Origin: an uncultured Clostridia bacterium
GTDB taxonomy: Bacteria; Bacillota; Clostridia; Christensenellales; UBA1242
Direction: 5' to 3'
Length of the DNA: 64,000 nucleotides
NCBI GenBank assembly: GCA_944383405.1
Contig: CALWPL010000005.1
Span: 1 to 64,000, forward strand
The notes under the pieces are model-generated. The model was not told the origin of the DNA. It did not search any database and saw nothing but the letters and a program-made list of their open reading frames with translations. This document shows, piece by piece, positions 1-64,000 of the stretch. Both the position numbers and the translations under genes were made by a program. Numbering within the stretch: the first letter of the stretch is position 1; each line of letters starts with the position of its first letter.

Positions 1-88
1 TGGCGGAGGACACAGGATTCGAACCTGCGGAAGCTTTCACTTCAACGGTTTTCAAGACCGCCGCTTTAAACCGCTCAGCCAATCCTCC
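1..88 (-). tRNA. tRNA-Ser (anticodon TGA)
   Basis: Read on the minus strand this folds as a class II tRNA. The acceptor arm GGAGGAT pairs with GTCCTCC (one T-G pair), followed by discriminator G and an encoded CCA. The anticodon arm CGGTCTTGAAAACCG places TGA in the loop, decoding UCA serine codons. A long variable arm follows, then the GGTTCGAATCC T-arm. The discriminator G and long variable arm both fit serine. Confidence 0.96.
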
Positions 89-105
89 ATTTAATAAACA
101 ATACT

Positions 106-133
106 ATTATACACAATTTTTTTTTATTTGCAA
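106..133 (-). promoter_or_regulatory. promoter of tRNA-Ser
   Basis: On the minus strand, TTGCAA (133-128), a 16-bp spacer and a perfect TATAAT (111-106) lie about 18 bp upstream of the mature tRNA 5' end at 88. No ORF intervenes. Confidence 0.7.
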
Positions 134-246
134 CTAAAAATTTACTTAATATTTTTTATTTTAATTTTATTTAAAAAATGGTAATTTAAAATTTATCAAT
201 AAAATTTAATTCGGCTTTAAATTTTTTCTTAAAGTATTGTAATAAA

Positions 247-2811
247 TTATAAAGAGGTAAATATTTTTATCAAGGTTAGGTTGGCTGGGTAGGTAATAAA
301 GTAAGTTATAAATAGAGACAAAACAATTATAAACATAGACATAATAAATTCTTTATTAAACTTTTCTTTAAAATAATAAACGAGTAAACCCGCAGTTATA
401 AGAATAGCCCCCAATACAAATCCAATTAAAACATAAACAAACAAAGGATTATTAAAGACTATTTTAATATTATTTTCTCCTTCTTTTAAATTTAATGTCA
501 TAAAAGAAAGAAAGTCATTTGTAAATTCTTGCTTTTCTCCATTGACATATACACTATAACCATCAAGCGTTGTAAAAGGTAGCATTATTGTCGCTTCAGT
601 GTTTAGATATAGATTGGAGTTTAATATGTTGTAGTCCTGATAAGTATTAGACTCAAAAGTGGTAATTTCTTGTAATTTGTATAAATCAAGAGTATAAAAA
701 CTAAGATAATCAATAGGAATATTGTCATAAATATTTATTAATGAATTTTCGTTTTTATTGGTGTTAAGTTCTATAAAACAAGTATGATAAATGCTACAGC
801 CGTCAACATTAATTGAGATATCATAATTATCATCTGAATGGACATAAAGATACAAAATTTCGCCTTCATCTAATGAAATGTCAAAACTTATGAACCTTTC
901 TTCTGCCTTGTTTCCCGCAACAATTAAATTATTCTCATCGACATGGCAGTTTGTAAAGGTAAGTTCTGGATAAACTTGCTCTAATAAAATGCCATTTCCA
1001 CCAAGCATTTCATAAATTTTTTGTTGATTGTCTAAGATGTTATTAGACAATTCTTGCTTGTCATATAAAATTTTTGCATAACCATTGCAAAGTGTGTTTT
1101 TATAAAGATAAAAACCATCTTGCTCTCCAACCAATTCTAAATACCACCTATCGACCTTAAAAGGATAAAGCGAGTACTCATTATTTACAACAATGTCCGA
1201 CAGTAATGTTCCGCCAAATGATTGAGTTGAATTTATTGAAGTCAAATATCCAAGACTTTCTAAACTATTTAACGCATCCTTATTAGCGAGTGAAGAAAAA
1301 GTGCTTGTTGAAGAACAGTTTAGCAAAGTTTGAGAAAGAGATTCATATCCAGTTGAGAAGACTTTTACCCTATCAGTTTCTTGAATCTCTGATGTAAGTT
1401 GTGAAATAGCCCTATAACTATCAGTAGGTAAGAACCCAGAGGAGAAAAACAAAACTGAGTTTCCAGCAATCAGCGAAAGAGTTAATATAAAAGAGCAAAT
1501 GAGAAAGTGTATATTAATGTACTTTTTTAAACTAATACTTATTATAAACGGGAAAAGGATGAGTATGGATATTAATATAAATACAAATAAATATGAAAAG
1601 TTTGAATATTGATTAGCAAAAATATCAGAGATTGGTTTATAAAAAATAAAAATAAATATAGCATATAAAACTAGAAAAGTAATAAGAGTTAAATATATAG
1701 GAATTACAAATTTCGATTTTTCAGTTTCAAATGTTAAAGAGTTTAGATATCTGCTTGCAAGAATAAGAGTCGTAAAAGCACCAACAAACCCAAATCTTGC
1801 ATAGTATCCAAGAATGCTTCCACCATTGAAAGCCATAATTACTTCATCGCTTATGATTGTAAGTAAGGTCAGCATCTCAATAAAAATTAGAAATCTGTTT
1901 AACTTATCTTTTTTATCGCATTTAAAAATAAAAATAATTGCAAAAACACAGCATATAATTTCTGCAGTTGAAGTTAATATTTTAGATGGAGTGCCAAGGA
2001 AAGAATCTGTAGATATAAATAATATTCCTGTGTTTCTTCCAGAAGAAAGATATTGAACAAAACTAGGAAACAGTATTGGCATGGAGAACCCAATGCTAAT
2101 AGCCACACACGATAAAACTTTAACAATAAGGTCCTTTCTGTTTTTCTTTTCAACAACAATGAAAATGTATGCCCCAAAAATCACAAAAAGATATAGTAGG
2201 GTAAAACACCCAAGAGAGAAACAAGACACAATCATAAAGAAAATAACAAAAACAAATGGAAACTTTTTATTTTCATCTTTTAAAAGATTAAAGCAGTTTA
2301 CAAAAATTGGCGCATAAATGAGATAATCAAGAAAAGACATGTAGGTGTACATCATAAGCATATATCCACAAAATGTGTAAGATAATGCAAGAATTAATGT
2401 TTTTAGCGCCCCTAAGTTTTTAAAATATTTCTTTAAAAACCAAATTGCAACACAACAAATGCATATAAGTTTTAGAATAAAAACAATGTTAAGTGAATAC
2501 TGTAAATTTCCTTCTCCACCAAGTAGCATAAGTAGGTTAAAAGGGCTTAAAATAAAATAAATTAAATATCCAAAAGTATTTGCCCCAGTCCCAAATTTTG
2601 TTGAATAAAAAAGTGGGGATTTTCCATTTAAAAAATCAAAAATAAGTTCCGTTTGCGGAATAATTTGTGCCGCCATGTCATAGTGAGAAAGAGTATTCGT
2701 CCCAAAAGGAAATACGGAAAAAATAGCATAAAGGGACAGCATGATAATAAGAATTATCAGACTAGATAAAAAGTATTCTTTATTCTTGCTAAAAAAATTT
2801 TTTACCTTCAA
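247..2811 (-). CDS. YfhO family membrane protein
   Basis: Large polytopic membrane protein of about 850 residues. The N-terminal part holds roughly a dozen hydrophobic helices; the first is preceded by KNFFSKNKEYF. The conserved opening SHYDMAAQI, followed by the FGTGANTFGYLIYFILSP region, is typical of the YfhO family (PF09586). After residue 470 comes a mostly extracytoplasmic domain, then two C-terminal helices. YfhO proteins of Bacillus and Listeria act in glycosylation of cell-envelope teichoic acids, probably moving or using lipid-linked sugars; that role here is inferred. The frame is open from a TTG at 2865, but that codon has no ribosome binding site. I prefer the TTG at 2811, which has GGGAG about 12 bases upstream; no ATG precedes the first membrane helix. 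It is transcribed divergently from the MarR-type gene. Confidence 0.88.
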   Translation of the reverse strand: MKVKNFFSKNKEYFLSSLIILIIMLSLYAIFSVFPFGTNTLSHYDMAAQIIPQTELIFDFLNGKSPLFYSTKFGTGANTFGYLIYFILSPFNLLMLLGGEGNLQYSLNIVFILKLICICCVAIWFLKKYFKNLGALKTLILALSYTFCGYMLMMYTYMSFLDYLIYAPIFVNCFNLLKDENKKFPFVFVIFFMIVSCFSLGCFTLLYLFVIFGAYIFIVVEKKNRKDLIVKVLSCVAISIGFSMPILFPSFVQYLSSGRNTGILFISTDSFLGTPSKILTSTAEIICCVFAIIFIFKCDKKDKLNRFLIFIEMLTLLTIISDEVIMAFNGGSILGYYARFGFVGAFTTLILASRYLNSLTFETEKSKFVIPIYLTLITFLVLYAIFIFIFYKPISDIFANQYSNFSYLFVFILISILILFPFIISISLKKYINIHFLICSFILTLSLIAGNSVLFFSSGFLPTDSYRAISQLTSEIQETDRVKVFSTGYESLSQTLLNCSSTSTFSSLANKDALNSLESLGYLTSINSTQSFGGTLLSDIVVNNEYSLYPFKVDRWYLELVGEQDGFYLYKNTLCNGYAKILYDKQELSNNILDNQQKIYEMLGGNGILLEQVYPELTFTNCHVDENNLIVAGNKAEERFISFDISLDEGEILYLYVHSDDNYDISINVDGCSIYHTCFIELNTNKNENSLINIYDNIPIDYLSFYTLDLYKLQEITTFESNTYQDYNILNSNLYLNTEATIMLPFTTLDGYSVYVNGEKQEFTNDFLSFMTLNLKEGENNIKIVFNNPLFVYVLIGFVLGAILITAGLLVYYFKEKFNKEFIMSMFIIVLSLFITYFITYPANLTLIKIFTSL

Positions 2812-2950
2812 CTTTAAAATCTTCTCCCTTTGCTTTGTATGTATTTTAATACATATTTTGTTCAACTTGATAAAAGTTAAAATTTATAAGTTAATAAACT
2901 TATTCTTGAACTAAGTTGTTTGTTTTAAATAACTTTTTAAATTGCAATAT

Positions 2951-2980
2951 ATTATAATTAATTTTTGCGTAAATTGTCAA
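2951..2980 (-). promoter_or_regulatory. promoter of the YfhO gene
   Basis: On the minus strand TTGACA (2980-2975), an 18-bp spacer and perfect TATAAT (2956-2951) point toward the YfhO gene, leaving a leader of about 130 nt. The leader contains a small perfect hairpin ATAAGTT-AATA-AACTTAT near 2886-2903. Confidence 0.7.
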
Positions 2981-3018
2981 ATATAACTCATTTGTCTAAA
3001 TAAATATCTATTCTTTAA

Positions 3019-3047
3019 TTGACAAATTAAAAAATTACAATTATCCT
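3019..3047 (+). promoter_or_regulatory. promoter of the FabT-like regulator, flanked by an inverted repeat
   Basis: TTGACA (3019-3024), 17-bp spacer, TATCCT (3042-3047); start expected near 3054 and AGGAGA ribosome site at 3064-3069. The promoter is bracketed by a perfect 9-bp inverted repeat, CTCATTTGT (2987-2995) and ACAAATGAG (3049-3057), the right arm covering the likely start site. This differs from the TTTGA-type boxes downstream. Confidence 0.6.
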
Positions 3048-3076
3048 AACAAATGAGAATTTTAGGAGACACATAA

Positions 3077-3520
3077 ATGGACTTTACAAAAGAAATTTTA
3101 AATGAAATATTGGTCAAACTTTTTAATGCAGTTTTGTTTAATGAAGAGGACTTTATTAAATCTAATCTTAATGAGAAAATAACTCTAAGGGGAGTGCACG
3201 CAATAGAAGCAATTGACAAGGCAAATAAAAATAAAGATGCGTCAATGAAAAATATAGCAAGTATTTTAGGTGTTACAGCAGGAACTCTTACAACTCTTCT
3301 TAAAAAACTTGAAACTAAGGGCTATATTACAAAAAAACAGTCAAAGGAAGATAAGCGTAAATATTTTATACAGATAACTAGAAAGGGCGAAAAGGTTTTA
3401 AATGTCCATAAAGAATATCACGAAAATATGATTGATATGATAACAAGAAATCTTAGCCCAAAAGAGATAAACCAGTTGATTGATTTAATGTCAAAAGTTA
3501 AATATTATTTTATGAGTTAA
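3077..3520 (+). CDS. MarR-family regulator, FabT-like
   Basis: 147-residue winged-helix protein of the MarR family. A helical dimerisation segment (residues 1-50) precedes the helix-turn-helix; the recognition helix is about residues 67-81 (VTAGTLTTLLKKLETKG), and the wing carries KEDKRKYF. A C-terminal dimerisation helix follows. The recognition helix closely resembles that of FabT, the repressor of fatty-acid synthesis in lactic streptococci (VT-GTVTTSINRLE-KGYI as I remember it). The FabT reading is strengthened by what follows: two TTTGA-N3-TCAAA palindromes in the 110-bp gap before a DegV/FakB gene. FabT uses acyl-ACP as corepressor; whether this protein does is inference. The start is fixed by AGGAGA eight bases before the ATG. 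It could also be another lipid-responsive MarR member. Confidence 0.87.
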   Translation: MDFTKEILNEILVKLFNAVLFNEEDFIKSNLNEKITLRGVHAIEAIDKANKNKDASMKNIASILGVTAGTLTTLLKKLETKGYITKKQSKEDKRKYFIQITRKGEKVLNVHKEYHENMIDMITRNLSPKEINQLIDLMSKVKYYFMS

Positions 3521-3525
3521 ATTTA

Positions 3526-3540
3526 GTTTGATATTCAAAC
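3526..3540. promoter_or_regulatory. FabT-like operator, distal site
   Basis: Perfect 15-bp palindrome GTTTGA-TAT-TCAAAC just after the regulator's stop codon. It matches the half-site pattern TTTGA/TCAAA known for FabT boxes. Centre-to-centre distance to the second site is 32 bp, about three helical turns, so two dimers could bind the same DNA face. Confidence 0.6.
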
Positions 3541-3557
3541 AAAAATTATTAAAAAAG

Positions 3558-3588
3558 GTTTGACTATCAAATTATTTTTTGTTATAAA
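3558..3588 (+). promoter_or_regulatory. fakB promoter overlapped by a second FabT-like operator
   Basis: TTGACT (3560-3565), 17-bp spacer and TATAAA (3583-3588) form a sigma-A promoter. The -35 lies inside the near-perfect palindrome GTTTGA-CTA-TCAAAT (3558-3572), the arrangement expected for repression by promoter occlusion. The downstream gene has GGGGAG at 3620-3625 before its ATG. Confidence 0.66.
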
Positions 3589-3630
3589 TATCCTTGTTTG
3601 TGTATTTTTAAATAAACAGGGGAGAAAAAT

Positions 3631-4509
3631 ATGAAAGTTGCAATAGTTACAGATAGTAATAGTGGAATAGGTATAGACGAGGCAAAAAGGCTTGGCGTAA
3701 CAGTTGTGCCTATGCCATTTTTGATTGATGGGGAAGAATATTTTGAAAATGTAAATCTTGACCAAAAAGGTTTTTATGAAAAATTACTTAAAGGGGCTGA
3801 TGTGTCAACAAGTCAGCCAAGTATTTCAGTAGTCGTTGATACTTGGAAAAAATTACTTGAAACTTATGACGAAGTTGTACATATTCCAATGAGTAGCGGG
3901 CTTTCTGCAAGTTGTGAAACGGCAACTAATTTTGCTCGTGAGTTTAATGGTAAGGTTGAAGTTGTTGATAATAAGAGAATTTCTGTTACTCAAAAACAAG
4001 CAGTCTATGACGCCTTGTATCTTGCAAAACAGGGAATGAGTGCAAAAGAAATAAAGGAGAAACTCCTTCAAAGCAGTATGAATTCAAGTATTTATATAAT
4101 GCTTTCAACTCTTAAATATTTAAAGAAAGGTGGGCGTATTACTCCTGCCGCTGCCATTCTTGGTAAAGTCCTTGGCATAAAACCAGTTCTTCAAATTCAG
4201 GGTGCAAAATTAGATAAATTCGCTCAGGTTCTTAGTTTTTCTCTTGGTAGAAAAAAGATGATTGAGCAAATTATTAAGGATATGACTACTCGATTTAAAG
4301 ATTTGTATGAACAAAATCGTCTTAAAATTTTTATGGCTTATACTTATGATGAAGATAAAATTGAAAATTTTAGACGAGAGGCTGATAAGGCTCTAAGTAA
4401 ATATAACTTAAAGGTTGAAATGATAGACCCGCTTTCGCTTTCGGTTTCCTGTCATATTGGGGAAGGTGCAATCGCTATTGCCTGTTGCGAAAGTTTAGTT
4501 CAAGATTAA
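3631..4509 (+). CDS. DegV family fatty-acid-binding protein (FakB-like)
   Basis: 292 residues, normal length for DegV/FakB. The family signatures are present: N-terminal VAIVTDSNSG, STSQPS at residues 59-64 and SSGLSAS at 88-94, which line the acyl carboxylate pocket, plus KYLKKGGRI and the C-terminal HIGEGA. FakB proteins hold exogenous fatty acids for phosphorylation by the kinase FakA; the acyl phosphate then enters phospholipid synthesis. No FakA gene is visible in the window, so the kinase must be elsewhere. The gene is monocistronic, with its own operator-covered promoter and a terminator immediately after the stop, and it sits next to a FabT-like regulator, which supports a lipid role. 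Which fatty acid it prefers cannot be read from sequence. Confidence 0.92.
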   Translation: MKVAIVTDSNSGIGIDEAKRLGVTVVPMPFLIDGEEYFENVNLDQKGFYEKLLKGADVSTSQPSISVVVDTWKKLLETYDEVVHIPMSSGLSASCETATNFAREFNGKVEVVDNKRISVTQKQAVYDALYLAKQGMSAKEIKEKLLQSSMNSSIYIMLSTLKYLKKGGRITPAAAILGKVLGIKPVLQIQGAKLDKFAQVLSFSLGRKKMIEQIIKDMTTRFKDLYEQNRLKIFMAYTYDEDKIENFRREADKALSKYNLKVEMIDPLSLSVSCHIGEGAIAIACCESLVQD

Positions 4510-4514
4510 GACTT

Positions 4515-4548
4515 AAAAAGTACAACTATAAAAGTTGTATTTTTTTAT
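4515..4548 (+). terminator. intrinsic terminator after the DegV/FakB gene
   Basis: Stem TACAACT (4521-4527) / AGTTGTA (4533-4539) with a five-base loop, flanked by an A-run and followed by TTTTTTT, six bases after the stop codon. Confidence 0.85.
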
Positions 4549-5071
4549 TTGTATACTTAAAGTACTCTTATTGTTTTATTTTTTTAAGTTAGTTATTTAA
4601 TTAATGCTAGTTAATTTAGTTGGTTTGGTCTTATTATTAAGAAGAAAACGAAATTAAGAAGAAAACGGAGTTATTATTAATTTTTCTATTATTTTTTTCT
4701 TTTTATTTGCAAGTAATAGTTTTTATTTAAGATATTTTTTTTGTCAAAAAAAAGGGGGTTTTTAGAAAATTTTGTAATAAAACTTTCTAAAACTTAATTT
4801 TTAATAATTTTTTTCACTTTATTTTTTCTACTGGTAGAATTTGGAAGATAATTTTACTTTATTTTGCTTTCTTTTTGTTTGTATAATTTTTCTTGGGTTT
4901 TATGCTGTTGCGATTCGCCTTTTTGTTGTGGGCCCTTGGCTTCCTTCGTGGTGGCAATACTAATAATAATGATAATGCCGGGGTCTTCTTATTGTATTAC
5001 TTTTATCTGTATTATACTTACGATGCTTGCGGCTTTCGTCCCTCCCTTATATTCTTATAGAAAAGGGGTTA
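4549..5071. other. gene-free T-rich stretch
   Basis: No gene with a start codon and ribosome site is visible. The stretch is strongly T-rich, with a 15-bp direct repeat ATTAAGAAGAAAACG (two copies between about 4636 and 4662). A less AT-biased patch at about 4890-5060 contains GGGCCC and GCGATTCGC; its composition differs from the surroundings and it may be a decayed acquired segment, but I recognise no protein in any frame. Confidence 0.5.
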
Positions 5072-5192
5072 AGGGGGAATACCTTCCCCCTAGGGTTTTT
5101 CATTTTTTCTCTGCCCCTTACCAATGGGACAGAAAAGAGAAAAAAGGAAAACACCCATTAAACTTATTTTGGCTAAAATTTTTTTAGCCAAA
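5072..5192. repeat. cluster of three hairpins
   Basis: Three inverted repeats follow closely. AGGGGGAA (5072-5079) / TTCCCCCT (5084-5091) has a four-base loop. An imperfect long hairpin at about 5106-5148 pairs TTTTTCTCT with AGAGAAAAA, with GCCCC and GGGACAG inside. TTTGGCTAAAA (5168-5178) / TTTTAGCCAAA (5182-5192) has a three-base loop. They may be stacked terminators or remnants of a mobile element. Confidence 0.6.
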
Positions 5193-5196
5193 CTTT

Positions 5197-5510
5197 GACC
5201 TATTAAAAATTTAAACTATTCCCGACCAATTAGAAAAAAATCAATAAAACTTAAATATTTTTGACCAATTAGAAAATTTAAACCGCTTAGAAAAATTAAA
5301 CATTATAAATACCTATTTAAAAATTAAACTTAAGTACGACCTATAAAAAATTAAAACTAATTCTAACTAATTAAAAAAATAAATAATAAAACAAATAAAA
5401 CTTAAACTAGATTCAGACCGATTAGAAAACTTAGACTAAAATCCAACCTATAAAAATTTTAAACTAAAAATTATATAATAGAAAATCAAACATTCTGACA
5501 AATTAGAAAA
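5197..5510. repeat. degenerate AT-rich interspersed repeat
   Basis: About ten diverged copies of a motif close to GACCNATTAGAAAA, often followed by TTAAACT, starting near 5197, 5224, 5263, 5282, 5311, 5338, 5365, 5416, 5445 and 5497. Spacing is irregular (about 20-50 bp) and every forward frame is interrupted by TAG within the motif, so it is not a coding repeat on the plus strand. It lies directly upstream of a broken gene and may be decayed DNA. Confidence 0.5.
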
Positions 5511-5527
5511 AATATTGAATTATAAAT

Positions 5528-5570
5528 AAAAATACTAGTGAACTAATAAACTTGCCCTAGTATTTTTTTA
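5528..5570 (+). terminator. possible terminator or inverted repeat
   Basis: AAAAATACTAG (5528-5538) is complementary to CTAGTATTTTT (5557-5567) across an 18-base loop and runs into seven T residues. The long loop makes it weaker than the other terminators here. Confidence 0.4.
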
Positions 5571-5585
5571 ACATAATTTCTATAA

Positions 5586-5960
5586 AAATTTGACAAAGAA
5601 GAAAACTTAGAAGAGCAAACCGCACAATTTAATAGTAATATAGAAATTAAAAATAGAAAAATACTAGAAAATGACACTGTAAATGACACTATAAAACATA
5701 CAAATGACACTTTAAATGGGAATGGCACTATAAATGGCACTATAAATGGCACTATAAATGGCACTATAAATGAAAGTGATATTGAAAAAAATTTATTAAA
5801 TAGTATTAAGCAAAATCAAAATATTACAGTAGACGAACTTTCCAAATTATTAGTAAAGTCAAGAAGAACAATATCAAGAATATTATCAAAATTAAAAGAG
5901 CAAGGGAAAATAAAGAGAGTTGGCTCTGATAAAAAAGGTTATTGGGAGATAATTCAATAA
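5586..5960 (+). pseudogene. 3' remnant of an AAA_4/Schlafen-like putative DNA-binding protein
   Basis: An open stretch of 124 sense codons ends in TAA at 5958-5960, begins right after an in-frame TAA (5583-5585) and has no ATG, GTG or TTG start with a ribosome site. It encodes a polar segment with repeated N[DG]T[IVL] units (four perfect NGTI copies), then a C-terminal winged helix: KNLLNSIKQNQNITVDELSK, then SRRTISRILSKLKEQGKIKR and a final GYWEII. This combination is characteristic of the C-terminus of the AAA_4 / AlbA_2 (Schlafen-like) 'putative transcriptional regulator' family, whose members often carry NGTI-type tracts before a terminal HTH. The catalytic N-terminal two thirds are absent; upstream DNA is hairpins and decayed repeats. 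I read it as a deletion remnant of an accessory, probably mobile gene. Confidence 0.72.
5724..5771 (+). repeat. four tandem 12-bp units encoding GTIN
   Basis: GGCACTATAAAT occurs four times head to tail without mismatch. Related but diverged units (AATGACACTGTA-like) precede it from about 5670. The identity of the last four copies indicates recent slippage expansion. Confidence 0.9.
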
Positions 5961-5993
5961 ACATATTGTAAGCAAACTATTATTAAACTTTTT

Positions 5994-6050
5994 AAAAAGG
6001 TGTGAACAAAATTAATAAAAAATATTTAAAAAATGTTCACACTTTTATTT
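5994..6050 (+). terminator. terminator of the remnant gene
   Basis: GTGTGAACA (6000-6008) pairs perfectly with TGTTCACAC (6034-6042); an A-run precedes the left arm and a T-rich run follows the right arm. The 25-base loop is long. It lies about 40 bp after the remnant's stop. Confidence 0.6.
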
Positions 6051-6063
6051 TTTATGATATAAT
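6036..6063 (+). promoter_or_regulatory. extended -10 promoter of the 24-codon ORF
   Basis: TTCACA (6036-6041), 16-bp spacer and TGATATAAT (6055-6063), an extended -10. The -35 lies in the right arm of the preceding hairpin. Start expected near 6070. Confidence 0.6.
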
Positions 6064-6095
6064 ATAGTATAAGACTAAAAAGATAGGGGACAAAA

Positions 6096-6170
6096 ATGCA
6101 ATATCCTATTTTATGCAATGTTTATAAAAACGAGTGTCCTATTTTATGTATTTTTTGTAAAGTAAAATAA
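6096..6170 (+). CDS. 24-residue Cys-rich small ORF
   Basis: ATG to TAA encodes a 24-residue peptide with Cys at 7, 14, 18 and 21 and two PILC units (4-7 and 15-18) exactly 11 residues apart. The underlying 12-bp repeat TCCTATTTTATG (6104-6115 and 6137-6148) lies in the same reading frame. An AGGGGA ribosome site ends five bases before the ATG, an extended -10 promoter sits about 33 bp upstream, and a strong terminator follows 35 bp after the stop, so the unit looks complete and self-contained. I recognise no family. It could be a small metal-binding or membrane-active peptide. Alternatively the transcript could be a small RNA in which the reading frame is incidental; sequence alone does not decide. 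Confidence 0.42.
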   Translation: MQYPILCNVYKNECPILCIFCKVK

Positions 6171-6204
6171 TTTATATAGGCTTATTTTAGTTTTATGGGT
6201 TTAA

Positions 6205-6240
6205 AAAAGGTCAACCTTATAAAGTGGTTGACCTTTTTTC
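6205..6240. terminator. bidirectional terminator between the small ORF and argS
   Basis: Perfect 12-bp stem AAAAGGTCAACC (6205-6216) / GGTTGACCTTTT (6226-6237) with T-runs on both strands. It abuts the argS stop codon on the minus strand and ends the small-ORF transcript on the plus strand. Confidence 0.9.
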
Positions 6241-7958
6241 TACATTTTATCCAAGGTTTGAATTGCGAGTAGATTTAGTATTTTATCTATAATTTTAACT
6301 AATATTTTTGTTTGTTCAAGCATTGAATATTTTTTATGAGAGTCCCGTTCGTTAAGTATACTTGTTTTAGCGTAAAAGGAATTAAAGATATTTGACAAGT
6401 TATAGACATAATCGCAAAGAATATTTGGGGATAGCAAGTTATAGGCGTCAAGAATTGTTTGAGCATATTCAAGGTAGTTTAATAGCAAGGACTTATCGCA
6501 ATATTTTGCATTGAAAGAGCCTTCAACATTTCCGACTTTTTTTAGAATTGATTTTGCACGGGTTAGGGTATAAAGAAGATATGGTCCTGTTTTACCTTCA
6601 AAGGAACAAAACTTATCAGGGTCGAACACATAGTCTTTTGTTCTAAGAATTGATAAATCTGCAAATTTTAGGGCTGAAATTGCGACTGCGTCTGAAATAG
6701 TTTCTTCGTTTGATTTGGTGGCGGCAGAACTTTTTACTTCTTCGATTAAATCTTGGAGTTTCATGACGCCGCCGTCTCTTGTTTTATATGGTTTTCCGTC
6801 TTTTCCATTCATAGTGCCAAAGCCGGCAAAGACAAGTTCCATAGGGCGAGACAAGATAGGGTATTTTTGAACGACTCTAAATAGTTGAGTAAAGTGCAAT
6901 TCTTGTCTATTGTCGACGACATAAATTACTTTATCAGCACTGAATTCTCTATCTCTTTGCACAAGGGTAGCAAGGTCGGTTGTACTATATAGAACGCTGC
7001 CGTCAGATTTTTGGAGTATGAAAGGTGGAATTTCTTTTGTGTCGTCTTGGTTTTTTACATCGACGATAAGGGCCCCTTGGCTAAGGTAAGCAATATGGCG
7101 AGAGACGAAAAAGTTTATGACTTCATTATAATATTTTACTGTATCACTTTCTCCAAGCCACAAGTCAAAGTGGACATTGAGTTTATCATAATTTTTCTTT
7201 AGGTCGGATATTGAAGTATTTACAATATGCTTCCAAAGGGCAAAGTAACCAGGGTACCCTTGTTGGAGAAGGTGGGTGATTTCTTTTGCTTCTTGTTTAT
7301 CCCTTTCATTTTCTTTTGCACGCTTACTGGCGTTTGGGTACATTGTTTCAAGGTCGTGAATGGTTACAGGGGAGTCTTTTGGATAGTCTCCTTTAAAGTT
7401 GTCGTCAAAGTAGGGAAGATCGGGGTGGAGCCTTTTAATTTCGCTTATTACCATTCCCATTTGAAGTCCCCAGTCGCCAAGGTGGACATCGCCAAGAGTT
7501 TCATTTCCGACATACTGGCAAATTCTCTTTATGCTCTCGCCAATGTTTGCACTTCTAAGGTGTCCGACATGAAGTGGTTTTGCGACATTTGCACCGCCAT
7601 AGTCGACAATAATTTTTTGTTTTTGTATGCGAGACTTTGCGTGGTTATCAAGGTTATTTACATATTCTAGTAGATAGTTTGATAAAAAGTCATTATTCAC
7701 AACAATATTTATGTATCCTGGTTTTGCAACAGAGATATTGGAAAGCATATTATTAGTATCGTCTACATTTTTGACGATTTCTTCTGCAATGGCAAATGGG
7801 GATGTGTGGTAGGTTTTAGCAAGTCCAAGTGCAGCAGAGCATTGGTAGTCGACATTTTCTATTTTTGACAAGGTAACAGGAAGAGAGACTTCCTTAAAGC
7901 CTGCTTTTTTACTTGCGTTTTCTAACAACTCTGATAAGATTTCTGTAATAAATTTCAT
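6240..7958 (-). CDS. argS: arginyl-tRNA synthetase
   Basis: 572 residues, normal for bacterial ArgRS; it attaches arginine to tRNA-Arg in the cytoplasm. The N-terminal ArgRS-specific domain occupies residues 1-90. The class I HIGH-like signature PLHVGHLRSANIG is at about 128-140. The KMSK-loop region reads GKPYKTRDGGVMKL, in which, as in many ArgRS, the canonical lysine motif is altered. The C-terminal DALR anticodon-binding domain is present. AGGAGA lies just before the ATG at 7958. Only nine bases separate it from the upstream ABC permease gene, so argS is probably the last gene of the ABC operon. There is no room for a T-box leader directly in front of it. Confidence 0.97.
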   Translation of the reverse strand: MKFITEILSELLENASKKAGFKEVSLPVTLSKIENVDYQCSAALGLAKTYHTSPFAIAEEIVKNVDDTNNMLSNISVAKPGYINIVVNNDFLSNYLLEYVNNLDNHAKSRIQKQKIIVDYGGANVAKPLHVGHLRSANIGESIKRICQYVGNETLGDVHLGDWGLQMGMVISEIKRLHPDLPYFDDNFKGDYPKDSPVTIHDLETMYPNASKRAKENERDKQEAKEITHLLQQGYPGYFALWKHIVNTSISDLKKNYDKLNVHFDLWLGESDTVKYYNEVINFFVSRHIAYLSQGALIVDVKNQDDTKEIPPFILQKSDGSVLYSTTDLATLVQRDREFSADKVIYVVDNRQELHFTQLFRVVQKYPILSRPMELVFAGFGTMNGKDGKPYKTRDGGVMKLQDLIEEVKSSAATKSNEETISDAVAISALKFADLSILRTKDYVFDPDKFCSFEGKTGPYLLYTLTRAKSILKKVGNVEGSFNAKYCDKSLLLNYLEYAQTILDAYNLLSPNILCDYVYNLSNIFNSFYAKTSILNERDSHKKYSMLEQTKILVKIIDKILNLLAIQTLDKM

Positions 7959-7967
7959 ATTTGTCTC

Positions 7968-9524
7968 CTATAATTTCCTAAATAATTTTACGCCTTTTGT
8001 GAATAAAAGCAAGGAAAAGATTACAAAAAGTACAAGATATAAGGAAAGAGATATAAAACAAATAGTTAAAATAGACAAATTAGTGAGTATAAACAATAGG
8101 AGTGGAAGAAGGGACAAAACTAAGCCTAGTAACATTGTTAAGGTTACGGACAAACTTTGTTTAACTACTTTTGCTTCGTCGGTATAGCTAAGTACTGGGA
8201 ATTTTAGGTTAATGAAAAGCCCAATAATTGAAATATTTAGTGTCATTATAAATGGGATAAGTATAAGGAATATTGCTTGCAAGAAGGGGATATGATTAAA
8301 AATTGAAAGAAAGATTGAAGACAAAATTACAACAGGCTGTACTACTATATTGTGCATAAAAAGTTTTGATAAAAGAATAGTGCTTTCGTTTACAGGAGAA
8401 GACTTAATTAGCCATAAGTTTTTACCTTCAAGTGAAATGGAAGATGCTGTTATTGTTGAAGTGCAAGTCAAAAATGATAATACAAGAGCAGATAGCCCAA
8501 GGATGAGTTCGCTAGCCGAATTTTTTGTTGAGAGTTCACTTAAAGCAGGTCCTAGATTAAGACTAGCGATTAATATAGAAAACACTATCATCATTACAGG
8601 CCCAATGGCAGTATTAATCATATAGGTAGGGGATGAGAAATAGTTAGTTAATTCTTTTTTCAAAAACAAGTTAAATGCGGGTTTAGGCTTTGAAAATTTA
8701 AGAGTTGTTTTATTTGACTTGTATCCTGCAAATGTTTTGCCGTAATTTAGAGTAAATAAAAGTGTGCCTAAAATAAATGGCAAAATTGTTATGAGAAGAG
8801 TTAAGAATATATTTAATAGATTTGGAGAAAAAAGGAAATTGAGAAGAGTATTTGTTATTAATTTTGAACTAAAATAGGAGTCAAGAGATGATGCGCCTAG
8901 GAAAGAGTAGTTCATAGAAGTAACCATTATAAAAACAAACACTATTCCAAATAGAAAGATAGAAAAAAGAGATTTTAATATGCCAGCAAATTTTGTTTTA
9001 TTAAACAGTCTAGTTACAATAAAGTCGACAATATAAGTAAGTCCTACGCTTAGTAATGGGAGTAAAAATATAAGTAATATGCTTAGTAAGATAAATAACA
9101 AATCTACACCATAAAAAATGGAGTACATTACTACATAAGGAAGGAAGATAACAAGAGTAAAGAACAAGTCATAAATATATTTATTAAGTGTTTTTGAAAG
9201 TATTATTGTATATTTTTTAATAGGTAGAGAAAGCAAGAAGTCAGAGTCGTTGTTTTGGCTAGTTGAACTTGCTCTTAGACATCCTAGAACTAAAAGCGTT
9301 ACGAGAATTGTAAAAAGTCCGTTAAATACTGGAAATGTTCCGCCTAGTTCACGAAATCCATCAAAGGTGTTATATGCGTTATATGAAAAAACAAAGGCAA
9401 TTAAAATGAAACTAAGAAGAAATAAAATTATTGCACTTTTTGTAGAGCGTTTATTATCTTTTCCTTTAAAAGTTCCAATCATCATATAGAAACTGTTTTT
9501 AAGAAGTATTCCTAAATTACGCAT
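7968..9524 (-). CDS. ABC transporter permease (ABC-2-like exporter subunit)
   Basis: About 518 residues with roughly 12 hydrophobic segments and basic cytoplasmic loops, resembling large two-half ABC-2-type export permeases. SLEGKNLWLIKSSPV in the middle is typical of this class in Bacillota. The frame extends to a non-ATG codon at 9575, but the ATG at 9524 has GGAGAG seven bases upstream and overlaps the end of the ATPase gene by eight bases, the usual sign of translational coupling, so I take 9524. It should act with the ATPase encoded just upstream as an exporter. The substrate is unknown; no peptide, bacteriocin or lipid gene nearby points to one. Confidence 0.85.
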   Translation of the reverse strand: MRNLGILLKNSFYMMIGTFKGKDNKRSTKSAIILFLLSFILIAFVFSYNAYNTFDGFRELGGTFPVFNGLFTILVTLLVLGCLRASSTSQNNDSDFLLSLPIKKYTIILSKTLNKYIYDLFFTLVIFLPYVVMYSIFYGVDLLFILLSILLIFLLPLLSVGLTYIVDFIVTRLFNKTKFAGILKSLFSIFLFGIVFVFIMVTSMNYSFLGASSLDSYFSSKLITNTLLNFLFSPNLLNIFLTLLITILPFILGTLLFTLNYGKTFAGYKSNKTTLKFSKPKPAFNLFLKKELTNYFSSPTYMINTAIGPVMMIVFSILIASLNLGPALSELSTKNSASELILGLSALVLSFLTCTSTITASSISLEGKNLWLIKSSPVNESTILLSKLFMHNIVVQPVVILSSIFLSIFNHIPFLQAIFLILIPFIMTLNISIIGLFINLKFPVLSYTDEAKVVKQSLSVTLTMLLGLVLSLLPLLLFILTNLSILTICFISLSLYLVLFVIFSLLLFTKGVKLFRKL

Positions 9525-10227
9525 TTTCACTCTCCAAAAAGACATCTTCAAGAGTGCTATCTTTTTTAATTTCATCCATTGTGCCGCTACTTATGATTTT
9601 TCCGTTTTTGATTATGGCGACTTTATTGCAGAGTTTTTCAGCAACTTCTAGGACATGAGTAGAAAAGAAAATTGCTCCGCCATTTTCAACAAAGTTTTTC
9701 ATTGCTTCTTTGACTACAAAACTTGCTTTTGGGTCAAGTCCAACAAAAGGTTCGTCAAGTACAAGTAGTTTTGGGCTGTGCACAAAAGCAGAAATTATTA
9801 CAAGTTTTTGTCTCATTCCATGTGAATATGTAGAAATTGGATTGTTTAATTCTTTATCAAGTTCAAGTGCTATTGCGTATTTTTTAGTAATAGTTTCTCT
9901 TTCTTCTTTACCAACCTTAAAAATGTCTGCTACGAGATTTATATATTGCAATCCTGTAAGCGATGTATATATGTCTGGATTATCAGGTACATAGGCAATA
10001 AGTTTTTTACATTCTATTGGGTTTTTCTTAATAGAAATCCCGTCAATTTCGATGTCTCCTTTTGTAATATCGTTTATACCTACAATGCTTTTTATAGTCG
10101 TTGTTTTTCCCGCTCCATTATGCCCAATAAAAGCAAAAATATCCCCGCTTGTAATTTCTAGGTTAATATTATTTGCTCCGACTTTTCCATTAGGATAAAT
10201 TTTTGTGAAATTTTTTAACTTTAACAT
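9517..10227 (-). CDS. ABC transporter ATP-binding protein
   Basis: 236-residue ATPase with all core motifs: Walker A GHNGAGKT (35-42), signature YSHGMRQ (134-140, so the usual LSGGQ is replaced as in many ABC-2 ATPases), Walker B LLVLDEP (154-160) with catalytic Glu, D-loop GLDP and H-loop His191. It energises the permease encoded downstream with an eight-base overlap. First gene of a three-gene operon with the permease and argS; promoter TTGACA/TATACT directly upstream. Substrate unknown. Confidence 0.94.
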   Translation of the reverse strand: MLKLKNFTKIYPNGKVGANNINLEITSGDIFAFIGHNGAGKTTTIKSIVGINDITKGDIEIDGISIKKNPIECKKLIAYVPDNPDIYTSLTGLQYINLVADIFKVGKEERETITKKYAIALELDKELNNPISTYSHGMRQKLVIISAFVHSPKLLVLDEPFVGLDPKASFVVKEAMKNFVENGGAIFFSTHVLEVAEKLCNKVAIIKNGKIISSGTMDEIKKDSTLEDVFLESENA

Positions 10228-10254
10228 TTAAAACTCCTTAATTTTACATGGAAA

Positions 10255-10284
10255 GTATACTTAAATTTTATGCATTATGTCAAT
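10255..10284 (-). promoter_or_regulatory. promoter of the ABC-argS operon
   Basis: On the minus strand TTGACA (10284-10279), 18-bp spacer, TATACT (10260-10255), about 28 bases before the ATPase ATG, with AAGGAG between. Confidence 0.75.
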
Positions 10285-10428
10285 AAAAGAAAGCGTGAAT
10301 TATAGTTACTATGTATATTTAGAAAAGTTTAAAGTGCAGTTTTTATTATAAGGATATGGTTTTTGCAGGGTAGTTATATTTTTGTCAAATTTGTACAAAA
10401 AAAGTGAGTATAAATTTACTTTTACCCC

Positions 10429-10456
10429 TTGAAAAATTTACTAGTTGTGATACAAT
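10429..10456 (+). promoter_or_regulatory. promoter of the tandem small genes
   Basis: TTGAAA (10429-10434), 16-bp spacer, TACAAT (10451-10456); AGGGGA ribosome site near 10473-10478 before the ATG at 10487. Confidence 0.6.
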
Positions 10457-10486
10457 ATTTACATATTAAAAAAGGGGAATAGAGAA

Positions 10487-10858
10487 ATGTCAAAAAATAT
10501 TAAAAGAGAATTTAGTTTGCCTGAATTTTTGGATAGAAGTATTAAAGCAAAATATCCTGGGGACACTGTTTATAGATCAATGTTTGTTGGGGATAGTATG
10601 AAGGATTCTATTGTTTATTATCCTAGGTATACAAAGGATTTGGAAGGAGAGTCTTATACAGGAGTTCAACTTTTCTTTGTTGATGACAAATTAAAATTCA
10701 ATGAACTTCATTCAATTTGGGGGTTTAACAAAAATGGCGACATAATTTATTATGAAGAAATTTTTGGAAAGTGTAGTATTGATGAATTAAAGAAAAAAGT
10801 TAACGCTGCTGCTGAGACTAATCACAATAAAGAAGAAGATAGAGAACAAGTAAGTTAA
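10487..10858 (+). CDS. hypothetical protein, first of two related small proteins
   Basis: 123 residues, no signal peptide or membrane segment. I do not recognise a family. It appears to be a compact alpha/beta protein, with beta-type strands (GVQLFFVDDK, then IWGFNKNGDIIYYEEIF), a short helix SIDELKKKVN and a disordered Glu/Asn-rich tail. The segment around residues 85-110 aligns with the downstream gene (SIWGFNKNGDIIYYEEIF versus SIFGYSNEGENIFSQDIY, each followed by an S-D-[EN]-L helix), suggesting an old tandem duplication. The pair shares one promoter and one terminator. Cytoplasmic location and a shared, perhaps hetero-oligomeric, role are inference. Confidence 0.8.
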   Translation: MSKNIKREFSLPEFLDRSIKAKYPGDTVYRSMFVGDSMKDSIVYYPRYTKDLEGESYTGVQLFFVDDKLKFNELHSIWGFNKNGDIIYYEEIFGKCSIDELKKKVNAAAETNHNKEEDREQVS

Positions 10859-10878
10859 CTTAAAAGAAGGGATTAAAA

Positions 10879-11208
10879 ATGACTAAATTAGTTTTAAAAA
10901 AATTAGTTCGTGATACATTAAATCAAAGATATTCAGGACTTAGTAGTTCGTCTTATGTGGATAGAAGAACCATGGCTACTTTTAGCATTGTTTATGCAAA
11001 AGAAAATAAGGATGAAATTTTTGTTGCAGTGAGAGTAAAAGAACCAGAAGAAAAAAAGGTATATAGTTCAATTTTTGGGTATTCAAACGAAGGCGAAAAT
11101 ATTTTTTCTCAAGATATTTATGAACCAGTTAGCGATGATAATTTAATTGATTTAACAGACAATTTAGCAAAAGGGTTTAAAAAAGAAAAAGATATGGAAG
11201 CAGTTTAA
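10879..11208 (+). CDS. hypothetical protein, second of two related small proteins
   Basis: 109 residues, soluble, no known motif. The central strands IFVAVRVKEPEEKKVYS, then IFGYSNEGENIF, followed by a helix near DNLIDLTDNL, parallel the last two thirds of the preceding protein, while the N-terminus (KLVRDTLNQRYSG) differs in detail. It starts 20 bases after the first gene's stop; AAGAAGGGATTAAAA supplies a ribosome site. A strong terminator follows at once. Function unknown. Confidence 0.8.
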   Translation: MTKLVLKKLVRDTLNQRYSGLSSSSYVDRRTMATFSIVYAKENKDEIFVAVRVKEPEEKKVYSSIFGYSNEGENIFSQDIYEPVSDDNLIDLTDNLAKGFKKEKDMEAV

Positions 11209-11209
11209 T

Positions 11210-11238
11210 AAAAACACCACACTTTTGTGGTGTTTTTT
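11210..11238 (+). terminator. intrinsic terminator of the tandem small genes
   Basis: AAAACACCACA and TGTGGTGTTTT form an 11-bp stem with a CTTT loop, followed by T residues, a few bases after the stop at 11208. Confidence 0.9.
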
Positions 11239-11357
11239 AAAGTTTTAAAAGGGATAATAATTTTTAAGTTATTGTAAAGTATTTTTAATGTGTTTTATAA
11301 AAATTAACTTATTTTATTGTTAGTTTTTTTGTAACGATATTTTAACAAAGTGAAGCA

Positions 11358-12377
11358 TTATAATTGAGAAAATAGATAAATTAGCCCACCTACAACAGCA
11401 AGTACTCCAAGGAAGGTAAAGAAGATTTTCCATTTTGATTTTGGGGTGCTTCCTGTTACTCGACCATTTTCTCCATTTACATAGTATGTATAACTTTTTG
11501 AATTGTATTTATATGTCCCTTTATAAACAGGTAGATATACATAGGCGTATTTTATATCAGAAAAATTTGTGTTACAAGAGAAATTTTCAATTCTATCATA
11601 AGGAAGGGAATTTCTGATAGTTCTTGATAAATCATAGGAGACATCTCTTTGCATATTTTTTGAACTGTCATGCAAGTCAACTTTTACGGCTTCTCCTATC
11701 CATCCATATAAGTATTCTGTTCTATAAACTAAAATGTCTGATGTAGTAAAATGCCCAAGTGCTCGCAATTTGTTTGATGAAATTGATGGGCTGGCACTTT
11801 CTAGATAATCCACAAATTTATCAATTCTATTTTTTCTAAAAGGATGTCTTGAATATGAGACATGTCCGTTTCTTGTTCTATGTGCTTTAAGTCCTATTCC
11901 TGAAAAGTTTGAATTTGTTGTAAAATCATAAATATATGCCGGGATATAAACTCCTGTTAAACTTTCATTTTTTGCTAATTTTTTTAAGTTATTTGGAGTA
12001 AATCTTTGACGCCCAAGCCAAGAAACAAGTTTATTTACTGCTGTTTGTTTGTTAATTTTGAAGGTTTCAATTCCATCAGGTATAAAATCAACCTTTAAAG
12101 TTTTTACTAAATTTGCATCCCCGCATGATGGGCATCTTGTAAGGGGAGTATCTGTTGATGAAACATGTTGTCTGCCACAAGTATTGCAAGTATACTCTGT
12201 GTATTCTGTTTCACTTTCTTTTATTGAACTTTGACTTGTGAGTAATTCTTTTTCAAGTTTTTTTGTGCTTTCTTCAATTTGAAAAAGGGAAGAACAATGC
12301 GTGCATTGTAATTTTTGGCTATCTACATCAAATACAAGTTGACCACCGCAATTTTTACATTTTGTTGAAGTAATCAT
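11358..12377 (-). CDS. TFIIB-type zinc-ribbon membrane protein (YdjG-like)
   Basis: 339 residues. A first zinc ribbon uses C7, C10, C25 and C28, a second uses C64, C67, C82 and C85. A beta-rich middle follows (residues 100-300), and one C-terminal helix near 318-337 (FFTFLGVLAVVGGLIYLF) anchors the protein in the membrane, leaving the ribbons cytoplasmic. Length, order and gene context match Bacillus subtilis YdjG, which is encoded with the SPFH protein YdjI and linked to the PspA envelope-stress system. Old names for this family, such as 'phage helicase', are misleading; I see no helicase motif. It is the last gene of a three-gene operon and is separated from the SPFH gene by a hairpin with a T-run that may lower its expression. 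Confidence 0.82.
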   Translation of the reverse strand: MITSTKCKNCGGQLVFDVDSQKLQCTHCSSLFQIEESTKKLEKELLTSQSSIKESETEYTEYTCNTCGRQHVSSTDTPLTRCPSCGDANLVKTLKVDFIPDGIETFKINKQTAVNKLVSWLGRQRFTPNNLKKLAKNESLTGVYIPAYIYDFTTNSNFSGIGLKAHRTRNGHVSYSRHPFRKNRIDKFVDYLESASPSISSNKLRALGHFTTSDILVYRTEYLYGWIGEAVKVDLHDSSKNMQRDVSYDLSRTIRNSLPYDRIENFSCNTNFSDIKYAYVYLPVYKGTYKYNSKSYTYYVNGENGRVTGSTPKSKWKIFFTFLGVLAVVGGLIYLFSQL

Positions 12378-12401
12378 ATTATCTCCTTGCTATAAAGTTG
12401 T

Positions 12402-12426
12402 AAAAAATGATAGCAATTTGCTATCA
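12402..12426 (-). terminator. intra-operon hairpin with T-run (possible attenuator)
   Basis: On the minus strand, TGATAGCAA-A-TTGCTATCA, a perfect 19-base palindrome, is followed directly by TTTTTT. It lies between the SPFH gene and the zinc-ribbon gene, so it probably acts as a partial terminator or mRNA processing/stability site within the operon. Confidence 0.6.
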
Positions 12427-12429
12427 CAT

Positions 12430-13503
12430 TTATTTTATTTTTGTACCACATTCTGGGCAAAATTTGGCACGAGCATTTAATTCTGCTCCACATTTAGGAC
12501 AAGTTGGTTTGACATCTGAACCAAGTTTTGAACCACATTCTACGCAAAATTTAGCACTTTTGGTATTTTTTGCTCCACAATTTGGGCAAAATTTTACTGC
12601 TTTTTGTGGAGATGAGTCGTTTTGTTTATTTGAATTTGTTGAATTAGTACTTGATAAGGTATTTCTTATCATGTCTCCTATTGCCATGCCTGTACCTAGT
12701 TGTGCACCAAGTCCACCTATACCTTGATTTTTGGCAAAATCTCCAATGGCTTCTGCTGACTTATATTTTACATAGGTATCCATATTATTTCTTAAAACAC
12801 CCATTGAAGTTTGAGTGTCAATCGCTTTTTCAACTTGTTCAGGGAAGGATATGTTTTCTATAACAAGGTTTGTTAAGTCAAGTCCCATTGCATTAAATTG
12901 ATTATTAATTTGTTCTTTTGCAAGTTTATTAAATTCCATTAAGTTGCAAGCAAGGTCTAGGGCACTAATTTTACTTTCTGCTATCGTGTCTGAAATACCA
13001 GAAACAAGAATACTTTTTAAGTAAGAAACAATACTTTCTGTTGTAAATAGTGAATTTGTACCAAATACTTCTTGCAAGAATAATTTTGCGTCTTTTACTT
13101 TAAAGGCAAAACTACCATAGCCTTTAATTCTAATAGAGCCAAAATCTTTATCTCTCATAACAATTGGGTTTGTAGTACCCCATTTTTGATTAGTAAATTG
13201 TTTTGTGTTTACAAAAAAGACATCTGCTGTGAAAGGAGATTTAAATCCCCTTGGCCAAGCAAGTAAAGAAGATAATATTGGCAAGTTATTTACAATAAGT
13301 GTATGTATGCCAGGCATGAAAACATCTGCAATTTTACCTTTTACCATAAAAATAGCAACTTGAGATTCTCTTACAGTAAGTTTTGACCCTATCATAATTT
13401 CCCGACCTTCCATAGGGAATTTATATACCATTGTGTTTTGACTTGGGTCAGTCCAGTCAATATTTTTTAAAAGTTGTGATTTAAACCAACTAAATAATCC
13501 CAT
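12430..13503 (-). CDS. SPFH/YdjI-type membrane scaffold protein with zinc ribbons
   Basis: About 357 residues. The N-terminal two thirds are an SPFH (band 7) domain of the YdjI / 'virion core protein' type: MGLFSWFKSQLLKNIDW start, VRESQVAIFM, PGIHTL, then a helical region ending VEKAIDTQTSMGVL. A Gly-rich linker (GIGGLGAQLGTGMAIG) leads to two CxxC-CxxC zinc ribbons (FCPNCGA with FCVECG; TCPKCGA with FCPECG). No transmembrane helix is visible; the first helix probably binds the membrane peripherally. The open frame starts at a TTG (13521), but the ATG at 13503 has AAGGAG nine bases upstream and begins the conserved MGLF. Middle gene of the operon; in B. subtilis the equivalent protein works with a zinc-ribbon partner and PspA in membrane stress. 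No pspA is seen here. Confidence 0.88.
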   Translation of the reverse strand: MGLFSWFKSQLLKNIDWTDPSQNTMVYKFPMEGREIMIGSKLTVRESQVAIFMVKGKIADVFMPGIHTLIVNNLPILSSLLAWPRGFKSPFTADVFFVNTKQFTNQKWGTTNPIVMRDKDFGSIRIKGYGSFAFKVKDAKLFLQEVFGTNSLFTTESIVSYLKSILVSGISDTIAESKISALDLACNLMEFNKLAKEQINNQFNAMGLDLTNLVIENISFPEQVEKAIDTQTSMGVLRNNMDTYVKYKSAEAIGDFAKNQGIGGLGAQLGTGMAIGDMIRNTLSSTNSTNSNKQNDSSPQKAVKFCPNCGAKNTKSAKFCVECGSKLGSDVKPTCPKCGAELNARAKFCPECGTKIK

Positions 13504-13525
13504 TTTATTTTTCTCCTTCAAAAAA

Positions 13526-13954
13526 TTATCTTAAAATTACACTGCAATTTATAGCAGTTATTTCTTGACTTTCTCCAAGAACAATACTTTGGTTGTGAGA
13601 GTATTCTTTAACATAAGAGCCGATTCTTATGTTAAAACTTTCTTCATTTGGATTGGTGGCAAGTAGCGTGTATTTTCCTGGCTTTACTTTGTTTTTTATG
13701 CCAACAATTTGGGTGTCATTTGGAATTAATACGACATCTTTTTGAGATAAAGAAATATTTGTGTTTCCGTCCTCATCAACTACTGTTTGGTCAATGGTAT
13801 ATCTGACACCATGCTTTGTTGAGACATCATCTACTTCTCTTTCTTTCATTCCACGAATAGTTTTTGAGTACTTATGATTGATAAAAATTAAAACTAAGAT
13901 TAGTAGCACACATACTATTCCAAGAATTATACAAACAATTTTAAAAATATCCAT
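13526..13954 (-). CDS. one-TM membrane protein of the SPFH operon
   Basis: 142 residues: N-terminal membrane helix (about residues 4-26, IFKIVCIILGIVCVLLILVLIF), a short charged linker and a C-terminal beta-rich domain of about 90 residues (from VRYTIDQT to CSVILR). I recognise no named family. It occupies the place of the small membrane partner (YdjH) in the B. subtilis operon but is shorter; equivalence is inference. AGGAG lies eight bases before the ATG, and the SPFH gene follows after 22 bases. A weak promoter candidate (TTGCAC, 17 bp, TAAAAT) is upstream on the minus strand. Confidence 0.8.
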   Translation of the reverse strand: MDIFKIVCIILGIVCVLLILVLIFINHKYSKTIRGMKEREVDDVSTKHGVRYTIDQTVVDEDGNTNISLSQKDVVLIPNDTQIVGIKNKVKPGKYTLLATNPNEESFNIRIGSYVKEYSHNQSIVLGESQEITAINCSVILR

Positions 13955-14049
13955 CTTTTTACTCCTAAAATTCTGACTATTATTTTATAGAAAAATTTAT
14001 AAAAGTGCAAGTGAATTTTATTATATATATTTAGTTAAGTAAAAACATT

Positions 14050-14077
14050 TTGAAAATAGAACTAATAAAAGTATAAT
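14050..14077 (+). promoter_or_regulatory. promoter of the phosphohexomutase-dut operon
   Basis: TTGAAA (14050-14055), 16-bp spacer, perfect TATAAT (14072-14077). Because the -10 abuts the ATG at 14078, that ATG lies at or before the transcript start and cannot be the normal start codon. Confidence 0.75.
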
Positions 14078-14113
14078 ATGGTAAAATGGAACAAAAGGAG
14101 ACTTACGCAGAAT

Positions 14114-15502
14114 ATGATGAAAATAGGAACTTCTGGGTTTAGGGGAATAATTGCTGATGAGTTCACTAAGGACAATGTCTGTAAAATAATTGAGTGTACT
14201 TGTAAAATTATAGAAAAGCAAAAATTTAAGCGAGAAGTTGTCATTGGATATGATAACAGGTTTATGTCTGAAATTTTTGCAAAGTGGGCAAGCCAAGTTT
14301 TTGCATGGCATAATATAAAAGTTAAGATTACAAAAACAAGCGTTTCATCTCCACTTATGAGTTTTGTTGGGAAATACACTGGAAACGATATTACTATTAT
14401 GATTACAGCAAGCCACAATCCGTATATGTATAATGGGGTTAAGATTTTTTCAAAAAATGGTCAAGATTTAGAGTTGTATATAGAAAATTTATATACAAAA
14501 TACCTTCCAAAAATTAAAAAATATAATTTAATTGATTTTGACGAAGGGGTAAAAAATAATCTTATAGAATTTGTCGATTACTCAAAAGAATATGTAGCAA
14601 ATATTGTTTCCTTAATGAAATATAAAAAAGATATAAAACTTAAAACTTTATTTAATGTAATGAATGGTTCTAGTCTTTGTAGTATTGAAGAATTAAAAAG
14701 AAAGTTAAAGTTAGATGTTGAAATAGTTAATTCCAAGCGAGATGCATTATTTAACTTAACAGGACCAATTCCAAATGAAGATAATTTAGAAGAATATAAA
14801 AAATATGCTTTAAAAAATAAAGTTGATTTTGCTTTTGCAACTGATGGAGATGGAGATAGGGTAGCGGTTTTTGATGAAAAAGGAAATTATTATGCAGGAA
14901 ATGAACTTGCGTGTTTACTATATTATTTTGCAATAAAGGAAAAGGGGTTAAAAGGTGGCTTTGTTAAAAATTATTCTTTTTCTTTGCTCGCAGATAAAAT
15001 ATGTGAAAAGTTTAATGTTCAGTTATACGAGACTGAAATAGGGTTTAAATATATAAGTCAAAAAATGATTGATACAAACGCTTTAATAGGAGCGGAAAAT
15101 AGTGGAGTTGAAATTCGTGGAGATGTTTATACAAAAGATGGTCTTGTCGTATATGCACTACTTCTTGAAATTGTAAATTATTATAAAAAACCACTTTCAG
15201 AAATAATTAAGGACATGAAAAAAGAAGTTTCTTATAATATGTACTATAAAGAAGTGTCATTTAAAGTAAAAGATAAGAAAAAAATCATAAATGTGCTTCA
15301 AAAAATGACGCCTAATTTTAACAAGGAGATTGTAAAAACGGGAACACTTGACGGATTTAAATATTATTTTAAAGACGGGTCATGGCTTCTCATTAGATTT
15401 AGTGGAACTGAAAATCTTTTAAGGCTTGTATGTGAACAATTTAGCACTTTAGAAGTTGATAAAATGATAGAATTGTCAAAGAGATTTGTAGATAGTTTAT
15501 AA
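14114..15502 (+). CDS. phosphoglucomutase/phosphomannomutase family enzyme
   Basis: 462-residue alpha-D-phosphohexomutase, interconverting sugar 1- and 6-phosphates. Catalytic phosphoserine loop TASHNP (98-103, Ser100), metal loop DGDGDR (244-249), sugar-binding loop GAENSGVEIRGD (326-337) and C-terminal phosphate-binding RFSGTENLLR (428-437) are all present; residues 3-11 carry KIGTSGFRG. The sugar loop has GAENSG rather than a clean glucose or mannose signature, so substrate choice (glucose, mannose or glucosamine) is not certain. Two adjacent ATGs at 14114 and 14117 have AAGGAG at 14095-14100. dut follows after 27 bases with its own ribosome site, so the two are probably cotranscribed. Confidence 0.93.
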   Translation: MMKIGTSGFRGIIADEFTKDNVCKIIECTCKIIEKQKFKREVVIGYDNRFMSEIFAKWASQVFAWHNIKVKITKTSVSSPLMSFVGKYTGNDITIMITASHNPYMYNGVKIFSKNGQDLELYIENLYTKYLPKIKKYNLIDFDEGVKNNLIEFVDYSKEYVANIVSLMKYKKDIKLKTLFNVMNGSSLCSIEELKRKLKLDVEIVNSKRDALFNLTGPIPNEDNLEEYKKYALKNKVDFAFATDGDGDRVAVFDEKGNYYAGNELACLLYYFAIKEKGLKGGFVKNYSFSLLADKICEKFNVQLYETEIGFKYISQKMIDTNALIGAENSGVEIRGDVYTKDGLVVYALLLEIVNYYKKPLSEIIKDMKKEVSYNMYYKEVSFKVKDKKKIINVLQKMTPNFNKEIVKTGTLDGFKYYFKDGSWLLIRFSGTENLLRLVCEQFSTLEVDKMIELSKRFVDSL

Positions 15503-15529
15503 ATTTTGTATTACAATGGGAGAAGAAAT

Positions 15530-15976
15530 ATGCAAAATATAATAAAATTTAAGTTTGAAGATAATGATGCAATTATTCCAAACTATGCTCATAAAGAAGA
15601 TGCTGGGATGGATATATATAGTAACGAAGAAAAATTAATTCCAGCAAATAGTTGGGCACTTGTAAAAACAGGATTTAGTATGGAACTTCCAAAGGGATAT
15701 GAAGCCCAAATTAGAAGTAAAAGTGGACTTGCGTTAAACAAAGGAATTTTTTGTCTAAATAGTCCTGGTACAATAGACGAGAATTATAGGGGAGAAATTG
15801 GGGTTATATTAATGAATGTTGGGAAGCAGGATTATAAGGTTGAAAAACACCAAAAGATTGCTCAAATGGTTATAAATAAAGTAGAACATTTAAACTATGA
15901 AATTACAGATAGTTTAAGTCAAACTTTGCGTGGTGGCGGTGGATTTGGCTCGACAGGACTTGATGTAAATAAGTGA
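15530..15976 (+). CDS. dut: dUTP diphosphatase (dUTPase)
   Basis: 148-residue trimeric-type dUTPase converting dUTP to dUMP and pyrophosphate. All five motifs are present: I DAGMDIYS (24-31), II RSKSGLA (62-68), III GTIDENYRGEI (80-90), IV KHQKIAQMV (106-114), V RGGGGFGSTG (134-143), so the enzyme should be active. The open frame extends eight codons upstream to a TTG, but the ATG at 15530 has GGGAG seven bases before it. It ends in TGA, showing TGA is a stop codon here. Together with the dCMP deaminase at 62 kb it supplies dUMP for thymidylate synthesis. Confidence 0.97.
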   Translation: MQNIIKFKFEDNDAIIPNYAHKEDAGMDIYSNEEKLIPANSWALVKTGFSMELPKGYEAQIRSKSGLALNKGIFCLNSPGTIDENYRGEIGVILMNVGKQDYKVEKHQKIAQMVINKVEHLNYEITDSLSQTLRGGGGFGSTGLDVNK

Positions 15977-16051
15977 GATATTTGGTGCTTAAAATTAATT
16001 GCTATAAAATTTAAAAATTTTGTTAAATCGTTTTAATAATTAAGTTTTTTG

Positions 16052-16060
16052 TGATATAAT
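16052..16060 (+). promoter_or_regulatory. extended -10 promoter of the leader ORF / DUF1015-tex unit
   Basis: TGATATAAT (16052-16060) is identical to the extended -10 at 6055-6063. The -35 position (about 16032-16037, TTTAAT) is poor, as often with extended -10 promoters. No other convincing promoter lies before the DUF1015 gene. Confidence 0.55.
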
Positions 16061-16079
16061 GCTAGCATTGGAGTGCTAA

Positions 16080-16205
16080 ATGAATTCCTTTGATACAACG
16101 ATTTTTATGATAGAGAACAACAAAAATTTAATATTAACAAATGTTTTTGCTCATAGCAAAATTAGTTTTTTGTCGTTTGTATTAAGGAAGATTTTAAGAA
16201 ATTAA
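16080..16205 (+). CDS. 41-codon leader-like ORF
   Basis: ATG to TAA encodes 41 residues, preceded by GGAG (16070-16073) six bases before the ATG and an extended -10 promoter 20 bp upstream. The product begins MNSFDTTIF and has a hydrophobic, basic C-terminal half (ISFLSFVLRKILRN) that could form an amphipathic helix. A strong intrinsic terminator starts seven bases after the stop, and the DUF1015 gene begins 30 bases beyond that with no promoter in between. It could be a leader ORF in an attenuator or a free-standing small protein. No run of a single amino acid (for instance Trp or His) marks it as a classical amino-acid attenuator. Family unknown. Confidence 0.4.
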   Translation: MNSFDTTIFMIENNKNLILTNVFAHSKISFLSFVLRKILRN

Positions 16206-16211
16206 CTAACG

Positions 16212-16250
16212 ACTTATTGATAGATAATTATCAATAAGTTATTTTTATTT
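16212..16250 (+). terminator. intrinsic terminator after the leader ORF
   Basis: ACTTATTGATA (16212-16222) / TATCAATAAGT (16229-16239), perfect 11-bp stem with a six-base loop, then TATTTTTATTTT. It stands between the only recognised promoter and the DUF1015 gene. Confidence 0.85.
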
Positions 16251-16281
16251 TAAAATTTTTTGCAGAATAAGGAGAAAGTAG

Positions 16282-17547
16282 ATGTCAGTAATTAAAAAGC
16301 AACATATTTATTTACCTAGGATACAACTTGATTTATCTAAGTGGTCAGTGATTGCTGCGGGACAGTTTTCACATGATAAAGAGTATTGGGAGACTGTTGA
16401 GAATTATGTTAGTGATAGTCCAACGACTTTTAAACTTATTTTGCCAGAAATTTATTTTAGTAGAGATAATACAGAGAGAATAAAGGCTATAAATGAAACA
16501 ATGCTTTCATATTTTAAAAATAGGCTTTTAGTAGATATTGGGGCAAGTATGATTTTAGTTAATAGGTCTACACAAAATCATGAAAAGCGATTAGGGATTA
16601 TGTTAAATGTAGACCTTGAAGAATACAATTTTCATTCAGATGCACATTCTTTAATTAAGGCAACAGAAGGTACAATAGTTGAAAAAATACCACCAAGACT
16701 TGAAGTTAGAAAAGATGCGATTTTTGAATTACCACACATTATTCTTTTGTATGATGATAGAGAACAATTAATAGCAGAAAAATTATTTCAAAATAGAGAT
16801 AGGTTAAATAAACTCTACGATTTTAATTTAAATATGGGTGGCGGTCATTTAACTGGTTGGCAAATTAAAGATGTCGATGAAGTAATTGCCGAATTTGATA
16901 GACTTCTTGCTCCTGATTACATTAAAAGGACTTTTGACAGCGACATACCAATACTTTTTGTTGTCGGAGATGGCAATCATAGTTTGGAGACGGCAAAAGA
17001 GCATTGGGATAAGATAAAGAAAAATTTAAGTGATGAAGTTAAAATGTCTCATCCAGCGAGATTTGCACTTGTCGAAGCGATAAATATTCATGATGAAGGG
17101 ATAGAATTTAAACCTATTCATAGACTTGTAAAAAATGTTAAGTGGAAAAAGTTTGTTAAAGGACTGATAAAACTTGCAAAGATAAATAGAAGAAAGGCGA
17201 GCAGTGAAGAATATATAACTCAGCAAATTATAGTTGGAGATAAAACCTTTGAATACGATTTGCCATCAAATACTCCACTTGCCATACAAATGGTACAAGA
17301 TTACATTGACAATTTTTTATCAAAAGAAATAGAAATGACAGTCGACTACATTCATGGCTTTGAAACGCTAAAAGAAATTTGCGCAAGAGATAAAAAGTCC
17401 ATTGGAATTACTCTTCCAACGCTTGACAAGAATCAACTTTTTGAATATGTTTTAAAACATGGAATACTTCCAAGAAAAACATTTTCAATAGGGGAAGCAA
17501 GGGAAAAGAGATATTATCTTGAAGCACATAAGATTAAGTTAATTTAA
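16282..17547 (+). CDS. DUF1015 family protein
   Basis: 421 residues, the usual length of DUF1015 proteins, a widespread but poorly characterised soluble family. Characteristic blocks are present: the opening PRIQLDLSKWSVIAAGQF, VVGDGNHSLETAKEHW around residues 228-243 and HPARFALVEAINIHDEGI, followed by EFKPIHRLV. The invariant GDGNHS block suggests a ligand or metal site, but the reaction is unknown. AAGGAG precedes the ATG, and tex starts 12 bases after the stop, so the two are cotranscribed. The transcript probably begins at the extended -10 promoter at 16.05 kb and must pass the terminator at 16.21 kb. Confidence 0.92.
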   Translation: MSVIKKQHIYLPRIQLDLSKWSVIAAGQFSHDKEYWETVENYVSDSPTTFKLILPEIYFSRDNTERIKAINETMLSYFKNRLLVDIGASMILVNRSTQNHEKRLGIMLNVDLEEYNFHSDAHSLIKATEGTIVEKIPPRLEVRKDAIFELPHIILLYDDREQLIAEKLFQNRDRLNKLYDFNLNMGGGHLTGWQIKDVDEVIAEFDRLLAPDYIKRTFDSDIPILFVVGDGNHSLETAKEHWDKIKKNLSDEVKMSHPARFALVEAINIHDEGIEFKPIHRLVKNVKWKKFVKGLIKLAKINRRKASSEEYITQQIIVGDKTFEYDLPSNTPLAIQMVQDYIDNFLSKEIEMTVDYIHGFETLKEICARDKKSIGITLPTLDKNQLFEYVLKHGILPRKTFSIGEAREKRYYLEAHKIKLI

Positions 17548-17559
17548 GGAGTTTTTAAG

Positions 17560-19743
17560 ATGGATATAGTAAAAGCATTAAGTTTAGAATTTAATATAAG
17601 ACAAGATTATGCAAATAATATAATTACACTTTTAGATGAAGGATGTACTGTTCCTTTTATTGCAAGATACAGAAAGGAAATGCATGGCAGTTGTGATGAC
17701 CAAGTAATTAGAGATTTTGCTGACAGGCTTGAATATTTGAGAAACTTTGAAAAGAGAAAAGAAGAAATTGTCAAACTCATTACTGAACAAGAAAAAATGA
17801 CGCCAGAAATAATGGATAAATTAGATAAGGCGTTAACGCTTACAGAACTTGAAGATATTTATAGACCTTTTAGACCAAAGAGACAAACAAGGGCTACTAT
17901 TGCAGAAGCAAAGGGCTTGAAGCCACTTGCAGAAATTATCTATGCTCAAAAAGATAAGCGTGAACTTGAAGAAATTGCAAAAGAATTTATAAATGAAGAA
18001 AAAGAAGTAACAAGTACTGAAATTGCACTTTCAGGGGCGTCTGATATAATTGCAGAAATGATATCTGACAATGCAGAAATAAGGAAGATTTTAAGGGAGT
18101 TTATTTTTAATTCTGCTCAAATTGTAACAACGCTAAAACCTGGCGAAAAGTATTTAGTTTATCAAACATATGAAAATTATAAGGAGCCAGTAAATAAAAT
18201 TCCAAGTCATAGAATTCTTGCAATTAATAGGGGCGAGAGAGAAGAGTGCTTAAAGGTGGATGTTGAAACAAATAATGACAGGTGTATTGAAATAATTTGT
18301 GATGAAGTTTTAATAAAAAATGGAAGGTTTGAAGAATTTTTAACAAATACAATAAAGGATAGTTTTGAAAGGCTGATTTTACCTTCTCTTATAAGAGAAC
18401 TAAGAACGACTCTTACAGATACTGCAAATGAACAAGCAATTAAAATGTTTGAATTAAACCTTAAACCTTTACTTATGCAGCCACCTTTAAAAGACAAAAT
18501 AATTCTTGGCCTTGACCCAGCGTATAGGACAGGATGTAAGGTGGCGGTTATTGATGAAAATGGTAATGTAATTGATAAAACGGTTATTTATCCTACTCCA
18601 CCACATAATCAGATTGAAAAATCCGAAGAAATATTAACAGATTTAATTTTAAAGGACAAGGTTGACGCTATTGCAATTGGTAATGGAACTGCTAGTAAAG
18701 AAAGTGAAATTTTTGTAAGTAACTTAATTAAAAAACTTTCTAGGAAAGTGCAATATATGGTTGTAAATGAAGCGGGGGCAAGTGTTTATAGCGCTTCAAA
18801 ACTTGGGGCAGAAGAATTTCCTGATTATGATGTATCTTTAAGGAGTGCAGTAAGTATTGCAAGACGGCTTCAAGACCCACTTGCTGAACTCATTAAAATT
18901 GATGTAAAATCAATTGGAGTTGGTCAATATCAACATGATATGCCACAAAAAAGATTGACAACCGTACTTGATGGAGTTGTTGAAGATTGTGTTAACTCTG
19001 TTGGTGTAGATTTGAATACGGCGTCATATAAATTACTTGAACATGTTTCAGGGCTCAATTCAAGTATTGCAAAAAACATAGTTGATTATAGAAAGGAACA
19101 TGGAAAGTTTACTAATAGAGATGAACTTTTAAAAGTAAAAAAATTAGGAGAAAAGGCTTACATTCAATGTGCTGGTTTCCTAAGAATTCCAAATGAGAAA
19201 AATATTCTTGATAATACAGGCGTTCATCCTGAGAGTTATCAAGCGACTGAAAAGTTGTTAAAAATGTTTAATATGACAGATGTAGATGTAAAAGAGGGGA
19301 ATGTGCAAAATCTTCCACGACTAATTGGTGCAAAAGGGGAAGAAGATGTTGCAAAACAATGCGGAATAGGTGTTCCAACTCTTGATGATATTGTAAAGGA
19401 ACTACTAAAACCTGGCAGAGATATAAGAGACGAACTTCCAAAACCAGAACTTCGAAGTGATGTTTTAAGCATTGAAGACTTAAAAGTCGGAATGGTTTTG
19501 CGTGGGACAGTTAGGAATGTCATAGACTTTGGAGCATTTGTTGATATAGGCGTTCACCAAGATGGACTTGTTCATATATCTGAAATATGTGATAGATATA
19601 TTAAACACCCAAGCGAAGAGTTATCGGTCGGCGATATTGTTAAGGTTAAAGTTATTAATATTGATTTAGAGAAACAGAGAATAGGTTTATCTATTAGGAG
19701 AGTTGGGGAAGATGAAGATGTAACTCAACTTTCGGCAGAATAA
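17560..19743 (+). CDS. tex: Tex family RNA-binding S1 protein
   Basis: 727 residues with the full Tex layout: N-terminal helical region with VPFIARYRKEMHG, a central YqgF/RNase H-like core (ILGLDPAYRTGCKVAVI), helix-hairpin-helix segments (VGVDLNTAS to LLEHVSGLNSSIAKNIV) and a C-terminal S1 domain at about residues 641-713 (GMVLRGTVRNVIDFGAFVDI). The highly conserved YSASKLGAEEFPDYD and VGQYQHDM blocks are intact. Tex proteins bind nucleic acids and act at the transcription-translation interface; the exact role in this organism is inferred. AAGGAG precedes the ATG and a strong terminator follows. Confidence 0.96.
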   Translation: MDIVKALSLEFNIRQDYANNIITLLDEGCTVPFIARYRKEMHGSCDDQVIRDFADRLEYLRNFEKRKEEIVKLITEQEKMTPEIMDKLDKALTLTELEDIYRPFRPKRQTRATIAEAKGLKPLAEIIYAQKDKRELEEIAKEFINEEKEVTSTEIALSGASDIIAEMISDNAEIRKILREFIFNSAQIVTTLKPGEKYLVYQTYENYKEPVNKIPSHRILAINRGEREECLKVDVETNNDRCIEIICDEVLIKNGRFEEFLTNTIKDSFERLILPSLIRELRTTLTDTANEQAIKMFELNLKPLLMQPPLKDKIILGLDPAYRTGCKVAVIDENGNVIDKTVIYPTPPHNQIEKSEEILTDLILKDKVDAIAIGNGTASKESEIFVSNLIKKLSRKVQYMVVNEAGASVYSASKLGAEEFPDYDVSLRSAVSIARRLQDPLAELIKIDVKSIGVGQYQHDMPQKRLTTVLDGVVEDCVNSVGVDLNTASYKLLEHVSGLNSSIAKNIVDYRKEHGKFTNRDELLKVKKLGEKAYIQCAGFLRIPNEKNILDNTGVHPESYQATEKLLKMFNMTDVDVKEGNVQNLPRLIGAKGEEDVAKQCGIGVPTLDDIVKELLKPGRDIRDELPKPELRSDVLSIEDLKVGMVLRGTVRNVIDFGAFVDIGVHQDGLVHISEICDRYIKHPSEELSVGDIVKVKVINIDLEKQRIGLSIRRVGEDEDVTQLSAE

Positions 19744-19771
19744 GATTATATTGTATTTAGTTTTTCATAAA

Positions 19772-19806
19772 AAAATATCTCTTAGAAAAAAGAGATATTT
19801 TTTTTG
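19772..19806 (+). terminator. intrinsic terminator after tex
   Basis: AAAATATCTCTT (19772-19783) / AAGAGATATTTT (19790-19801), a 12-bp stem with loop AGAAAA, followed by a T-run. Confidence 0.92.
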
Positions 19807-19916
19807 TGTAAATATAATTTGCGGATTATAAGTTTTATAATAAAAATCAATTTGTAATTTTGTAGAAAAAGATTAAAGTTTAAATTAATAAAACTAGATT
19901 ATAAGTAATTAACATT

Positions 19917-21824
19917 TTATTCTAACTCAAATTTTCCTGTATATAATTGATAGTATTTTCCTTTTTGAGCAATCAAATCTTCATGTGTACCTTTTTCAAT
20001 TATTCTTCCATTTTCAAGGGCCATTATAACATTTGAATTTTGAACGGTTGACAATCTGTGTGCAATGACAAACACTGTTCTTCCTTTCATTAGGGCGTCC
20101 ATTCCATCTTGAATTAGTTTTTCAGTGTGGGTATCAATACTTGATGTTGCTTCATCAAGAATCATAACTGGAGCATTCGCTACTGCTGCCCGTGCGATAG
20201 AAAGTAGTTGTCTTTGTCCTTGCGAAAGATTTGCACCATCACTTTCTAGCATTGTGTCATAACCTTGTGGCAATCTTTGAATAAAGTCGTCAGCATTGGC
20301 AAGTTTTGCTGCTTCAAAAACTTGTTCATCAGTAGCGTCAAGGTTGCCATATCGTATATTTTCTTTGACTGTTCCTGTAAAAAGATTTGTGTCTTGAAGA
20401 ACCATTCCTATTGAGCGTCTTAAATCGTCTTTTCTTATTCTATTGATATTTATTCCGTCGTATCTTATTTTGCCATTTGCTATATCATAAAATCTATTTA
20501 TGAGATTAGTGATGGTAGTTTTCCCAGCCCCAGTTGCTCCAACAAATGCTATTTTTTGTCCTGGTTTTGCATATAATGAAATATTATGTAAAACAACTTT
20601 ATCACTAGAATAACCAAAGTCAACATCAAAAAATCTAACATCACCACGAAGAAGTATAAGTTGTTCATCTTTTTTATTTCTTGGGTCTTTCCATGCCCAC
20701 ATATTTGTTTTTTCAGTAGTTTCAATTAATTTTCCGTCTTTATCTTTTATAACATTTACAAGAGTTACAATTCCCCTATCAACTTCTGGGTTTTCATCCA
20801 TAAGGTTAAATATTCTCTCAGCTCCGGCAAGTGCAACAATAATTGAGTTTACCTGTTGAGAAACTTGACTTATGGGTTGAGTAAATGCTCTACCGAGTTG
20901 AAGAAATGATGCTATGATCCCAACGCTAATAGCGCTTAATCCAAGTATTGTTAAATTTGGTGTATTTGTTACAAGAAGTATTCCGCCAACGATTGCTAAA
21001 AATACATATTGAAGATTTGTTATGTTTGACATAACTGGCATAAAAATATTTGCATATTTATTTGCTTTATTTGCGTTATAGCAAAGTTCATCATTTAAAA
21101 CATTAAAATTGTCAATTGTTTCTTTCTCATGATTAAATACTTTAATTACTTTTTGTCCATTTATCATTTCTTGAATAAAGCCAGTTGTCGTTCCTATTGC
21201 TTGTTGTTGAGCAATGAAATACATACTACTTTTTTTACCGAGTTTTTTAGTGATGATAAGTATAAGTAATAAGAAAAATAGGACAACAAGAGTGAGATAT
21301 ATGCTTAAATAAAACATAAAACAGAATACAGCAATTATAGTTATAATAGAAGATATAATTTGTGGGATACTTTGGCTAATCATGGATTCAAGAGAGTCCG
21401 TATCATTTGTGTAGTGGCTCATTATATCTCCATGTGTGTGAGTGTCAAAGTATCTTATGGGTAATCGTTGCATTTTTGAAAACATTTGATTTCGAATTTC
21501 TCTTAAAATATCTTCTGAAATTATAACCATTAAGAAATTATAGGTATAGGTTGAAATTATTCCAACGCCAAATATAATTGCCATAATTCCAATTGTAGAG
21601 AGTAGTCCTGAAAAGTTTTCAACACCTGTTGATAACATTGGGGTAATGTAGTCGTCAATTACAACTTTTATAAATAAGGAAGATACAACAGTTGTTAGGG
21701 AAGATATGAGAATACAAAATAAAACTATAACAAATTTAAATTTATGTTTTTTTGTTATATAAGAAAGGAGCCTTTTAAGTGTTGACATAGAAGTTCTTTT
21801 TTTATTTGTAATTTTTGTTTTCAT
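19917..21824 (-). CDS. heterodimeric ABC exporter, catalytically complete half (BmrD/YheH-like)
   Basis: 635 residues: six-helix exporter domain, then an ATPase domain. Walker A GATGAGKTT (about 426), signature LSQGQRQ (about 536), Walker B LDEATSSID with catalytic Glu, and His in IAHRLSTV. A linker between the domains (MWAWKDPRNKKDEQ) is typical of the larger subunit of BmrCD-type exporters. It starts with a TAATG overlap (one base shared) with the upstream half-transporter and has GGAGGAG as ribosome site, so the halves are translationally coupled. In such pairs this subunit's Walker motifs plus the partner's canonical signature form the active ATP site, while its own LSQGQ signature faces the degenerate site. 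The substrate is probably a drug or lipid-like compound, but this is not shown. Confidence 0.93.
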   Translation of the reverse strand: MKTKITNKKRTSMSTLKRLLSYITKKHKFKFVIVLFCILISSLTTVVSSLFIKVVIDDYITPMLSTGVENFSGLLSTIGIMAIIFGVGIISTYTYNFLMVIISEDILREIRNQMFSKMQRLPIRYFDTHTHGDIMSHYTNDTDSLESMISQSIPQIISSIITIIAVFCFMFYLSIYLTLVVLFFLLLILIITKKLGKKSSMYFIAQQQAIGTTTGFIQEMINGQKVIKVFNHEKETIDNFNVLNDELCYNANKANKYANIFMPVMSNITNLQYVFLAIVGGILLVTNTPNLTILGLSAISVGIIASFLQLGRAFTQPISQVSQQVNSIIVALAGAERIFNLMDENPEVDRGIVTLVNVIKDKDGKLIETTEKTNMWAWKDPRNKKDEQLILLRGDVRFFDVDFGYSSDKVVLHNISLYAKPGQKIAFVGATGAGKTTITNLINRFYDIANGKIRYDGININRIRKDDLRRSIGMVLQDTNLFTGTVKENIRYGNLDATDEQVFEAAKLANADDFIQRLPQGYDTMLESDGANLSQGQRQLLSIARAAVANAPVMILDEATSSIDTHTEKLIQDGMDALMKGRTVFVIAHRLSTVQNSNVIMALENGRIIEKGTHEDLIAQKGKYYQLYTGKFELE

Positions 21825-23563
21825 TATTTGCTCCTCCTTTTGTTAGTTTGGCTTTCATATAGGTCTTTATATAATTCGCTTGATTTTAAAAGTTCACTAT
21901 GAGTGCCCATATCTACTATTTTTCCTGATTCCATAATGAGTATTAAGTCCGCGTCTTGAATACTAGATACTCTTTGAGAAATAATTATTTTAGTTGTTTT
22001 TGGGAGTTCTTCTCTAAAAGATTTTCTAATTAAAGTGTCTGTTTTTGTATCAACCGCACTTGTTGAATCGTCAAGAATTAAAATTTTTGGCTTTTTAAGT
22101 AGTGCTCTTGCAATACAAAGTCTTTGTTTTTGACCGCCGCTTACATTTGTACCCCCTTCTTCTATGTAGGTGTCATATTTGTCAGGCATCTTTTCAATAA
22201 ATTCATCTGCGCATGCAACTTTACAAGCATGTTTTATCTCGTCCATTGTTGCATTTTTATTTCCCCATTTTAAATTCTCAGTAATTGTACCAGAAAAAAG
22301 AACATTTTTTTGAAGAACTACTGCAACACTATCTCTAAGGACTTCAAGGTCATACTCTTTGACATCTTTTCCGCCAACAAGTATTTTTCCACTTGTAGCG
22401 TCATAGAGCCTTGGAATAAGTGAAATAAGAGTTGTTTTTGAACTTCCTGTATTGCCAAGAATCCCTATAACTTGCCCAGATTTGATATGTAAATTAATAT
22501 CTTTTAAGCATAATTTTGAAATGTCTCCTGTATAACTAAATGACACATTTTCAAAGTCAACATCCCCATTTTTAACTTTCGTAATTGCGTTTTCAGGATT
22601 AGTAATTGAAGGTTTTTCTTCAAGTATTTCAATAATTCTTTCGGCTGATGGTCTAGCAATAGTTGTGCTTACTAAAATAAAAGATAGCATCATAAGAGAC
22701 ATTAATATTTGCATAATATATGAAAATAGGGTTGTTAATTCACCTGTTTCTAGTTGGCTACCTCCACTACTAACTATTATTTCAGCGCCAAACCAAGCAA
22801 TAAAAATCATACAAGCATACATAACAAATTGCATAAGTGGGGAAGTGAGAGCGAGCATTTTTCTTGCCTTTGAATAATCTACATAAATTTGATTACTGAC
22901 CTTTTCAAATTTTTGAATTTCATAATCTTCTCTAACATAAGATTTGACAACTCGAGCGGCTCTTACATTTTCTTGAACTACTTTATTTAAGTCGTCATAT
23001 TCTTTTATTACTTTTTTAAATCTTGGATGAACATTTTTTAAAATAAAATATAAACCAATGGCAAGTATAGGGGCTGCAACTAAAAGAACTAAGGCAAGGG
23101 TAACATTGATTGTAAAAGTAAGCGACATTGCAAGTATTAGCATAATAGGTGCACGAATTGCTGTTCTAATAATCATTTGATAAGCATTTTGAATAAAATT
23201 TACATCAGTTGTAAGTCTTGTTACAAGTCCAGCAGGCGAAAACTTATCTATATTAGAGAAAGAATAAGTCTGTATTTTGTCAAACATATCCTTTCTTAAA
23301 TTTTTTGCAAATCCTGAACTTGCTTTTGCACAAAATGCCCCAGATAAAAAACCAAAAATTAGAGATAGAGAAGCCATTAATGTAAGAATTAACCCAAGTT
23401 TTAAAATTGTTCCCATGCTTTCCCCATAAATACCTTTATCGATAAGGTCTGCCATAATGTATGGGATTAAGACTTCAAGCACTACTTCAAGAAAAACAAA
23501 AAATGAAGTAAGTATGGAAGGAGTTTTGTATTCTCGTATTGATTTTGCTAATTTTTTTATCAT
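21824..23563 (-). CDS. heterodimeric ABC exporter, half with degenerate ATP site (BmrC/YheI-like)
   Basis: 579 residues with six membrane helices and an ATPase domain. Walker A GNTGSSKTT (about 364) and signature VSGGQKQ (about 474) are good, but the catalytic Glu after Walker B is Asp (ILILDDSTSAVD, about 490) and the H-loop His is Gln (IISQRVSSI, about 529). These substitutions mark the non-catalytic half of heterodimeric exporters such as BmrC or TM287. It is the first gene of the operon, with AAGGACA as ribosome site and a leader of about 200 nt. No regulator gene is adjacent. Confidence 0.94.
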   Translation of the reverse strand: MIKKLAKSIREYKTPSILTSFFVFLEVVLEVLIPYIMADLIDKGIYGESMGTILKLGLILTLMASLSLIFGFLSGAFCAKASSGFAKNLRKDMFDKIQTYSFSNIDKFSPAGLVTRLTTDVNFIQNAYQMIIRTAIRAPIMLILAMSLTFTINVTLALVLLVAAPILAIGLYFILKNVHPRFKKVIKEYDDLNKVVQENVRAARVVKSYVREDYEIQKFEKVSNQIYVDYSKARKMLALTSPLMQFVMYACMIFIAWFGAEIIVSSGGSQLETGELTTLFSYIMQILMSLMMLSFILVSTTIARPSAERIIEILEEKPSITNPENAITKVKNGDVDFENVSFSYTGDISKLCLKDINLHIKSGQVIGILGNTGSSKTTLISLIPRLYDATSGKILVGGKDVKEYDLEVLRDSVAVVLQKNVLFSGTITENLKWGNKNATMDEIKHACKVACADEFIEKMPDKYDTYIEEGGTNVSGGQKQRLCIARALLKKPKILILDDSTSAVDTKTDTLIRKSFREELPKTTKIIISQRVSSIQDADLILIMESGKIVDMGTHSELLKSSELYKDLYESQTNKRRSK

Positions 23564-23975
23564 TTCAATGTCCTTTTAATTTATATAACTTTTATTTTAA
23601 TAAGTTATTTATAAAACTTTTTATAAAACATAAAATAAAAAGCCTTTATGAAATAAATGCAGTTAGGTATGTATTTATTATGCAATAATTATTTTTTATT
23701 GATAAAATTACATAATTAAATTTTAATTATTATAGACTTTTTTCTTTGTTTTATAGAATCTAAAACTATAAGTAATTATATGTAACAATTTTAAAATTTT
23801 GTCAAGCCGTTTTTGAATAAAAATTTACAAAATTTTATTAATGTTTTTTTATTTTTAAAGTTTAATTTTTATTTTTTTTTATCAATTTATATTATTTTTA
23901 TGTTTTTTTGTATAGGTTTAATATCTATTACATGATTATTAAGATTTTTTAACATTATTAATCTTTGAATAAAAT
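23564..23975. other. AT-rich non-coding region upstream of the exporter operon
   Basis: About 410 bp of very AT-rich DNA with stops in all frames and no ORF with a ribosome site. It holds the minus-strand exporter promoter and leader. Beyond that I see nothing specific. Confidence 0.6.
23775..23805 (-). promoter_or_regulatory. promoter of the ABC exporter operon
   Basis: On the minus strand TTGACA (23805-23800) and TATAAT (23780-23775) are both perfect but separated by 19 bp, slightly long. It predicts a leader of about 200 nt before the ATG at 23563. Confidence 0.55.
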
Positions 23976-24132
23976 AAATACTGTTAAAAAAGAACGCTTA
24001 GTCGGAGTTTTATATATTTAGATAATACGCTATTTCCCTTTAAATATCTACATCTCAGGTTTTTTGTTAAGCAATTAAATTCCGACTGATTGGTCTATTT
24101 TATACTATAAAATTATTTTTTTAACAGTTTTT
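23976..24132 (+). ncRNA. nested inverted-repeat element, candidate structured RNA or MITE
   Basis: The outer repeat ACTGTTAAAAAA (23980-23991) pairs with TTTTTTAACAGT (24117-24128). An inner stem AGTCGGAGTTT (24000-24010) pairs with AAATTCCGACT (24077-24087) over 11 bp with one G-T. Inside it, ATATTTA (about 24013-24019) pairs with TAAATAT (about 24041-24047). A side hairpin ATTTTA/TAAAAT lies at about 24097-24112. Together these give a multi-branched fold of about 150 nt with GC-rich closing pairs in very AT-rich DNA. It matches no riboswitch consensus I know. The outer repeat could also be the end of a miniature transposon. Strand is not certain. It lies about 310 bp upstream of the giant gene. 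Confidence 0.4.
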
Positions 24133-24443
24133 AATTGGGGATTTAATGTTAGTAAAATACATAATCAAAAATAAAGTTATCAACAAAACTATGTAAATTG
24201 TTAACAACTTCTATTTGGTCAAATTTTAGTCAAAAAAATTATTTATTTTTATATATAAAAAACTTTAAAAAAGGGGTTATTTTGTTTGGAAATAAATATA
24301 AAATATGATATTATTTTTATGTAAAATTTTGTACTGCCTTTGTAAAGAAAATCTTTTAATTTTTTTTAAAATTTTTTAGCAAAATTTCCTAGAATAAAAA
24401 TATTTTTTTTGCAAAGAGCAATAATACTAAGGAGGAAACTCGT
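24133..24443 (+). promoter_or_regulatory. upstream region and ribosome site of the giant gene
   Basis: 310 bp of AT-rich DNA. The ribosome site AAGGAGG at 24431-24437 is near-consensus and fixes the ATG at 24444. A weak promoter candidate with TATGATATTAT lies near 24304-24314; nothing comparable to the strong promoters elsewhere in the window is visible. The region from 24340 contains several T- and A-runs. Confidence 0.45.
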
Positions 24444-24914
24444 ATGGATAACAATAAGGAGAATAATAAGCCAGAGTCTAATTTTAAAGAGACATCTAGT
24501 CTTAATACTACTTCGCAAAATACTTCGTCAACACCTGGCGGAGATTCTTTTGCCGATAAAAGTAGTCAAGACAACTTTACGCAAAAACCATCTGGTAGTT
24601 TTCGTGGAGTTCCTCCTATAAAAGGTGCTCCACCAATAAAAACGGATGCAACAAAAGGCTTCCAAGGAGTTCCTCCAATTAAAACCAACAATGTAAATCC
24701 AAGTAGTGTTGGCGGAAATTTGCAAAATATTTCAGAACAAAATATTGAAAAAGAAAAACAAGCGGATGAAAAACTTGCTCATTATGAACTAGCAAAAGAA
24801 AAAAAGCCACAATCTAAAAAAAGAAAAAACATTGCATTACTTATAGTCATTTTAGTATTTCTTGCTTGCGGTGGAATAGTGCTTGGAATTTTTCTTGCGC
24901 CAGATAGAGAATAT
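24444..24914 (+). other. giant protein: cytoplasmic PPIK tail and signal-anchor helix (residues 1-157)
   Basis: Asn/Ser/Lys-rich, disordered tail. FRGVPPIKGAPPIK and FQGVPPIK form a threefold proline-rich motif at residues 53-80. A short charged helix (SEQNIEKEKQADEKLAHYEL) and KKPQSKKRKN precede the hydrophobic IALLIVILVFLACGGIVLGI helix. Positive charges on the N-terminal side mean the tail stays inside; there is no signal-peptidase site of the usual A-x-A form followed by a processed domain. Confidence 0.8.
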
Positions 24915-27900
24915 ACTGTTACTTTTGTTGATTGGCCAGTTGAGATACCAGAGAAAACTGTAACAGAAGGGGCTATATTTACAGCACCAGTTCCACAAGA
25001 TATATACAGTAATGACGGGGTTTTATTATTGCATTTTGAAGGCTGGACTTATAAAGATGGGAGAGATTATGTTCCTTCTGCTTTAAGAAGTAATATTACA
25101 TTATACGCTAAGTATACGGCAACTGAGATTACAACAACTTTTGTTATCCCAAATGTTTATAGCCCTAATCTATCTCAATACATATATCTGACAGATGTAA
25201 CAACAGAGTATTATTCTGAAACAATAGACATTTCAAGTTTATTGGGTGAACTTGAGAATTTTACTTCAGATAAATATGACAATATTTCAAATGCGCTTGG
25301 GTTTAACATATCTACATCAGAAATAGTTGGGCAAATAAATGATGTAACAACTGCGTCTTTTTCACAATTTATAAAAAATTACTATAATTATGCAACATTT
25401 ACTATTCTAGGAGATGACCAAGTTTATTCAACGCAGGATGAGATTCCTACTCCAAGTGGAGATAGTATTGTTGTTATTGGAGTAGAGCCAAAACAGGTTG
25501 AAATACTTTTTAATTCTAATTTATTAAGCATAAAAGACGAATATGATTTTGCAAGTGGCGAATTTAATGAAGGAGATTTTGTTAACCAAGAAATATCTCA
25601 TAAAATAAATTATGGGGCAGATTATACTTTTCAGAATTATATTGAAGTGGGTAGTTGGTATGTTCCTAAGAATCATGAGTTTTTAGGCTGGTCATTAGTG
25701 CCACCAACACTTGATGAAGAAGGCACAATTAATCCTGCTTTTGGGACAACAAATACATATATATCTTATGGAGAAATAAGAAATATTAATAGAACTTTTT
25801 TAAGTAATAATACAAAAATTACTCTTTATGCCGTTTGGGACCAATACATGACAGACCTTAGAATATATACGGATTACAGTTCAACAGGGGGGCTAGTTGA
25901 AACTGAGGTGTCTGTAGGTGTTTCAAGACCAGTCGGAGAATGGGCTCAAAACTACATGGAACTTATAGAAAAAGATGGATACGCTTTAATTGGATTTAAT
26001 ACAGAGCCTGATTTAAGTGGGCTTACGCTAAGTTTAGATACTCCACTTGAAGGAGGAGTAGATTCTCCATATTACAATGCAGAACAAGGCTGCATTGTGC
26101 TTTATGCTGTTTATAGAAAAGAAGTTAATGAAACTTATATCGATATTAATGATGACGATTTAGATGTCGCAGAAATAGATTCTTCTTTACTTGAAGAGTT
26201 ACTCAGTATTGACCTTAATATTGACGAAGGATATGTTTACGATAATATTGACAATATTGAAATTCTTTTTGATGAGGCACTTAGAAGGATTACGATTACT
26301 AATCTTTTGGCGGGTGCAAGTATTTTCTTGCCAAGTTTTGATAGAAATCATTATACATTAATAAATTATACTCTTGGTTATGGGAGTCATAATTCAGGAA
26401 GTGAATACATAATTAACGAAACAGATATATCTTTTGATGCAAATATAGAATTAGATGCTGTTTGGGAAGGGGAAGATGTAAATTTTGTTATTCATGGGTA
26501 TATGGAAGGAGAGAATGAAGTTATAGAGTCTATAACTGTGCCTTATGGTTCATCAGTTGGACTTTCTTATAACAATGAGTTCGTGAATAATGAAACTCTA
26601 TTACATGGCGAATTTTATAATAGAGCAACTTCTCAAATGATAGCAAGTATAAACTTTAATAGAGTAGGATACTTGTTCTTATCATGGGTTGATAGTGAAG
26701 GGGTGGAAATTGATGATTCGACTTTGCAAGTTTTTACTATAAATAGCCTATTTAATGAAATTTATGCAAATTGGACTGAGTGTTTATATGATATTACATA
26801 TGTTTTAAATGGTGGTTCTTATGAGAATAGAGATGATGGGGCTTCGTCAATGGATTCGTATGTTGAAGAAGATGTCCCTTATGGAAGTGAAATTTCTTTA
26901 ATTTCAAGTGATATTGAAAGAGTGGGTTATTATCTTGAAGGATGGGCAACAGATGGAAATGTCGATGCACAGGTAATTTACGATTATGAGACTGAAAAAA
27001 TTGTAGTTGAAAACGAACTTACTCTTTATGCTGTTTGGACAAAGGCGTATAGCATAACTTTGTATCTTGACGGAGAAAGAAATGATGAAAGGGTGGTTTA
27101 TGTTGATAGGGATAATACTTTTGTTTTAACTGGTAAAGAATTTGGCGATGAGTACAACTTTTCAAGATATAACGCATCTGAAAGTGGAGATGCTTATGAA
27201 ATTGTAACAGGGGATAGCCGTCAAGAATATGTTTTCTCAGTTGATGTTCAACTTTATGCAATGTGGTTTGAAGTTTGCTTTGAAGAAGGCGATACAGATG
27301 GTATTTATCAGGTAGGAGGAAGTGCTCCAAGTAGTTTTTATGTTACAAATAAAACAAACTTTGCTTTGCCAAAAAATACATTTGAAGCGCACAAATATTA
27401 TAAATTTAATGGTTGGGATAGAAATGGGGAAACTTATACAACTTCTTATAGAGTAGATGAAGAAAGCCAAATTTCACAACTTGTATTTGATGCTACTTGG
27501 GGATATAAAGATGTTAGGGTTGAACTTTATTTTGACGATGTGGTAACTGGTGCATATGCCAGTGGAATGGCTGTTAACAATCAATTTGTTATAACTAAGG
27601 CAAATGGAAGATATCCGCAGCAAATTGGTAGAGAAATAGACTACATTTTTGATTATGATAGTGCAAGGTATATTAATGCTGAAACTGAAAATAATGAGAT
27701 TATACTTGATATTCCAAATCCAAATGACAACATGATTGAAGTAGAAGGGCAAGATTACTATATTTATAGGTTATATACTAAGTGGAAGTTAAATGTTACC
27801 TTTATTTCTACCGAAGGCACAACGCCAGCAAGTGCGTCATGGCATTTAGGTTCAACTTATACGGGAGATAATTCTCTTGATGTTCCACTTGAAGATATTA

Positions 27901-30900
27901 GTAGCGAATATTCTCTTGTCATGCCAAATGGAGAAGATGACTTAGGTTTTTATGTTGACAGAAGAACATTTAGCCACTGGAATAATGAAGTTTTGGGAGA
28001 TTCACAAGTTGGGGATACTGTAGTCTTAACTGACGACATAACCTTTAATGCTGTTTGGGAAGGAACAAAATACTCAATAAGAGTAATTGACGAAGAAAAT
28101 GTAAATTCGACAAAAGTAGTTGAAAATATTGAATATGGAGAAACTTATTCTATTGCGGAATTAATAGGTTTAGACCAAGAGACCTTTAGGTCAAAGTATG
28201 AAGACACAGTGGCAAATTATTATAAGCAAATAGCAAATATTTACTATTATTACAGAATTGGAGAACAAATTTATCAAAGAGAATTTGAACTTGATGATTC
28301 GCTTGTTTTTGCAACGGTTGAAGGGGGAGAAATAGGTGGATTTATAGCAGAAGACGATATTACCGATGATGACACAACTCATAAGACTCCTGATGAGATT
28401 ATTTTAAATATAAGATGGGAAGAAGTTGTTTATGATGTTAGAATTAATTTAAATGGTGGAAATTGGGATGCACTAAGTGGGGAAAATTATTTTGATTATG
28501 GGGCTGAACTTTATAGAGACGAAAATAATGAATATTATTTTGTATATAAGGTAAGATATAGTGTTATAAGAGATGGTGGAAATGGTTTAAATATTGCGTA
28601 TCTTGGTTTAAATAGAAGTGGATATAGACTTGATGGTTTTAGTGTAAATGAAGATGAAAATATTTCTATTGTTGATGGTAGGGGATATGTATATACATTT
28701 AGTGGAACTGCGGGGGAATATGATGAGTTATATGGGCAAGAAACAATTTCCCAAATTGATGCAAGTTGGCAGGAAATATTAACCATTGGGTTTAATACTA
28801 ATGGTGGTACTTCAACAGAAGAAATTAGTAATTTAATTGTTGATGTTGTATATGACGAAGTAGTAGGTGTAGATATAGCAAAATTTAATATTCCTGAAAT
28901 AGACCTTAGAAGAGAAAATTGCACGCTCGTAGGTTTTTATTACACAAATAATAGCGATGAATTAAAAGCAAAAAGTACTTATACATTTAGTGATAGGTAC
29001 ATATTAAATAATGACTTCTTATTTTCAGTGGGAGAAGAAGTTATAATAACAAGAGAAATTATTGATACTTATGGCAGTACAACAAATAGTTCGCTTACTA
29101 TGTATGCAATATGGAAGACAAATATAGTATTTAATAATACACTTGTCAATGAAGAGGTTGCTGGCTATTATACTCCAAATAGCCCTGAAATGATAGAAAG
29201 TTCGGAAAATACCTTTACAATAGAGTTTTATTGTGGAATAGAACTTAGTTTAACTGAACTTAATGGTTATTATTTTGATTTAAAGAATACTGATGTTTAT
29301 AGCCCTAATGGGTGGAGATATGGTTCGCAAGATATTAATCAACTTGTTGTTGACGGGGGAATACAACTAGATTCAATTTGGCTTGAAAATTCAGTTAGAA
29401 TTTATATGAAAAATTATAATGGTAGTGATTTTGGAAGTAATCCTATTTATTTTGAATCAAGCAATGGAGAGCAAGTTGATTTAAATAGTGAATATAAGAC
29501 TTTAATGCAAAGCAGTATAATGCCAAGTCTTTATGGATATAACTTTATTGGTTGGTCAACAAGTGTTGACGGGAATTTAATATCAATAAATGATGAAAGC
29601 GTAATTGTTTATGATTCTGAAAATTTATATACAGTACCAAATGTTGTAAGCACGGTTTATGCAGTATACGAAAGGTGTGAAGTTAGGGTGGTATATGATA
29701 AGAATTCTAGCGATGCAGTGGGAGAAGAGGTTACTGTTTCGGGGCTTGAATTTGGCAATACTTATTTGCTTAGAACAGACATTGATTACACCTTAACATA
29801 TTTTAACTTAGATGGATTTGCAACAACAAGTGATGCTGTTGTTCCAATTAGTGATAGCAATATTATCTTTGATAATTCATTAACTTATGAAACGAGAAAT
29901 GAAGAAGGTGTAATTGTTTATACTTTAAGGTTATATGCGGTTTGGTCAAGACAAACTAAGGAAGTAAGAATTAATCTTCAAGGGGGTTCATTCTACAATA
30001 GTGGTGTGGAAGAAAACTTAGAAGCGTTTTTTGACCCAACAAAAGATAATAGAATACAAAGTTATGTTCTAAATAGTACAAACATTGTGCTAAGAGTTTT
30101 TATTGGGCTTGGAGATGAATTTGGCTTTAATTTGCCAAGTGAAGAATATTTAGCAAGAGAAGGATTTGTCTTTGATTATTATACGCTTGGCGAAGGAACG
30201 CTTGAGTATGAAGGTGGGCAATTTATTAGATGTGATAATACCCAGCCTTATGTTTTTGATATACATTGGCTTGAAATTATAACAATACAAATTTACTCGA
30301 ACATGAGTGAAGATGATGAAAATTACATAAGTTTTGATGTCGTTTACGAAGATTTAATAACTTTTGACCCTGCAAATAAGACAATATATAATTATTCTGC
30401 TGAAAATGAAGAAGATGCGGAAATAGTCCTTGATTTTTCTAGAAATCATTATTATATTGAAGCGTTTACTTCTAATGAATCCGGTGGTGCAGAGTATGTT
30501 TATGGTACAAATTACAATGTAAATGATGGTGCATTTATAATACTTGATAGTGCTATAAAAATATATTGTCAATGGAAAGGTGTTGACATATCCTTAACCT
30601 TTGATGCAAATGATAATGCACAAGACCCTGAAAATTCCACAATAACGCAGATAGAAAATGCTTTTTCTTATGGCGAAACTATAAAACTTTCTGATTTCTT
30701 CTCAGTATCAGAAAGAGTTGATGGAGATATAGGCTATGAGTTTAGTCATTTAGTTGACGAGTTTGGAAATGAGTATCAACTTGATGCAAATGCAGACTTT
30801 AATCCAGAGACATCTAATTTAGAGTTTAGAACAAATTATACTTTTAATGCTGTATGGGCGCCAAGAGAATATAGTGTAATTTATAATTTTGGTAGTGGAT

Positions 30901-33900
30901 ATTACATTACAGAAGAAGGTTCAAGAGAAAAAACTGTTACTCTTATATATAAATATGGGGATAAAGTTGATTTGCTTGAAGTAACAAATGAGAATTCTAT
31001 CCACGAAGAAGATAGTTACGAAGGAAGGACTTATCCTTTATACGAATTTGATAGTTTTACAAGCGAAGATGTTGAAGTCTTAGATGGAACATTTACGATG
31101 CCAAATTTCAACATTGAATTTATGGCAAGTTGGGTTAGCAAAGACATTAGCATTATTATTGACTCAACAGGTGGAATTATTGGAGATGTTGTAGGGGAGC
31201 CTTCATATTCAGGCGAGATTGGAGATAACCCAAATGGTTATAATTTAAGTTTTGAAGGGGTTAATAATACAAATCTTGTTGTGTCTAATTTGAAAGTCGG
31301 TGATGTAGTAGAACTTGAAACTTTACCTTCACCTTATAATTTAGGATTTTCTTATAGTTATAATTATTTAGTTAATTACACAGGAGAGGGAGAATTTGAT
31401 GCAACAGTCAATGGGTTCCAAACTTTTGGTGCTAGTGATGAATTTGAACTCAATACTGATAGAATAAATTCATCAACTCTTAATTTAAACGAATTATGGA
31501 ACGAAGAAAGGCAAGCATTTGTTTTATATTTTACAGTCGTTTGGTCCACAAACTCATACATAGTTAGTTATTCAATGACAAAGCCTTTAATTGAAAATGG
31601 GTATAGTGTTAATGCAAGTAGTAATATTACAAATGTTGATTCTATTTCGCAGGCAATGGTTTATGGAGAGGAAAGTACACTTGCTGGACCTATGACATTA
31701 AACGGATGGACTCAAACTGGTTGGAGTCTTGAAGTTAATTTGAATAATCAGACAGATGAAAATACTTTCTTATTCAGTGATGGGGTAGCAGAAACACCTC
31801 AAATATATAATTTTATAACAGAAGACTCTATTGTAACCCTATATCCTATTTGGGAGCAAAATGAGTATGATATTATAATTAGTGATAATTTGAATACGGA
31901 CAATATAATAGGACCTAGTGGTGCGAGTTCTTCAATAACTGTTAAGTTTACATACGATGAGAGTAGTACAATTCAAGAATTGCTTGATAGAAATCAAATA
32001 ACAATAAATAGTTATACTTTTAAAGATGTTTATTTAAGGTATGCTGGATTTAAGTATGAAGGTCAGACGCTTGGTGTAATGGAGTTCAATACAGACGACG
32101 AACTTGTTTTCTGTCTTGCACCACAAGGATTTATAGATGGAGAAGATTTTAGTGCAAACTCAATAGAACTACAAATAGTATGGGAAGAAGTGGCTTTTGG
32201 AATTCATTTTAATCTTCTTGGTGGAAAGTCAGAATATAATAGTTCAGGATTACTTAGTAATTTTGATAATGAAACAGGATATTATACTCTTGAAGGAGAA
32301 GTGTTATATTCTGATTTAAAACAAGGATTTTATATTGACGAGTACTTTGATGCACAGGAAGACGCTATAAGTTTTGACGATGAAGACATATCATATACGC
32401 TTGCTGGTTGGTCGTTAAATAATTATGATATGTATTGTCTTAAAGGAGAATTATTTAGTCTTGACCTTGGCACTAATGAACAAATAGAGAGTATTTTAGC
32501 ACCAAATGAAGACGGAGAATTTGATTATATTTTTGAGTTTTATGCAATTTATAATGATAGGCTTGTAATAATTGATGCAAATGGTGGAAGTGTTAACTTA
32601 AATATCGGGAGTGAGATTACAGCAAGCGATGGGCAGGTTTGGATAGCAGATGAATATGAAATTTATACATATTCATATTCAGATGCAGAAATTGTTATAT
32701 CAACAAATCTTTATGACCCATTTGTTCTCTCAAATTATCACATAGACTTAGACATTGAAGATGAAACTCATACGGTTAATAGGACAAGTGATGAAAGCAA
32801 TATTTTATATGCTCCATGGGTTGGGAATAGAAGGTATGTTGTTGTTGATAGTAGAATGAATAATACGCTTCAAGTTGGCAGTGGCTTTAAGTCTACAATT
32901 ATAACAGACAACAATGTTTATTATGGCTATGTTGAAATTTCAAGTGAAGAAGCCTCAACACAAAGTGATGTTTATGTTTATTCATACAATAGTTCTACTG
33001 ATGTAGGCGAATTTATTCCTTATGATGCTGGGGGGACATATAGCGAAGATACGCATTTTTACCAAAAGGTCAATAATAGAGCATTACTCATTGAAACGAG
33101 ATTTGGAGAAGAAATAGATGATTTATCTTTAATAACTATTGATGGAATAACAAGTAATTTTAGTGGCTGGGGAGATGATTTTGGTGTTTATTCAGATGAA
33201 GGAACTCTCCTTTTAGTTCAAGGGCAAAATGATGAGATAATTTATCTTTATGCTCATATAGATGAAGTTATTGTTACTTATAATTTAAATGGTGGGTTGT
33301 ATAATAATTTAGACAATATTGAAATAACAGATGGCAATGATGCAGATGGGGATGATATCCTAGACCCTTACGGGATAGCAAGACCAAAAAATGATGATGG
33401 TAGGTATTATGTATATTTACCTGGAAAGAGAGTCAATGGTTATGATAGGGGACCTTTAAAATGGGGTTATACTTTCCTTGGCTGGTCTAATACATATATA
33501 GATTATAATGCTTATATTGAAGCGGTTGAGAAGGGGGAGACGACTGCTGAGAGTTTGATTGTCCCATCAGACGAAAACAATGTTAGAAATATTTACTATT
33601 TACAAGGTGTTCAAAACGAAACGCTATATGCTATTTGGGAGCCTATTACAACAACATTTACTTTTATCAGTAAATCATCTGCAAACGACCCTGATGCAGA
33701 GAGTGGTCCAAATTCAATAAATGTAGTTGTTACGGCTCAATATGGGGACACAATTTTATTCCCAGTCAAAGGAGATGGGAGTGAAAATGGGACTATTATA
33801 GACAACTGGACTAATAGTGATCAAAATATGGTATTTACTGGATGGAGAATAGATTTTCCTAATGGAGAAAGTCAAAGTCGTACTTTATCACAAGGTCAAG

Positions 33901-36900
33901 AATATGTTTTGACACAGGAGAGAGATTTTAGTCCTTATGGAAGTGCACCAACAGAAATAACTGTTTATTCAATATGGAAGAGAGCAAATGTTACGGTCAA
34001 ACTATATGTTGGACAGGGTTCTACAAGAGATTATGCATATTTTGGGCCAGAAAGTCAGGAAGGATTTGAAACAGATAACTATGGTGTATACATGAAAACA
34101 ATTTCTACTCTTGGTGGAACTTATGTTATACCAGAGTTAGACGATTTCTATTTAAAAAATATGTATGCAAGTGGAGTTTATTTTGATAATACTTATGGGT
34201 ATCCTGTTGTTGCAGATTATATAGTTATTAGGCAAGATGATGTTGTAGATGGAGTTTTATCCTTATATATTAAATGGGATAATGCTCAAAGTTTTATTAG
34301 GAATTTCTATGGTAATTATAATAAATACTTTGGTTCACTTGAAACTGCTCTCCTTGCGGCAGCAAGAATTAGTACAAGTGAAGATTTAGATAGATACGAA
34401 CAAAGAATAAAAGATAAGGGCTCTGTTGAAGTAGTTATTATTAATACAGCAAATAGATTTAATTTGTCGCAAGAAGTTGTTATTGGAGAGAACTTTAATT
34501 TTGCAGTAAGTCTTGATGAAGAAAGTGTAAGTGTGTCAAAGACAATTCAAAGGTCTTCTAGTTATCAAGGCGTTATATTTAGCGTGGGACTTGGGTCATC
34601 ACTATCTTTCAACGCTCTGAATTCATATAAATTATATCTTGATGGCGGAAATATAAGTGCTCAAAGTTTTATTAAGGCTAATGGGGCGACAATTAATATC
34701 AACTCAGGCGTTGATATTTCAAATATGTTTAATAATGGCAGTTTAATTGAAGAAAATAAAACTGCTGGAGCAATTTGGGTCCAAAATGGTAGAGTAAATG
34801 TTACTGGTAGCATAATTTCAGATAATAGGATTGTTACTAATGGGACACATAATGTTTATGGGGCTTTCTTATATGCAAATAATTCAAATGTATATATTAA
34901 CGCTTGTCAATTTGAAAATAATACTATTCAAGGGGCAGGAAGCCTTTTTGGCGGTGCAGTTGCAGTTGAAAATGGTGGAGAAATTGTAATAACAAATACT
35001 AATTTCTTAAATAATAAAGCACAAAGCACAGGTGTAAATGGAACAACTGGTGGTTATGGTGGTGCTGTTTATGTTGGTGGCGGGCAAAACTTAACATTAA
35101 ACTCTACTTTTGATTATACTTTCTCTACTAACTGGGCTGATTTTGGTGGAGCAATAGCAGTAGTTGGTAGTCAAAGTAAGCAAAGTCAAGTTTCACTTGT
35201 TTATCCTTATGCGAACTATAATTATGCAATTAAAGGAGGTGCTTTCTATTTTGAATATGCAGATATAATAGTAGAAACAATTTCTTTACTTGGGAATGGT
35301 AGTACTGCTCCAACTGAAAGTATAACTTCATCAAATCAAGAGATATCAGAATATGGTGGGGGTATATATGCTGGTCAAAAGACAAATTTAGTCCTTACAA
35401 TAGAACTAGATGATATAACTGAAGATAATGAAATTTCTGACTCATTTGGTTTTTCAGATATTATGAACAATCGTGGAAGATTAGGGGGCGTAATATACAC
35501 AGAAGGATTATCATTAATAGTCCACGCATATTCGTTTACTGGAAATGGAACTAATATTGCAGATATAGAAGAAATGGGTGGTGTAATTTATGCAAAAGGT
35601 TTTGCAGACAGTGAAGGCAATATAAATGATATTAATAAAGTTGAAATTTATGTAAGTGATTTCTCTCTCAATAATGCAGACTATGGTGGGGTAATGTATG
35701 TTGGAGATGGTGCAAGTATTAAACTTACGACATTAGAATCATTAATTGAAGAAATAGAAAAGAAAATTGCTGAAGGAGAAACTATTTCGACTGATGTTTA
35801 TGATTCAGTAAGTGGTAATATGGAGTACAATAGTGCCTTAAAAGGTGGTGCTATCTATTTTGACTCTACAACTACAGATTCATTAATAGAATATACGGCG
35901 ATTGACTTTAATATGAAAAACACGGATGGAGAATCAAGTGATTATGGTGGCGGAATTTATATTGCAAATGGGCAAGTTACTCTTGGAGAAAGAGGTATTA
36001 TTTATAAAAACAGCGCTATCTATGGGGCTGGTGCTTATGTAGGAGCAGAAGAAGTAAGCGGTTTAGAAGAAGGACAGGAAAATCCTGTTGCAAAATTAAT
36101 TGTCGATGGTGGTGCTTTTGTTTATGAACTTATTCAATATCCTTCTTCTCTTGTTACAGAATATAATAATTATGTCGCTAAGATAGAAGAACTTGAAAAA
36201 CAGTTAGAAGAAGACCCAGATAATGCAGAATTGCAGAAAGAACTTGAAGATGCAATTGCACATAGAGAAGATGTTATGCAGCAAATTTTAGACTTTGAAA
36301 TTGTCTCTCAAGATGGAAATTATGGCTATAATGGTGGGGCAGTTTATGTTGGGAAATACGGCTATGTTGATTTTGCATCAGGGAGAATTGCAGGGACGCA
36401 AATGTTTGGAGAGCAACTTGGAGAGTTTGTTTATAATGAAGGTACAGTTAGATATGGATATGTAAACTCTGAGCAAAATGTTGTAAATGGAGTAGGTTAT
36501 CAAATTTATAACACAGGTAGTTTTGATATTTATGGTACTGGAGAAATGGTTTCAAGACCAAGAGTTTATATTGATAAAACAGAAGATGGCGAAGCCTATG
36601 ATTATTTGCTTGTGTCTAATTTAAATTATAACATTTCTAATACAATTGAAATTGTTCTTCCAACTGATTCATATATTCATGATATTCCTATTGTTAAATT
36701 TGCTAGTCAAGAAGCGTATGATAATTATTTAACACTAATGGAAACAAGGGAAGCTCCTTTATTCGAGCTTAGTGATTCGACAATTACACTAGATACTGAT
36801 GATGACCAATTAGCACTTGTATTACATTTTAAGAGTTATGAAATTCGATTTAGAGATATATCTAATGATAATATTACTGTTCCAAATCCACTTACCTTTA

Positions 36901-39900
36901 CATATAAAGAGATTAATAAAGATACTATAATAGATGAAATAAATGCTTATACGGTTATCCGAGATGGTTATAGGTTTGCTGGTTGGGCATTTTATGTAGA
37001 AACAACGCCAGAAGGACCTTCAACAAGTAGGAATTCAATTGCTATTGAATATAAAGGTACAGATAATTTTGAAATTAGTACGGTAATTAACCAAGAGGTA
37101 GCGGGGCAAACATTCTATTCTATTGATAAATTACCGGAGTTAATTCCAGAAGTTTTACCAGCACATAATGTTTATTTATATGCGGTGTGGGAACCAAAGC
37201 CATACACTATTAAATATAAATATGACACAAACTATGGTGGGTATACAAATGTTGAAGAGTATACTATTAATGGACATCCAGTAACTGATGAAAACTTACT
37301 AGGTCTTTCGCAACTTGCTTATTATACAAATTCAGTAATATTAAGAAATGTTGCAGACATAAATAAAGTAGAGTTGGTTGCATATGAGCCATTAACGACA
37401 GTTGTAAGAGATTCCAGTGGAGTGCCAACAAGTGTTACAACAGAAAGGTTGAATACTACTTATACAAATATTGCTTATGAAGAAGGTACTGGTAGATATT
37501 ACTACACTGCAAATGACACTTATAAGTACTATATAGAAAGTGATACATCATCATTTAGAGTTTTGAATGTTGATGAAAATGGGTTTATTTATGAAAGCAA
37601 TGAGCCTAGTGAACAAATTTATCCAAAACAAGTTATTGTGGGTGGAGTAACTTATGATGTTGAGAATAATAATGGGCAAAGGATTGTACTGATAAATGGT
37701 ACAACTTATAGTTTAAGGTCGGCATACAGACCAGATAATTATGAAGTTAGTCATATTGAGATTAATGGTAGTAATTATTATGACTTGGGGGATGCTTTCC
37801 AAATTTTAAATAGTAATCCTTTTGCTATTTGCTTTGAAGAACCTTATGAAATTTATTTTACAATATATTTCAAGAGAATGAGTGTTGATATTAACTTTGT
37901 AGTGGACTCAGAAGATGAGACAGGTGAAAATAACTTTACTATTGAAAGGTATGTCGGAGCAGAGATTACGCTTCCTACTGGTAGTATTGTAAGATATGAC
38001 GATATTGAGCACTTGATTTACAAGGAAGGCTCTGTGTTAAAGGGTTTTGTAGATGAAACTGGAAAAGAGTATTCTCTTGGAGAAAGGTATATAGTTTCAG
38101 AAACAACAACAGGAGCACATACTTTAACTGCCGTTTGGGAAAGTGCTGTGTGCTATGTTGAAGGTGTTGTAAGAACTGATACTGGGGTTGTAAATAAATA
38201 TTATTCATCTCTTGAAGATGCAATAAATGATATTAATCTTGATAATTTTGATGTAGGTAAGAGTGAATATAGTTTATGGATTATTGATACTAATGGCACA
38301 CCTAATACTGAAGAAATTATTATAACACTTAATGAAACTCTTGTAATTAATTCAAATATTACTATTTCAACTCAGGGGGATAGTGCTGTAAGATTTGTTT
38401 ATTCAGAAGAATTTAACTCGTCAAACCCTATGATTAGAGTTGAAAGTAAAATTTTGACTATTGGTTCAAATAATGGGCCACAAATAATTTTCGATGGTAC
38501 AAGAAATGCTAGTTTATCAAGTATTTTCATTGTTGATGTAAGTGGGCAAATTAATATTGGGAATAGAGCAGTTATAACACAGGGGAAAATTAGTACAACT
38601 TCTTCTGCATCAACACTTGGTGGAGCAATGACAATTTATGGAATAGTTAATATCAATGGTTGCTCAGAAGATACTATTATGTTTACTAACAATCAATCAG
38701 TTAATGGAGGGGCAATTTATATTGCAAATGGTGGATTACTTACAGTTAAGGCACAAAAAGAATCGGGTTCACTATTTGCAAAGAATAATGCCATTTTAGG
38801 TGGAGCAATTTATGTTGCAAAAGGCGGAAATTTAGATATTGTTTCAAATGCACAATCTTCACTTATAATTTCTGATAATAGTGCAAAAGATGGAGGTGCT
38901 ATTTATCTTGAACTTGGAGTAGGCAGTGTAATTTTAGAGAATGTTACATTTAGTGGTAATATTGCAACAAATGGTGGTGCGATTTATGCTGTTGGCGATT
39001 TTATGATAAAGAGTGGGTTAACCTTCATATCAAATAGTGCAGAGACTTCTGGTGGAGCAATTTACACTGACGCTAACCTATCAGTAAGTGGTGGTACTTT
39101 TAGTAGTAATAGTGCAAATATGGGTGGTGCTATTTATAGCGGAAGTTATATTTATGTATCAGGAGGGACTTTTGATGCGAATGATGTTAGTGCTGGTTAT
39201 GGCGGTGCTATTTATGCAGTAGGAGAACTTAGTATTGACGGAGAAGTTGTAATTAGCAATAACAAAGGTAACTTTGGTGGTGCAATTTGTGTTGATAGTT
39301 GCGTTGCAGTTATCAGTGGAAGTGTAATAATATCAAATAACATTGCATTAAGGGGTGGTGCAATTTATGTTAGAAATGAATCAAGTTTATCTATTACGGA
39401 TAATGCAGAGATTTCAAATAATACAGCAAATAGCCAAGGCTCAAGTGCGGAAAGTGGGACTACTATAATTACTGGCGGCGGAGCAGTATACCTTGATAGT
39501 AGTAGGCTATACTTAAATGGTTATCTCACAAACAACACTTCTGTTAATGGTGGAGCAATTTATGCAGCGGGGGCGTCAAGTATTATTCTTGATGGAGTAT
39601 CTGAAATTACAAACAATACTGCAAGAGAAAATGGTGGTGCTATTTTCATAACTGGTTCAAGCAGTCTACAAATACAAGCAGAAGATGTTTTAATTTCAGA
39701 AAATAGTGCTGGTGTTTTTGGTGGTGGGATTTATTATTCATCAAGCGTAAATAGTGTGCTTGAATATGGTTTAGTAGCAGACAATTCTATTAATTCAAAT
39801 TCTAATATGACATCATATAATGGAACAGAAATTTATCTTGCAAATTCTGCAACTGACACTTCAACAAATTCACTATCTATTACTCTTAGTGGGGTAATAA

Positions 39901-42900
39901 TAGGGAATTATGATTCTAGTTTAGTTGAAAACACTTATGCTGTATATGTCGGAACAAGAAGTATATTATATGTTACTGATACTTCCGAAATCAACGGGGA
40001 AGTTTACACAAAGGGCTTAGATAAAAATAGGGCAAGCATGGGTATAGTTTTATCAGGCAGTGCGTTTGTTAGAGATATTTTCTTAAATCAATATGCCTAT
40101 GCAGTAGTTGAAGGAACATTAACATCAACTAGACTCACAACAAACGGAAAAAAGATTAATTTACATTTTAGTTATTATAATGAAGATGACCCTAATAAGA
40201 CGCCTAATGACACCAAAATGGTAAGATTTAACAATATTGATAGTTTAAATCTAAATAAAGATTACTTTAATTTGGTAAAAGATATTGCAGAGTTAACAGA
40301 TTATTGTTTACAAATTACAACAGAGTCTAGTTTTGCATGGCTTGTAATAATGGAGATTGCACAAGTAATCTACATTAATCCAAATGGTGGAACTATTGAA
40401 TTTGAAGGGGTAACTGTAAGTGGGGATACTTCTCTTGAAATTGTCAACCTTCCACAGCGTGGTTCACTTGCATTCCTAGACGAAATTGTGGGGCATAAGA
40501 TAGGGTATGCAATGCTAGATACATTTGTTGATAGGGATAGTAATGTTATTTACACTTCAGATAGTGAATTACCGATTTATGTTTTGACTCTGCTTGTACA
40601 ATGGACTTCAAAAGACTATGATGTTAAATTTATAAGAAATGGAGACAATGGTACAACGACAGAACAGACATCACTAAAATATGAAGCATATACAAGGCTT
40701 GGTACTGCAAGTTTAACATATAACACATTCGCAGGGTGGGAATTAGCGTATATGGAAAACGATGAACTTGTCTATACGGGAATTATATTTAATGCGAATA
40801 CTAATTTTAGTTTAATGTCTATTAACGATGAAAATTTAGTGTCTAGTGTAACGGGTGAGACGGGAAGTCAAATATTTGAAAAAATAGATGGTGGAGATAA
40901 TACTGTTTATTTAGTAAGTAGTTTTACACCTATTGAAGTGGAAATTCTAGTGCATGGAAATGGTGGGGTTGCCATTGATTCAACAGTTGATTCAAGATAT
41001 GAAAAGATACAGATTGATGAAGATACCTGGATGTATACTTGTGCACAAAGTGAACTATATGTTGATTATAACGATTTTGTTGAAGATTTTGAATATCAAG
41101 ACCATGCAGTTGATGGACTTTTTACAGGGACAGATGGTGTTTATGATGAAGGCTTTGATGTAATGTATGATGAGATTAATTCGTCTATTAATATATCAAA
41201 TGTAACTCGCCTTGAATTATATTGTCATTGGAAAAATGTTGTTGCTTATATTAGAAAAGACGCAACAAACGAAGATAATGAAAGAAGGATTTATTTTGAT
41301 GACCTTGTTGAAGCAGTAAATGCTCTTGTAACAGGAGATGACCTTGTTATTGTTGCAAGTAATATTTATCTTACAAATACACTTAATTTTGATGTTGATG
41401 TAGATGTTTATGTTAGAGGAAATGTAACAATTCATAGACAAAATGGCTTCTATGATTTTCTAATTACTATTTCATCTGATGTAAATATCTTACCTGAAAA
41501 TGATGAGAGCAGTTTAACTATTGATGGTAATGGCAGTGCAGGTGTTGCAACTAATGGCTCAATAAGAGTTGCTTCAAGTGGAAATTTGGTTCTTGAATCA
41601 GGGATAACAATTCAAAATGCTTTCTCTAAGGAAAATGGTGCTGGTATTTTTGCAGATGGTAGTTTAGTAATTAATGGTGCTGTTATTCAAAACAATAGAA
41701 CCATGTCAAATGGGGGTGGTATTTATGCTACAGGTGGTTTACAAATAAATGAAGGCACTATAATTTCTAATAATACAGCAGATGGCTTTGGTGGCGGTAT
41801 TTATATTGGAAGTGGGTTATTTAATATTGTAAAAAGCACAATAAGCGAAAATAATGCTAAATATGGTGGTGGTGTTTATTATGCAAGCAATCTCGCAGGT
41901 GAAATAAGTGGTGGACAAATTATTAACAACTCAACTTCAAATGGAGAGCAGTATTTTGGTGGTGGAATTTACATTGCTTTAAATAGTGGGGCATTAGTAC
42001 TTTCAGAAGGAGTTGCTATTACTGGAAATACATCAGGATATGGTGGCGGTGTGTTTATAGTTGGTAATAACGATGGGAACTCAGATTATAACTTGTTAAT
42101 TGAAAATGCTGTAATTAGTGGGAACACTGCTGTTTATGGTGGTGGTATAGGAATTGGGGATACGGCGTATAATTACAACAAACATGTTATTAGAATGCTT
42201 GATGGTATGATTACAAATAACACTGCAACTTATGGTGGTGGGGTAAGCATATTTAGAGGAACATTTGAACTTAGAGGTGGTTCAATTTCATCGAATATTG
42301 CGACAAGTGGTAGTAATATGTTTATATCTTCTGTAAGTTCAAATTTTTATGGAGTGGCAAGTATTATAGGTGGAGTAATTGGAAATGCGACAGAAGATAG
42401 TGGGGATATTTATGTAAATGCTAAGAATTCAACTATTGGTGGCAAACTTCAACTTAGTGGATTTTATGAAATATATTCTCATGTAAAAGTTGCAAATGGT
42501 GCAAAAATTAATGTTGTAGGAGTAATAAGTAGCGATACTCCAAGCATTATAATAGAGCCGGTTGCTACAAGTTCTATGGGAGAAATATCTAATTATCCAA
42601 CAGGGAATAACTTGCTTGTTGTGGTTAATTTTGAAAACTTGATAGCGGTTCAACAAGATAAATTTGATTTGATTGAAGATGTAAAAAATCAAGGAGTTAA
42701 TAGTTATAGGCTTAAAACAATTGAACAAGATATTGTTATAACTAGTGCTTTGTTTACCTTAACAATTGACCCTATGGATGGTGTGCTTTCAAGTGATGGC
42801 GAAATTGAGTATACAACAGATAATGATTTATGGTTGACAGAAGTTTATTATACAAGTTCTGTTTATGAGGCATTAAGTCATGTTACGGCAAGCATTGAAA

Positions 42901-45900
42901 ATAGATACTTTATGGGCTTCTATACTTATGTAGATGAAGAAAAAGTTTATATTGATGAAGATTTTACAATGCCTTATGATGACCTTACTGTTTATGTTGA
43001 ATGGTCAAATGATTATTATGTTTTGACAATTAACTTTAATGATACGAGAAGTTTGAGTGGGACGCAGGCTAGATTTAATATTGCGGGTGCAGATTTGACA
43101 GCAGGTGAAATTTACGATGAAGAAAATAGGCAAATAAGCCTTGAAGTTTTTGTCGATGGTGATGGGACAAGTTATGGTGCACAAGCAATAAATAGAATTG
43201 CAGGACTACTTACAAGAAACAATTACACAATCTTAGGATTTAGTCCATCGCAGTTGGTTGATGGAAACAATGAAATATATGGTCAAGATGGAAACGAATT
43301 TTTGATGCCAGAAGGAGACATAACTTTATATGTGTTATGGCTTGGTAACCCATATACTGTTACTTATAATTCAAATAGACCTAGTAGACAAAATGCTGAA
43401 CAAATTCAAATTGAATACACATTTGATGAACTTATAAATGTTGGGGATGAAGATACATTTGACACCCCAGGATACAACCTAATTGGTTGGAGTTTAAGTT
43501 CAAATAGTCAAGAAGTAGAGTATGAAGTTGGAGAAAGCACATACAATCTAATAGATGACAACAATCAAGGAATTTCACTTTATGCAGTTTGGGAAGCAAT
43601 AGAATATGTAGTACATTATGATAGTAATATGCAAGGTAGAGTTGTTGAAGGCGAAATTGAAGACGATATCTTTGTTTATGGTGTAGAGAAATCTCTTTCA
43701 AGCAAGTCATTTACGACAATTGGATATACGCAAGTGGGATGGAGTCTTGATCCTAATTGTGATAGTGATAGTACAGATAATTATTATAGTTTTGAAGATA
43801 ATCTTATTGCTATTAATTTGACGACCGAAGATGAAGTTACAATTTATGCAGTGTGGGCTCAAAACACTTATTATGTAAATCTTCATGAAAGTGGGGTTGA
43901 AGGTTCTTTAATTGTAAGTACAGTTTCAGTTCTTTACGATAGTCAAGACACATCTTTACCTCTTGCTACCCAAGTATTTGGGAATTCAAATTCATATTAT
44001 TTTGCTGGATGGTCTCTTACCCCTTATGCTGATAGTGATGACGCTCAAATTGATTTTGAAGATGGGCAAGTATTGTATAACCTTGTAGAGAGCGGAGAAA
44101 TAGATTTATATCCTGTTTGGATAGCAAGAAAGGTTATTATTTATGCAAATAATAATACAGAAGATGCTGTAACAATAAACGCTCAGACTAATGGGAATAT
44201 TGTTATAAGTAAAGAAGAACTAAGTTCATTAGTTACTTATCCAGGTTTTGAGATTGGGGATTTAAGTACAAATGCACAAGTGGCTCTTGGTACGAGGTAC
44301 AATTTTGATAATTATGGAGTTATTACAATTAGTGCTGAGGCAAATCAAGAAAATGAAATAATACTATATATTGCTTGGAGAGCAAGACAATATACTTTTA
44401 ACTTTGTCGTTGATAATGAGCAATATGACGCTCTTTCAAGTCAAATAAAGAGTGCAAAAGTAAGTGGTGGGAATGCATATACAAATTTCACTGATGATAA
44501 TAGAATTTATGCTTATGATGACATACTTGAAGGTGTAGAATTTTATGGTTGGTCAGTTGACAGTGAGTGCAGTACACTAGATTTTGAACTTGGAAGTTAC
44601 AACGAACTAACTAGTGATGTTTTTGAAAAGTTTATGATGTATCAGGATGTTACTTCAAGTACATTAACCTTGTATGCAGTGCTTAGTCAAACATATCAGA
44701 TAACTTATAACTTAAATAACAACTCTCATAATGTTATTTTTGGTAGTACAACAAATATTACAGGAGAAAACAGTGTAACAACAGATGTAATAGATATTAA
44801 TACACCTGTTCAACTTGCTTTTAGTGATTATCAAGGGAATGTATGGGAGATAGCGGATATTGATAGTTCAAATCCTTCATCTCTTTATGCTTACTTCCTT
44901 GGCTGGGCTTTTGATAGTAATGCAGAAATTCCAGATTTTGTCGAAGGACAAGAAGTTGGGTTGCAATTTAGTGGAAATATTACCTTATATGCTGTTTGGG
45001 GTTATTATACAAATCCATTCTATTTTGAGTATGTAAGTCAGGGAGAAGGGGTTGCAATCAGTGGATTAAGTCAACTTGGATTAACAAATCTTTCAGAATC
45101 TGCTCATGTTGTTTTCCCAAGGCATACACTAAAAGTTTCAAATAATACTTACTCGATGGGCGAACAAATTGTTGGAATTATGTCTAGTACGCAGGAGATT
45201 AATAATATAACTAGTGTTGACCTAGCGTATATGGATAATTTACAAACTATTTCTGAGTTTGCATTTGCAAATTATTCAAATTTAACAAGTATTTCTTCTG
45301 TTCCACAACAGGCTGAAATTGGTGGTGGTGCATTTAGTGGAGTAAGTATTGAAAGTGTTGAATTTGAAAGTGGCGAACAAGATAGATATTTACTTGATGA
45401 AAAAGGAAATATTTATTTAGTTTCAGGAATGAGTGCTAGTTTGCATACAATTCTTGTAAAAAATAGTAGTGAAAGTATTGTAATTGGAGAAAATGTTCAA
45501 CTTGGAAGTGCTAGTTATGCAGTGAGTGAAATATTAAGTTATGCATTATATAATACAACCTTTAATAATGTAGAAGTTACAGAAGATGTAAGTAAAATTT
45601 CAGAAAATGCTTTAGGTGGTGTGAATGGGCTTAGTAATTTAGTTGTTCCATTTATAGGAACACAAAACGATGTAACTTCTTCTCAAACACTTGCTACAAT
45701 GATTGGGGACGATTTAATTCAAAGTTTAAGAGTTGTTACGGTTACAAATCAAACGGTTGTTTTAGTGGGTGCTTTTAGTGGGCAAGAATATATTGAAGAA
45801 GTTTATTATACTTCTGGTATAACGCTTATTAATAATGACGCATTTAATGGGTGCGTAAGTTTATCTATGCTAAAAGGTGTAGGAGAAGAAGATTTTGATA

Positions 45901-48900
45901 TGTCTCTTTGCACTCAAATAGGTAGTAGGGCGTTCTATGGATGTACAAGTTTGCCAACAAGTATTAACTTTACAGTTACAACTAGTATTGGGAACGAGGC
46001 TTTCTCAAATACAAACATAACAAAAGTTAGTTTGTCAAGAGAGATAGAATCACTTGGTACTTCAGAAAATAGGGAAATGTATACGGCATTTAAGAATGCA
46101 ACAAATCTTACTGAGGCTTATGTGTATTCTACCTATGCTTTTGAAGCAGTTATAAATAATACTAATATTAAGGGCGGAGATGAAGTAAATGGAACAATTT
46201 ATACTGATGTTAATTTCTATTTAGTTCTTAATAACTTAACTGATAACTTACTTAAAGAAAAATATTTCTCATACAACATTGTTGTGTATGATAGGGTTGA
46301 AGTTTTTGAAGGAAATCAAAGTGTTGGAGTCTATAACACACTTGAAGAAGCAGTGATAAATGCGCAAGCAGGGCAAAGAATTTTAATAAAAGCAGACACT
46401 CAGATTACTCAACAAATTGCTATTGATAAAGACATTAGTATTTATGCAGGATTTAGTGTTGTTGATGAAGATGATGATGCTTATGAATACGCACAAAATA
46501 GAGAAGATGTTTATGTTTCGGTTTCAGATGCTCTTAAAAACACACCAGTATTTATAATCAGCAGTAGTAATGTCAATTTTGGTGGTAGTTTTATAGGTGA
46601 TATGTATAGTGAAAATTATCTTGACGGAAACTTGAATATCTTTGCAAATAATTCTAGAAGCGCAAGCATGATAGTGTCTACAAATTCAAATATTACATTT
46701 GGCGAAAAGATGAGAATTTATGATTTCAAGACAAGTAGTGATGCACAGGTTAATGGCTCGGTTGCTCAACTTTTGGGGAACACAACTCTAACATCTATTG
46801 GTGCAAACATTCGTGATAATAGTGCGACAAATGGTGGGGTTTTCTATGTCGACGACTCAGAACTTATAATTAATTCAGGTATTATAAATAACAATAGTGC
46901 AGTAAATGGTGGTGTTGCTTATGTAACAAAGCAAGGAAGAGTTTATATTGAACAAACAAATCAAGTTAGCATAACAGATAATAGTGCAAGTATGTATGGT
47001 GGTGTTTTGTATGTTGATACAACAATACTTGATGAAAATTATGCTGTTCACATTGGAAGTTCTACAATTTCAAATAATAGCGCAAATCAAGGCGGAGCAA
47101 TTTACATTTTAGATGGTATTGTTAGTGTAAATAGCGAAGACGCAAATATTATTTCCAATTCTGCTGCAACTCATGGTGGTGGCGTATATGTAAGAGGCGG
47201 AATACTTTCAGTACGCAGTGGAAATATTGGAAGTGTTGACGGCGCAAATAAGGCTGTAAGCGGTGGTGGCGTTTATGTTGGTTTGCAAGGTATAATAAGA
47301 TTACTTGGGCAAAATGCAAGCATTTCATATAACACGGCGACTAATGGTGCAAATATTTATTTTGCTTCTCAAATTGATACGAATGGATTAATTTCTGAAC
47401 TTTCAGCAGGTATAATTAGTTACGGAAATAATGGTCAAGATGTCCAAAATAAATTTGGTGGCGGAATTTATCAAGAGAGTGGTATTTTATATTTGAAAGA
47501 TAGCATAATAATTTCAAATAATAGTGCAGAATATGGTGGTGGTATATATTTGGCAAATGGAGTATTATCCATTAAAAATACTGCGTCTAATAGCGAAGAA
47601 GCATCAGGCTTTGGTGTGCTTCAAAACCAGGCAAGCGTTGGCGGTGGTTTGTATTTGGCAAACGGAGAAGCAACAATTAGCGGTTCAGATATAAGGCAGA
47701 ATACAGCAAGTGAAAATGGTGGTGGCATTTATATTAATGGTGGTAATTTAAGGATAGAAAATACTAGGACATGTTTGTCTAATGTGTCTGAAAATACTTC
47801 GCAAAATGGTGCTGGTATATATATTGATAAAAAGGGTGCTGTTACAATTTCAAGTTCTAACATCTCGTCAAATACAGCGAGCATGAGTCAAGAAGGAAAT
47901 GATGGAAATGGTGGTGGAATTTATCTACAAAGTGGGTCATTAACTTTAAGAACTGCACAAATTACAAATAATGTAGCAGGTCAAAATGGTGGTGGTTTAT
48001 ATATTCCAAATGCACAAACAAATATATCATTTACAATGTATGAAGATACAACAATTTCTCAAAATAGTGCAGTAAATGGTGGCGGAATTTATGTAGATAG
48101 AGCACTTGACATTAGTCAAGGTTTAATAAGTGCAAATACGGCAACTCTTGGTGGGCAGATATTTGTTGGGAAGAATGCAGTTTTAACTCTTGATAAAGTT
48201 GAGATAACAACTCAAAATAATGATATTGAAAACTATACCTTAGGTGTATATCTTGAACAAGGTGGAGTGGCTAATGCATTTAGTATTACAAACTACACGA
48301 ATATTCATAGAGCGGACACTTATGTCTATTTGAGTCAGGGTTCAATTGTTTATGTAATAGATAGATTTACCGCTGATTATCAAGTAAAATTATATATTGA
48401 AGAAGCTGTTGCGGGCAAGAAAGTTAAGGTGGCACAATTTGCAAGAAATGATTATGCTAGTGCAGGTAAATTCTATGCTAGGTACACAGCATTTACAAAA
48501 GAAACAAATTCAATTTATGCAGTTGAAGCAACTGTTATTGCAAGTTTAAACAAGGAAATAACTGGCAATGACGAAAGTGAAGTCAATTACGCAACTTTAA
48601 AAGAAGCGGTTGAATTGTGTCAAAATAATAGTTATTTAAGGCTTATTGGCAATCAAGAAATAACAAGTACTCTTGCAGTTTCTGTACCAGAAGGGAAAAC
48701 AGTTACAATTATAACAGATGGCGAGCAAATTATAACAAGGGGAACAGAAGTAAATGGAAGCGTTTATAATGGTTATTTAATTACTGTTTTTGGGACATTG
48801 TTACTTAATGATGAAGAATCTGATAATAATTTACTTGTGATAGATGGGAAAAAGGCTCAGAATAGTTCTTCGTTAATTTATGTTGGTGATTCAGGCAGGC

Positions 48901-51900
48901 TTAATATTTATAATAATGTTGAGATTAAGAACAATGATGCTTCTCTTAGAATTTATGACCTAACAAGGCCTAACACCAATAAAAAAATCAGTATTAGTGA
49001 TGCTTATAATGGCGGAGCGATATATCTTGGTGGCGGAAGCATTGTAATGCATGGCGGTAGCATTTATAATAATAGTGCAAGAAATGGCGGGGCAATTTAT
49101 GTTTCAAGTGGTAGTCTTGATATTCGTGGTGGAAGCATAGGATTTGAAACAGAAAGTGGAATTCTTGGGAATACTGCTTTGCAAAATGGTGGTGGAATTT
49201 TTGTTGAAAGTGGGGCTGTAATTCTTGGAGAATCTCAAATTATTGGTAATAGTGCAGTAAATGGTGGTGGAGTTTATGTTTATAGACAAGGGACACTTGA
49301 AATAGAAAGAACGACAATTTCATCAAATACAGCAACTAATTCTGGTGGTGGACTTTATCTTGCTTCAACAAGAAGTGGGGAAAGTTACTTTATGACTGGT
49401 GGTGAAATTTCAAGAAATAGTGCAGTGAATGGTGGTGGTTTATATATTAGTGGTGGCACGATTATAATGGAGACTGATGCAAGTCAGATAAGCAACCTAT
49501 TTGACTTGAACTCAGCAAGTAAGAATGGTGGCGCAATTTATGTTGCAGATACTGGACTTATTAATATGAGTGGTGGCGTTTTAACTAATAATACGGCAAG
49601 TGAAAATGGTGGTGGAATTTATTATAGTAGCAACAATGTAAATCTTTCAAGTGGGATTACCGATTCAAGTATAGGTCTTCAAAACCATGGTAATAGTGCA
49701 GTAAATGGTGGTGGAATATATATTACAAGTGGAAATATTGTTATTACAGGACTTGATTTTTCATCAAATGAATTTAGTAGCGTTATTTCAGGAAATACTG
49801 CTTCTCAAAATGGTGGTGGGGTTTATGTTGGTGGAACAGGTGCTGTTAGCCTTATAAGAACGGGTATTTCAAATAATAATGCGGTTAATGGGGCTGGTAT
49901 ATATATAACATCAACTAGAAATATAGAGTTAGAAGGTAGTTTAGTTTCAGCAAATTCATCAAGCGGGAATGGTGGCGGAATTTATCAAGAAAATGGTAAT
50001 TTAATTATAACCACTACGGCGGATGAACAACTAGATGGTATAGAAGGAAACACTTCGCAAACAAATGGTGCTGGTTTATACATTGTTGGTGGATTTACTA
50101 GAATTGATTCTACACTTATTCAAAATAATAATAGTATTACTGGAACTGGTGCGGGGATATATGTTGGTGGTGGAGAAGTTGAAATAACTACAAGTAACAT
50201 CAGCAACAATACTATATCTGGCGAACAAAAGGATGGGCAAGGAATTTATTACAATGCTGGTAATCTTACTTTACTTGGCGAGAACATAATTCAAAATCCA
50301 ACAAGTCAAGAAGCAAGGTCAGGTAGTATTTTAATTCAAGGAGAAACTTCTCTTGAAGAATCCTTTACGATTTCTGGTTCAATTTCGTACATTTATGATG
50401 CAATATATTTGAAAGATAAAGGGTCATGGATTAATTCTTATGAAGGCGATGAGAGTGAAGTTGCAAGCAACATGGCATTTAGTCAGGGTTCAAATCCAGA
50501 TGCAACTATTTTGATAAAAGTTGACTCTGCAAAAGATGTTGGAGATAAAGTCGCAAAATTCAGTGCAAGTAGTATCTTAAGAAATGATTTAATTAGCATG
50601 TTTGAACTGGATATGAATAGTCAGAGAATGTTAGTACAAGGGACAGGAGACAATGCAGACTTTATTATTCTTCAATCGCAATTCTTCCAGTTAGTTGTTG
50701 GAAAGGAAGGAGAAGTTGGAGAAATTGTTGGTGTATTTACTTCTCTTACAGAACTTGTTGAAAATTTACATCTTTATAGTGATAGAGTTAGTGAGAGAGG
50801 TTATTTGGTTTTTGTAAACTTTAATAGCAGTGAAGATTCTTATGTTGTTAACTCGACTGTAAATAGTAATGTGTATGAAGAATACCTTAGTGGATTTTCA
50901 AAGAAGATAACGATTACTCCTAGGGCGGAAAATCAAATATTTACAAGAGAAGATGGGGCTAGTGATATTGCTATTTTCAATGTCTTTGAAGGAGATGAAG
51001 TTTATTTAGGCTTTAATAGTCAATTTAATGATTTTTATGAACAATTTAAAGTAAACAAAGATACTTCAAAGTTAATATTTGAAGGTAGTGAAAATAGCGC
51101 TTCATCTATTATTACAAACTTTGGGAAGTTAACTCTTGGAAAGGGCGTTGAAGTTAGAAACGAATTTATAACTAGCGAAGAAGGTGCTGTAAATAGTTAT
51201 GGAGAACTAGTTGTTGATGGTGCAGTTTTGCACAATAATGAAGGTATAAATGGTGGAGCAATTTATGTTGCAGATGGAACATTTAATATGTTGAGTGGGG
51301 AAATCTATGCAAACTATGCAATAAATGGTGGAGCAATATATATTTCGACAAATGTTGAAGCAACAATAAGCGGCGGAACTATTGGTAGACAAAATGAAGA
51401 AGGAAGTAGAGACGAACTTAGAAATATTGCAATCAATGGTGGAGCAATTTATGTTGCAGGTGGACTTCTTAACATTACTGGTGGCGACATATCCTTTAAC
51501 TACGCAAGTGAAATGGGTGGAGCAATTTATATTACTCCAAGCATGACTGTTACGGGAAGTGTCAGTGGCAGGGTTGTCATTTCAAGTAGTACTCTTCCAC
51601 AAGAAATGACATATATTTCAAATAACGAAGCAGGCGAAAATGGTGGTGCTATATATGTCGAAGATAATTTTATTGACCAAAATGTTTCTTTTGCAGATAG
51701 GTTAAAGACCCTAACTATTAATGGTGGAATAATAGACAATAACACAGCAATGTTTGGTGGTGGAATTTACGCAACAAATGTTAGGATAGAGGATAATGAA
51801 AAGTTCTACACAGGAGCAACTGAATTTGTTGATAGCGGAGTTTCAAGTTATGTTTATGGTGTTAGTATTGAGATAAATGGTGGTACTATTGACCGTAACT

Positions 51901-54900
51901 TTGTAGAATTTGACGCACAGATGCAAGACATAGGTCTTGGTGGCGGGATATTTATATATGGTGGCGAAATGCAGATGAATGGTGGAATAATTTCAGGCTC
52001 TGCAAATAGTTATATAGCGCTTAATGGTGGTGGAATTTACTTAAAAGATTCTGTTGTTACAATAAATGATGGTATTATTAGGAATAACGAAGTTGGGAAC
52101 AATGGCGGTGGAATTTATGTTGATAAGACTTCAACATTTACACTAAATGGAACTAGTTCAACTTTAATTTCAAATAACTACGCTTATGCAAATGGTGGTG
52201 GAATTTATCAAGAAAAAGGTAAGACCAATTTAGCAACTGGTGTTGATACCTATGAAGAAGTAACTGTTAGTGGAAAAGTTATACTCATTGGTGGGACAAT
52301 TACTGGCAATATAGTAGAGACTGGTGGAAAAGGACCTGGGGCTTATGTAAATACAGAAGCACATGATTTTGTACTTGGAGCGGGGATAGTAAATGGAGAA
52401 GTTTCGTTACTATCAGAAAATTTGGTTATTAATGATATTTTATATCTTGCAAATGATAGTTTAATTTATGTAAATGCAAAATATAATCCAGCGTATAATA
52501 CTCTTGATAGAAAGATACCTGTTGCTTGTGATTATACATCAGATACTTATACAAAACTAGATGGAGAAAGGGTTATAATTGCAAGATATACAAGTGCGAT
52601 TGATGAAGCAGATTCTGTTAGTATTGAAGCAAAACTCTTTACTGGTAAGGACAATGCACAACAAGATTACTGTTTTATAATTTATAATGGATATGATGTA
52701 GTTATAGGGAGAATGAATGTTGCAAAATACATTGAGGGTCAATCGGTTAGTTTCTTTGAAACTCTTGAAGATGCTCTTGAAAGTGTGAAGAACAACTTAA
52801 ATACTACAATATACATTTTAGTTGATGAACAGCAACAAGCATTTAGACTTACCATGGAGAAAAAGGTTACGCTTACAGGAGAAAAACACATTAGGGTAAC
52901 TTCTGGTAAATATGATAAAGAAACTGATACTTTAACTGAATATGGTGTTAATGAAAGATATCTAAGCGTATATATTGGTAATTATGGTGGCGGAGACATT
53001 ATAACGCTTCAAATGGATACTGGTTCACAATTAATGTTTGATAATATCAGAATTGTTGGAAATGATGATGCTGAAAATAAAGCAATAAATCTATTTAGAG
53101 TAAATAGTGGTAATTTAACACTTAAAAATGTAATTGTTGAAAAGAATGTAAGTAAATCAGATGGAACTCTTATAAATGTTTCAGGTGGTTCGGCTCACTT
53201 AATTGGTGATATTGTTTCAAGGGATGGAACCCAAGTTGAAGGAATGCTTGTAAGTCAAGGGGCTGCTCAACTTGGTATAATAAATGTAAGCAAAGGAGAG
53301 TTGCTTCTTAGTGGAGAGGGTGTTTTAATTACTCAAAATACGGTTGAAGCAGGTACTATTTATGTAACAGATGGAACAATAACAATAGAAAATGGTGCAA
53401 ATATAATGGGAAATATTGCAAGGTCAAATGGCGGAGGGGTTTATCTTACAGGTAAAAACAGCAATTTAATTGTTGACGGTGCAAATATTTCATCAAATAG
53501 TGCTCTAAATGGTGGCGGCTTATATATTGAAGATGGTGCTATTGAATTTTCAGGGGCAAACATTACTGATAACGAGGCTACAAATGGTGGTGGTATATAT
53601 ATTGATATTGAATTTGAAATGGATTTAGGTTATGATTCTAATTCATACATTTCAAGAAATATAGCAGAGTCTTATGGTGGCGGTATTTATGCAACGGCAG
53701 ATTTAACTATTGGAAGGGGCGTTATTGTTAGCGAAAACGAGGCATATTATGGTGGTGGTGTATCAGTAAGAGACGGAGATTTATTAGTAACAGGTGGGGC
53801 TCAAATTTCAAGCAATATTGCTATAAGTTCTGGTGCTGGGGTATATTCTACTAGTGGTAATATTACAATTGAAGAAGCAACAATTTCAAACAACTCAATG
53901 CCTGTTGATAGTACGGAAATGCTAGGTGGTGGTATTTATATTGCAGGCACTGATTCAAAACTTACTATTTTAGGGTTAGCAAATATTATAGGTAACTCGG
54001 CAATTTATGGTGGTGGAATTTATGTTGGACCTGGTGTAATATTTGAGATGAGTCAAGGAAATATTGGAGGGAACTCTGCGCTTGAAAATGGTGGTGGTAT
54101 TTACTTTATAGGAAAATCATTTACTATGACAGGCGGAAGTATTGCTGGTATGGCTCAGTCTGACTCAGAAGCAATTTCTGGGAATAGCGCTCTAAATGGT
54201 GGTGGTATTTATCTTGCTGGTGGGGTATTTGATATGTCTAATGGAAACATTGGAGCGCAAGGATATGGAAACACTGCAACAAATGGTGCTGGAATTTATG
54301 TAAATGGGGCACAGATAACTCTTGAAGGCAATGGTGTAATAGAAGGAAATATTGCAGATGGTGGTAATGGTGGTGGTGTGTTTATTGACAAAACAGATTC
54401 TGGAGTTAATCAAATAATTGGCAACTTCCAAATTGTTTCAAATGAGGCAACAAATGGTGGTGGTTTATATATAACAAACGGAGCGTTTACTATTTCTGGT
54501 GGAAATATTGGTGTTAAGGGCAAACCTAACAAAGCAGTAAATGGTGGTGGAATATACGCAAATGGTGGAAGACTTGAAATTGAAAATGGAAATATTTCAT
54601 ATAACGAAGCGACAAGCGCTGGTGGTGGAATGTATATTAATATGTGTGGTGTTATTAGCAAAGACGCTAATAATGAAGTCAGTGCATTGGTAGACTTTAT
54701 TAGCGGGGATATTGCTTATAACAGAGCGGATTCTGGAACGGCGCCTGATTCTGTTGAGGCAAAGGCAAATGGTGGTGGTATTTATCTTGCAGGAAATGAG
54801 TATACGAGTTCTGCCAGCGGTGTGTTAAATATTAATTCGCAGGCTGTAATATATGGAAATTATGCAGATGGCAATGGTGGTGGTATTTATAACAGTGGAA

Positions 54901-57900
54901 GAATTATTATGGAAGGTGGAAAAATTGGTAAGACTTCTAACAATGATAATGATAAGAACATAGCGATTGGAAGCGGTGGTGGGCTCTATGTTAATAATGG
55001 TTACCTTTATTTAGTTGGAACTGGAAAATCAAATGGAACTTCAATTATAAACAATCAAGCAACAAATGGCGGCGGTATTTATATTGAAAATGTTGCAGAT
55101 AGAGATGAAGGTGTCGCAGGCGAACCATCGGTAATTGCTAATGTTGTATTTACAGATAATAGTGCTGTAAATGGTGGTGCTTTATATTATGTAAGTGGAA
55201 ATTTACTTTTCTATAATAATATTGTTCAAAAAAATACAGCCACTTCAACAAAAGTAACAACACCTGAAGGAGAACAAATAACAGGTGGTGGTGGCGGTGG
55301 ACTTTACTTATCTTCTCCAACTGGCAAAAATGTTTCAGAAGAAGTAAAAAATGCTAAGTTTACAATTGAAGGCGGAACATTTGGCGGAAGTGAAAGTAAA
55401 TATGCAAATACTGCTCAAAATGGTGGAGCAATTTATGCAGAGACAGGAAACTTCACTATTAAAGGTGGAGAGATATCAGAGATTCTTGACATTAATGAAG
55501 AGAAATTAACATTTGAAAGAACTGCTGCTAATTTACTAATTTCGTATAATGAAGCAACAAATGGTGGCGGAATTTATGTTGAAGGTGTAATTGACACAAA
55601 TGCTTGTATTGTAGAAATAACTGGAACTTTGAGTGATTCTGGTAAGTATGGAGTTGTAATAACGAAGAATACGGCAAAGGAAAATGGTGGCGGAATTTAT
55701 AATTTAAGTGGTATTGTTAATTTAGAAAAGGCACAAATTATAACTAATTCTGCTGGTGGAGATGGTGGTGGAATATATTCCGTATCAGGTGGAGACTCAT
55801 CAAATTCTGAAAGTTTAGGTTTTAAACTCATTAGCGGTGAAATTTATAAAAATAAAGCGGCAAATGGTGGCGGTATAGCAACTGGCGGAGTAAATCTTGA
55901 TGGGGTTATTTATGCTGGAAGAACTCAGATACAAGCAAATATTTATGAAAATGAAGCACTACTTAAAAGTTCAACTTCATTAAATGATAGTACAGGTAAT
56001 GGTGGTGGAGTATATGTTATGGGATCTCCTGATATATCTGGCAGTATGGTTACAATTACACCAAATGATGGAAGTATATCAGAAACTGGTACAAAGATTG
56101 AAGAAACTTCTATTCATGATAATAGTGCAACACGAGGTGGTGGTCTTTACATGGCGGGTGGTTATGTAACGCTTAATATGAATATTTTAAATAATACTGC
56201 TGATCAAGGAAATGAAAGAGGCGGTGGAGGTGGAGCGTATATTATTGGTGGGACACTCAATCATGAAAGCAGTTCAATAATGAATAATAAGGCAAGAAAT
56301 GGTGGTGGAATTTATGTTAATGGTGGTACATATGCTTCTTCTACTCCAAATGGTTGTGTTCAATATAATGAAGCGTCAAATAATGGTGGTGGTATTTACT
56401 TTGGTAGTGGCGAATTAGCATTTAATGGAACTGTTACTAGAAATGTGGCAAAAAATGGTGGTGGACTTTATATAGCAAGTTCTCAAAATGAATCAAATTT
56501 AAGAATTGGTGGAATGATAGGTGAAATTGCACCACTTACAAGAGATCCTTATCAAAATGGCAAAGAAGGATTTACTGGTAATCGTGCACAAGAAAATGGT
56601 GGTGGTGTTTATATTGAAGGTGGAAATTATACGCTATCTGTTGATATAGTTGGGAATTCAGCATATAATGGTGGTGGACTTTATATAGAAGGTGGACAAA
56701 TAACCTTTGGCAAGGAAGACAATACAAGTTTCACACCAGTTATTGCTAGAAATGCGGCTACCTTAAATGGTGGTGGAATATATGTGGGTGGTGGTGCATC
56801 TTTAGATATTATTAATGGAACAATTGTTGGAAGCGATAAACCAAGTAATGAATTTAATGAGTTTATTGTAAGTCTTGGATTAGCAAGTGAAAGCGGTTCT
56901 AGTGATGATGAAAGTTCTTCAACTGAAAATTCTGATGACTCAGAAAAACTAGGCTCTAATATTGCGACATTTGGTGGTGGAATATATGTTGCTGGAATGG
57001 GAAAACTTGAAGATGATAATGATACTAGAACACAAGTTCAGATAATAGCAGCAAGTATTGGTTTTAACATTGCAACAAAGCAAGGAAGTAGTAAAGGCGG
57101 TTTAGGCGGTGGCTTGTATTCTGATAGTAAGAGTGGAGAAAGCGTTATTGGACTTAGTTTAAACACTACAGTTAATCGTAACATTGCTGGGTCAATGGGT
57201 GGTGGCGCATATCTTGATGGAACATGGTTATATCTTTCAGATACTGCTAGTATTGTTGAAAATACATGTTGTGAAACTAAGAGTGGGGGAGGTCTAACTT
57301 ATGTTCAAGGCTTGGCAGGATCACCTGATATTTCTGGTGTTAAACCTTATATTCATGAAGTTTACATGATAGATGGTGGTTTGGAATTACTTGATAGTTC
57401 TCAACTTGGTGTAAATCATAATATTATTGATAGAAATGTAGAAGGAAGTGTTGGAGAAAATAATGTTTATGCATTAAGCCTTTATTGGGATCTTGGAAGT
57501 GCAGATGTAGACTTTGACGCAGTTTTAGGAAATAAAATAATAACTAGTGAAGACGGAGGGCAAAGTGAAACAAGAGCGTCATCAGGTATTGAAGGAGATG
57601 TTTTTGTTGATACATCAGGGACGGTTAAATTAAATACTCAAAAATTTTTAAATTCAAAACAGTTAACTATGGATTGGTTTAATGGTTTACCTTATGAGTT
57701 CTTTAGTTTTTGGCAGAAATACCATGGGCGTCAAAATTTAGATGTTACATTTTTACCAATTCCTAATGCTAGTGGAAAACTTGAAAATGACGATACTATT
57801 TATTTAAATAACTCGTCAAATAGATTTAGTGCAGAAGATAATTTTTCTTATAATGTTACTAATTTACATTATGATTATGAAGTATTTGTAGGCAATAGTG

Positions 57901-58472
57901 TTACTTATACGCCTTATGGCTCAGATATGGCAAGTATGATGGAGCAAATTAATCAAGGTATAGCAGGAATTGCGGAATCTTTGGGGATGGATCCACAACA
58001 GATGATGGCTTTATTTGAAACTATTGTTGAAAGTAGTTCAGGAGCAGATATTGAAATAGGTAGTGGTTATTTAGATTCAGTAGTATCTGGCTTGGGTCTT
58101 GTGAAAGATGTTGTAGCAATAATACTTTATTTCTGTACTGGTAAAGTAGATATTGTAATGCTTAGTTATGTACTAGATATTGTTGATTTTATTAAAAGAG
58201 TTCCAGTAGTTGGTGGCTTAATTGGTGGTATCTTAGGCTTATTCATGGATTTACAATTTGCAATTCCTTTCCAAGGAGTTTCACTTTCAACATGGAAATC
58301 ATGGAGAGATATTCATCATCTTAATAGTAAAGAAATTTTAACTACATTTACTAGTGCTTTAAGAAATGCTACTTCGTTTATTACAAGTTTCTTTGGACCT
58401 CTTGTAGGACTAATTGCAAACTGGGGAATGGATATCATTTTGTCAGGATTTGAATATACTCTTCCAAGTTAA
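24444..58472 (+). CDS. giant repeat surface protein, 11,342 residues (InlB-type repeats, beta-helices, BspA LRR)
   Basis: One uninterrupted frame of 34,029 bases; about 1.2 MDa by length. The N-terminal 128 residues are polar, with three PPIK units (57-60, 63-66, 77-80) and a basic KKPQSKKRKN flank, then one membrane helix (about 130-152): a signal anchor that puts the remainder outside. Order of the exterior: InlB/Flg_new repeats 158-3278; beta-helix 3279-4129; InlB 4130-4565; beta-helix 4566-5307; InlB 5308-5596; beta-helix 5597-6103; InlB 6104-6852; BspA-type leucine-rich repeats 6853-7284; beta-helices 7285-11068; unique C-terminus to 11342 with three hydrophobic stretches. No LPXTG, SLH or enzymatic domain was recognised. 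Such repeats occur in adhesins, so a role in attachment or as a cell-surface scaffold is inferred. AAGGAGG precedes the ATG; a terminator follows. The gene appears monocistronic. Confidence 0.95.
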   Translation: MDNNKENNKPESNFKETSSLNTTSQNTSSTPGGDSFADKSSQDNFTQKPSGSFRGVPPIKGAPPIKTDATKGFQGVPPIKTNNVNPSSVGGNLQNISEQNIEKEKQADEKLAHYELAKEKKPQSKKRKNIALLIVILVFLACGGIVLGIFLAPDREYTVTFVDWPVEIPEKTVTEGAIFTAPVPQDIYSNDGVLLLHFEGWTYKDGRDYVPSALRSNITLYAKYTATEITTTFVIPNVYSPNLSQYIYLTDVTTEYYSETIDISSLLGELENFTSDKYDNISNALGFNISTSEIVGQINDVTTASFSQFIKNYYNYATFTILGDDQVYSTQDEIPTPSGDSIVVIGVEPKQVEILFNSNLLSIKDEYDFASGEFNEGDFVNQEISHKINYGADYTFQNYIEVGSWYVPKNHEFLGWSLVPPTLDEEGTINPAFGTTNTYISYGEIRNINRTFLSNNTKITLYAVWDQYMTDLRIYTDYSSTGGLVETEVSVGVSRPVGEWAQNYMELIEKDGYALIGFNTEPDLSGLTLSLDTPLEGGVDSPYYNAEQGCIVLYAVYRKEVNETYIDINDDDLDVAEIDSSLLEELLSIDLNIDEGYVYDNIDNIEILFDEALRRITITNLLAGASIFLPSFDRNHYTLINYTLGYGSHNSGSEYIINETDISFDANIELDAVWEGEDVNFVIHGYMEGENEVIESITVPYGSSVGLSYNNEFVNNETLLHGEFYNRATSQMIASINFNRVGYLFLSWVDSEGVEIDDSTLQVFTINSLFNEIYANWTECLYDITYVLNGGSYENRDDGASSMDSYVEEDVPYGSEISLISSDIERVGYYLEGWATDGNVDAQVIYDYETEKIVVENELTLYAVWTKAYSITLYLDGERNDERVVYVDRDNTFVLTGKEFGDEYNFSRYNASESGDAYEIVTGDSRQEYVFSVDVQLYAMWFEVCFEEGDTDGIYQVGGSAPSSFYVTNKTNFALPKNTFEAHKYYKFNGWDRNGETYTTSYRVDEESQISQLVFDATWGYKDVRVELYFDDVVTGAYASGMAVNNQFVITKANGRYPQQIGREIDYIFDYDSARYINAETENNEIILDIPNPNDNMIEVEGQDYYIYRLYTKWKLNVTFISTEGTTPASASWHLGSTYTGDNSLDVPLEDISSEYSLVMPNGEDDLGFYVDRRTFSHWNNEVLGDSQVGDTVVLTDDITFNAVWEGTKYSIRVIDEENVNSTKVVENIEYGETYSIAELIGLDQETFRSKYEDTVANYYKQIANIYYYYRIGEQIYQREFELDDSLVFATVEGGEIGGFIAEDDITDDDTTHKTPDEIILNIRWEEVVYDVRINLNGGNWDALSGENYFDYGAELYRDENNEYYFVYKVRYSVIRDGGNGLNIAYLGLNRSGYRLDGFSVNEDENISIVDGRGYVYTFSGTAGEYDELYGQETISQIDASWQEILTIGFNTNGGTSTEEISNLIVDVVYDEVVGVDIAKFNIPEIDLRRENCTLVGFYYTNNSDELKAKSTYTFSDRYILNNDFLFSVGEEVIITREIIDTYGSTTNSSLTMYAIWKTNIVFNNTLVNEEVAGYYTPNSPEMIESSENTFTIEFYCGIELSLTELNGYYFDLKNTDVYSPNGWRYGSQDINQLVVDGGIQLDSIWLENSVRIYMKNYNGSDFGSNPIYFESSNGEQVDLNSEYKTLMQSSIMPSLYGYNFIGWSTSVDGNLISINDESVIVYDSENLYTVPNVVSTVYAVYERCEVRVVYDKNSSDAVGEEVTVSGLEFGNTYLLRTDIDYTLTYFNLDGFATTSDAVVPISDSNIIFDNSLTYETRNEEGVIVYTLRLYAVWSRQTKEVRINLQGGSFYNSGVEENLEAFFDPTKDNRIQSYVLNSTNIVLRVFIGLGDEFGFNLPSEEYLAREGFVFDYYTLGEGTLEYEGGQFIRCDNTQPYVFDIHWLEIITIQIYSNMSEDDENYISFDVVYEDLITFDPANKTIYNYSAENEEDAEIVLDFSRNHYYIEAFTSNESGGAEYVYGTNYNVNDGAFIILDSAIKIYCQWKGVDISLTFDANDNAQDPENSTITQIENAFSYGETIKLSDFFSVSERVDGDIGYEFSHLVDEFGNEYQLDANADFNPETSNLEFRTNYTFNAVWAPREYSVIYNFGSGYYITEEGSREKTVTLIYKYGDKVDLLEVTNENSIHEEDSYEGRTYPLYEFDSFTSEDVEVLDGTFTMPNFNIEFMASWVSKDISIIIDSTGGIIGDVVGEPSYSGEIGDNPNGYNLSFEGVNNTNLVVSNLKVGDVVELETLPSPYNLGFSYSYNYLVNYTGEGEFDATVNGFQTFGASDEFELNTDRINSSTLNLNELWNEERQAFVLYFTVVWSTNSYIVSYSMTKPLIENGYSVNASSNITNVDSISQAMVYGEESTLAGPMTLNGWTQTGWSLEVNLNNQTDENTFLFSDGVAETPQIYNFITEDSIVTLYPIWEQNEYDIIISDNLNTDNIIGPSGASSSITVKFTYDESSTIQELLDRNQITINSYTFKDVYLRYAGFKYEGQTLGVMEFNTDDELVFCLAPQGFIDGEDFSANSIELQIVWEEVAFGIHFNLLGGKSEYNSSGLLSNFDNETGYYTLEGEVLYSDLKQGFYIDEYFDAQEDAISFDDEDISYTLAGWSLNNYDMYCLKGELFSLDLGTNEQIESILAPNEDGEFDYIFEFYAIYNDRLVIIDANGGSVNLNIGSEITASDGQVWIADEYEIYTYSYSDAEIVISTNLYDPFVLSNYHIDLDIEDETHTVNRTSDESNILYAPWVGNRRYVVVDSRMNNTLQVGSGFKSTIITDNNVYYGYVEISSEEASTQSDVYVYSYNSSTDVGEFIPYDAGGTYSEDTHFYQKVNNRALLIETRFGEEIDDLSLITIDGITSNFSGWGDDFGVYSDEGTLLLVQGQNDEIIYLYAHIDEVIVTYNLNGGLYNNLDNIEITDGNDADGDDILDPYGIARPKNDDGRYYVYLPGKRVNGYDRGPLKWGYTFLGWSNTYIDYNAYIEAVEKGETTAESLIVPSDENNVRNIYYLQGVQNETLYAIWEPITTTFTFISKSSANDPDAESGPNSINVVVTAQYGDTILFPVKGDGSENGTIIDNWTNSDQNMVFTGWRIDFPNGESQSRTLSQGQEYVLTQERDFSPYGSAPTEITVYSIWKRANVTVKLYVGQGSTRDYAYFGPESQEGFETDNYGVYMKTISTLGGTYVIPELDDFYLKNMYASGVYFDNTYGYPVVADYIVIRQDDVVDGVLSLYIKWDNAQSFIRNFYGNYNKYFGSLETALLAAARISTSEDLDRYEQRIKDKGSVEVVIINTANRFNLSQEVVIGENFNFAVSLDEESVSVSKTIQRSSSYQGVIFSVGLGSSLSFNALNSYKLYLDGGNISAQSFIKANGATININSGVDISNMFNNGSLIEENKTAGAIWVQNGRVNVTGSIISDNRIVTNGTHNVYGAFLYANNSNVYINACQFENNTIQGAGSLFGGAVAVENGGEIVITNTNFLNNKAQSTGVNGTTGGYGGAVYVGGGQNLTLNSTFDYTFSTNWADFGGAIAVVGSQSKQSQVSLVYPYANYNYAIKGGAFYFEYADIIVETISLLGNGSTAPTESITSSNQEISEYGGGIYAGQKTNLVLTIELDDITEDNEISDSFGFSDIMNNRGRLGGVIYTEGLSLIVHAYSFTGNGTNIADIEEMGGVIYAKGFADSEGNINDINKVEIYVSDFSLNNADYGGVMYVGDGASIKLTTLESLIEEIEKKIAEGETISTDVYDSVSGNMEYNSALKGGAIYFDSTTTDSLIEYTAIDFNMKNTDGESSDYGGGIYIANGQVTLGERGIIYKNSAIYGAGAYVGAEEVSGLEEGQENPVAKLIVDGGAFVYELIQYPSSLVTEYNNYVAKIEELEKQLEEDPDNAELQKELEDAIAHREDVMQQILDFEIVSQDGNYGYNGGAVYVGKYGYVDFASGRIAGTQMFGEQLGEFVYNEGTVRYGYVNSEQNVVNGVGYQIYNTGSFDIYGTGEMVSRPRVYIDKTEDGEAYDYLLVSNLNYNISNTIEIVLPTDSYIHDIPIVKFASQEAYDNYLTLMETREAPLFELSDSTITLDTDDDQLALVLHFKSYEIRFRDISNDNITVPNPLTFTYKEINKDTIIDEINAYTVIRDGYRFAGWAFYVETTPEGPSTSRNSIAIEYKGTDNFEISTVINQEVAGQTFYSIDKLPELIPEVLPAHNVYLYAVWEPKPYTIKYKYDTNYGGYTNVEEYTINGHPVTDENLLGLSQLAYYTNSVILRNVADINKVELVAYEPLTTVVRDSSGVPTSVTTERLNTTYTNIAYEEGTGRYYYTANDTYKYYIESDTSSFRVLNVDENGFIYESNEPSEQIYPKQVIVGGVTYDVENNNGQRIVLINGTTYSLRSAYRPDNYEVSHIEINGSNYYDLGDAFQILNSNPFAICFEEPYEIYFTIYFKRMSVDINFVVDSEDETGENNFTIERYVGAEITLPTGSIVRYDDIEHLIYKEGSVLKGFVDETGKEYSLGERYIVSETTTGAHTLTAVWESAVCYVEGVVRTDTGVVNKYYSSLEDAINDINLDNFDVGKSEYSLWIIDTNGTPNTEEIIITLNETLVINSNITISTQGDSAVRFVYSEEFNSSNPMIRVESKILTIGSNNGPQIIFDGTRNASLSSIFIVDVSGQINIGNRAVITQGKISTTSSASTLGGAMTIYGIVNINGCSEDTIMFTNNQSVNGGAIYIANGGLLTVKAQKESGSLFAKNNAILGGAIYVAKGGNLDIVSNAQSSLIISDNSAKDGGAIYLELGVGSVILENVTFSGNIATNGGAIYAVGDFMIKSGLTFISNSAETSGGAIYTDANLSVSGGTFSSNSANMGGAIYSGSYIYVSGGTFDANDVSAGYGGAIYAVGELSIDGEVVISNNKGNFGGAICVDSCVAVISGSVIISNNIALRGGAIYVRNESSLSITDNAEISNNTANSQGSSAESGTTIITGGGAVYLDSSRLYLNGYLTNNTSVNGGAIYAAGASSIILDGVSEITNNTARENGGAIFITGSSSLQIQAEDVLISENSAGVFGGGIYYSSSVNSVLEYGLVADNSINSNSNMTSYNGTEIYLANSATDTSTNSLSITLSGVIIGNYDSSLVENTYAVYVGTRSILYVTDTSEINGEVYTKGLDKNRASMGIVLSGSAFVRDIFLNQYAYAVVEGTLTSTRLTTNGKKINLHFSYYNEDDPNKTPNDTKMVRFNNIDSLNLNKDYFNLVKDIAELTDYCLQITTESSFAWLVIMEIAQVIYINPNGGTIEFEGVTVSGDTSLEIVNLPQRGSLAFLDEIVGHKIGYAMLDTFVDRDSNVIYTSDSELPIYVLTLLVQWTSKDYDVKFIRNGDNGTTTEQTSLKYEAYTRLGTASLTYNTFAGWELAYMENDELVYTGIIFNANTNFSLMSINDENLVSSVTGETGSQIFEKIDGGDNTVYLVSSFTPIEVEILVHGNGGVAIDSTVDSRYEKIQIDEDTWMYTCAQSELYVDYNDFVEDFEYQDHAVDGLFTGTDGVYDEGFDVMYDEINSSINISNVTRLELYCHWKNVVAYIRKDATNEDNERRIYFDDLVEAVNALVTGDDLVIVASNIYLTNTLNFDVDVDVYVRGNVTIHRQNGFYDFLITISSDVNILPENDESSLTIDGNGSAGVATNGSIRVASSGNLVLESGITIQNAFSKENGAGIFADGSLVINGAVIQNNRTMSNGGGIYATGGLQINEGTIISNNTADGFGGGIYIGSGLFNIVKSTISENNAKYGGGVYYASNLAGEISGGQIINNSTSNGEQYFGGGIYIALNSGALVLSEGVAITGNTSGYGGGVFIVGNNDGNSDYNLLIENAVISGNTAVYGGGIGIGDTAYNYNKHVIRMLDGMITNNTATYGGGVSIFRGTFELRGGSISSNIATSGSNMFISSVSSNFYGVASIIGGVIGNATEDSGDIYVNAKNSTIGGKLQLSGFYEIYSHVKVANGAKINVVGVISSDTPSIIIEPVATSSMGEISNYPTGNNLLVVVNFENLIAVQQDKFDLIEDVKNQGVNSYRLKTIEQDIVITSALFTLTIDPMDGVLSSDGEIEYTTDNDLWLTEVYYTSSVYEALSHVTASIENRYFMGFYTYVDEEKVYIDEDFTMPYDDLTVYVEWSNDYYVLTINFNDTRSLSGTQARFNIAGADLTAGEIYDEENRQISLEVFVDGDGTSYGAQAINRIAGLLTRNNYTILGFSPSQLVDGNNEIYGQDGNEFLMPEGDITLYVLWLGNPYTVTYNSNRPSRQNAEQIQIEYTFDELINVGDEDTFDTPGYNLIGWSLSSNSQEVEYEVGESTYNLIDDNNQGISLYAVWEAIEYVVHYDSNMQGRVVEGEIEDDIFVYGVEKSLSSKSFTTIGYTQVGWSLDPNCDSDSTDNYYSFEDNLIAINLTTEDEVTIYAVWAQNTYYVNLHESGVEGSLIVSTVSVLYDSQDTSLPLATQVFGNSNSYYFAGWSLTPYADSDDAQIDFEDGQVLYNLVESGEIDLYPVWIARKVIIYANNNTEDAVTINAQTNGNIVISKEELSSLVTYPGFEIGDLSTNAQVALGTRYNFDNYGVITISAEANQENEIILYIAWRARQYTFNFVVDNEQYDALSSQIKSAKVSGGNAYTNFTDDNRIYAYDDILEGVEFYGWSVDSECSTLDFELGSYNELTSDVFEKFMMYQDVTSSTLTLYAVLSQTYQITYNLNNNSHNVIFGSTTNITGENSVTTDVIDINTPVQLAFSDYQGNVWEIADIDSSNPSSLYAYFLGWAFDSNAEIPDFVEGQEVGLQFSGNITLYAVWGYYTNPFYFEYVSQGEGVAISGLSQLGLTNLSESAHVVFPRHTLKVSNNTYSMGEQIVGIMSSTQEINNITSVDLAYMDNLQTISEFAFANYSNLTSISSVPQQAEIGGGAFSGVSIESVEFESGEQDRYLLDEKGNIYLVSGMSASLHTILVKNSSESIVIGENVQLGSASYAVSEILSYALYNTTFNNVEVTEDVSKISENALGGVNGLSNLVVPFIGTQNDVTSSQTLATMIGDDLIQSLRVVTVTNQTVVLVGAFSGQEYIEEVYYTSGITLINNDAFNGCVSLSMLKGVGEEDFDMSLCTQIGSRAFYGCTSLPTSINFTVTTSIGNEAFSNTNITKVSLSREIESLGTSENREMYTAFKNATNLTEAYVYSTYAFEAVINNTNIKGGDEVNGTIYTDVNFYLVLNNLTDNLLKEKYFSYNIVVYDRVEVFEGNQSVGVYNTLEEAVINAQAGQRILIKADTQITQQIAIDKDISIYAGFSVVDEDDDAYEYAQNREDVYVSVSDALKNTPVFIISSSNVNFGGSFIGDMYSENYLDGNLNIFANNSRSASMIVSTNSNITFGEKMRIYDFKTSSDAQVNGSVAQLLGNTTLTSIGANIRDNSATNGGVFYVDDSELIINSGIINNNSAVNGGVAYVTKQGRVYIEQTNQVSITDNSASMYGGVLYVDTTILDENYAVHIGSSTISNNSANQGGAIYILDGIVSVNSEDANIISNSAATHGGGVYVRGGILSVRSGNIGSVDGANKAVSGGGVYVGLQGIIRLLGQNASISYNTATNGANIYFASQIDTNGLISELSAGIISYGNNGQDVQNKFGGGIYQESGILYLKDSIIISNNSAEYGGGIYLANGVLSIKNTASNSEEASGFGVLQNQASVGGGLYLANGEATISGSDIRQNTASENGGGIYINGGNLRIENTRTCLSNVSENTSQNGAGIYIDKKGAVTISSSNISSNTASMSQEGNDGNGGGIYLQSGSLTLRTAQITNNVAGQNGGGLYIPNAQTNISFTMYEDTTISQNSAVNGGGIYVDRALDISQGLISANTATLGGQIFVGKNAVLTLDKVEITTQNNDIENYTLGVYLEQGGVANAFSITNYTNIHRADTYVYLSQGSIVYVIDRFTADYQVKLYIEEAVAGKKVKVAQFARNDYASAGKFYARYTAFTKETNSIYAVEATVIASLNKEITGNDESEVNYATLKEAVELCQNNSYLRLIGNQEITSTLAVSVPEGKTVTIITDGEQIITRGTEVNGSVYNGYLITVFGTLLLNDEESDNNLLVIDGKKAQNSSSLIYVGDSGRLNIYNNVEIKNNDASLRIYDLTRPNTNKKISISDAYNGGAIYLGGGSIVMHGGSIYNNSARNGGAIYVSSGSLDIRGGSIGFETESGILGNTALQNGGGIFVESGAVILGESQIIGNSAVNGGGVYVYRQGTLEIERTTISSNTATNSGGGLYLASTRSGESYFMTGGEISRNSAVNGGGLYISGGTIIMETDASQISNLFDLNSASKNGGAIYVADTGLINMSGGVLTNNTASENGGGIYYSSNNVNLSSGITDSSIGLQNHGNSAVNGGGIYITSGNIVITGLDFSSNEFSSVISGNTASQNGGGVYVGGTGAVSLIRTGISNNNAVNGAGIYITSTRNIELEGSLVSANSSSGNGGGIYQENGNLIITTTADEQLDGIEGNTSQTNGAGLYIVGGFTRIDSTLIQNNNSITGTGAGIYVGGGEVEITTSNISNNTISGEQKDGQGIYYNAGNLTLLGENIIQNPTSQEARSGSILIQGETSLEESFTISGSISYIYDAIYLKDKGSWINSYEGDESEVASNMAFSQGSNPDATILIKVDSAKDVGDKVAKFSASSILRNDLISMFELDMNSQRMLVQGTGDNADFIILQSQFFQLVVGKEGEVGEIVGVFTSLTELVENLHLYSDRVSERGYLVFVNFNSSEDSYVVNSTVNSNVYEEYLSGFSKKITITPRAENQIFTREDGASDIAIFNVFEGDEVYLGFNSQFNDFYEQFKVNKDTSKLIFEGSENSASSIITNFGKLTLGKGVEVRNEFITSEEGAVNSYGELVVDGAVLHNNEGINGGAIYVADGTFNMLSGEIYANYAINGGAIYISTNVEATISGGTIGRQNEEGSRDELRNIAINGGAIYVAGGLLNITGGDISFNYASEMGGAIYITPSMTVTGSVSGRVVISSSTLPQEMTYISNNEAGENGGAIYVEDNFIDQNVSFADRLKTLTINGGIIDNNTAMFGGGIYATNVRIEDNEKFYTGATEFVDSGVSSYVYGVSIEINGGTIDRNFVEFDAQMQDIGLGGGIFIYGGEMQMNGGIISGSANSYIALNGGGIYLKDSVVTINDGIIRNNEVGNNGGGIYVDKTSTFTLNGTSSTLISNNYAYANGGGIYQEKGKTNLATGVDTYEEVTVSGKVILIGGTITGNIVETGGKGPGAYVNTEAHDFVLGAGIVNGEVSLLSENLVINDILYLANDSLIYVNAKYNPAYNTLDRKIPVACDYTSDTYTKLDGERVIIARYTSAIDEADSVSIEAKLFTGKDNAQQDYCFIIYNGYDVVIGRMNVAKYIEGQSVSFFETLEDALESVKNNLNTTIYILVDEQQQAFRLTMEKKVTLTGEKHIRVTSGKYDKETDTLTEYGVNERYLSVYIGNYGGGDIITLQMDTGSQLMFDNIRIVGNDDAENKAINLFRVNSGNLTLKNVIVEKNVSKSDGTLINVSGGSAHLIGDIVSRDGTQVEGMLVSQGAAQLGIINVSKGELLLSGEGVLITQNTVEAGTIYVTDGTITIENGANIMGNIARSNGGGVYLTGKNSNLIVDGANISSNSALNGGGLYIEDGAIEFSGANITDNEATNGGGIYIDIEFEMDLGYDSNSYISRNIAESYGGGIYATADLTIGRGVIVSENEAYYGGGVSVRDGDLLVTGGAQISSNIAISSGAGVYSTSGNITIEEATISNNSMPVDSTEMLGGGIYIAGTDSKLTILGLANIIGNSAIYGGGIYVGPGVIFEMSQGNIGGNSALENGGGIYFIGKSFTMTGGSIAGMAQSDSEAISGNSALNGGGIYLAGGVFDMSNGNIGAQGYGNTATNGAGIYVNGAQITLEGNGVIEGNIADGGNGGGVFIDKTDSGVNQIIGNFQIVSNEATNGGGLYITNGAFTISGGNIGVKGKPNKAVNGGGIYANGGRLEIENGNISYNEATSAGGGMYINMCGVISKDANNEVSALVDFISGDIAYNRADSGTAPDSVEAKANGGGIYLAGNEYTSSASGVLNINSQAVIYGNYADGNGGGIYNSGRIIMEGGKIGKTSNNDNDKNIAIGSGGGLYVNNGYLYLVGTGKSNGTSIINNQATNGGGIYIENVADRDEGVAGEPSVIANVVFTDNSAVNGGALYYVSGNLLFYNNIVQKNTATSTKVTTPEGEQITGGGGGGLYLSSPTGKNVSEEVKNAKFTIEGGTFGGSESKYANTAQNGGAIYAETGNFTIKGGEISEILDINEEKLTFERTAANLLISYNEATNGGGIYVEGVIDTNACIVEITGTLSDSGKYGVVITKNTAKENGGGIYNLSGIVNLEKAQIITNSAGGDGGGIYSVSGGDSSNSESLGFKLISGEIYKNKAANGGGIATGGVNLDGVIYAGRTQIQANIYENEALLKSSTSLNDSTGNGGGVYVMGSPDISGSMVTITPNDGSISETGTKIEETSIHDNSATRGGGLYMAGGYVTLNMNILNNTADQGNERGGGGGAYIIGGTLNHESSSIMNNKARNGGGIYVNGGTYASSTPNGCVQYNEASNNGGGIYFGSGELAFNGTVTRNVAKNGGGLYIASSQNESNLRIGGMIGEIAPLTRDPYQNGKEGFTGNRAQENGGGVYIEGGNYTLSVDIVGNSAYNGGGLYIEGGQITFGKEDNTSFTPVIARNAATLNGGGIYVGGGASLDIINGTIVGSDKPSNEFNEFIVSLGLASESGSSDDESSSTENSDDSEKLGSNIATFGGGIYVAGMGKLEDDNDTRTQVQIIAASIGFNIATKQGSSKGGLGGGLYSDSKSGESVIGLSLNTTVNRNIAGSMGGGAYLDGTWLYLSDTASIVENTCCETKSGGGLTYVQGLAGSPDISGVKPYIHEVYMIDGGLELLDSSQLGVNHNIIDRNVEGSVGENNVYALSLYWDLGSADVDFDAVLGNKIITSEDGGQSETRASSGIEGDVFVDTSGTVKLNTQKFLNSKQLTMDWFNGLPYEFFSFWQKYHGRQNLDVTFLPIPNASGKLENDDTIYLNNSSNRFSAEDNFSYNVTNLHYDYEVFVGNSVTYTPYGSDMASMMEQINQGIAGIAESLGMDPQQMMALFETIVESSSGADIEIGSGYLDSVVSGLGLVKDVVAIILYFCTGKVDIVMLSYVLDIVDFIKRVPVVGGLIGGILGLFMDLQFAIPFQGVSLSTWKSWRDIHHLNSKEILTTFTSALRNATSFITSFFGPLVGLIANWGMDIILSGFEYTLPS
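24915..34277 (+). repeat. giant protein: InlB/Flg_new-type repeat block A (residues 158-3278)
   Basis: About 29 repeats by my count of the closing motif L-[YDN]-[AS]-x-W (LYAVW, FNAVW, IYANW, FMASW and variants), roughly 90-120 residues each. Within units, GY...GW or GF...GW blocks and NGG or LNGG starts are frequent, as in Listeria-Bacteroides (PF09479) repeats. The repeats are strongly diverged from one another. Confidence 0.82.
34278..36830 (+). repeat. giant protein: beta-helix cassette 1 (residues 3279-4129)
   Basis: Header YFGSLETALLAAAR, then GG[AG][IVF]Y-type turns with N-rich ladders (for example GGAVYVGGG, GGGIYIANG), then a closing segment around VYIDKTEDGEAYDYLLVSN. Two charged helical inserts interrupt it (about 35734-35790 and 36159-36300). 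Confidence 0.8.
36831..38138 (+). repeat. giant protein: InlB-type block B (residues 4130-4565)
   Basis: About three repeats, including GYRFAGWAFYVETTPEG, LYAVWEPKPYTIKYKYD and TLTAVWESA. It contains unusually long spacers, so the units are less regular than in block A. Confidence 0.75.
38139..40364 (+). repeat. giant protein: beta-helix cassette 2 (residues 4566-5307)
   Basis: Header YYSSLEDAINDIN, then IIFDGTRNASLSSIFIVD, about a dozen GGAIY turns and a closing segment FVRDIFLNQYAYAVVEG, ending with a KDYFNLVKDIAEL stretch. Confidence 0.82.
40365..41231 (+). repeat. giant protein: InlB-type block C (residues 5308-5596)
   Basis: About three repeats starting VIYINPNGGTIEF and ending LELYCHW, with the intermediate LLVQWTSKDYDV. 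Confidence 0.75.
41232..42752 (+). repeat. giant protein: beta-helix cassette 3 (residues 5597-6103)
   Basis: Header IYFDDLVEAVNALVTGDDLV, then SSLTIDGNGSAGVATNGSI, about eight GG[AG][IV][YF] turns, and a closing segment KLQLSGFYEIYSHVKVANG ending near KFDLIEDVKNQG. Confidence 0.82.
42753..44999 (+). repeat. giant protein: InlB-type block D (residues 6104-6852)
   Basis: About eight repeats, from FTLTIDPMDG to LYAVWGYY. The middle units (LYVLWLGNPYTVTYNSN, LYAVWEAIEYVVHYDSN, IYAVWAQNTYYVNLHES) are about 70-90 residues, the size normal for PF09479. Confidence 0.85.
45000..46295 (+). repeat. giant protein: BspA-type leucine-rich repeat block (residues 6853-7284)
   Basis: LRR_5-like units with the typical I-x-x-x-A-F-x-x-C/N-x-x-L pattern: ISEFAFANYSNLTSI, EIGGGAFSGVSIESVEF, INNDAFNGCVSLSML, IGSRAFYGCTSLPTSI and IGNEAFSNTNITKVSL. 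It ends with an YVYSTYAFEAVI stretch before the next header. Confidence 0.82.
46296..48530 (+). repeat. giant protein: beta-helix cassette 4 (residues 7285-8029)
   Basis: Header YNTLEEAVINAQAGQRILI, then a DGNLNIFANNSRSASMIV segment, more than a dozen NGG[GA][IVL]Y turns and a closing segment TYVYLSQGSIVYVIDRF. It follows the leucine-rich block. Confidence 0.84.
48531..50681 (+). repeat. giant protein: beta-helix cassette 5 (residues 8030-8746)
   Basis: Header NYATLKEAVELCQNNSYLRL, then LVIDGKKAQNSSSLIYVGDS, GGGIY turns, and a closing segment AIYLKDKGSWINSY ending near FELDMNSQRMLVQG. DNA units within it and cassette 4 are nearly identical in places. Confidence 0.84.
50682..52691 (+). repeat. 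giant protein: beta-helix cassette 6 (residues 8747-9416)
   Basis: Header VFTSLTELVENLHLYSD, then KLIFEGSENSASSIITNFG, GGAIYV turns and the closing segment ILYLANDSLIYVNAKYN followed by KIPVACDYTSDTYTK. Confidence 0.83.
52692..57647 (+). repeat. giant protein: beta-helix cassette 7, the longest (residues 9417-11068)
   Basis: Header FFETLEDALESVKNNLNTTI, then about 40 GGG[IL]Y turns with inserts of varying length between them, for instance an Asp/Ser-rich loop near 56880-56950. It ends with the VFVDTSGTVKLNTQKF closing segment. Confidence 0.84.
57648..58472 (+). other. giant protein: unique hydrophobic C-terminal region (residues 11069-11342)
   Basis: Aromatic-rich start (MDWFNGLPYEFFSFWQKYHG), a helical part (MEQINQGIAGIAESLGMDPQ) and three hydrophobic stretches at about 11213-11233, 11254-11276 and 11312-11336, the second Gly-rich (VVGGLIGGILGLFM). 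There is no LPXTG or other sorting motif. It may be a membrane-associating or folding-cap domain; no family recognised. Confidence 0.6.
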
Positions 58473-58514
58473 ACAGATTTATATAAATTTACAAATCTAG
58501 TTAATAATTCAATT

Positions 58515-58556
58515 AAAAAAGGATGGTGTGTAAATTATACATTATCCTTTTTTATT
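58515..58556 (+). terminator. intrinsic terminator of the giant gene
   Basis: AAAAGGATGGTGTGTA and TATACATTATCCTTTT form a 16-bp stem (three G-T pairs) with an AAT loop, followed by a T-run, about 45 bases after the stop. Confidence 0.9.
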
Positions 58557-58593
58557 TATAATAAAATTATCATTTTTAGAATTTGCAATTTTA

Positions 58594-58623
58594 TTGACAA
58601 AAATTTAATATAAATGATATTAT
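58594..58623 (+). promoter_or_regulatory. promoter of the alcohol dehydrogenase gene
   Basis: TTGACA (58594-58599), 18-bp spacer, TATTAT (58618-58623). Transcription from it would begin near 58631, which argues against the ATG at 58639 as the start codon. Confidence 0.7.
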
Positions 58624-58659
58624 TTATTTGTTTGTTAAATGGGAGTTAGGAAAAATATA

Positions 58660-59859
58660 ATGAATATATTTAAAAAACTTTATTGTAGAATTTATCAGGG
58701 GATATTTAGATTAATTCTACCTATTTTACCATATAGAGAGCCAAAAATTCTTAAAAGTAATAATGATATTTCGACCTTACTTAAAGAAAAGAAAATAGAT
58801 AATGTTATGCTTGTTACAGATAAAACTTTGAAGTCAATAGGTCTTACAAAAAGTTTAGAAGAGAATTTAACTCTTTCTAATATCAAAGTGGTAGTTTTTA
58901 GTGATGTAGTTGCAAATCCTACAACTCAGAATGTAGAAGATGGGTTAAAATTATATAAAAAGCAATTATGTAATGGGCTTATTGCTTTTGGTGGTGGCTC
59001 TAGCATGGATTGTGCAAAAGCAATAGGGGCAAGAATTGTCAAGCCAAAAAAGTCGTTAAGTAAAATGAAAGGACTTCTTAAAATTTGCAAAAAGTTACCT
59101 TTACTTATTGCTATTCCAACGACTGCTGGTACTGGCAGCGAAACTACTCTTGCGGCAGTTATTACTGATAGTGTAACAAGACATAAATATGCTATTAATG
59201 ATTTTTCATTAATACCACATTTTGCTATGCTTGATGCAACTTTAACAATTAATCTTCCTAAATTTGTTACTGCGACAACAGGAATGGATGCTTTAACACA
59301 CGCTATTGAATCTTACATTGGGAGAAGCACTACGAAAGATACAAGGAAAAACGCACTTGAAGCAACAAAATTAATATTTGAAAATTTGTATGAAGCATAT
59401 TTGCATGGAGAAAACTTAAAGGCTAGGCAAAATATGTTACTTGCATCATACAAAGCGGGGCTTGCTTTTACAAAATCTTATGTGGGGTATGTGCATGCTA
59501 TTGCTCATTCACTTGGTGGGAAGTATAATGTTGCCCACGGGCTAGCAAATGCAGTTATTTTACCGATAATGTTAAAAAAATATAATAAAGCAGTTTATAA
59601 AAAACTATATAAAATGGCATTATATGTAGGGCTTATTGATGAAAAAGTGGGAGTTGAAGAAGGCGCCCTTTTATTTATAGAAAAAATCGAAGAATTAAAC
59701 AAAAAAATGAATATAGGAAATACTATAAAAGAATTAAAAAAAGAGGATATTGAGAACTTGGCTAGAACGGCAGAAAAAGAGGGAAACCCATTATATCCTG
59801 TGCCGGTATTATATACAGCAAAGGAGTTAGAAGATGTTTATTATAAATTGTTAGTATAA
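58660..59859 (+). CDS. iron-containing alcohol dehydrogenase
   Basis: 399 residues of the Fe-ADH family, NAD(P)-dependent alcohol/aldehyde oxidoreductases. Nucleotide-binding GGGSSMD (111-117) and PTTAGTGSE (153-161) are present. The expected metal ligands are Asp210 and His214 (MDALTHAIESY), His279 (YVHA) and His293 (VAHG). An N-terminal extension of about 25 residues (FKKLYCRIYQGIFRLILPILPY) is hydrophobic and amphipathic and could hold the enzyme at the membrane, or could be part of the fold. I chose the ATG at 58660 because AGGA lies eight bases upstream; an in-frame ATG at 58639 has no ribosome site and sits about eight bases after the expected transcript start. Substrate not determinable. 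Confidence 0.9.
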   Translation: MNIFKKLYCRIYQGIFRLILPILPYREPKILKSNNDISTLLKEKKIDNVMLVTDKTLKSIGLTKSLEENLTLSNIKVVVFSDVVANPTTQNVEDGLKLYKKQLCNGLIAFGGGSSMDCAKAIGARIVKPKKSLSKMKGLLKICKKLPLLIAIPTTAGTGSETTLAAVITDSVTRHKYAINDFSLIPHFAMLDATLTINLPKFVTATTGMDALTHAIESYIGRSTTKDTRKNALEATKLIFENLYEAYLHGENLKARQNMLLASYKAGLAFTKSYVGYVHAIAHSLGGKYNVAHGLANAVILPIMLKKYNKAVYKKLYKMALYVGLIDEKVGVEEGALLFIEKIEELNKKMNIGNTIKELKKEDIENLARTAEKEGNPLYPVPVLYTAKELEDVYYKLLV

Positions 59860-60110
59860 AATTTTAAACTATTATTAATAATAACTTAGATTAATATTAA
59901 AAATATAAATGTTTTAGAGTTATAAAAATTAAATTTAAGGAGGATAAATAAAGGTCTTCCTTTTATTTTGTTAGGAACAATTCAATTTGACAAAGCAATA
60001 CAAGGAAAATAAAAAAAAATAGCGTTTTAGATAAAATAAGAATTGCTTTATTTAAACTATAAAATAATTATATTAAAAAGTTTAAAAAATCTTTAATTTG
60101 TTAAAAGAAA
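59860..60110. other. AT-rich intergenic region
   Basis: No ORF of note. AATAAAGG-TCTT-CCTTTTATT near 59946-59963 is a short hairpin followed by TTTG that may terminate the dehydrogenase transcript. An isolated AAGGAGG at 59937-59943 is not followed by a usable start codon. Confidence 0.45.
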
Positions 60111-60139
60111 TTGACAGTAAACACAAACTGGATTAAACT
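60111..60139 (+). promoter_or_regulatory. promoter of the MscS-type channel gene
   Basis: TTGACA (60111-60116), 17-bp spacer, TAAACT (60134-60139), 24 bp before the ATG; AAAGGAG ribosome site at 60149-60155. Confidence 0.7.
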
Positions 60140-60162
60140 AAAATAAACAAAGGAGAAGTACT

Positions 60163-61167
60163 ATGGATTGGCAAGGTGTTTGGAATGATATTGTTAATTT
60201 TTTTAGTAATAATATTTGGAATATAGTAATATTTTTTGCGACCTTATTTTTAGGAATTATAATTATAAAAATAATAATTAATATTACAAAAAGAATTTTA
60301 AGAAGGACTAAAATTGAAAAAATAGCACAGCAATTTTTAATTGGTATAATTAAAGTTGCTTTATATTTAGTACTTGTTTTATTGCTATTAAGTCAAATAG
60401 GAGTTCAGATTACTGGGATTTTAACAACTGTTAGTGCACTTGTTCTTGCTGTTGGAGTGGCCCTTGAAGGTAACATAGCAAATCTTGCAAATGGCATTGT
60501 GATTATATCAACTCATATGTTTAAAAAAGGCGATTATATTATGGTAGATGGAGTTGAAGGAAGTATTACAAATATTAATTTTTTATTTACAACTCTTATA
60601 ACTTCTGATAACAAAAAAATAACACTTCCTAATTCAACTATTGTAAATAACAATGTTACAAATCTTGGAGCAAATCCTAGAAGAAGGGTTGACTTTATCT
60701 TTTCTTGTGCTTATGAGAGTGATGTTGAAAAGGTAAAATCCATTATTATAGATGTAATGAAAAGTGATGGTAGAGTATACCTTGATCCAGAACCTTTTTG
60801 TAGGTTAAAGGTATTAAATGTAAGTAGTCTTGATTTTAGTGCTAATTGCTGGTGCGATAGTGATGATTATTGGGATGTTTATTATTATGTAGTGGAAAAT
60901 GTCTATAATGAATTTAAACGAAACAATATTTCAATTCCATATAATCAACTAGAAATTAGGGAAAGAAAAGATGAAGTCATAATGCCTGTTATAGGAACAA
61001 AGTTGCCTGAAAGAGTTGAAAAAGTAAGAATTAAAGAGCATGAAAAATTTGACCTTGAGGATGCTGATTTTACAAAAATTTTTAAACATAAAAAAAATGA
61101 TAAGGAACAAGATAAAAAGAATATACTTTCAAGGAAAAAGAAACGCAAAAAAGAACAAGAAGTTTAG
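60163..61167 (+). CDS. MscS-family mechanosensitive channel
   Basis: 334 residues. Three membrane helices: about 17-40, about 59-82, and the pore-lining third helix (TTVSALVLAVGVALEGNIANLANGIVI), whose Gly/Ala pattern and N-A-N-G kink are typical of MscS. A beta domain (GDYIMVDGVEGSITNINFLFTTL, LPNSTIVNNNVTN) and an alpha/beta C-terminal domain follow, then a Lys/Glu-rich tail (KKNDKEQDKKNILSRKKKRKK) unusual for the small MscS class. It releases solutes on hypo-osmotic shock. The gene has its own promoter and an AAGGAG site. Confidence 0.95.
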   Translation: MDWQGVWNDIVNFFSNNIWNIVIFFATLFLGIIIIKIIINITKRILRRTKIEKIAQQFLIGIIKVALYLVLVLLLLSQIGVQITGILTTVSALVLAVGVALEGNIANLANGIVIISTHMFKKGDYIMVDGVEGSITNINFLFTTLITSDNKKITLPNSTIVNNNVTNLGANPRRRVDFIFSCAYESDVEKVKSIIIDVMKSDGRVYLDPEPFCRLKVLNVSSLDFSANCWCDSDDYWDVYYYVVENVYNEFKRNNISIPYNQLEIRERKDEVIMPVIGTKLPERVEKVRIKEHEKFDLEDADFTKIFKHKKNDKEQDKKNILSRKKKRKKEQEV

Positions 61168-61277
61168 TTCTTAAAAATTTTAAAGCCTACAAGTAAAAAA
61201 TTTTAACAAAAAGTGGGTGATAAGAATAAATTAAAGATAGTTTGTTTCTGTTTTTCAATAATTTTTAAAAGGAGAAA

Positions 61278-61928
61278 ATGATGAAGAACTTTTTGCAAAA
61301 GAAATCAATTATGACTACTTTAATTGTTTTATCTGTTTTGTTGCTTGCTTTTTATATTTTTATGTTAGTGCGTCCAATAAGTTATGGAATGAATTATATT
61401 TATGTTCCGTCTGCACAGGAAATCGAAGAAAGTGGTGAAAGTGGAAATGTTATTGTCAAAGTTTTAAATGATAAAGAAGTATTATTTTCAACTAAAACGG
61501 CAGATAGTAAAGCCGAAACGGAAATTTCCATTACTTTTACTTTGTGGTATATAAGAAATGGTAATAAAATTTATACAAACACTACTGATTTTAACAAAAC
61601 TTCTCTTGATTCAGAAGAAGCGTTTAATAATTTTGTAAATGAATTAAAACAAGATGAGACTACTTGGGAAAGTATTTGGGATAGTAATACGACAAGTGGG
61701 TATTTAATTGAATTGAATGCGTTTAAGGCAAAACTAACAATTAGTGGAGAATCCCATGATATGAATAACAACGGAATTATTTGGTTTGTAGTATTAGTTG
61801 GAATTATTGAAATTGCATTAATAACTTTTACTATTTTATCAATAATTTGGTGTTATAAATCAAAAAAAGGAAATGATAATAAAAGCGAAGAAAATATATT
61901 AAATAAAGGCGAAAATGAAGTGATGTAA
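61278..61928 (+). CDS. hypothetical two-TM membrane protein
   Basis: About 216 residues: N-terminal helix (about 11-33, IMTTLIVLSVLLLAFYIFML), an extracytoplasmic domain of about 130 residues with beta-type strands (NVIVKVLNDKEVLFSTKTA, EISITFTLWYIRNGNKIYT), a C-terminal helix (about 168-194) and a charged tail. Both termini are probably inside. No family recognised. Two adjacent ATGs at 61278 and 61281 follow GGAG; the second has the better spacing. It lies 110 bp after the channel gene, and a terminator follows. A link to the channel is possible but unsupported beyond proximity. Confidence 0.82.
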   Translation: MMKNFLQKKSIMTTLIVLSVLLLAFYIFMLVRPISYGMNYIYVPSAQEIEESGESGNVIVKVLNDKEVLFSTKTADSKAETEISITFTLWYIRNGNKIYTNTTDFNKTSLDSEEAFNNFVNELKQDETTWESIWDSNTTSGYLIELNAFKAKLTISGESHDMNNNGIIWFVVLVGIIEIALITFTILSIIWCYKSKKGNDNKSEENILNKGENEVM

Positions 61929-61990
61929 GAAAAAAAGGAACAAACTATCAAATATAAGCAATATACAAAAACCATCGTATGCTTTAAAGA

Positions 61991-62027
61991 AAAACAACAT
62001 TCAAGTAAATGAATGTTGTTTTTTAAT
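61991..62027 (+). terminator. intrinsic terminator
   Basis: AAAACAACATTCA (61991-62003) / TGAATGTTGTTTT (62010-62022), a perfect 13-bp stem with a six-base loop and T-run. Confidence 0.92.
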
Positions 62028-62147
62028 AATTATTAAATAAATCTATTAAAAAATATTAAGTTATATGTAGTTTATTTTTTATATAATTTTGTGTTAATTA
62101 CAAATAAAAAATTTAATTCAAAAGTAAAAATTTATAATAATTCAAAT

Positions 62148-62633
62148 TTAAATTTCAATATCTATTTTTCTATGTTTTTTAAATTGGGTATAGGTTACGC
62201 CACATAAGTCAAACATTTTTTTAGAAGCAATAACAGCGTCGGTACTTGCGTACTTATCACATAAGTAAATTATATGCTTTATACCCGATTGAATAATTAA
62301 TTTAGAACATTCGTTGCAAGGGAATAGGTCAACATAAATGGTTGCGCCTTGTAAGTCTTTTCTATTTCCTCTATAATTTAGTATTGCATTCATTTCAGCG
62401 TGGCATACAAAAAAGTATTTTGTATTAAGGTTGTCTCCTTCTCTTTGCCATGGGAAATCCTTATCGTTAAATCCGTTTGGAGCACCATTATAGCCTATGC
62501 TTAAAATTCTTTTATCTTCACTAACGATACATGCCCCTACTTGTGTTGAAGGGTCTTTACTTCTATAAGACGAAAGTTTAGCGATTGCCATGAAATATTC
62601 GTCCCAATTTAAATGGTCAGTTCTTTCATTCAT
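62148..62633 (-). CDS. dCMP deaminase
   Basis: 161 residues. Zinc ligands His78 (HAE, with Glu80 as proton shuttle), Cys106 and Cys109 (PCNEC) are intact; WDEYFMAIAKLSSYRSKDPS at the N-terminus and NGAPNGF are typical of dCMP deaminases. It converts dCMP to dUMP, the thymidylate precursor; dut at 15.5 kb supplies the same product. The ATG at 62633 has no Shine-Dalgarno sequence and lies only six bases from a TATAAA box, so the mRNA is probably leaderless. Its promoter overlaps the divergent one of the YhhN gene. Confidence 0.94.
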   Translation of the reverse strand: MNERTDHLNWDEYFMAIAKLSSYRSKDPSTQVGACIVSEDKRILSIGYNGAPNGFNDKDFPWQREGDNLNTKYFFVCHAEMNAILNYRGNRKDLQGATIYVDLFPCNECSKLIIQSGIKHIIYLCDKYASTDAVIASKKMFDLCGVTYTQFKKHRKIDIEI

Positions 62634-62639
62634 ATTTTT

Positions 62640-62668
62640 TTTATAATATATAAATAATATTTTGTCAA
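62640..62668 (-). promoter_or_regulatory. promoter of the dCMP deaminase gene (leaderless)
   Basis: On the minus strand TTGACA (62668-62663), 17-bp spacer, TATAAA (62645-62640). The expected start is at about 62633, the A of the ATG. Confidence 0.65.
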
Positions 62669-62691
62669 TTAATTAAAATATATTTGATAAT
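62662..62691 (+). promoter_or_regulatory. promoter of the YhhN-family gene
   Basis: TTGTCA (62662-62667), 18-bp spacer, GATAAT (62686-62691). Its -35 occupies almost the same base pairs as the -35 of the divergent dCMP deaminase promoter. Confidence 0.5.
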
Positions 62692-62732
62692 ATGGGTAAA
62701 AAGTGGTACGCTTTTATTCATAGGAGATAGAG

Positions 62733-63434
62733 ATGAAAGAGAAGAAAGTTGCTTTTTACGGAAACTTAATATTTGGGGTTTTAATTGTTATGGCCACCAT
62801 TTTATATATGCTAGATATTATGAACCCTTACTTTATTAAAAGTTTAGATAGTATTTTATTTGTTTTATGCGGTGTTTTTAATCTTATACTTTTATATAAA
62901 TACAGAAAAATAAACCATGCATGGAAATCTTTTTTCATGTTATTAGGTCTTATTTTTGCTTGTATAGGGGATATAGTTTTAATAGGGAACTTTGTTCTAG
63001 GTGCAATTTTTTTTGCTATTGGACACATTTGGTTTTTGGTGTATTTTTATGTTTTACAGAAGTTTAATTATAAGGATGTTTTGATCGGCGGAATAATATT
63101 TTTGATTTCGTTACTTTTGATACTATTTTTACCTGTTTTTGATTTTGGTAATTTTTTAGCAATAGTCATTATTTATGCTCTTATTATTTCAATGATGCTT
63201 GGGAAAGCGTTTAGCAATTATTTATGTAAGATGACCATCCCAAATTTAGTAGTATTTATTGGGGCACTTTTGTTTTTCTTTTCAGATTTAATGCTTGTTT
63301 TTGACAATTTTTCAACTCTTTCTGGTATTTTTGGATATTTATGTTTATCTACTTATTATCCAGCGGAATTTCTACTTGCAATATCTATTTTTATTCAAAT
63401 CTATTCATTAAATAAGGAAGAAGAAACTAAATAA
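62733..63434 (+). CDS. YhhN family membrane protein (lysoplasmalogenase-like)
   Basis: 233 residues with about eight membrane helices. The family's conserved acidic motifs appear in helices: LIFACIGDIVLI (GD) and GALLFFFSDLMLVFD (SD), plus a late AEFLLA. YhhN proteins (PF07947) include the eukaryotic TMEM86 lysoplasmalogenase; several bacterial members hydrolyse lysoplasmalogens, but the activity of this one is inferred. AGGAGA lies six bases before the ATG. Clostridia commonly make plasmalogens, so a lipid-turnover role is plausible. Confidence 0.88.
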   Translation: MKEKKVAFYGNLIFGVLIVMATILYMLDIMNPYFIKSLDSILFVLCGVFNLILLYKYRKINHAWKSFFMLLGLIFACIGDIVLIGNFVLGAIFFAIGHIWFLVYFYVLQKFNYKDVLIGGIIFLISLLLILFLPVFDFGNFLAIVIIYALIISMMLGKAFSNYLCKMTIPNLVVFIGALLFFFSDLMLVFDNFSTLSGIFGYLCLSTYYPAEFLLAISIFIQIYSLNKEEETK

Positions 63435-63647
63435 TAACATAAAATTTTTAGTTTTTCATTAGTATTTATTAGTTTAATTTTTTAGTAATATTTTTTATAG
63501 AAATATTAGAAATTTGTTTGTAAGTTTTCAACCTAATTTAATTTGTCATAATTAAGTTATAGTGGGTTTTAATTTTAGATGGCAATATTTTAAAATAGGC
63601 ATATTTAAGTTAAATAATTTTGTGAAAATTTCATTTTAATAATGATT

Positions 63648-64000
63648 TTATTTTTCTGTTTTTATATTTGCCTTCAAATATGCTATGATTGCATTCTTAT
63701 CATTTCTTATCTTATTATTTATGACTGACTCTAATGCAAAATTTAGAGCAGTTTTAATCTGTTGTCCCCTATATCCTAGAGCCATCATATCATGTCCGTT
63801 GACAGCCAGTTGTTTTAAAGAAAAACACTCTTTTTGTGCGACTATTTTATCTATTTTTTTACGAATATTCTTTAATTTAATCTGTCTATCCCAAAGTGTT
63901 GGATTTTGGCCATAGTTGTCTCCAAGTTGGACTTCGATTAGTTTTTTAAATAGATCTTCGCCTAATCTATTTAGCCAACGCTTTATAGATTTAGTATCTT
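63648..64000 (-). CDS. CCA tRNA nucleotidyltransferase, C-terminal part (cut by window edge)
   Basis: The minus strand is open from the window end to a TAA at 63648-63650, 116 codons. The translation has RWLNRLGEDLFKKLI, then a helical section and FSLKQLAVNGHDMMALGYRG followed by IKTALNFALESVI. This is the C-terminal RNA-binding domain of bacterial CCA-adding enzymes, where S-L-K-x-L-A-[IV]-N-G-x-D is the hallmark. The catalytic N-terminal domain lies beyond the window. It would repair or complete tRNA 3' CCA ends, even though the tRNA-Ser here encodes CCA. Confidence 0.85.
   Translation of the reverse strand, partial: DTKSIKRWLNRLGEDLFKKLIEVQLGDNYGQNPTLWDRQIKLKNIRKKIDKIVAQKECFSLKQLAVNGHDMMALGYRGQQIKTALNFALESVINNKIRNDKNAIIAYLKANIKTEK

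Follow-up and report, generated by a model that had tools for sequence, protein, structure and literature searches.

A two-locus family of giant, N-terminally anchored proteins of near-constant length in uncultured Clostridia, with a putative role in attachment

Introduction

Bacterial proteins of more than 10,000 residues are already known, for example Ebh and giants of Chlorobium and Omnitrophota. An earlier survey (cited in PMC11573180) described giant bacterial genes as specific to strains and deviating in composition. The Staphylococcus giants Ebh and Embp (about 1–1.1 MDa) are displayed on the cell surface and influence adhesion (PMC6548404, PMC7587433). They are built from F/FG-type alpha-helical bundles, carry their secretion signal at the N-terminus and have a transmembrane/cytoplasmic anchor at the opposite end. 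In Lactobacillus kunkeei, several giant paralogues make up several per cent of a small genome; they form a tandem array, contain Ebh-like segments and reach about 25 kb, and positional orthologues are more alike than co-resident copies, the duplication predating the strains (PMC4494060). Adhesin-like proteins of gut methanogens (PMC11532034) mostly combine an N-terminal membrane anchor with right-handed beta-helices and small repeat domains of the archaeal Big type, and the largest in M. smithii has 4,691 aa. Beta-helix coils of the GGA[ILV] / FxxN type (Pfam Chlam_PMP) characterize the chlamydial Pmp proteins, which are autotransporters with a C-terminal outer-membrane barrel, while LRR_5 and Flg_new (InlB B-repeat) domains occur in internalin/BspA-type leucine-rich repeat (LRR) proteins. 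Giant ORFs with a suspected attachment role have also been found in the reduced genomes of Omnitrophota/Velamenicoccus (PMC10066038); those of Velamenicoccia were reported to be poorly conserved, and the best-studied one has 42 membrane helices.

Here, we analyzed a stretch of 64,000 nucleotides (contig CALWPL010000005.1; hereafter "the window") from the draft genome of an uncultured Clostridia bacterium (1.33 Mb, 20 contigs, 98% complete), for which a gut source is inferred from its affiliation and bin names. More than half of the window is taken up by one giant gene. Its product resembles Ebh and Embp in size class, Gram-positive host, long repeat stalk, and the use of a membrane-spanning anchor instead of a sortase signal, but differs in its N-terminal anchor, beta-rich stalk and non-interchangeable repeats. 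No F/FG helical-bundle domain was found by Pfam in its segments, which contain beta-type domains instead, and its C-terminus is hydrophobic in places without a clear single anchor and basic tail. The family shares with the L. kunkeei giants the occurrence of paralogues in a small genome, the greater likeness of positional orthologues, an old duplication and a share of several per cent of the genome, but occupies two separate loci and has an InlB-type/beta-helix/LRR make-up. The overall build is that of the methanogen proteins, with InlB-type instead of Big domains. In contrast to the Pmp proteins, no Pfam match to an autotransporter barrel was obtained at the C-terminus, and in contrast to internalin/BspA-type proteins the LRR cover only about 430 of 11,342 aa and no LPXTG or wall-binding module was found. 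Unlike the Velamenicoccia ORFs, the family is conserved end to end and has one clear anchor. Paralogous giants in a small Firmicute genome (L. kunkeei) and the combination of anchor and beta-helices (methanogens) were already known, whereas the domain combination, the genus-wide conservation of length and order, the two-locus arrangement and a private upstream element are new. A paper on this family was not found in the open-licence PMC literature searched.

Results and discussion

An intact giant gene

The gene and its expression signals are as follows.

24444..58472, + strand: giant gene, 11,342 aa, 1,231 kDa (1.23 MDa), pI 4.1, net charge about −911
24429..24435, + strand: Shine-Dalgarno sequence AAGGAGG (from sequence), ending 8 bases 5' of the ATG
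58514..58554, + strand: Rho-independent terminator-like hairpin with T tract (0.0 expected in shuffles)

An earlier note had claimed an intact 34-kb frame of 11,342 residues with a near-consensus AAGGAGG site and its own terminator, and all of these claims held. The frame starts with ATG, runs through 11,342 uninterrupted codons and has a single stop at its end, and the window contains no N. GC content at each codon position shows no trend over the gene, with about 0.12–0.20 at the third position in each 500-aa block. No Rfam RNA family matched inside the gene, and introns or RNA elements within it were rejected as none were found. A chance open frame of such a length can be excluded, and orthologues at 27–46% identity keep the frame open. 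The same note had raised the doubt that a frameshift or a merger of separate genes could underlie the frame. This was refuted by assemblies of other species, in which a corresponding 11,000-codon frame is likewise uninterrupted over its full extent and which, judging by contig names, stem from different projects and assemblers.

Elsewhere in the window, a tandem array of the 12-base unit AAATGACACTAT (8.5 copies, positions 5669–5773) lies where clear genes are few.

A genus-wide family of conserved length and order

A profile of the first 900 residues matched all 12 genomes of the GTDB genus and one genome of a neighbouring genus (g58). The search for relatives, which the earlier note had proposed together with structure prediction by segment, thus revealed a genus-wide family, often with two copies at fixed loci; the family, its conserved length and part order, and the upstream element described below go beyond that note. 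The seven complete giants have 11,342, 11,466, 11,188, 11,268, 11,173, 11,677 and 10,902 aa (CV 2.2%), and five more are cut by contig ends at 7,820–10,740 aa. Five of the six other complete proteins aligned with the window's giant by BLAST in single alignments of 11,400–11,900 columns at 27–37% identity, and the one from genome G003 in two nearly abutting alignments at 40–44% identity. When the protein was divided into 150-aa segments, 69 of the 73 matched segments hit the G003 protein best at the colinear position (38–68 in the other proteins compared), and therefore the repeats are individually distinct and not interchangeable. The number of GGA[IV]-type motifs was also stable (103–113 in all seven complete genes; 113 in the window's giant), and net charge ranged from −478 to −911.

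Purifying selection acts over the whole length of the gene, since identity at second codon positions was 0.60–0.72 in each 500-aa block as opposed to 0.39 at 4-fold sites (chance 0.34), which are near saturation. The C-terminus was the least conserved part in comparison to G003 (33%, against 39–52% elsewhere).

No relatives outside genera g1 and g58 were detected among 309 genomes of the family, 396 of the order and 391 of the class, the latter two sets being samples. A distribution beyond two genera was rejected, as the order and class samples yielded only short single-domain matches (~110 aa at E 1e-8 to 1e-11) or none at 1e-12. A 12,137-codon frame in genome G139 of the same bacterial family (genus g56; G139:C5:7909-44322, L059–L061) was considered as a distant relative and rejected because of its different build: it opens with a signal-peptide-like segment, carries InlB/Flg_new-type repeats where it was read, and is anchored in the membrane at its C-terminus. 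Within this bacterial family, giant surface proteins appear to have more than one origin.

Architecture of the encoded chain

Block boundaries were set by eye from motifs and are accurate to some tens of residues. All features are on the + strand.

24444..24818, +: N-terminal cytoplasmic tail (predicted), aa 1–125, low complexity, three PPIK repeats (GVPPIK/GAPPIK/GVPPIK)
24837..24893, +: transmembrane anchor, aa 132–150, sole strong transmembrane segment, following KSKKRK; position conserved
24903..34268, +: InlB/Flg_new-type repeat region 1, aa 154–3275, Pfam Flg_new, about 38 repeat-end motifs
34269..36623, +: Pmp-like beta-helix 1, aa 3276–4060, 13 GGA[IV]-type motifs, helix cap FGSLETALL
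36624..38153, +: InlB-type region 2, aa 4061–4570, by sequence pattern
38154..40313, +: beta-helix 2, aa 4571–5290, Chlam_PMP 1.5e-27, cap YSSLEDAIN
40314..41243, +: InlB-type region 3, aa 5291–5600, within the AlphaFold model of aa 5290–6095
41244..42713, +: beta-helix 3, aa 5601–6090, same model, weak beta-helix fold matches
42714..45023, +: InlB-type region 4, aa 6091–6860, Flg_new 3.1e-05, below cut-off
45024..46313, +: BspA-type leucine-rich repeats, aa 6861–7290, LRR_5 1.1e-23
46314..57503, +: beta-helix blocks 4–7, aa 7291–11020, Chlam_PMP and Beta_helix, about 79 GGA[IV]-type motifs
57504..58469, +: C-terminal domain, aa 11021–11342, hydrophobic in places, fastest-evolving, homologous only within copy type A

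The claim of a signal-anchored chain with InlB-type repeats, Pmp-like beta-helices and BspA LRR held for the anchor and for all three domain types. Best Pfam scores were 1.5e-27 for Chlam_PMP, 1.9e-12 for Beta_helix and 1.1e-23 for LRR_5; Flg_new exceeded the cut-off in one piece and remained below it in others, Big_5 gave a single sub-threshold match, and POMP_repeat was matched in NCBIfam. No full-length family exists in Pfam or NCBIfam, and the statement that the protein matches no characterised adhesin thus holds for the libraries searched. A recognisable cap motif (e.g. YSSLEDAI) opens six of the seven beta-helix blocks.

The PPIK-type tail is shared with G003, and elsewhere different N/P/Q-rich tails take its place. 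In the homologues aligned, positive residues lie on the inner side of the anchor, and no signal cleavage site was seen at the anchor. Lipoprotein anchoring was rejected, as there is no conserved lipobox cysteine at the end of the signal segment; Cys142 is common to the nearest orthologues and missing in G006, G009 and more distant homologues. The window's giant contains no LPxT[GAS] motif, and no sortase was detected in its 98% complete genome with a model that was positive in the Bacillus, Corynebacterium and Lactococcus controls. Hence, the N-terminal anchor itself must hold the protein, being the only evident attachment; no other wall-binding module was found in the giant by Pfam.

AlphaFold modelling of aa 5290–6095 with 12 sequences gave a confident structure (pLDDT 87.8) of all-beta domains followed by a beta-helix. 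Foldseek returned only weak matches for this model (best E 5.9e-3), which were of two consistent kinds: ubiquitin-like/bacterial adhesin repeat domains, and right-handed beta-helices including 9cdv, pertactin, Ag43 and PL6 lyases. The model of the C-terminal domain was unusable (pLDDT 34.7) and was discarded. For this domain a profile search of the PDB gave chance-level matches only, and database searches gave no convincing match. The earlier claim that the C-terminus is unique failed in part, because diverged homologues (20–29% identity) exist in orthologues; none was found in the second-copy type.

Two copies at two loci

The conserved neighbours of the window's giant are as follows.

16282..23563, mixed strands: upstream neighbours at locus 1, DUF1015 (+), Tex (+) and two ABC exporters (−)
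58639..61167, + strand: downstream neighbours, Fe-alcohol dehydrogenase (Fe-ADH) and MscS channel

A tree of the N-terminal regions separated type A (G000_C5, G003, G008_C45, G001_C9, G006, G009_C10) from type B (G000_C9, G001_C1, G008_C53, G009_C39), and four genomes each contain one giant of either type. Type A genes are located between Tex/ABC exporters and Fe-ADH/MscS. In G000 and G001, type B follows a BipA-like GTPase gene and its neighbours, the BipA name being taken from the sequence without a family search. The second giant in the window's genome starts at C9:19095; only 7,820 aa of it are present before the contig ends. Only one giant was seen in G003 and in G006, both draft assemblies. 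The C-terminus differs between types A and B. Genomes are about 1–1.4 Mb in size, and two giant copies take up to about 6% of the DNA (in G004).

G004 has one giant at each locus, with long branches, and the tree joins both copies together, so that the duplication history in this genome remains unsettled. An assignment of its C7 copy to type A by the C-terminus was rejected, as the gene order around it is that of locus 2 and neither type has a matching C-terminus. This end (G004:C7, L048) is Cys-rich and, in contrast to those of the other giants, resembles a zinc finger of the DnaJ type (CxxCGGTG...CxxCEGTG); it had no significant BLAST match among the giants' C-termini. The copy at the type A locus (G004:C3, L049) has a C-terminus that matches that of the type B giant G001_C1 (29% identity, 1.6e-11). 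Ends may have been exchanged between copies.

The neighbourhood of the window's giant contains nothing that points to adhesion, in agreement with the claim that no neighbour has a related function. A pair of ABC exporter half-transporters (window 19917–23563), divergent from the giant, is retained beside it in the type A loci examined.

A private upstream element

A near-identical sequence precedes the start of nearly all aligned giants.

24399..24434, + strand: giant-specific upstream element AATATTTT-N14-ATAATACTAAGGAG, putative promoter and/or leader; most of the Shine-Dalgarno sequence lies within it

The pattern AATATTTT-N6-24-ATAATACTAAGGAG had 11 matches in 12 whole genomes, each directly 5' of a giant gene and all with a spacer of 14–15 (element length 36–37 bp), and the reversed control pattern had zero. 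The exact 15-mer ATAATACTAAGGAGG occurred 10 times, exclusively before giant genes; when up to two mismatches were allowed, the remaining matches were near background. As the pattern was derived from the giant genes themselves, their recovery was expected, and the result is its absence elsewhere. We infer that such a spacing is compatible with a promoter in which the −10 region and the ribosome-binding site overlap.

In G001, the right half of the element recurs with one mismatch at three sites away from the giants (C11:18369, C15:12872 and C26:53351), each time as ATAATACTAAGGTGG. These copies could represent a repeated element or a small regulon.

Proposed function

Our preferred reading, which we hold with moderate confidence, is a membrane-anchored stalk of fixed length that presents a variable tip for attachment. 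One gene would give rise to a single surface fibre of 1.2 MDa, with the N-terminal tail in the cytoplasm, the uncleaved signal-anchor in the membrane and about 11,190 residues outside the cell. InlB-type domains and beta-helix rods would form a long stalk, which by a rough estimate may measure 0.3–0.4 micrometre if extended, and its length and part order would be under selection. The likely tip is the C-terminal domain, which would lie farthest from the cell and changes fastest; it would bind a partner surface, either host mucus or epithelium or another microbe. Two stalks with different tips, encoded at two loci behind the same promoter/leader element, may be displayed together.

The gene, the family, the anchor, the fold classes, the fixed length and colinearity, the two loci, the private element and the C-terminal divergence are shown by the data, whereas export, extension, tip binding and attachment are inferred. 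A surface location is supported by domain types typical of extracellular proteins and by the confident beta-domain/beta-helix model. The adhesin role put forward in the earlier note is still an inference only, as expression, proteomic and binding evidence is lacking and the ligand is unknown. Stalk and tip is the simplest reading because the C-terminus would be outermost, evolves fastest and differs between the two copy types. However, its divergence might also reflect relaxed constraint.

Alternative readings

The giants could instead form a coat or shield, in which dense, strongly acidic proteins envelop the cell and keep phages, host antibodies or other surfaces from reaching it, without binding anything. 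This is supported by the high negative charge of all seven complete proteins, −911 in the window's giant, by the size-dependent blocking of other adhesins by the S. aureus Ebh of about 1.1 MDa (PMC6548404), and by the fixed length, which would suit a coat of set thickness. Yet a pure shield needs neither distinct, order-conserved beta-helix blocks nor a copy-specific C-terminus, and the colinearity is position-specific. We consider this reading unlikely.

A cell-to-cell tether or ruler, in which paired giants hold the cell at a set distance from partner or sister cells, also appears improbable. Such a system would fit the presence of two giants that are nearly equal in length, occupy two fixed loci and share the private upstream element. 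It would also fit the reduced genomes. UBA1242, a family of Christensenellales with reduced genomes of about 1 Mb, is thought to be partner-dependent (PMC12306168). On the other hand, some genomes (G003, G006) have a single copy, although these are drafts. Moreover, glucose-6-phosphate isomerase in 9 of 12 genomes and relatives of the ATPase beta-subunit (below the F-type cut-off) in 10 of 12 indicate that reduction has gone less far in the genus than described for UBA1242, and the partner-dependent lifestyle reported for that family was not adopted here. In its boldest and likewise doubtful form, this reading would have two genes under their own promoter element encode fibres of fixed length, and these fibres would determine at what distance and with what specificity the reduced-genome cell contacts a partner cell. 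If true, such a ruler-tether would be unlike the length-variable, strain-specific giant adhesins known.

That the beta-helices act on or bind glycans, as do helices of the pectate-lyase and alginate-lyase type, is very unlikely. PL6 alginate lyases, dextranase and polygalacturonase were matched weakly by fold, which speaks for it, but the similarity is confined to the helix fold that these proteins share (best E overall 5.9e-3, with identities of 8–17%), and no catalytic family was matched in the giant by Pfam. Also remote is a cleavage of the single chain outside the cell into several working pieces, for which the alternation of module blocks and the frequent processing of large Pmp-type proteins could be cited, but no processing site was identified and no protease adjoins the gene.

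Implications

Relatives keep the giant end to end at a nearly fixed length and behind a private start-site signal, and hence its size and the order of its parts very probably matter. The family is the reverse of the strain-specific, compositionally deviating giant genes described before: deep divergence has left it complete and of one length, and genomes often carry two copies. Because of this constancy, the question why the protein is so long becomes testable by comparison, and the private upstream element offers a handle on its regulation.
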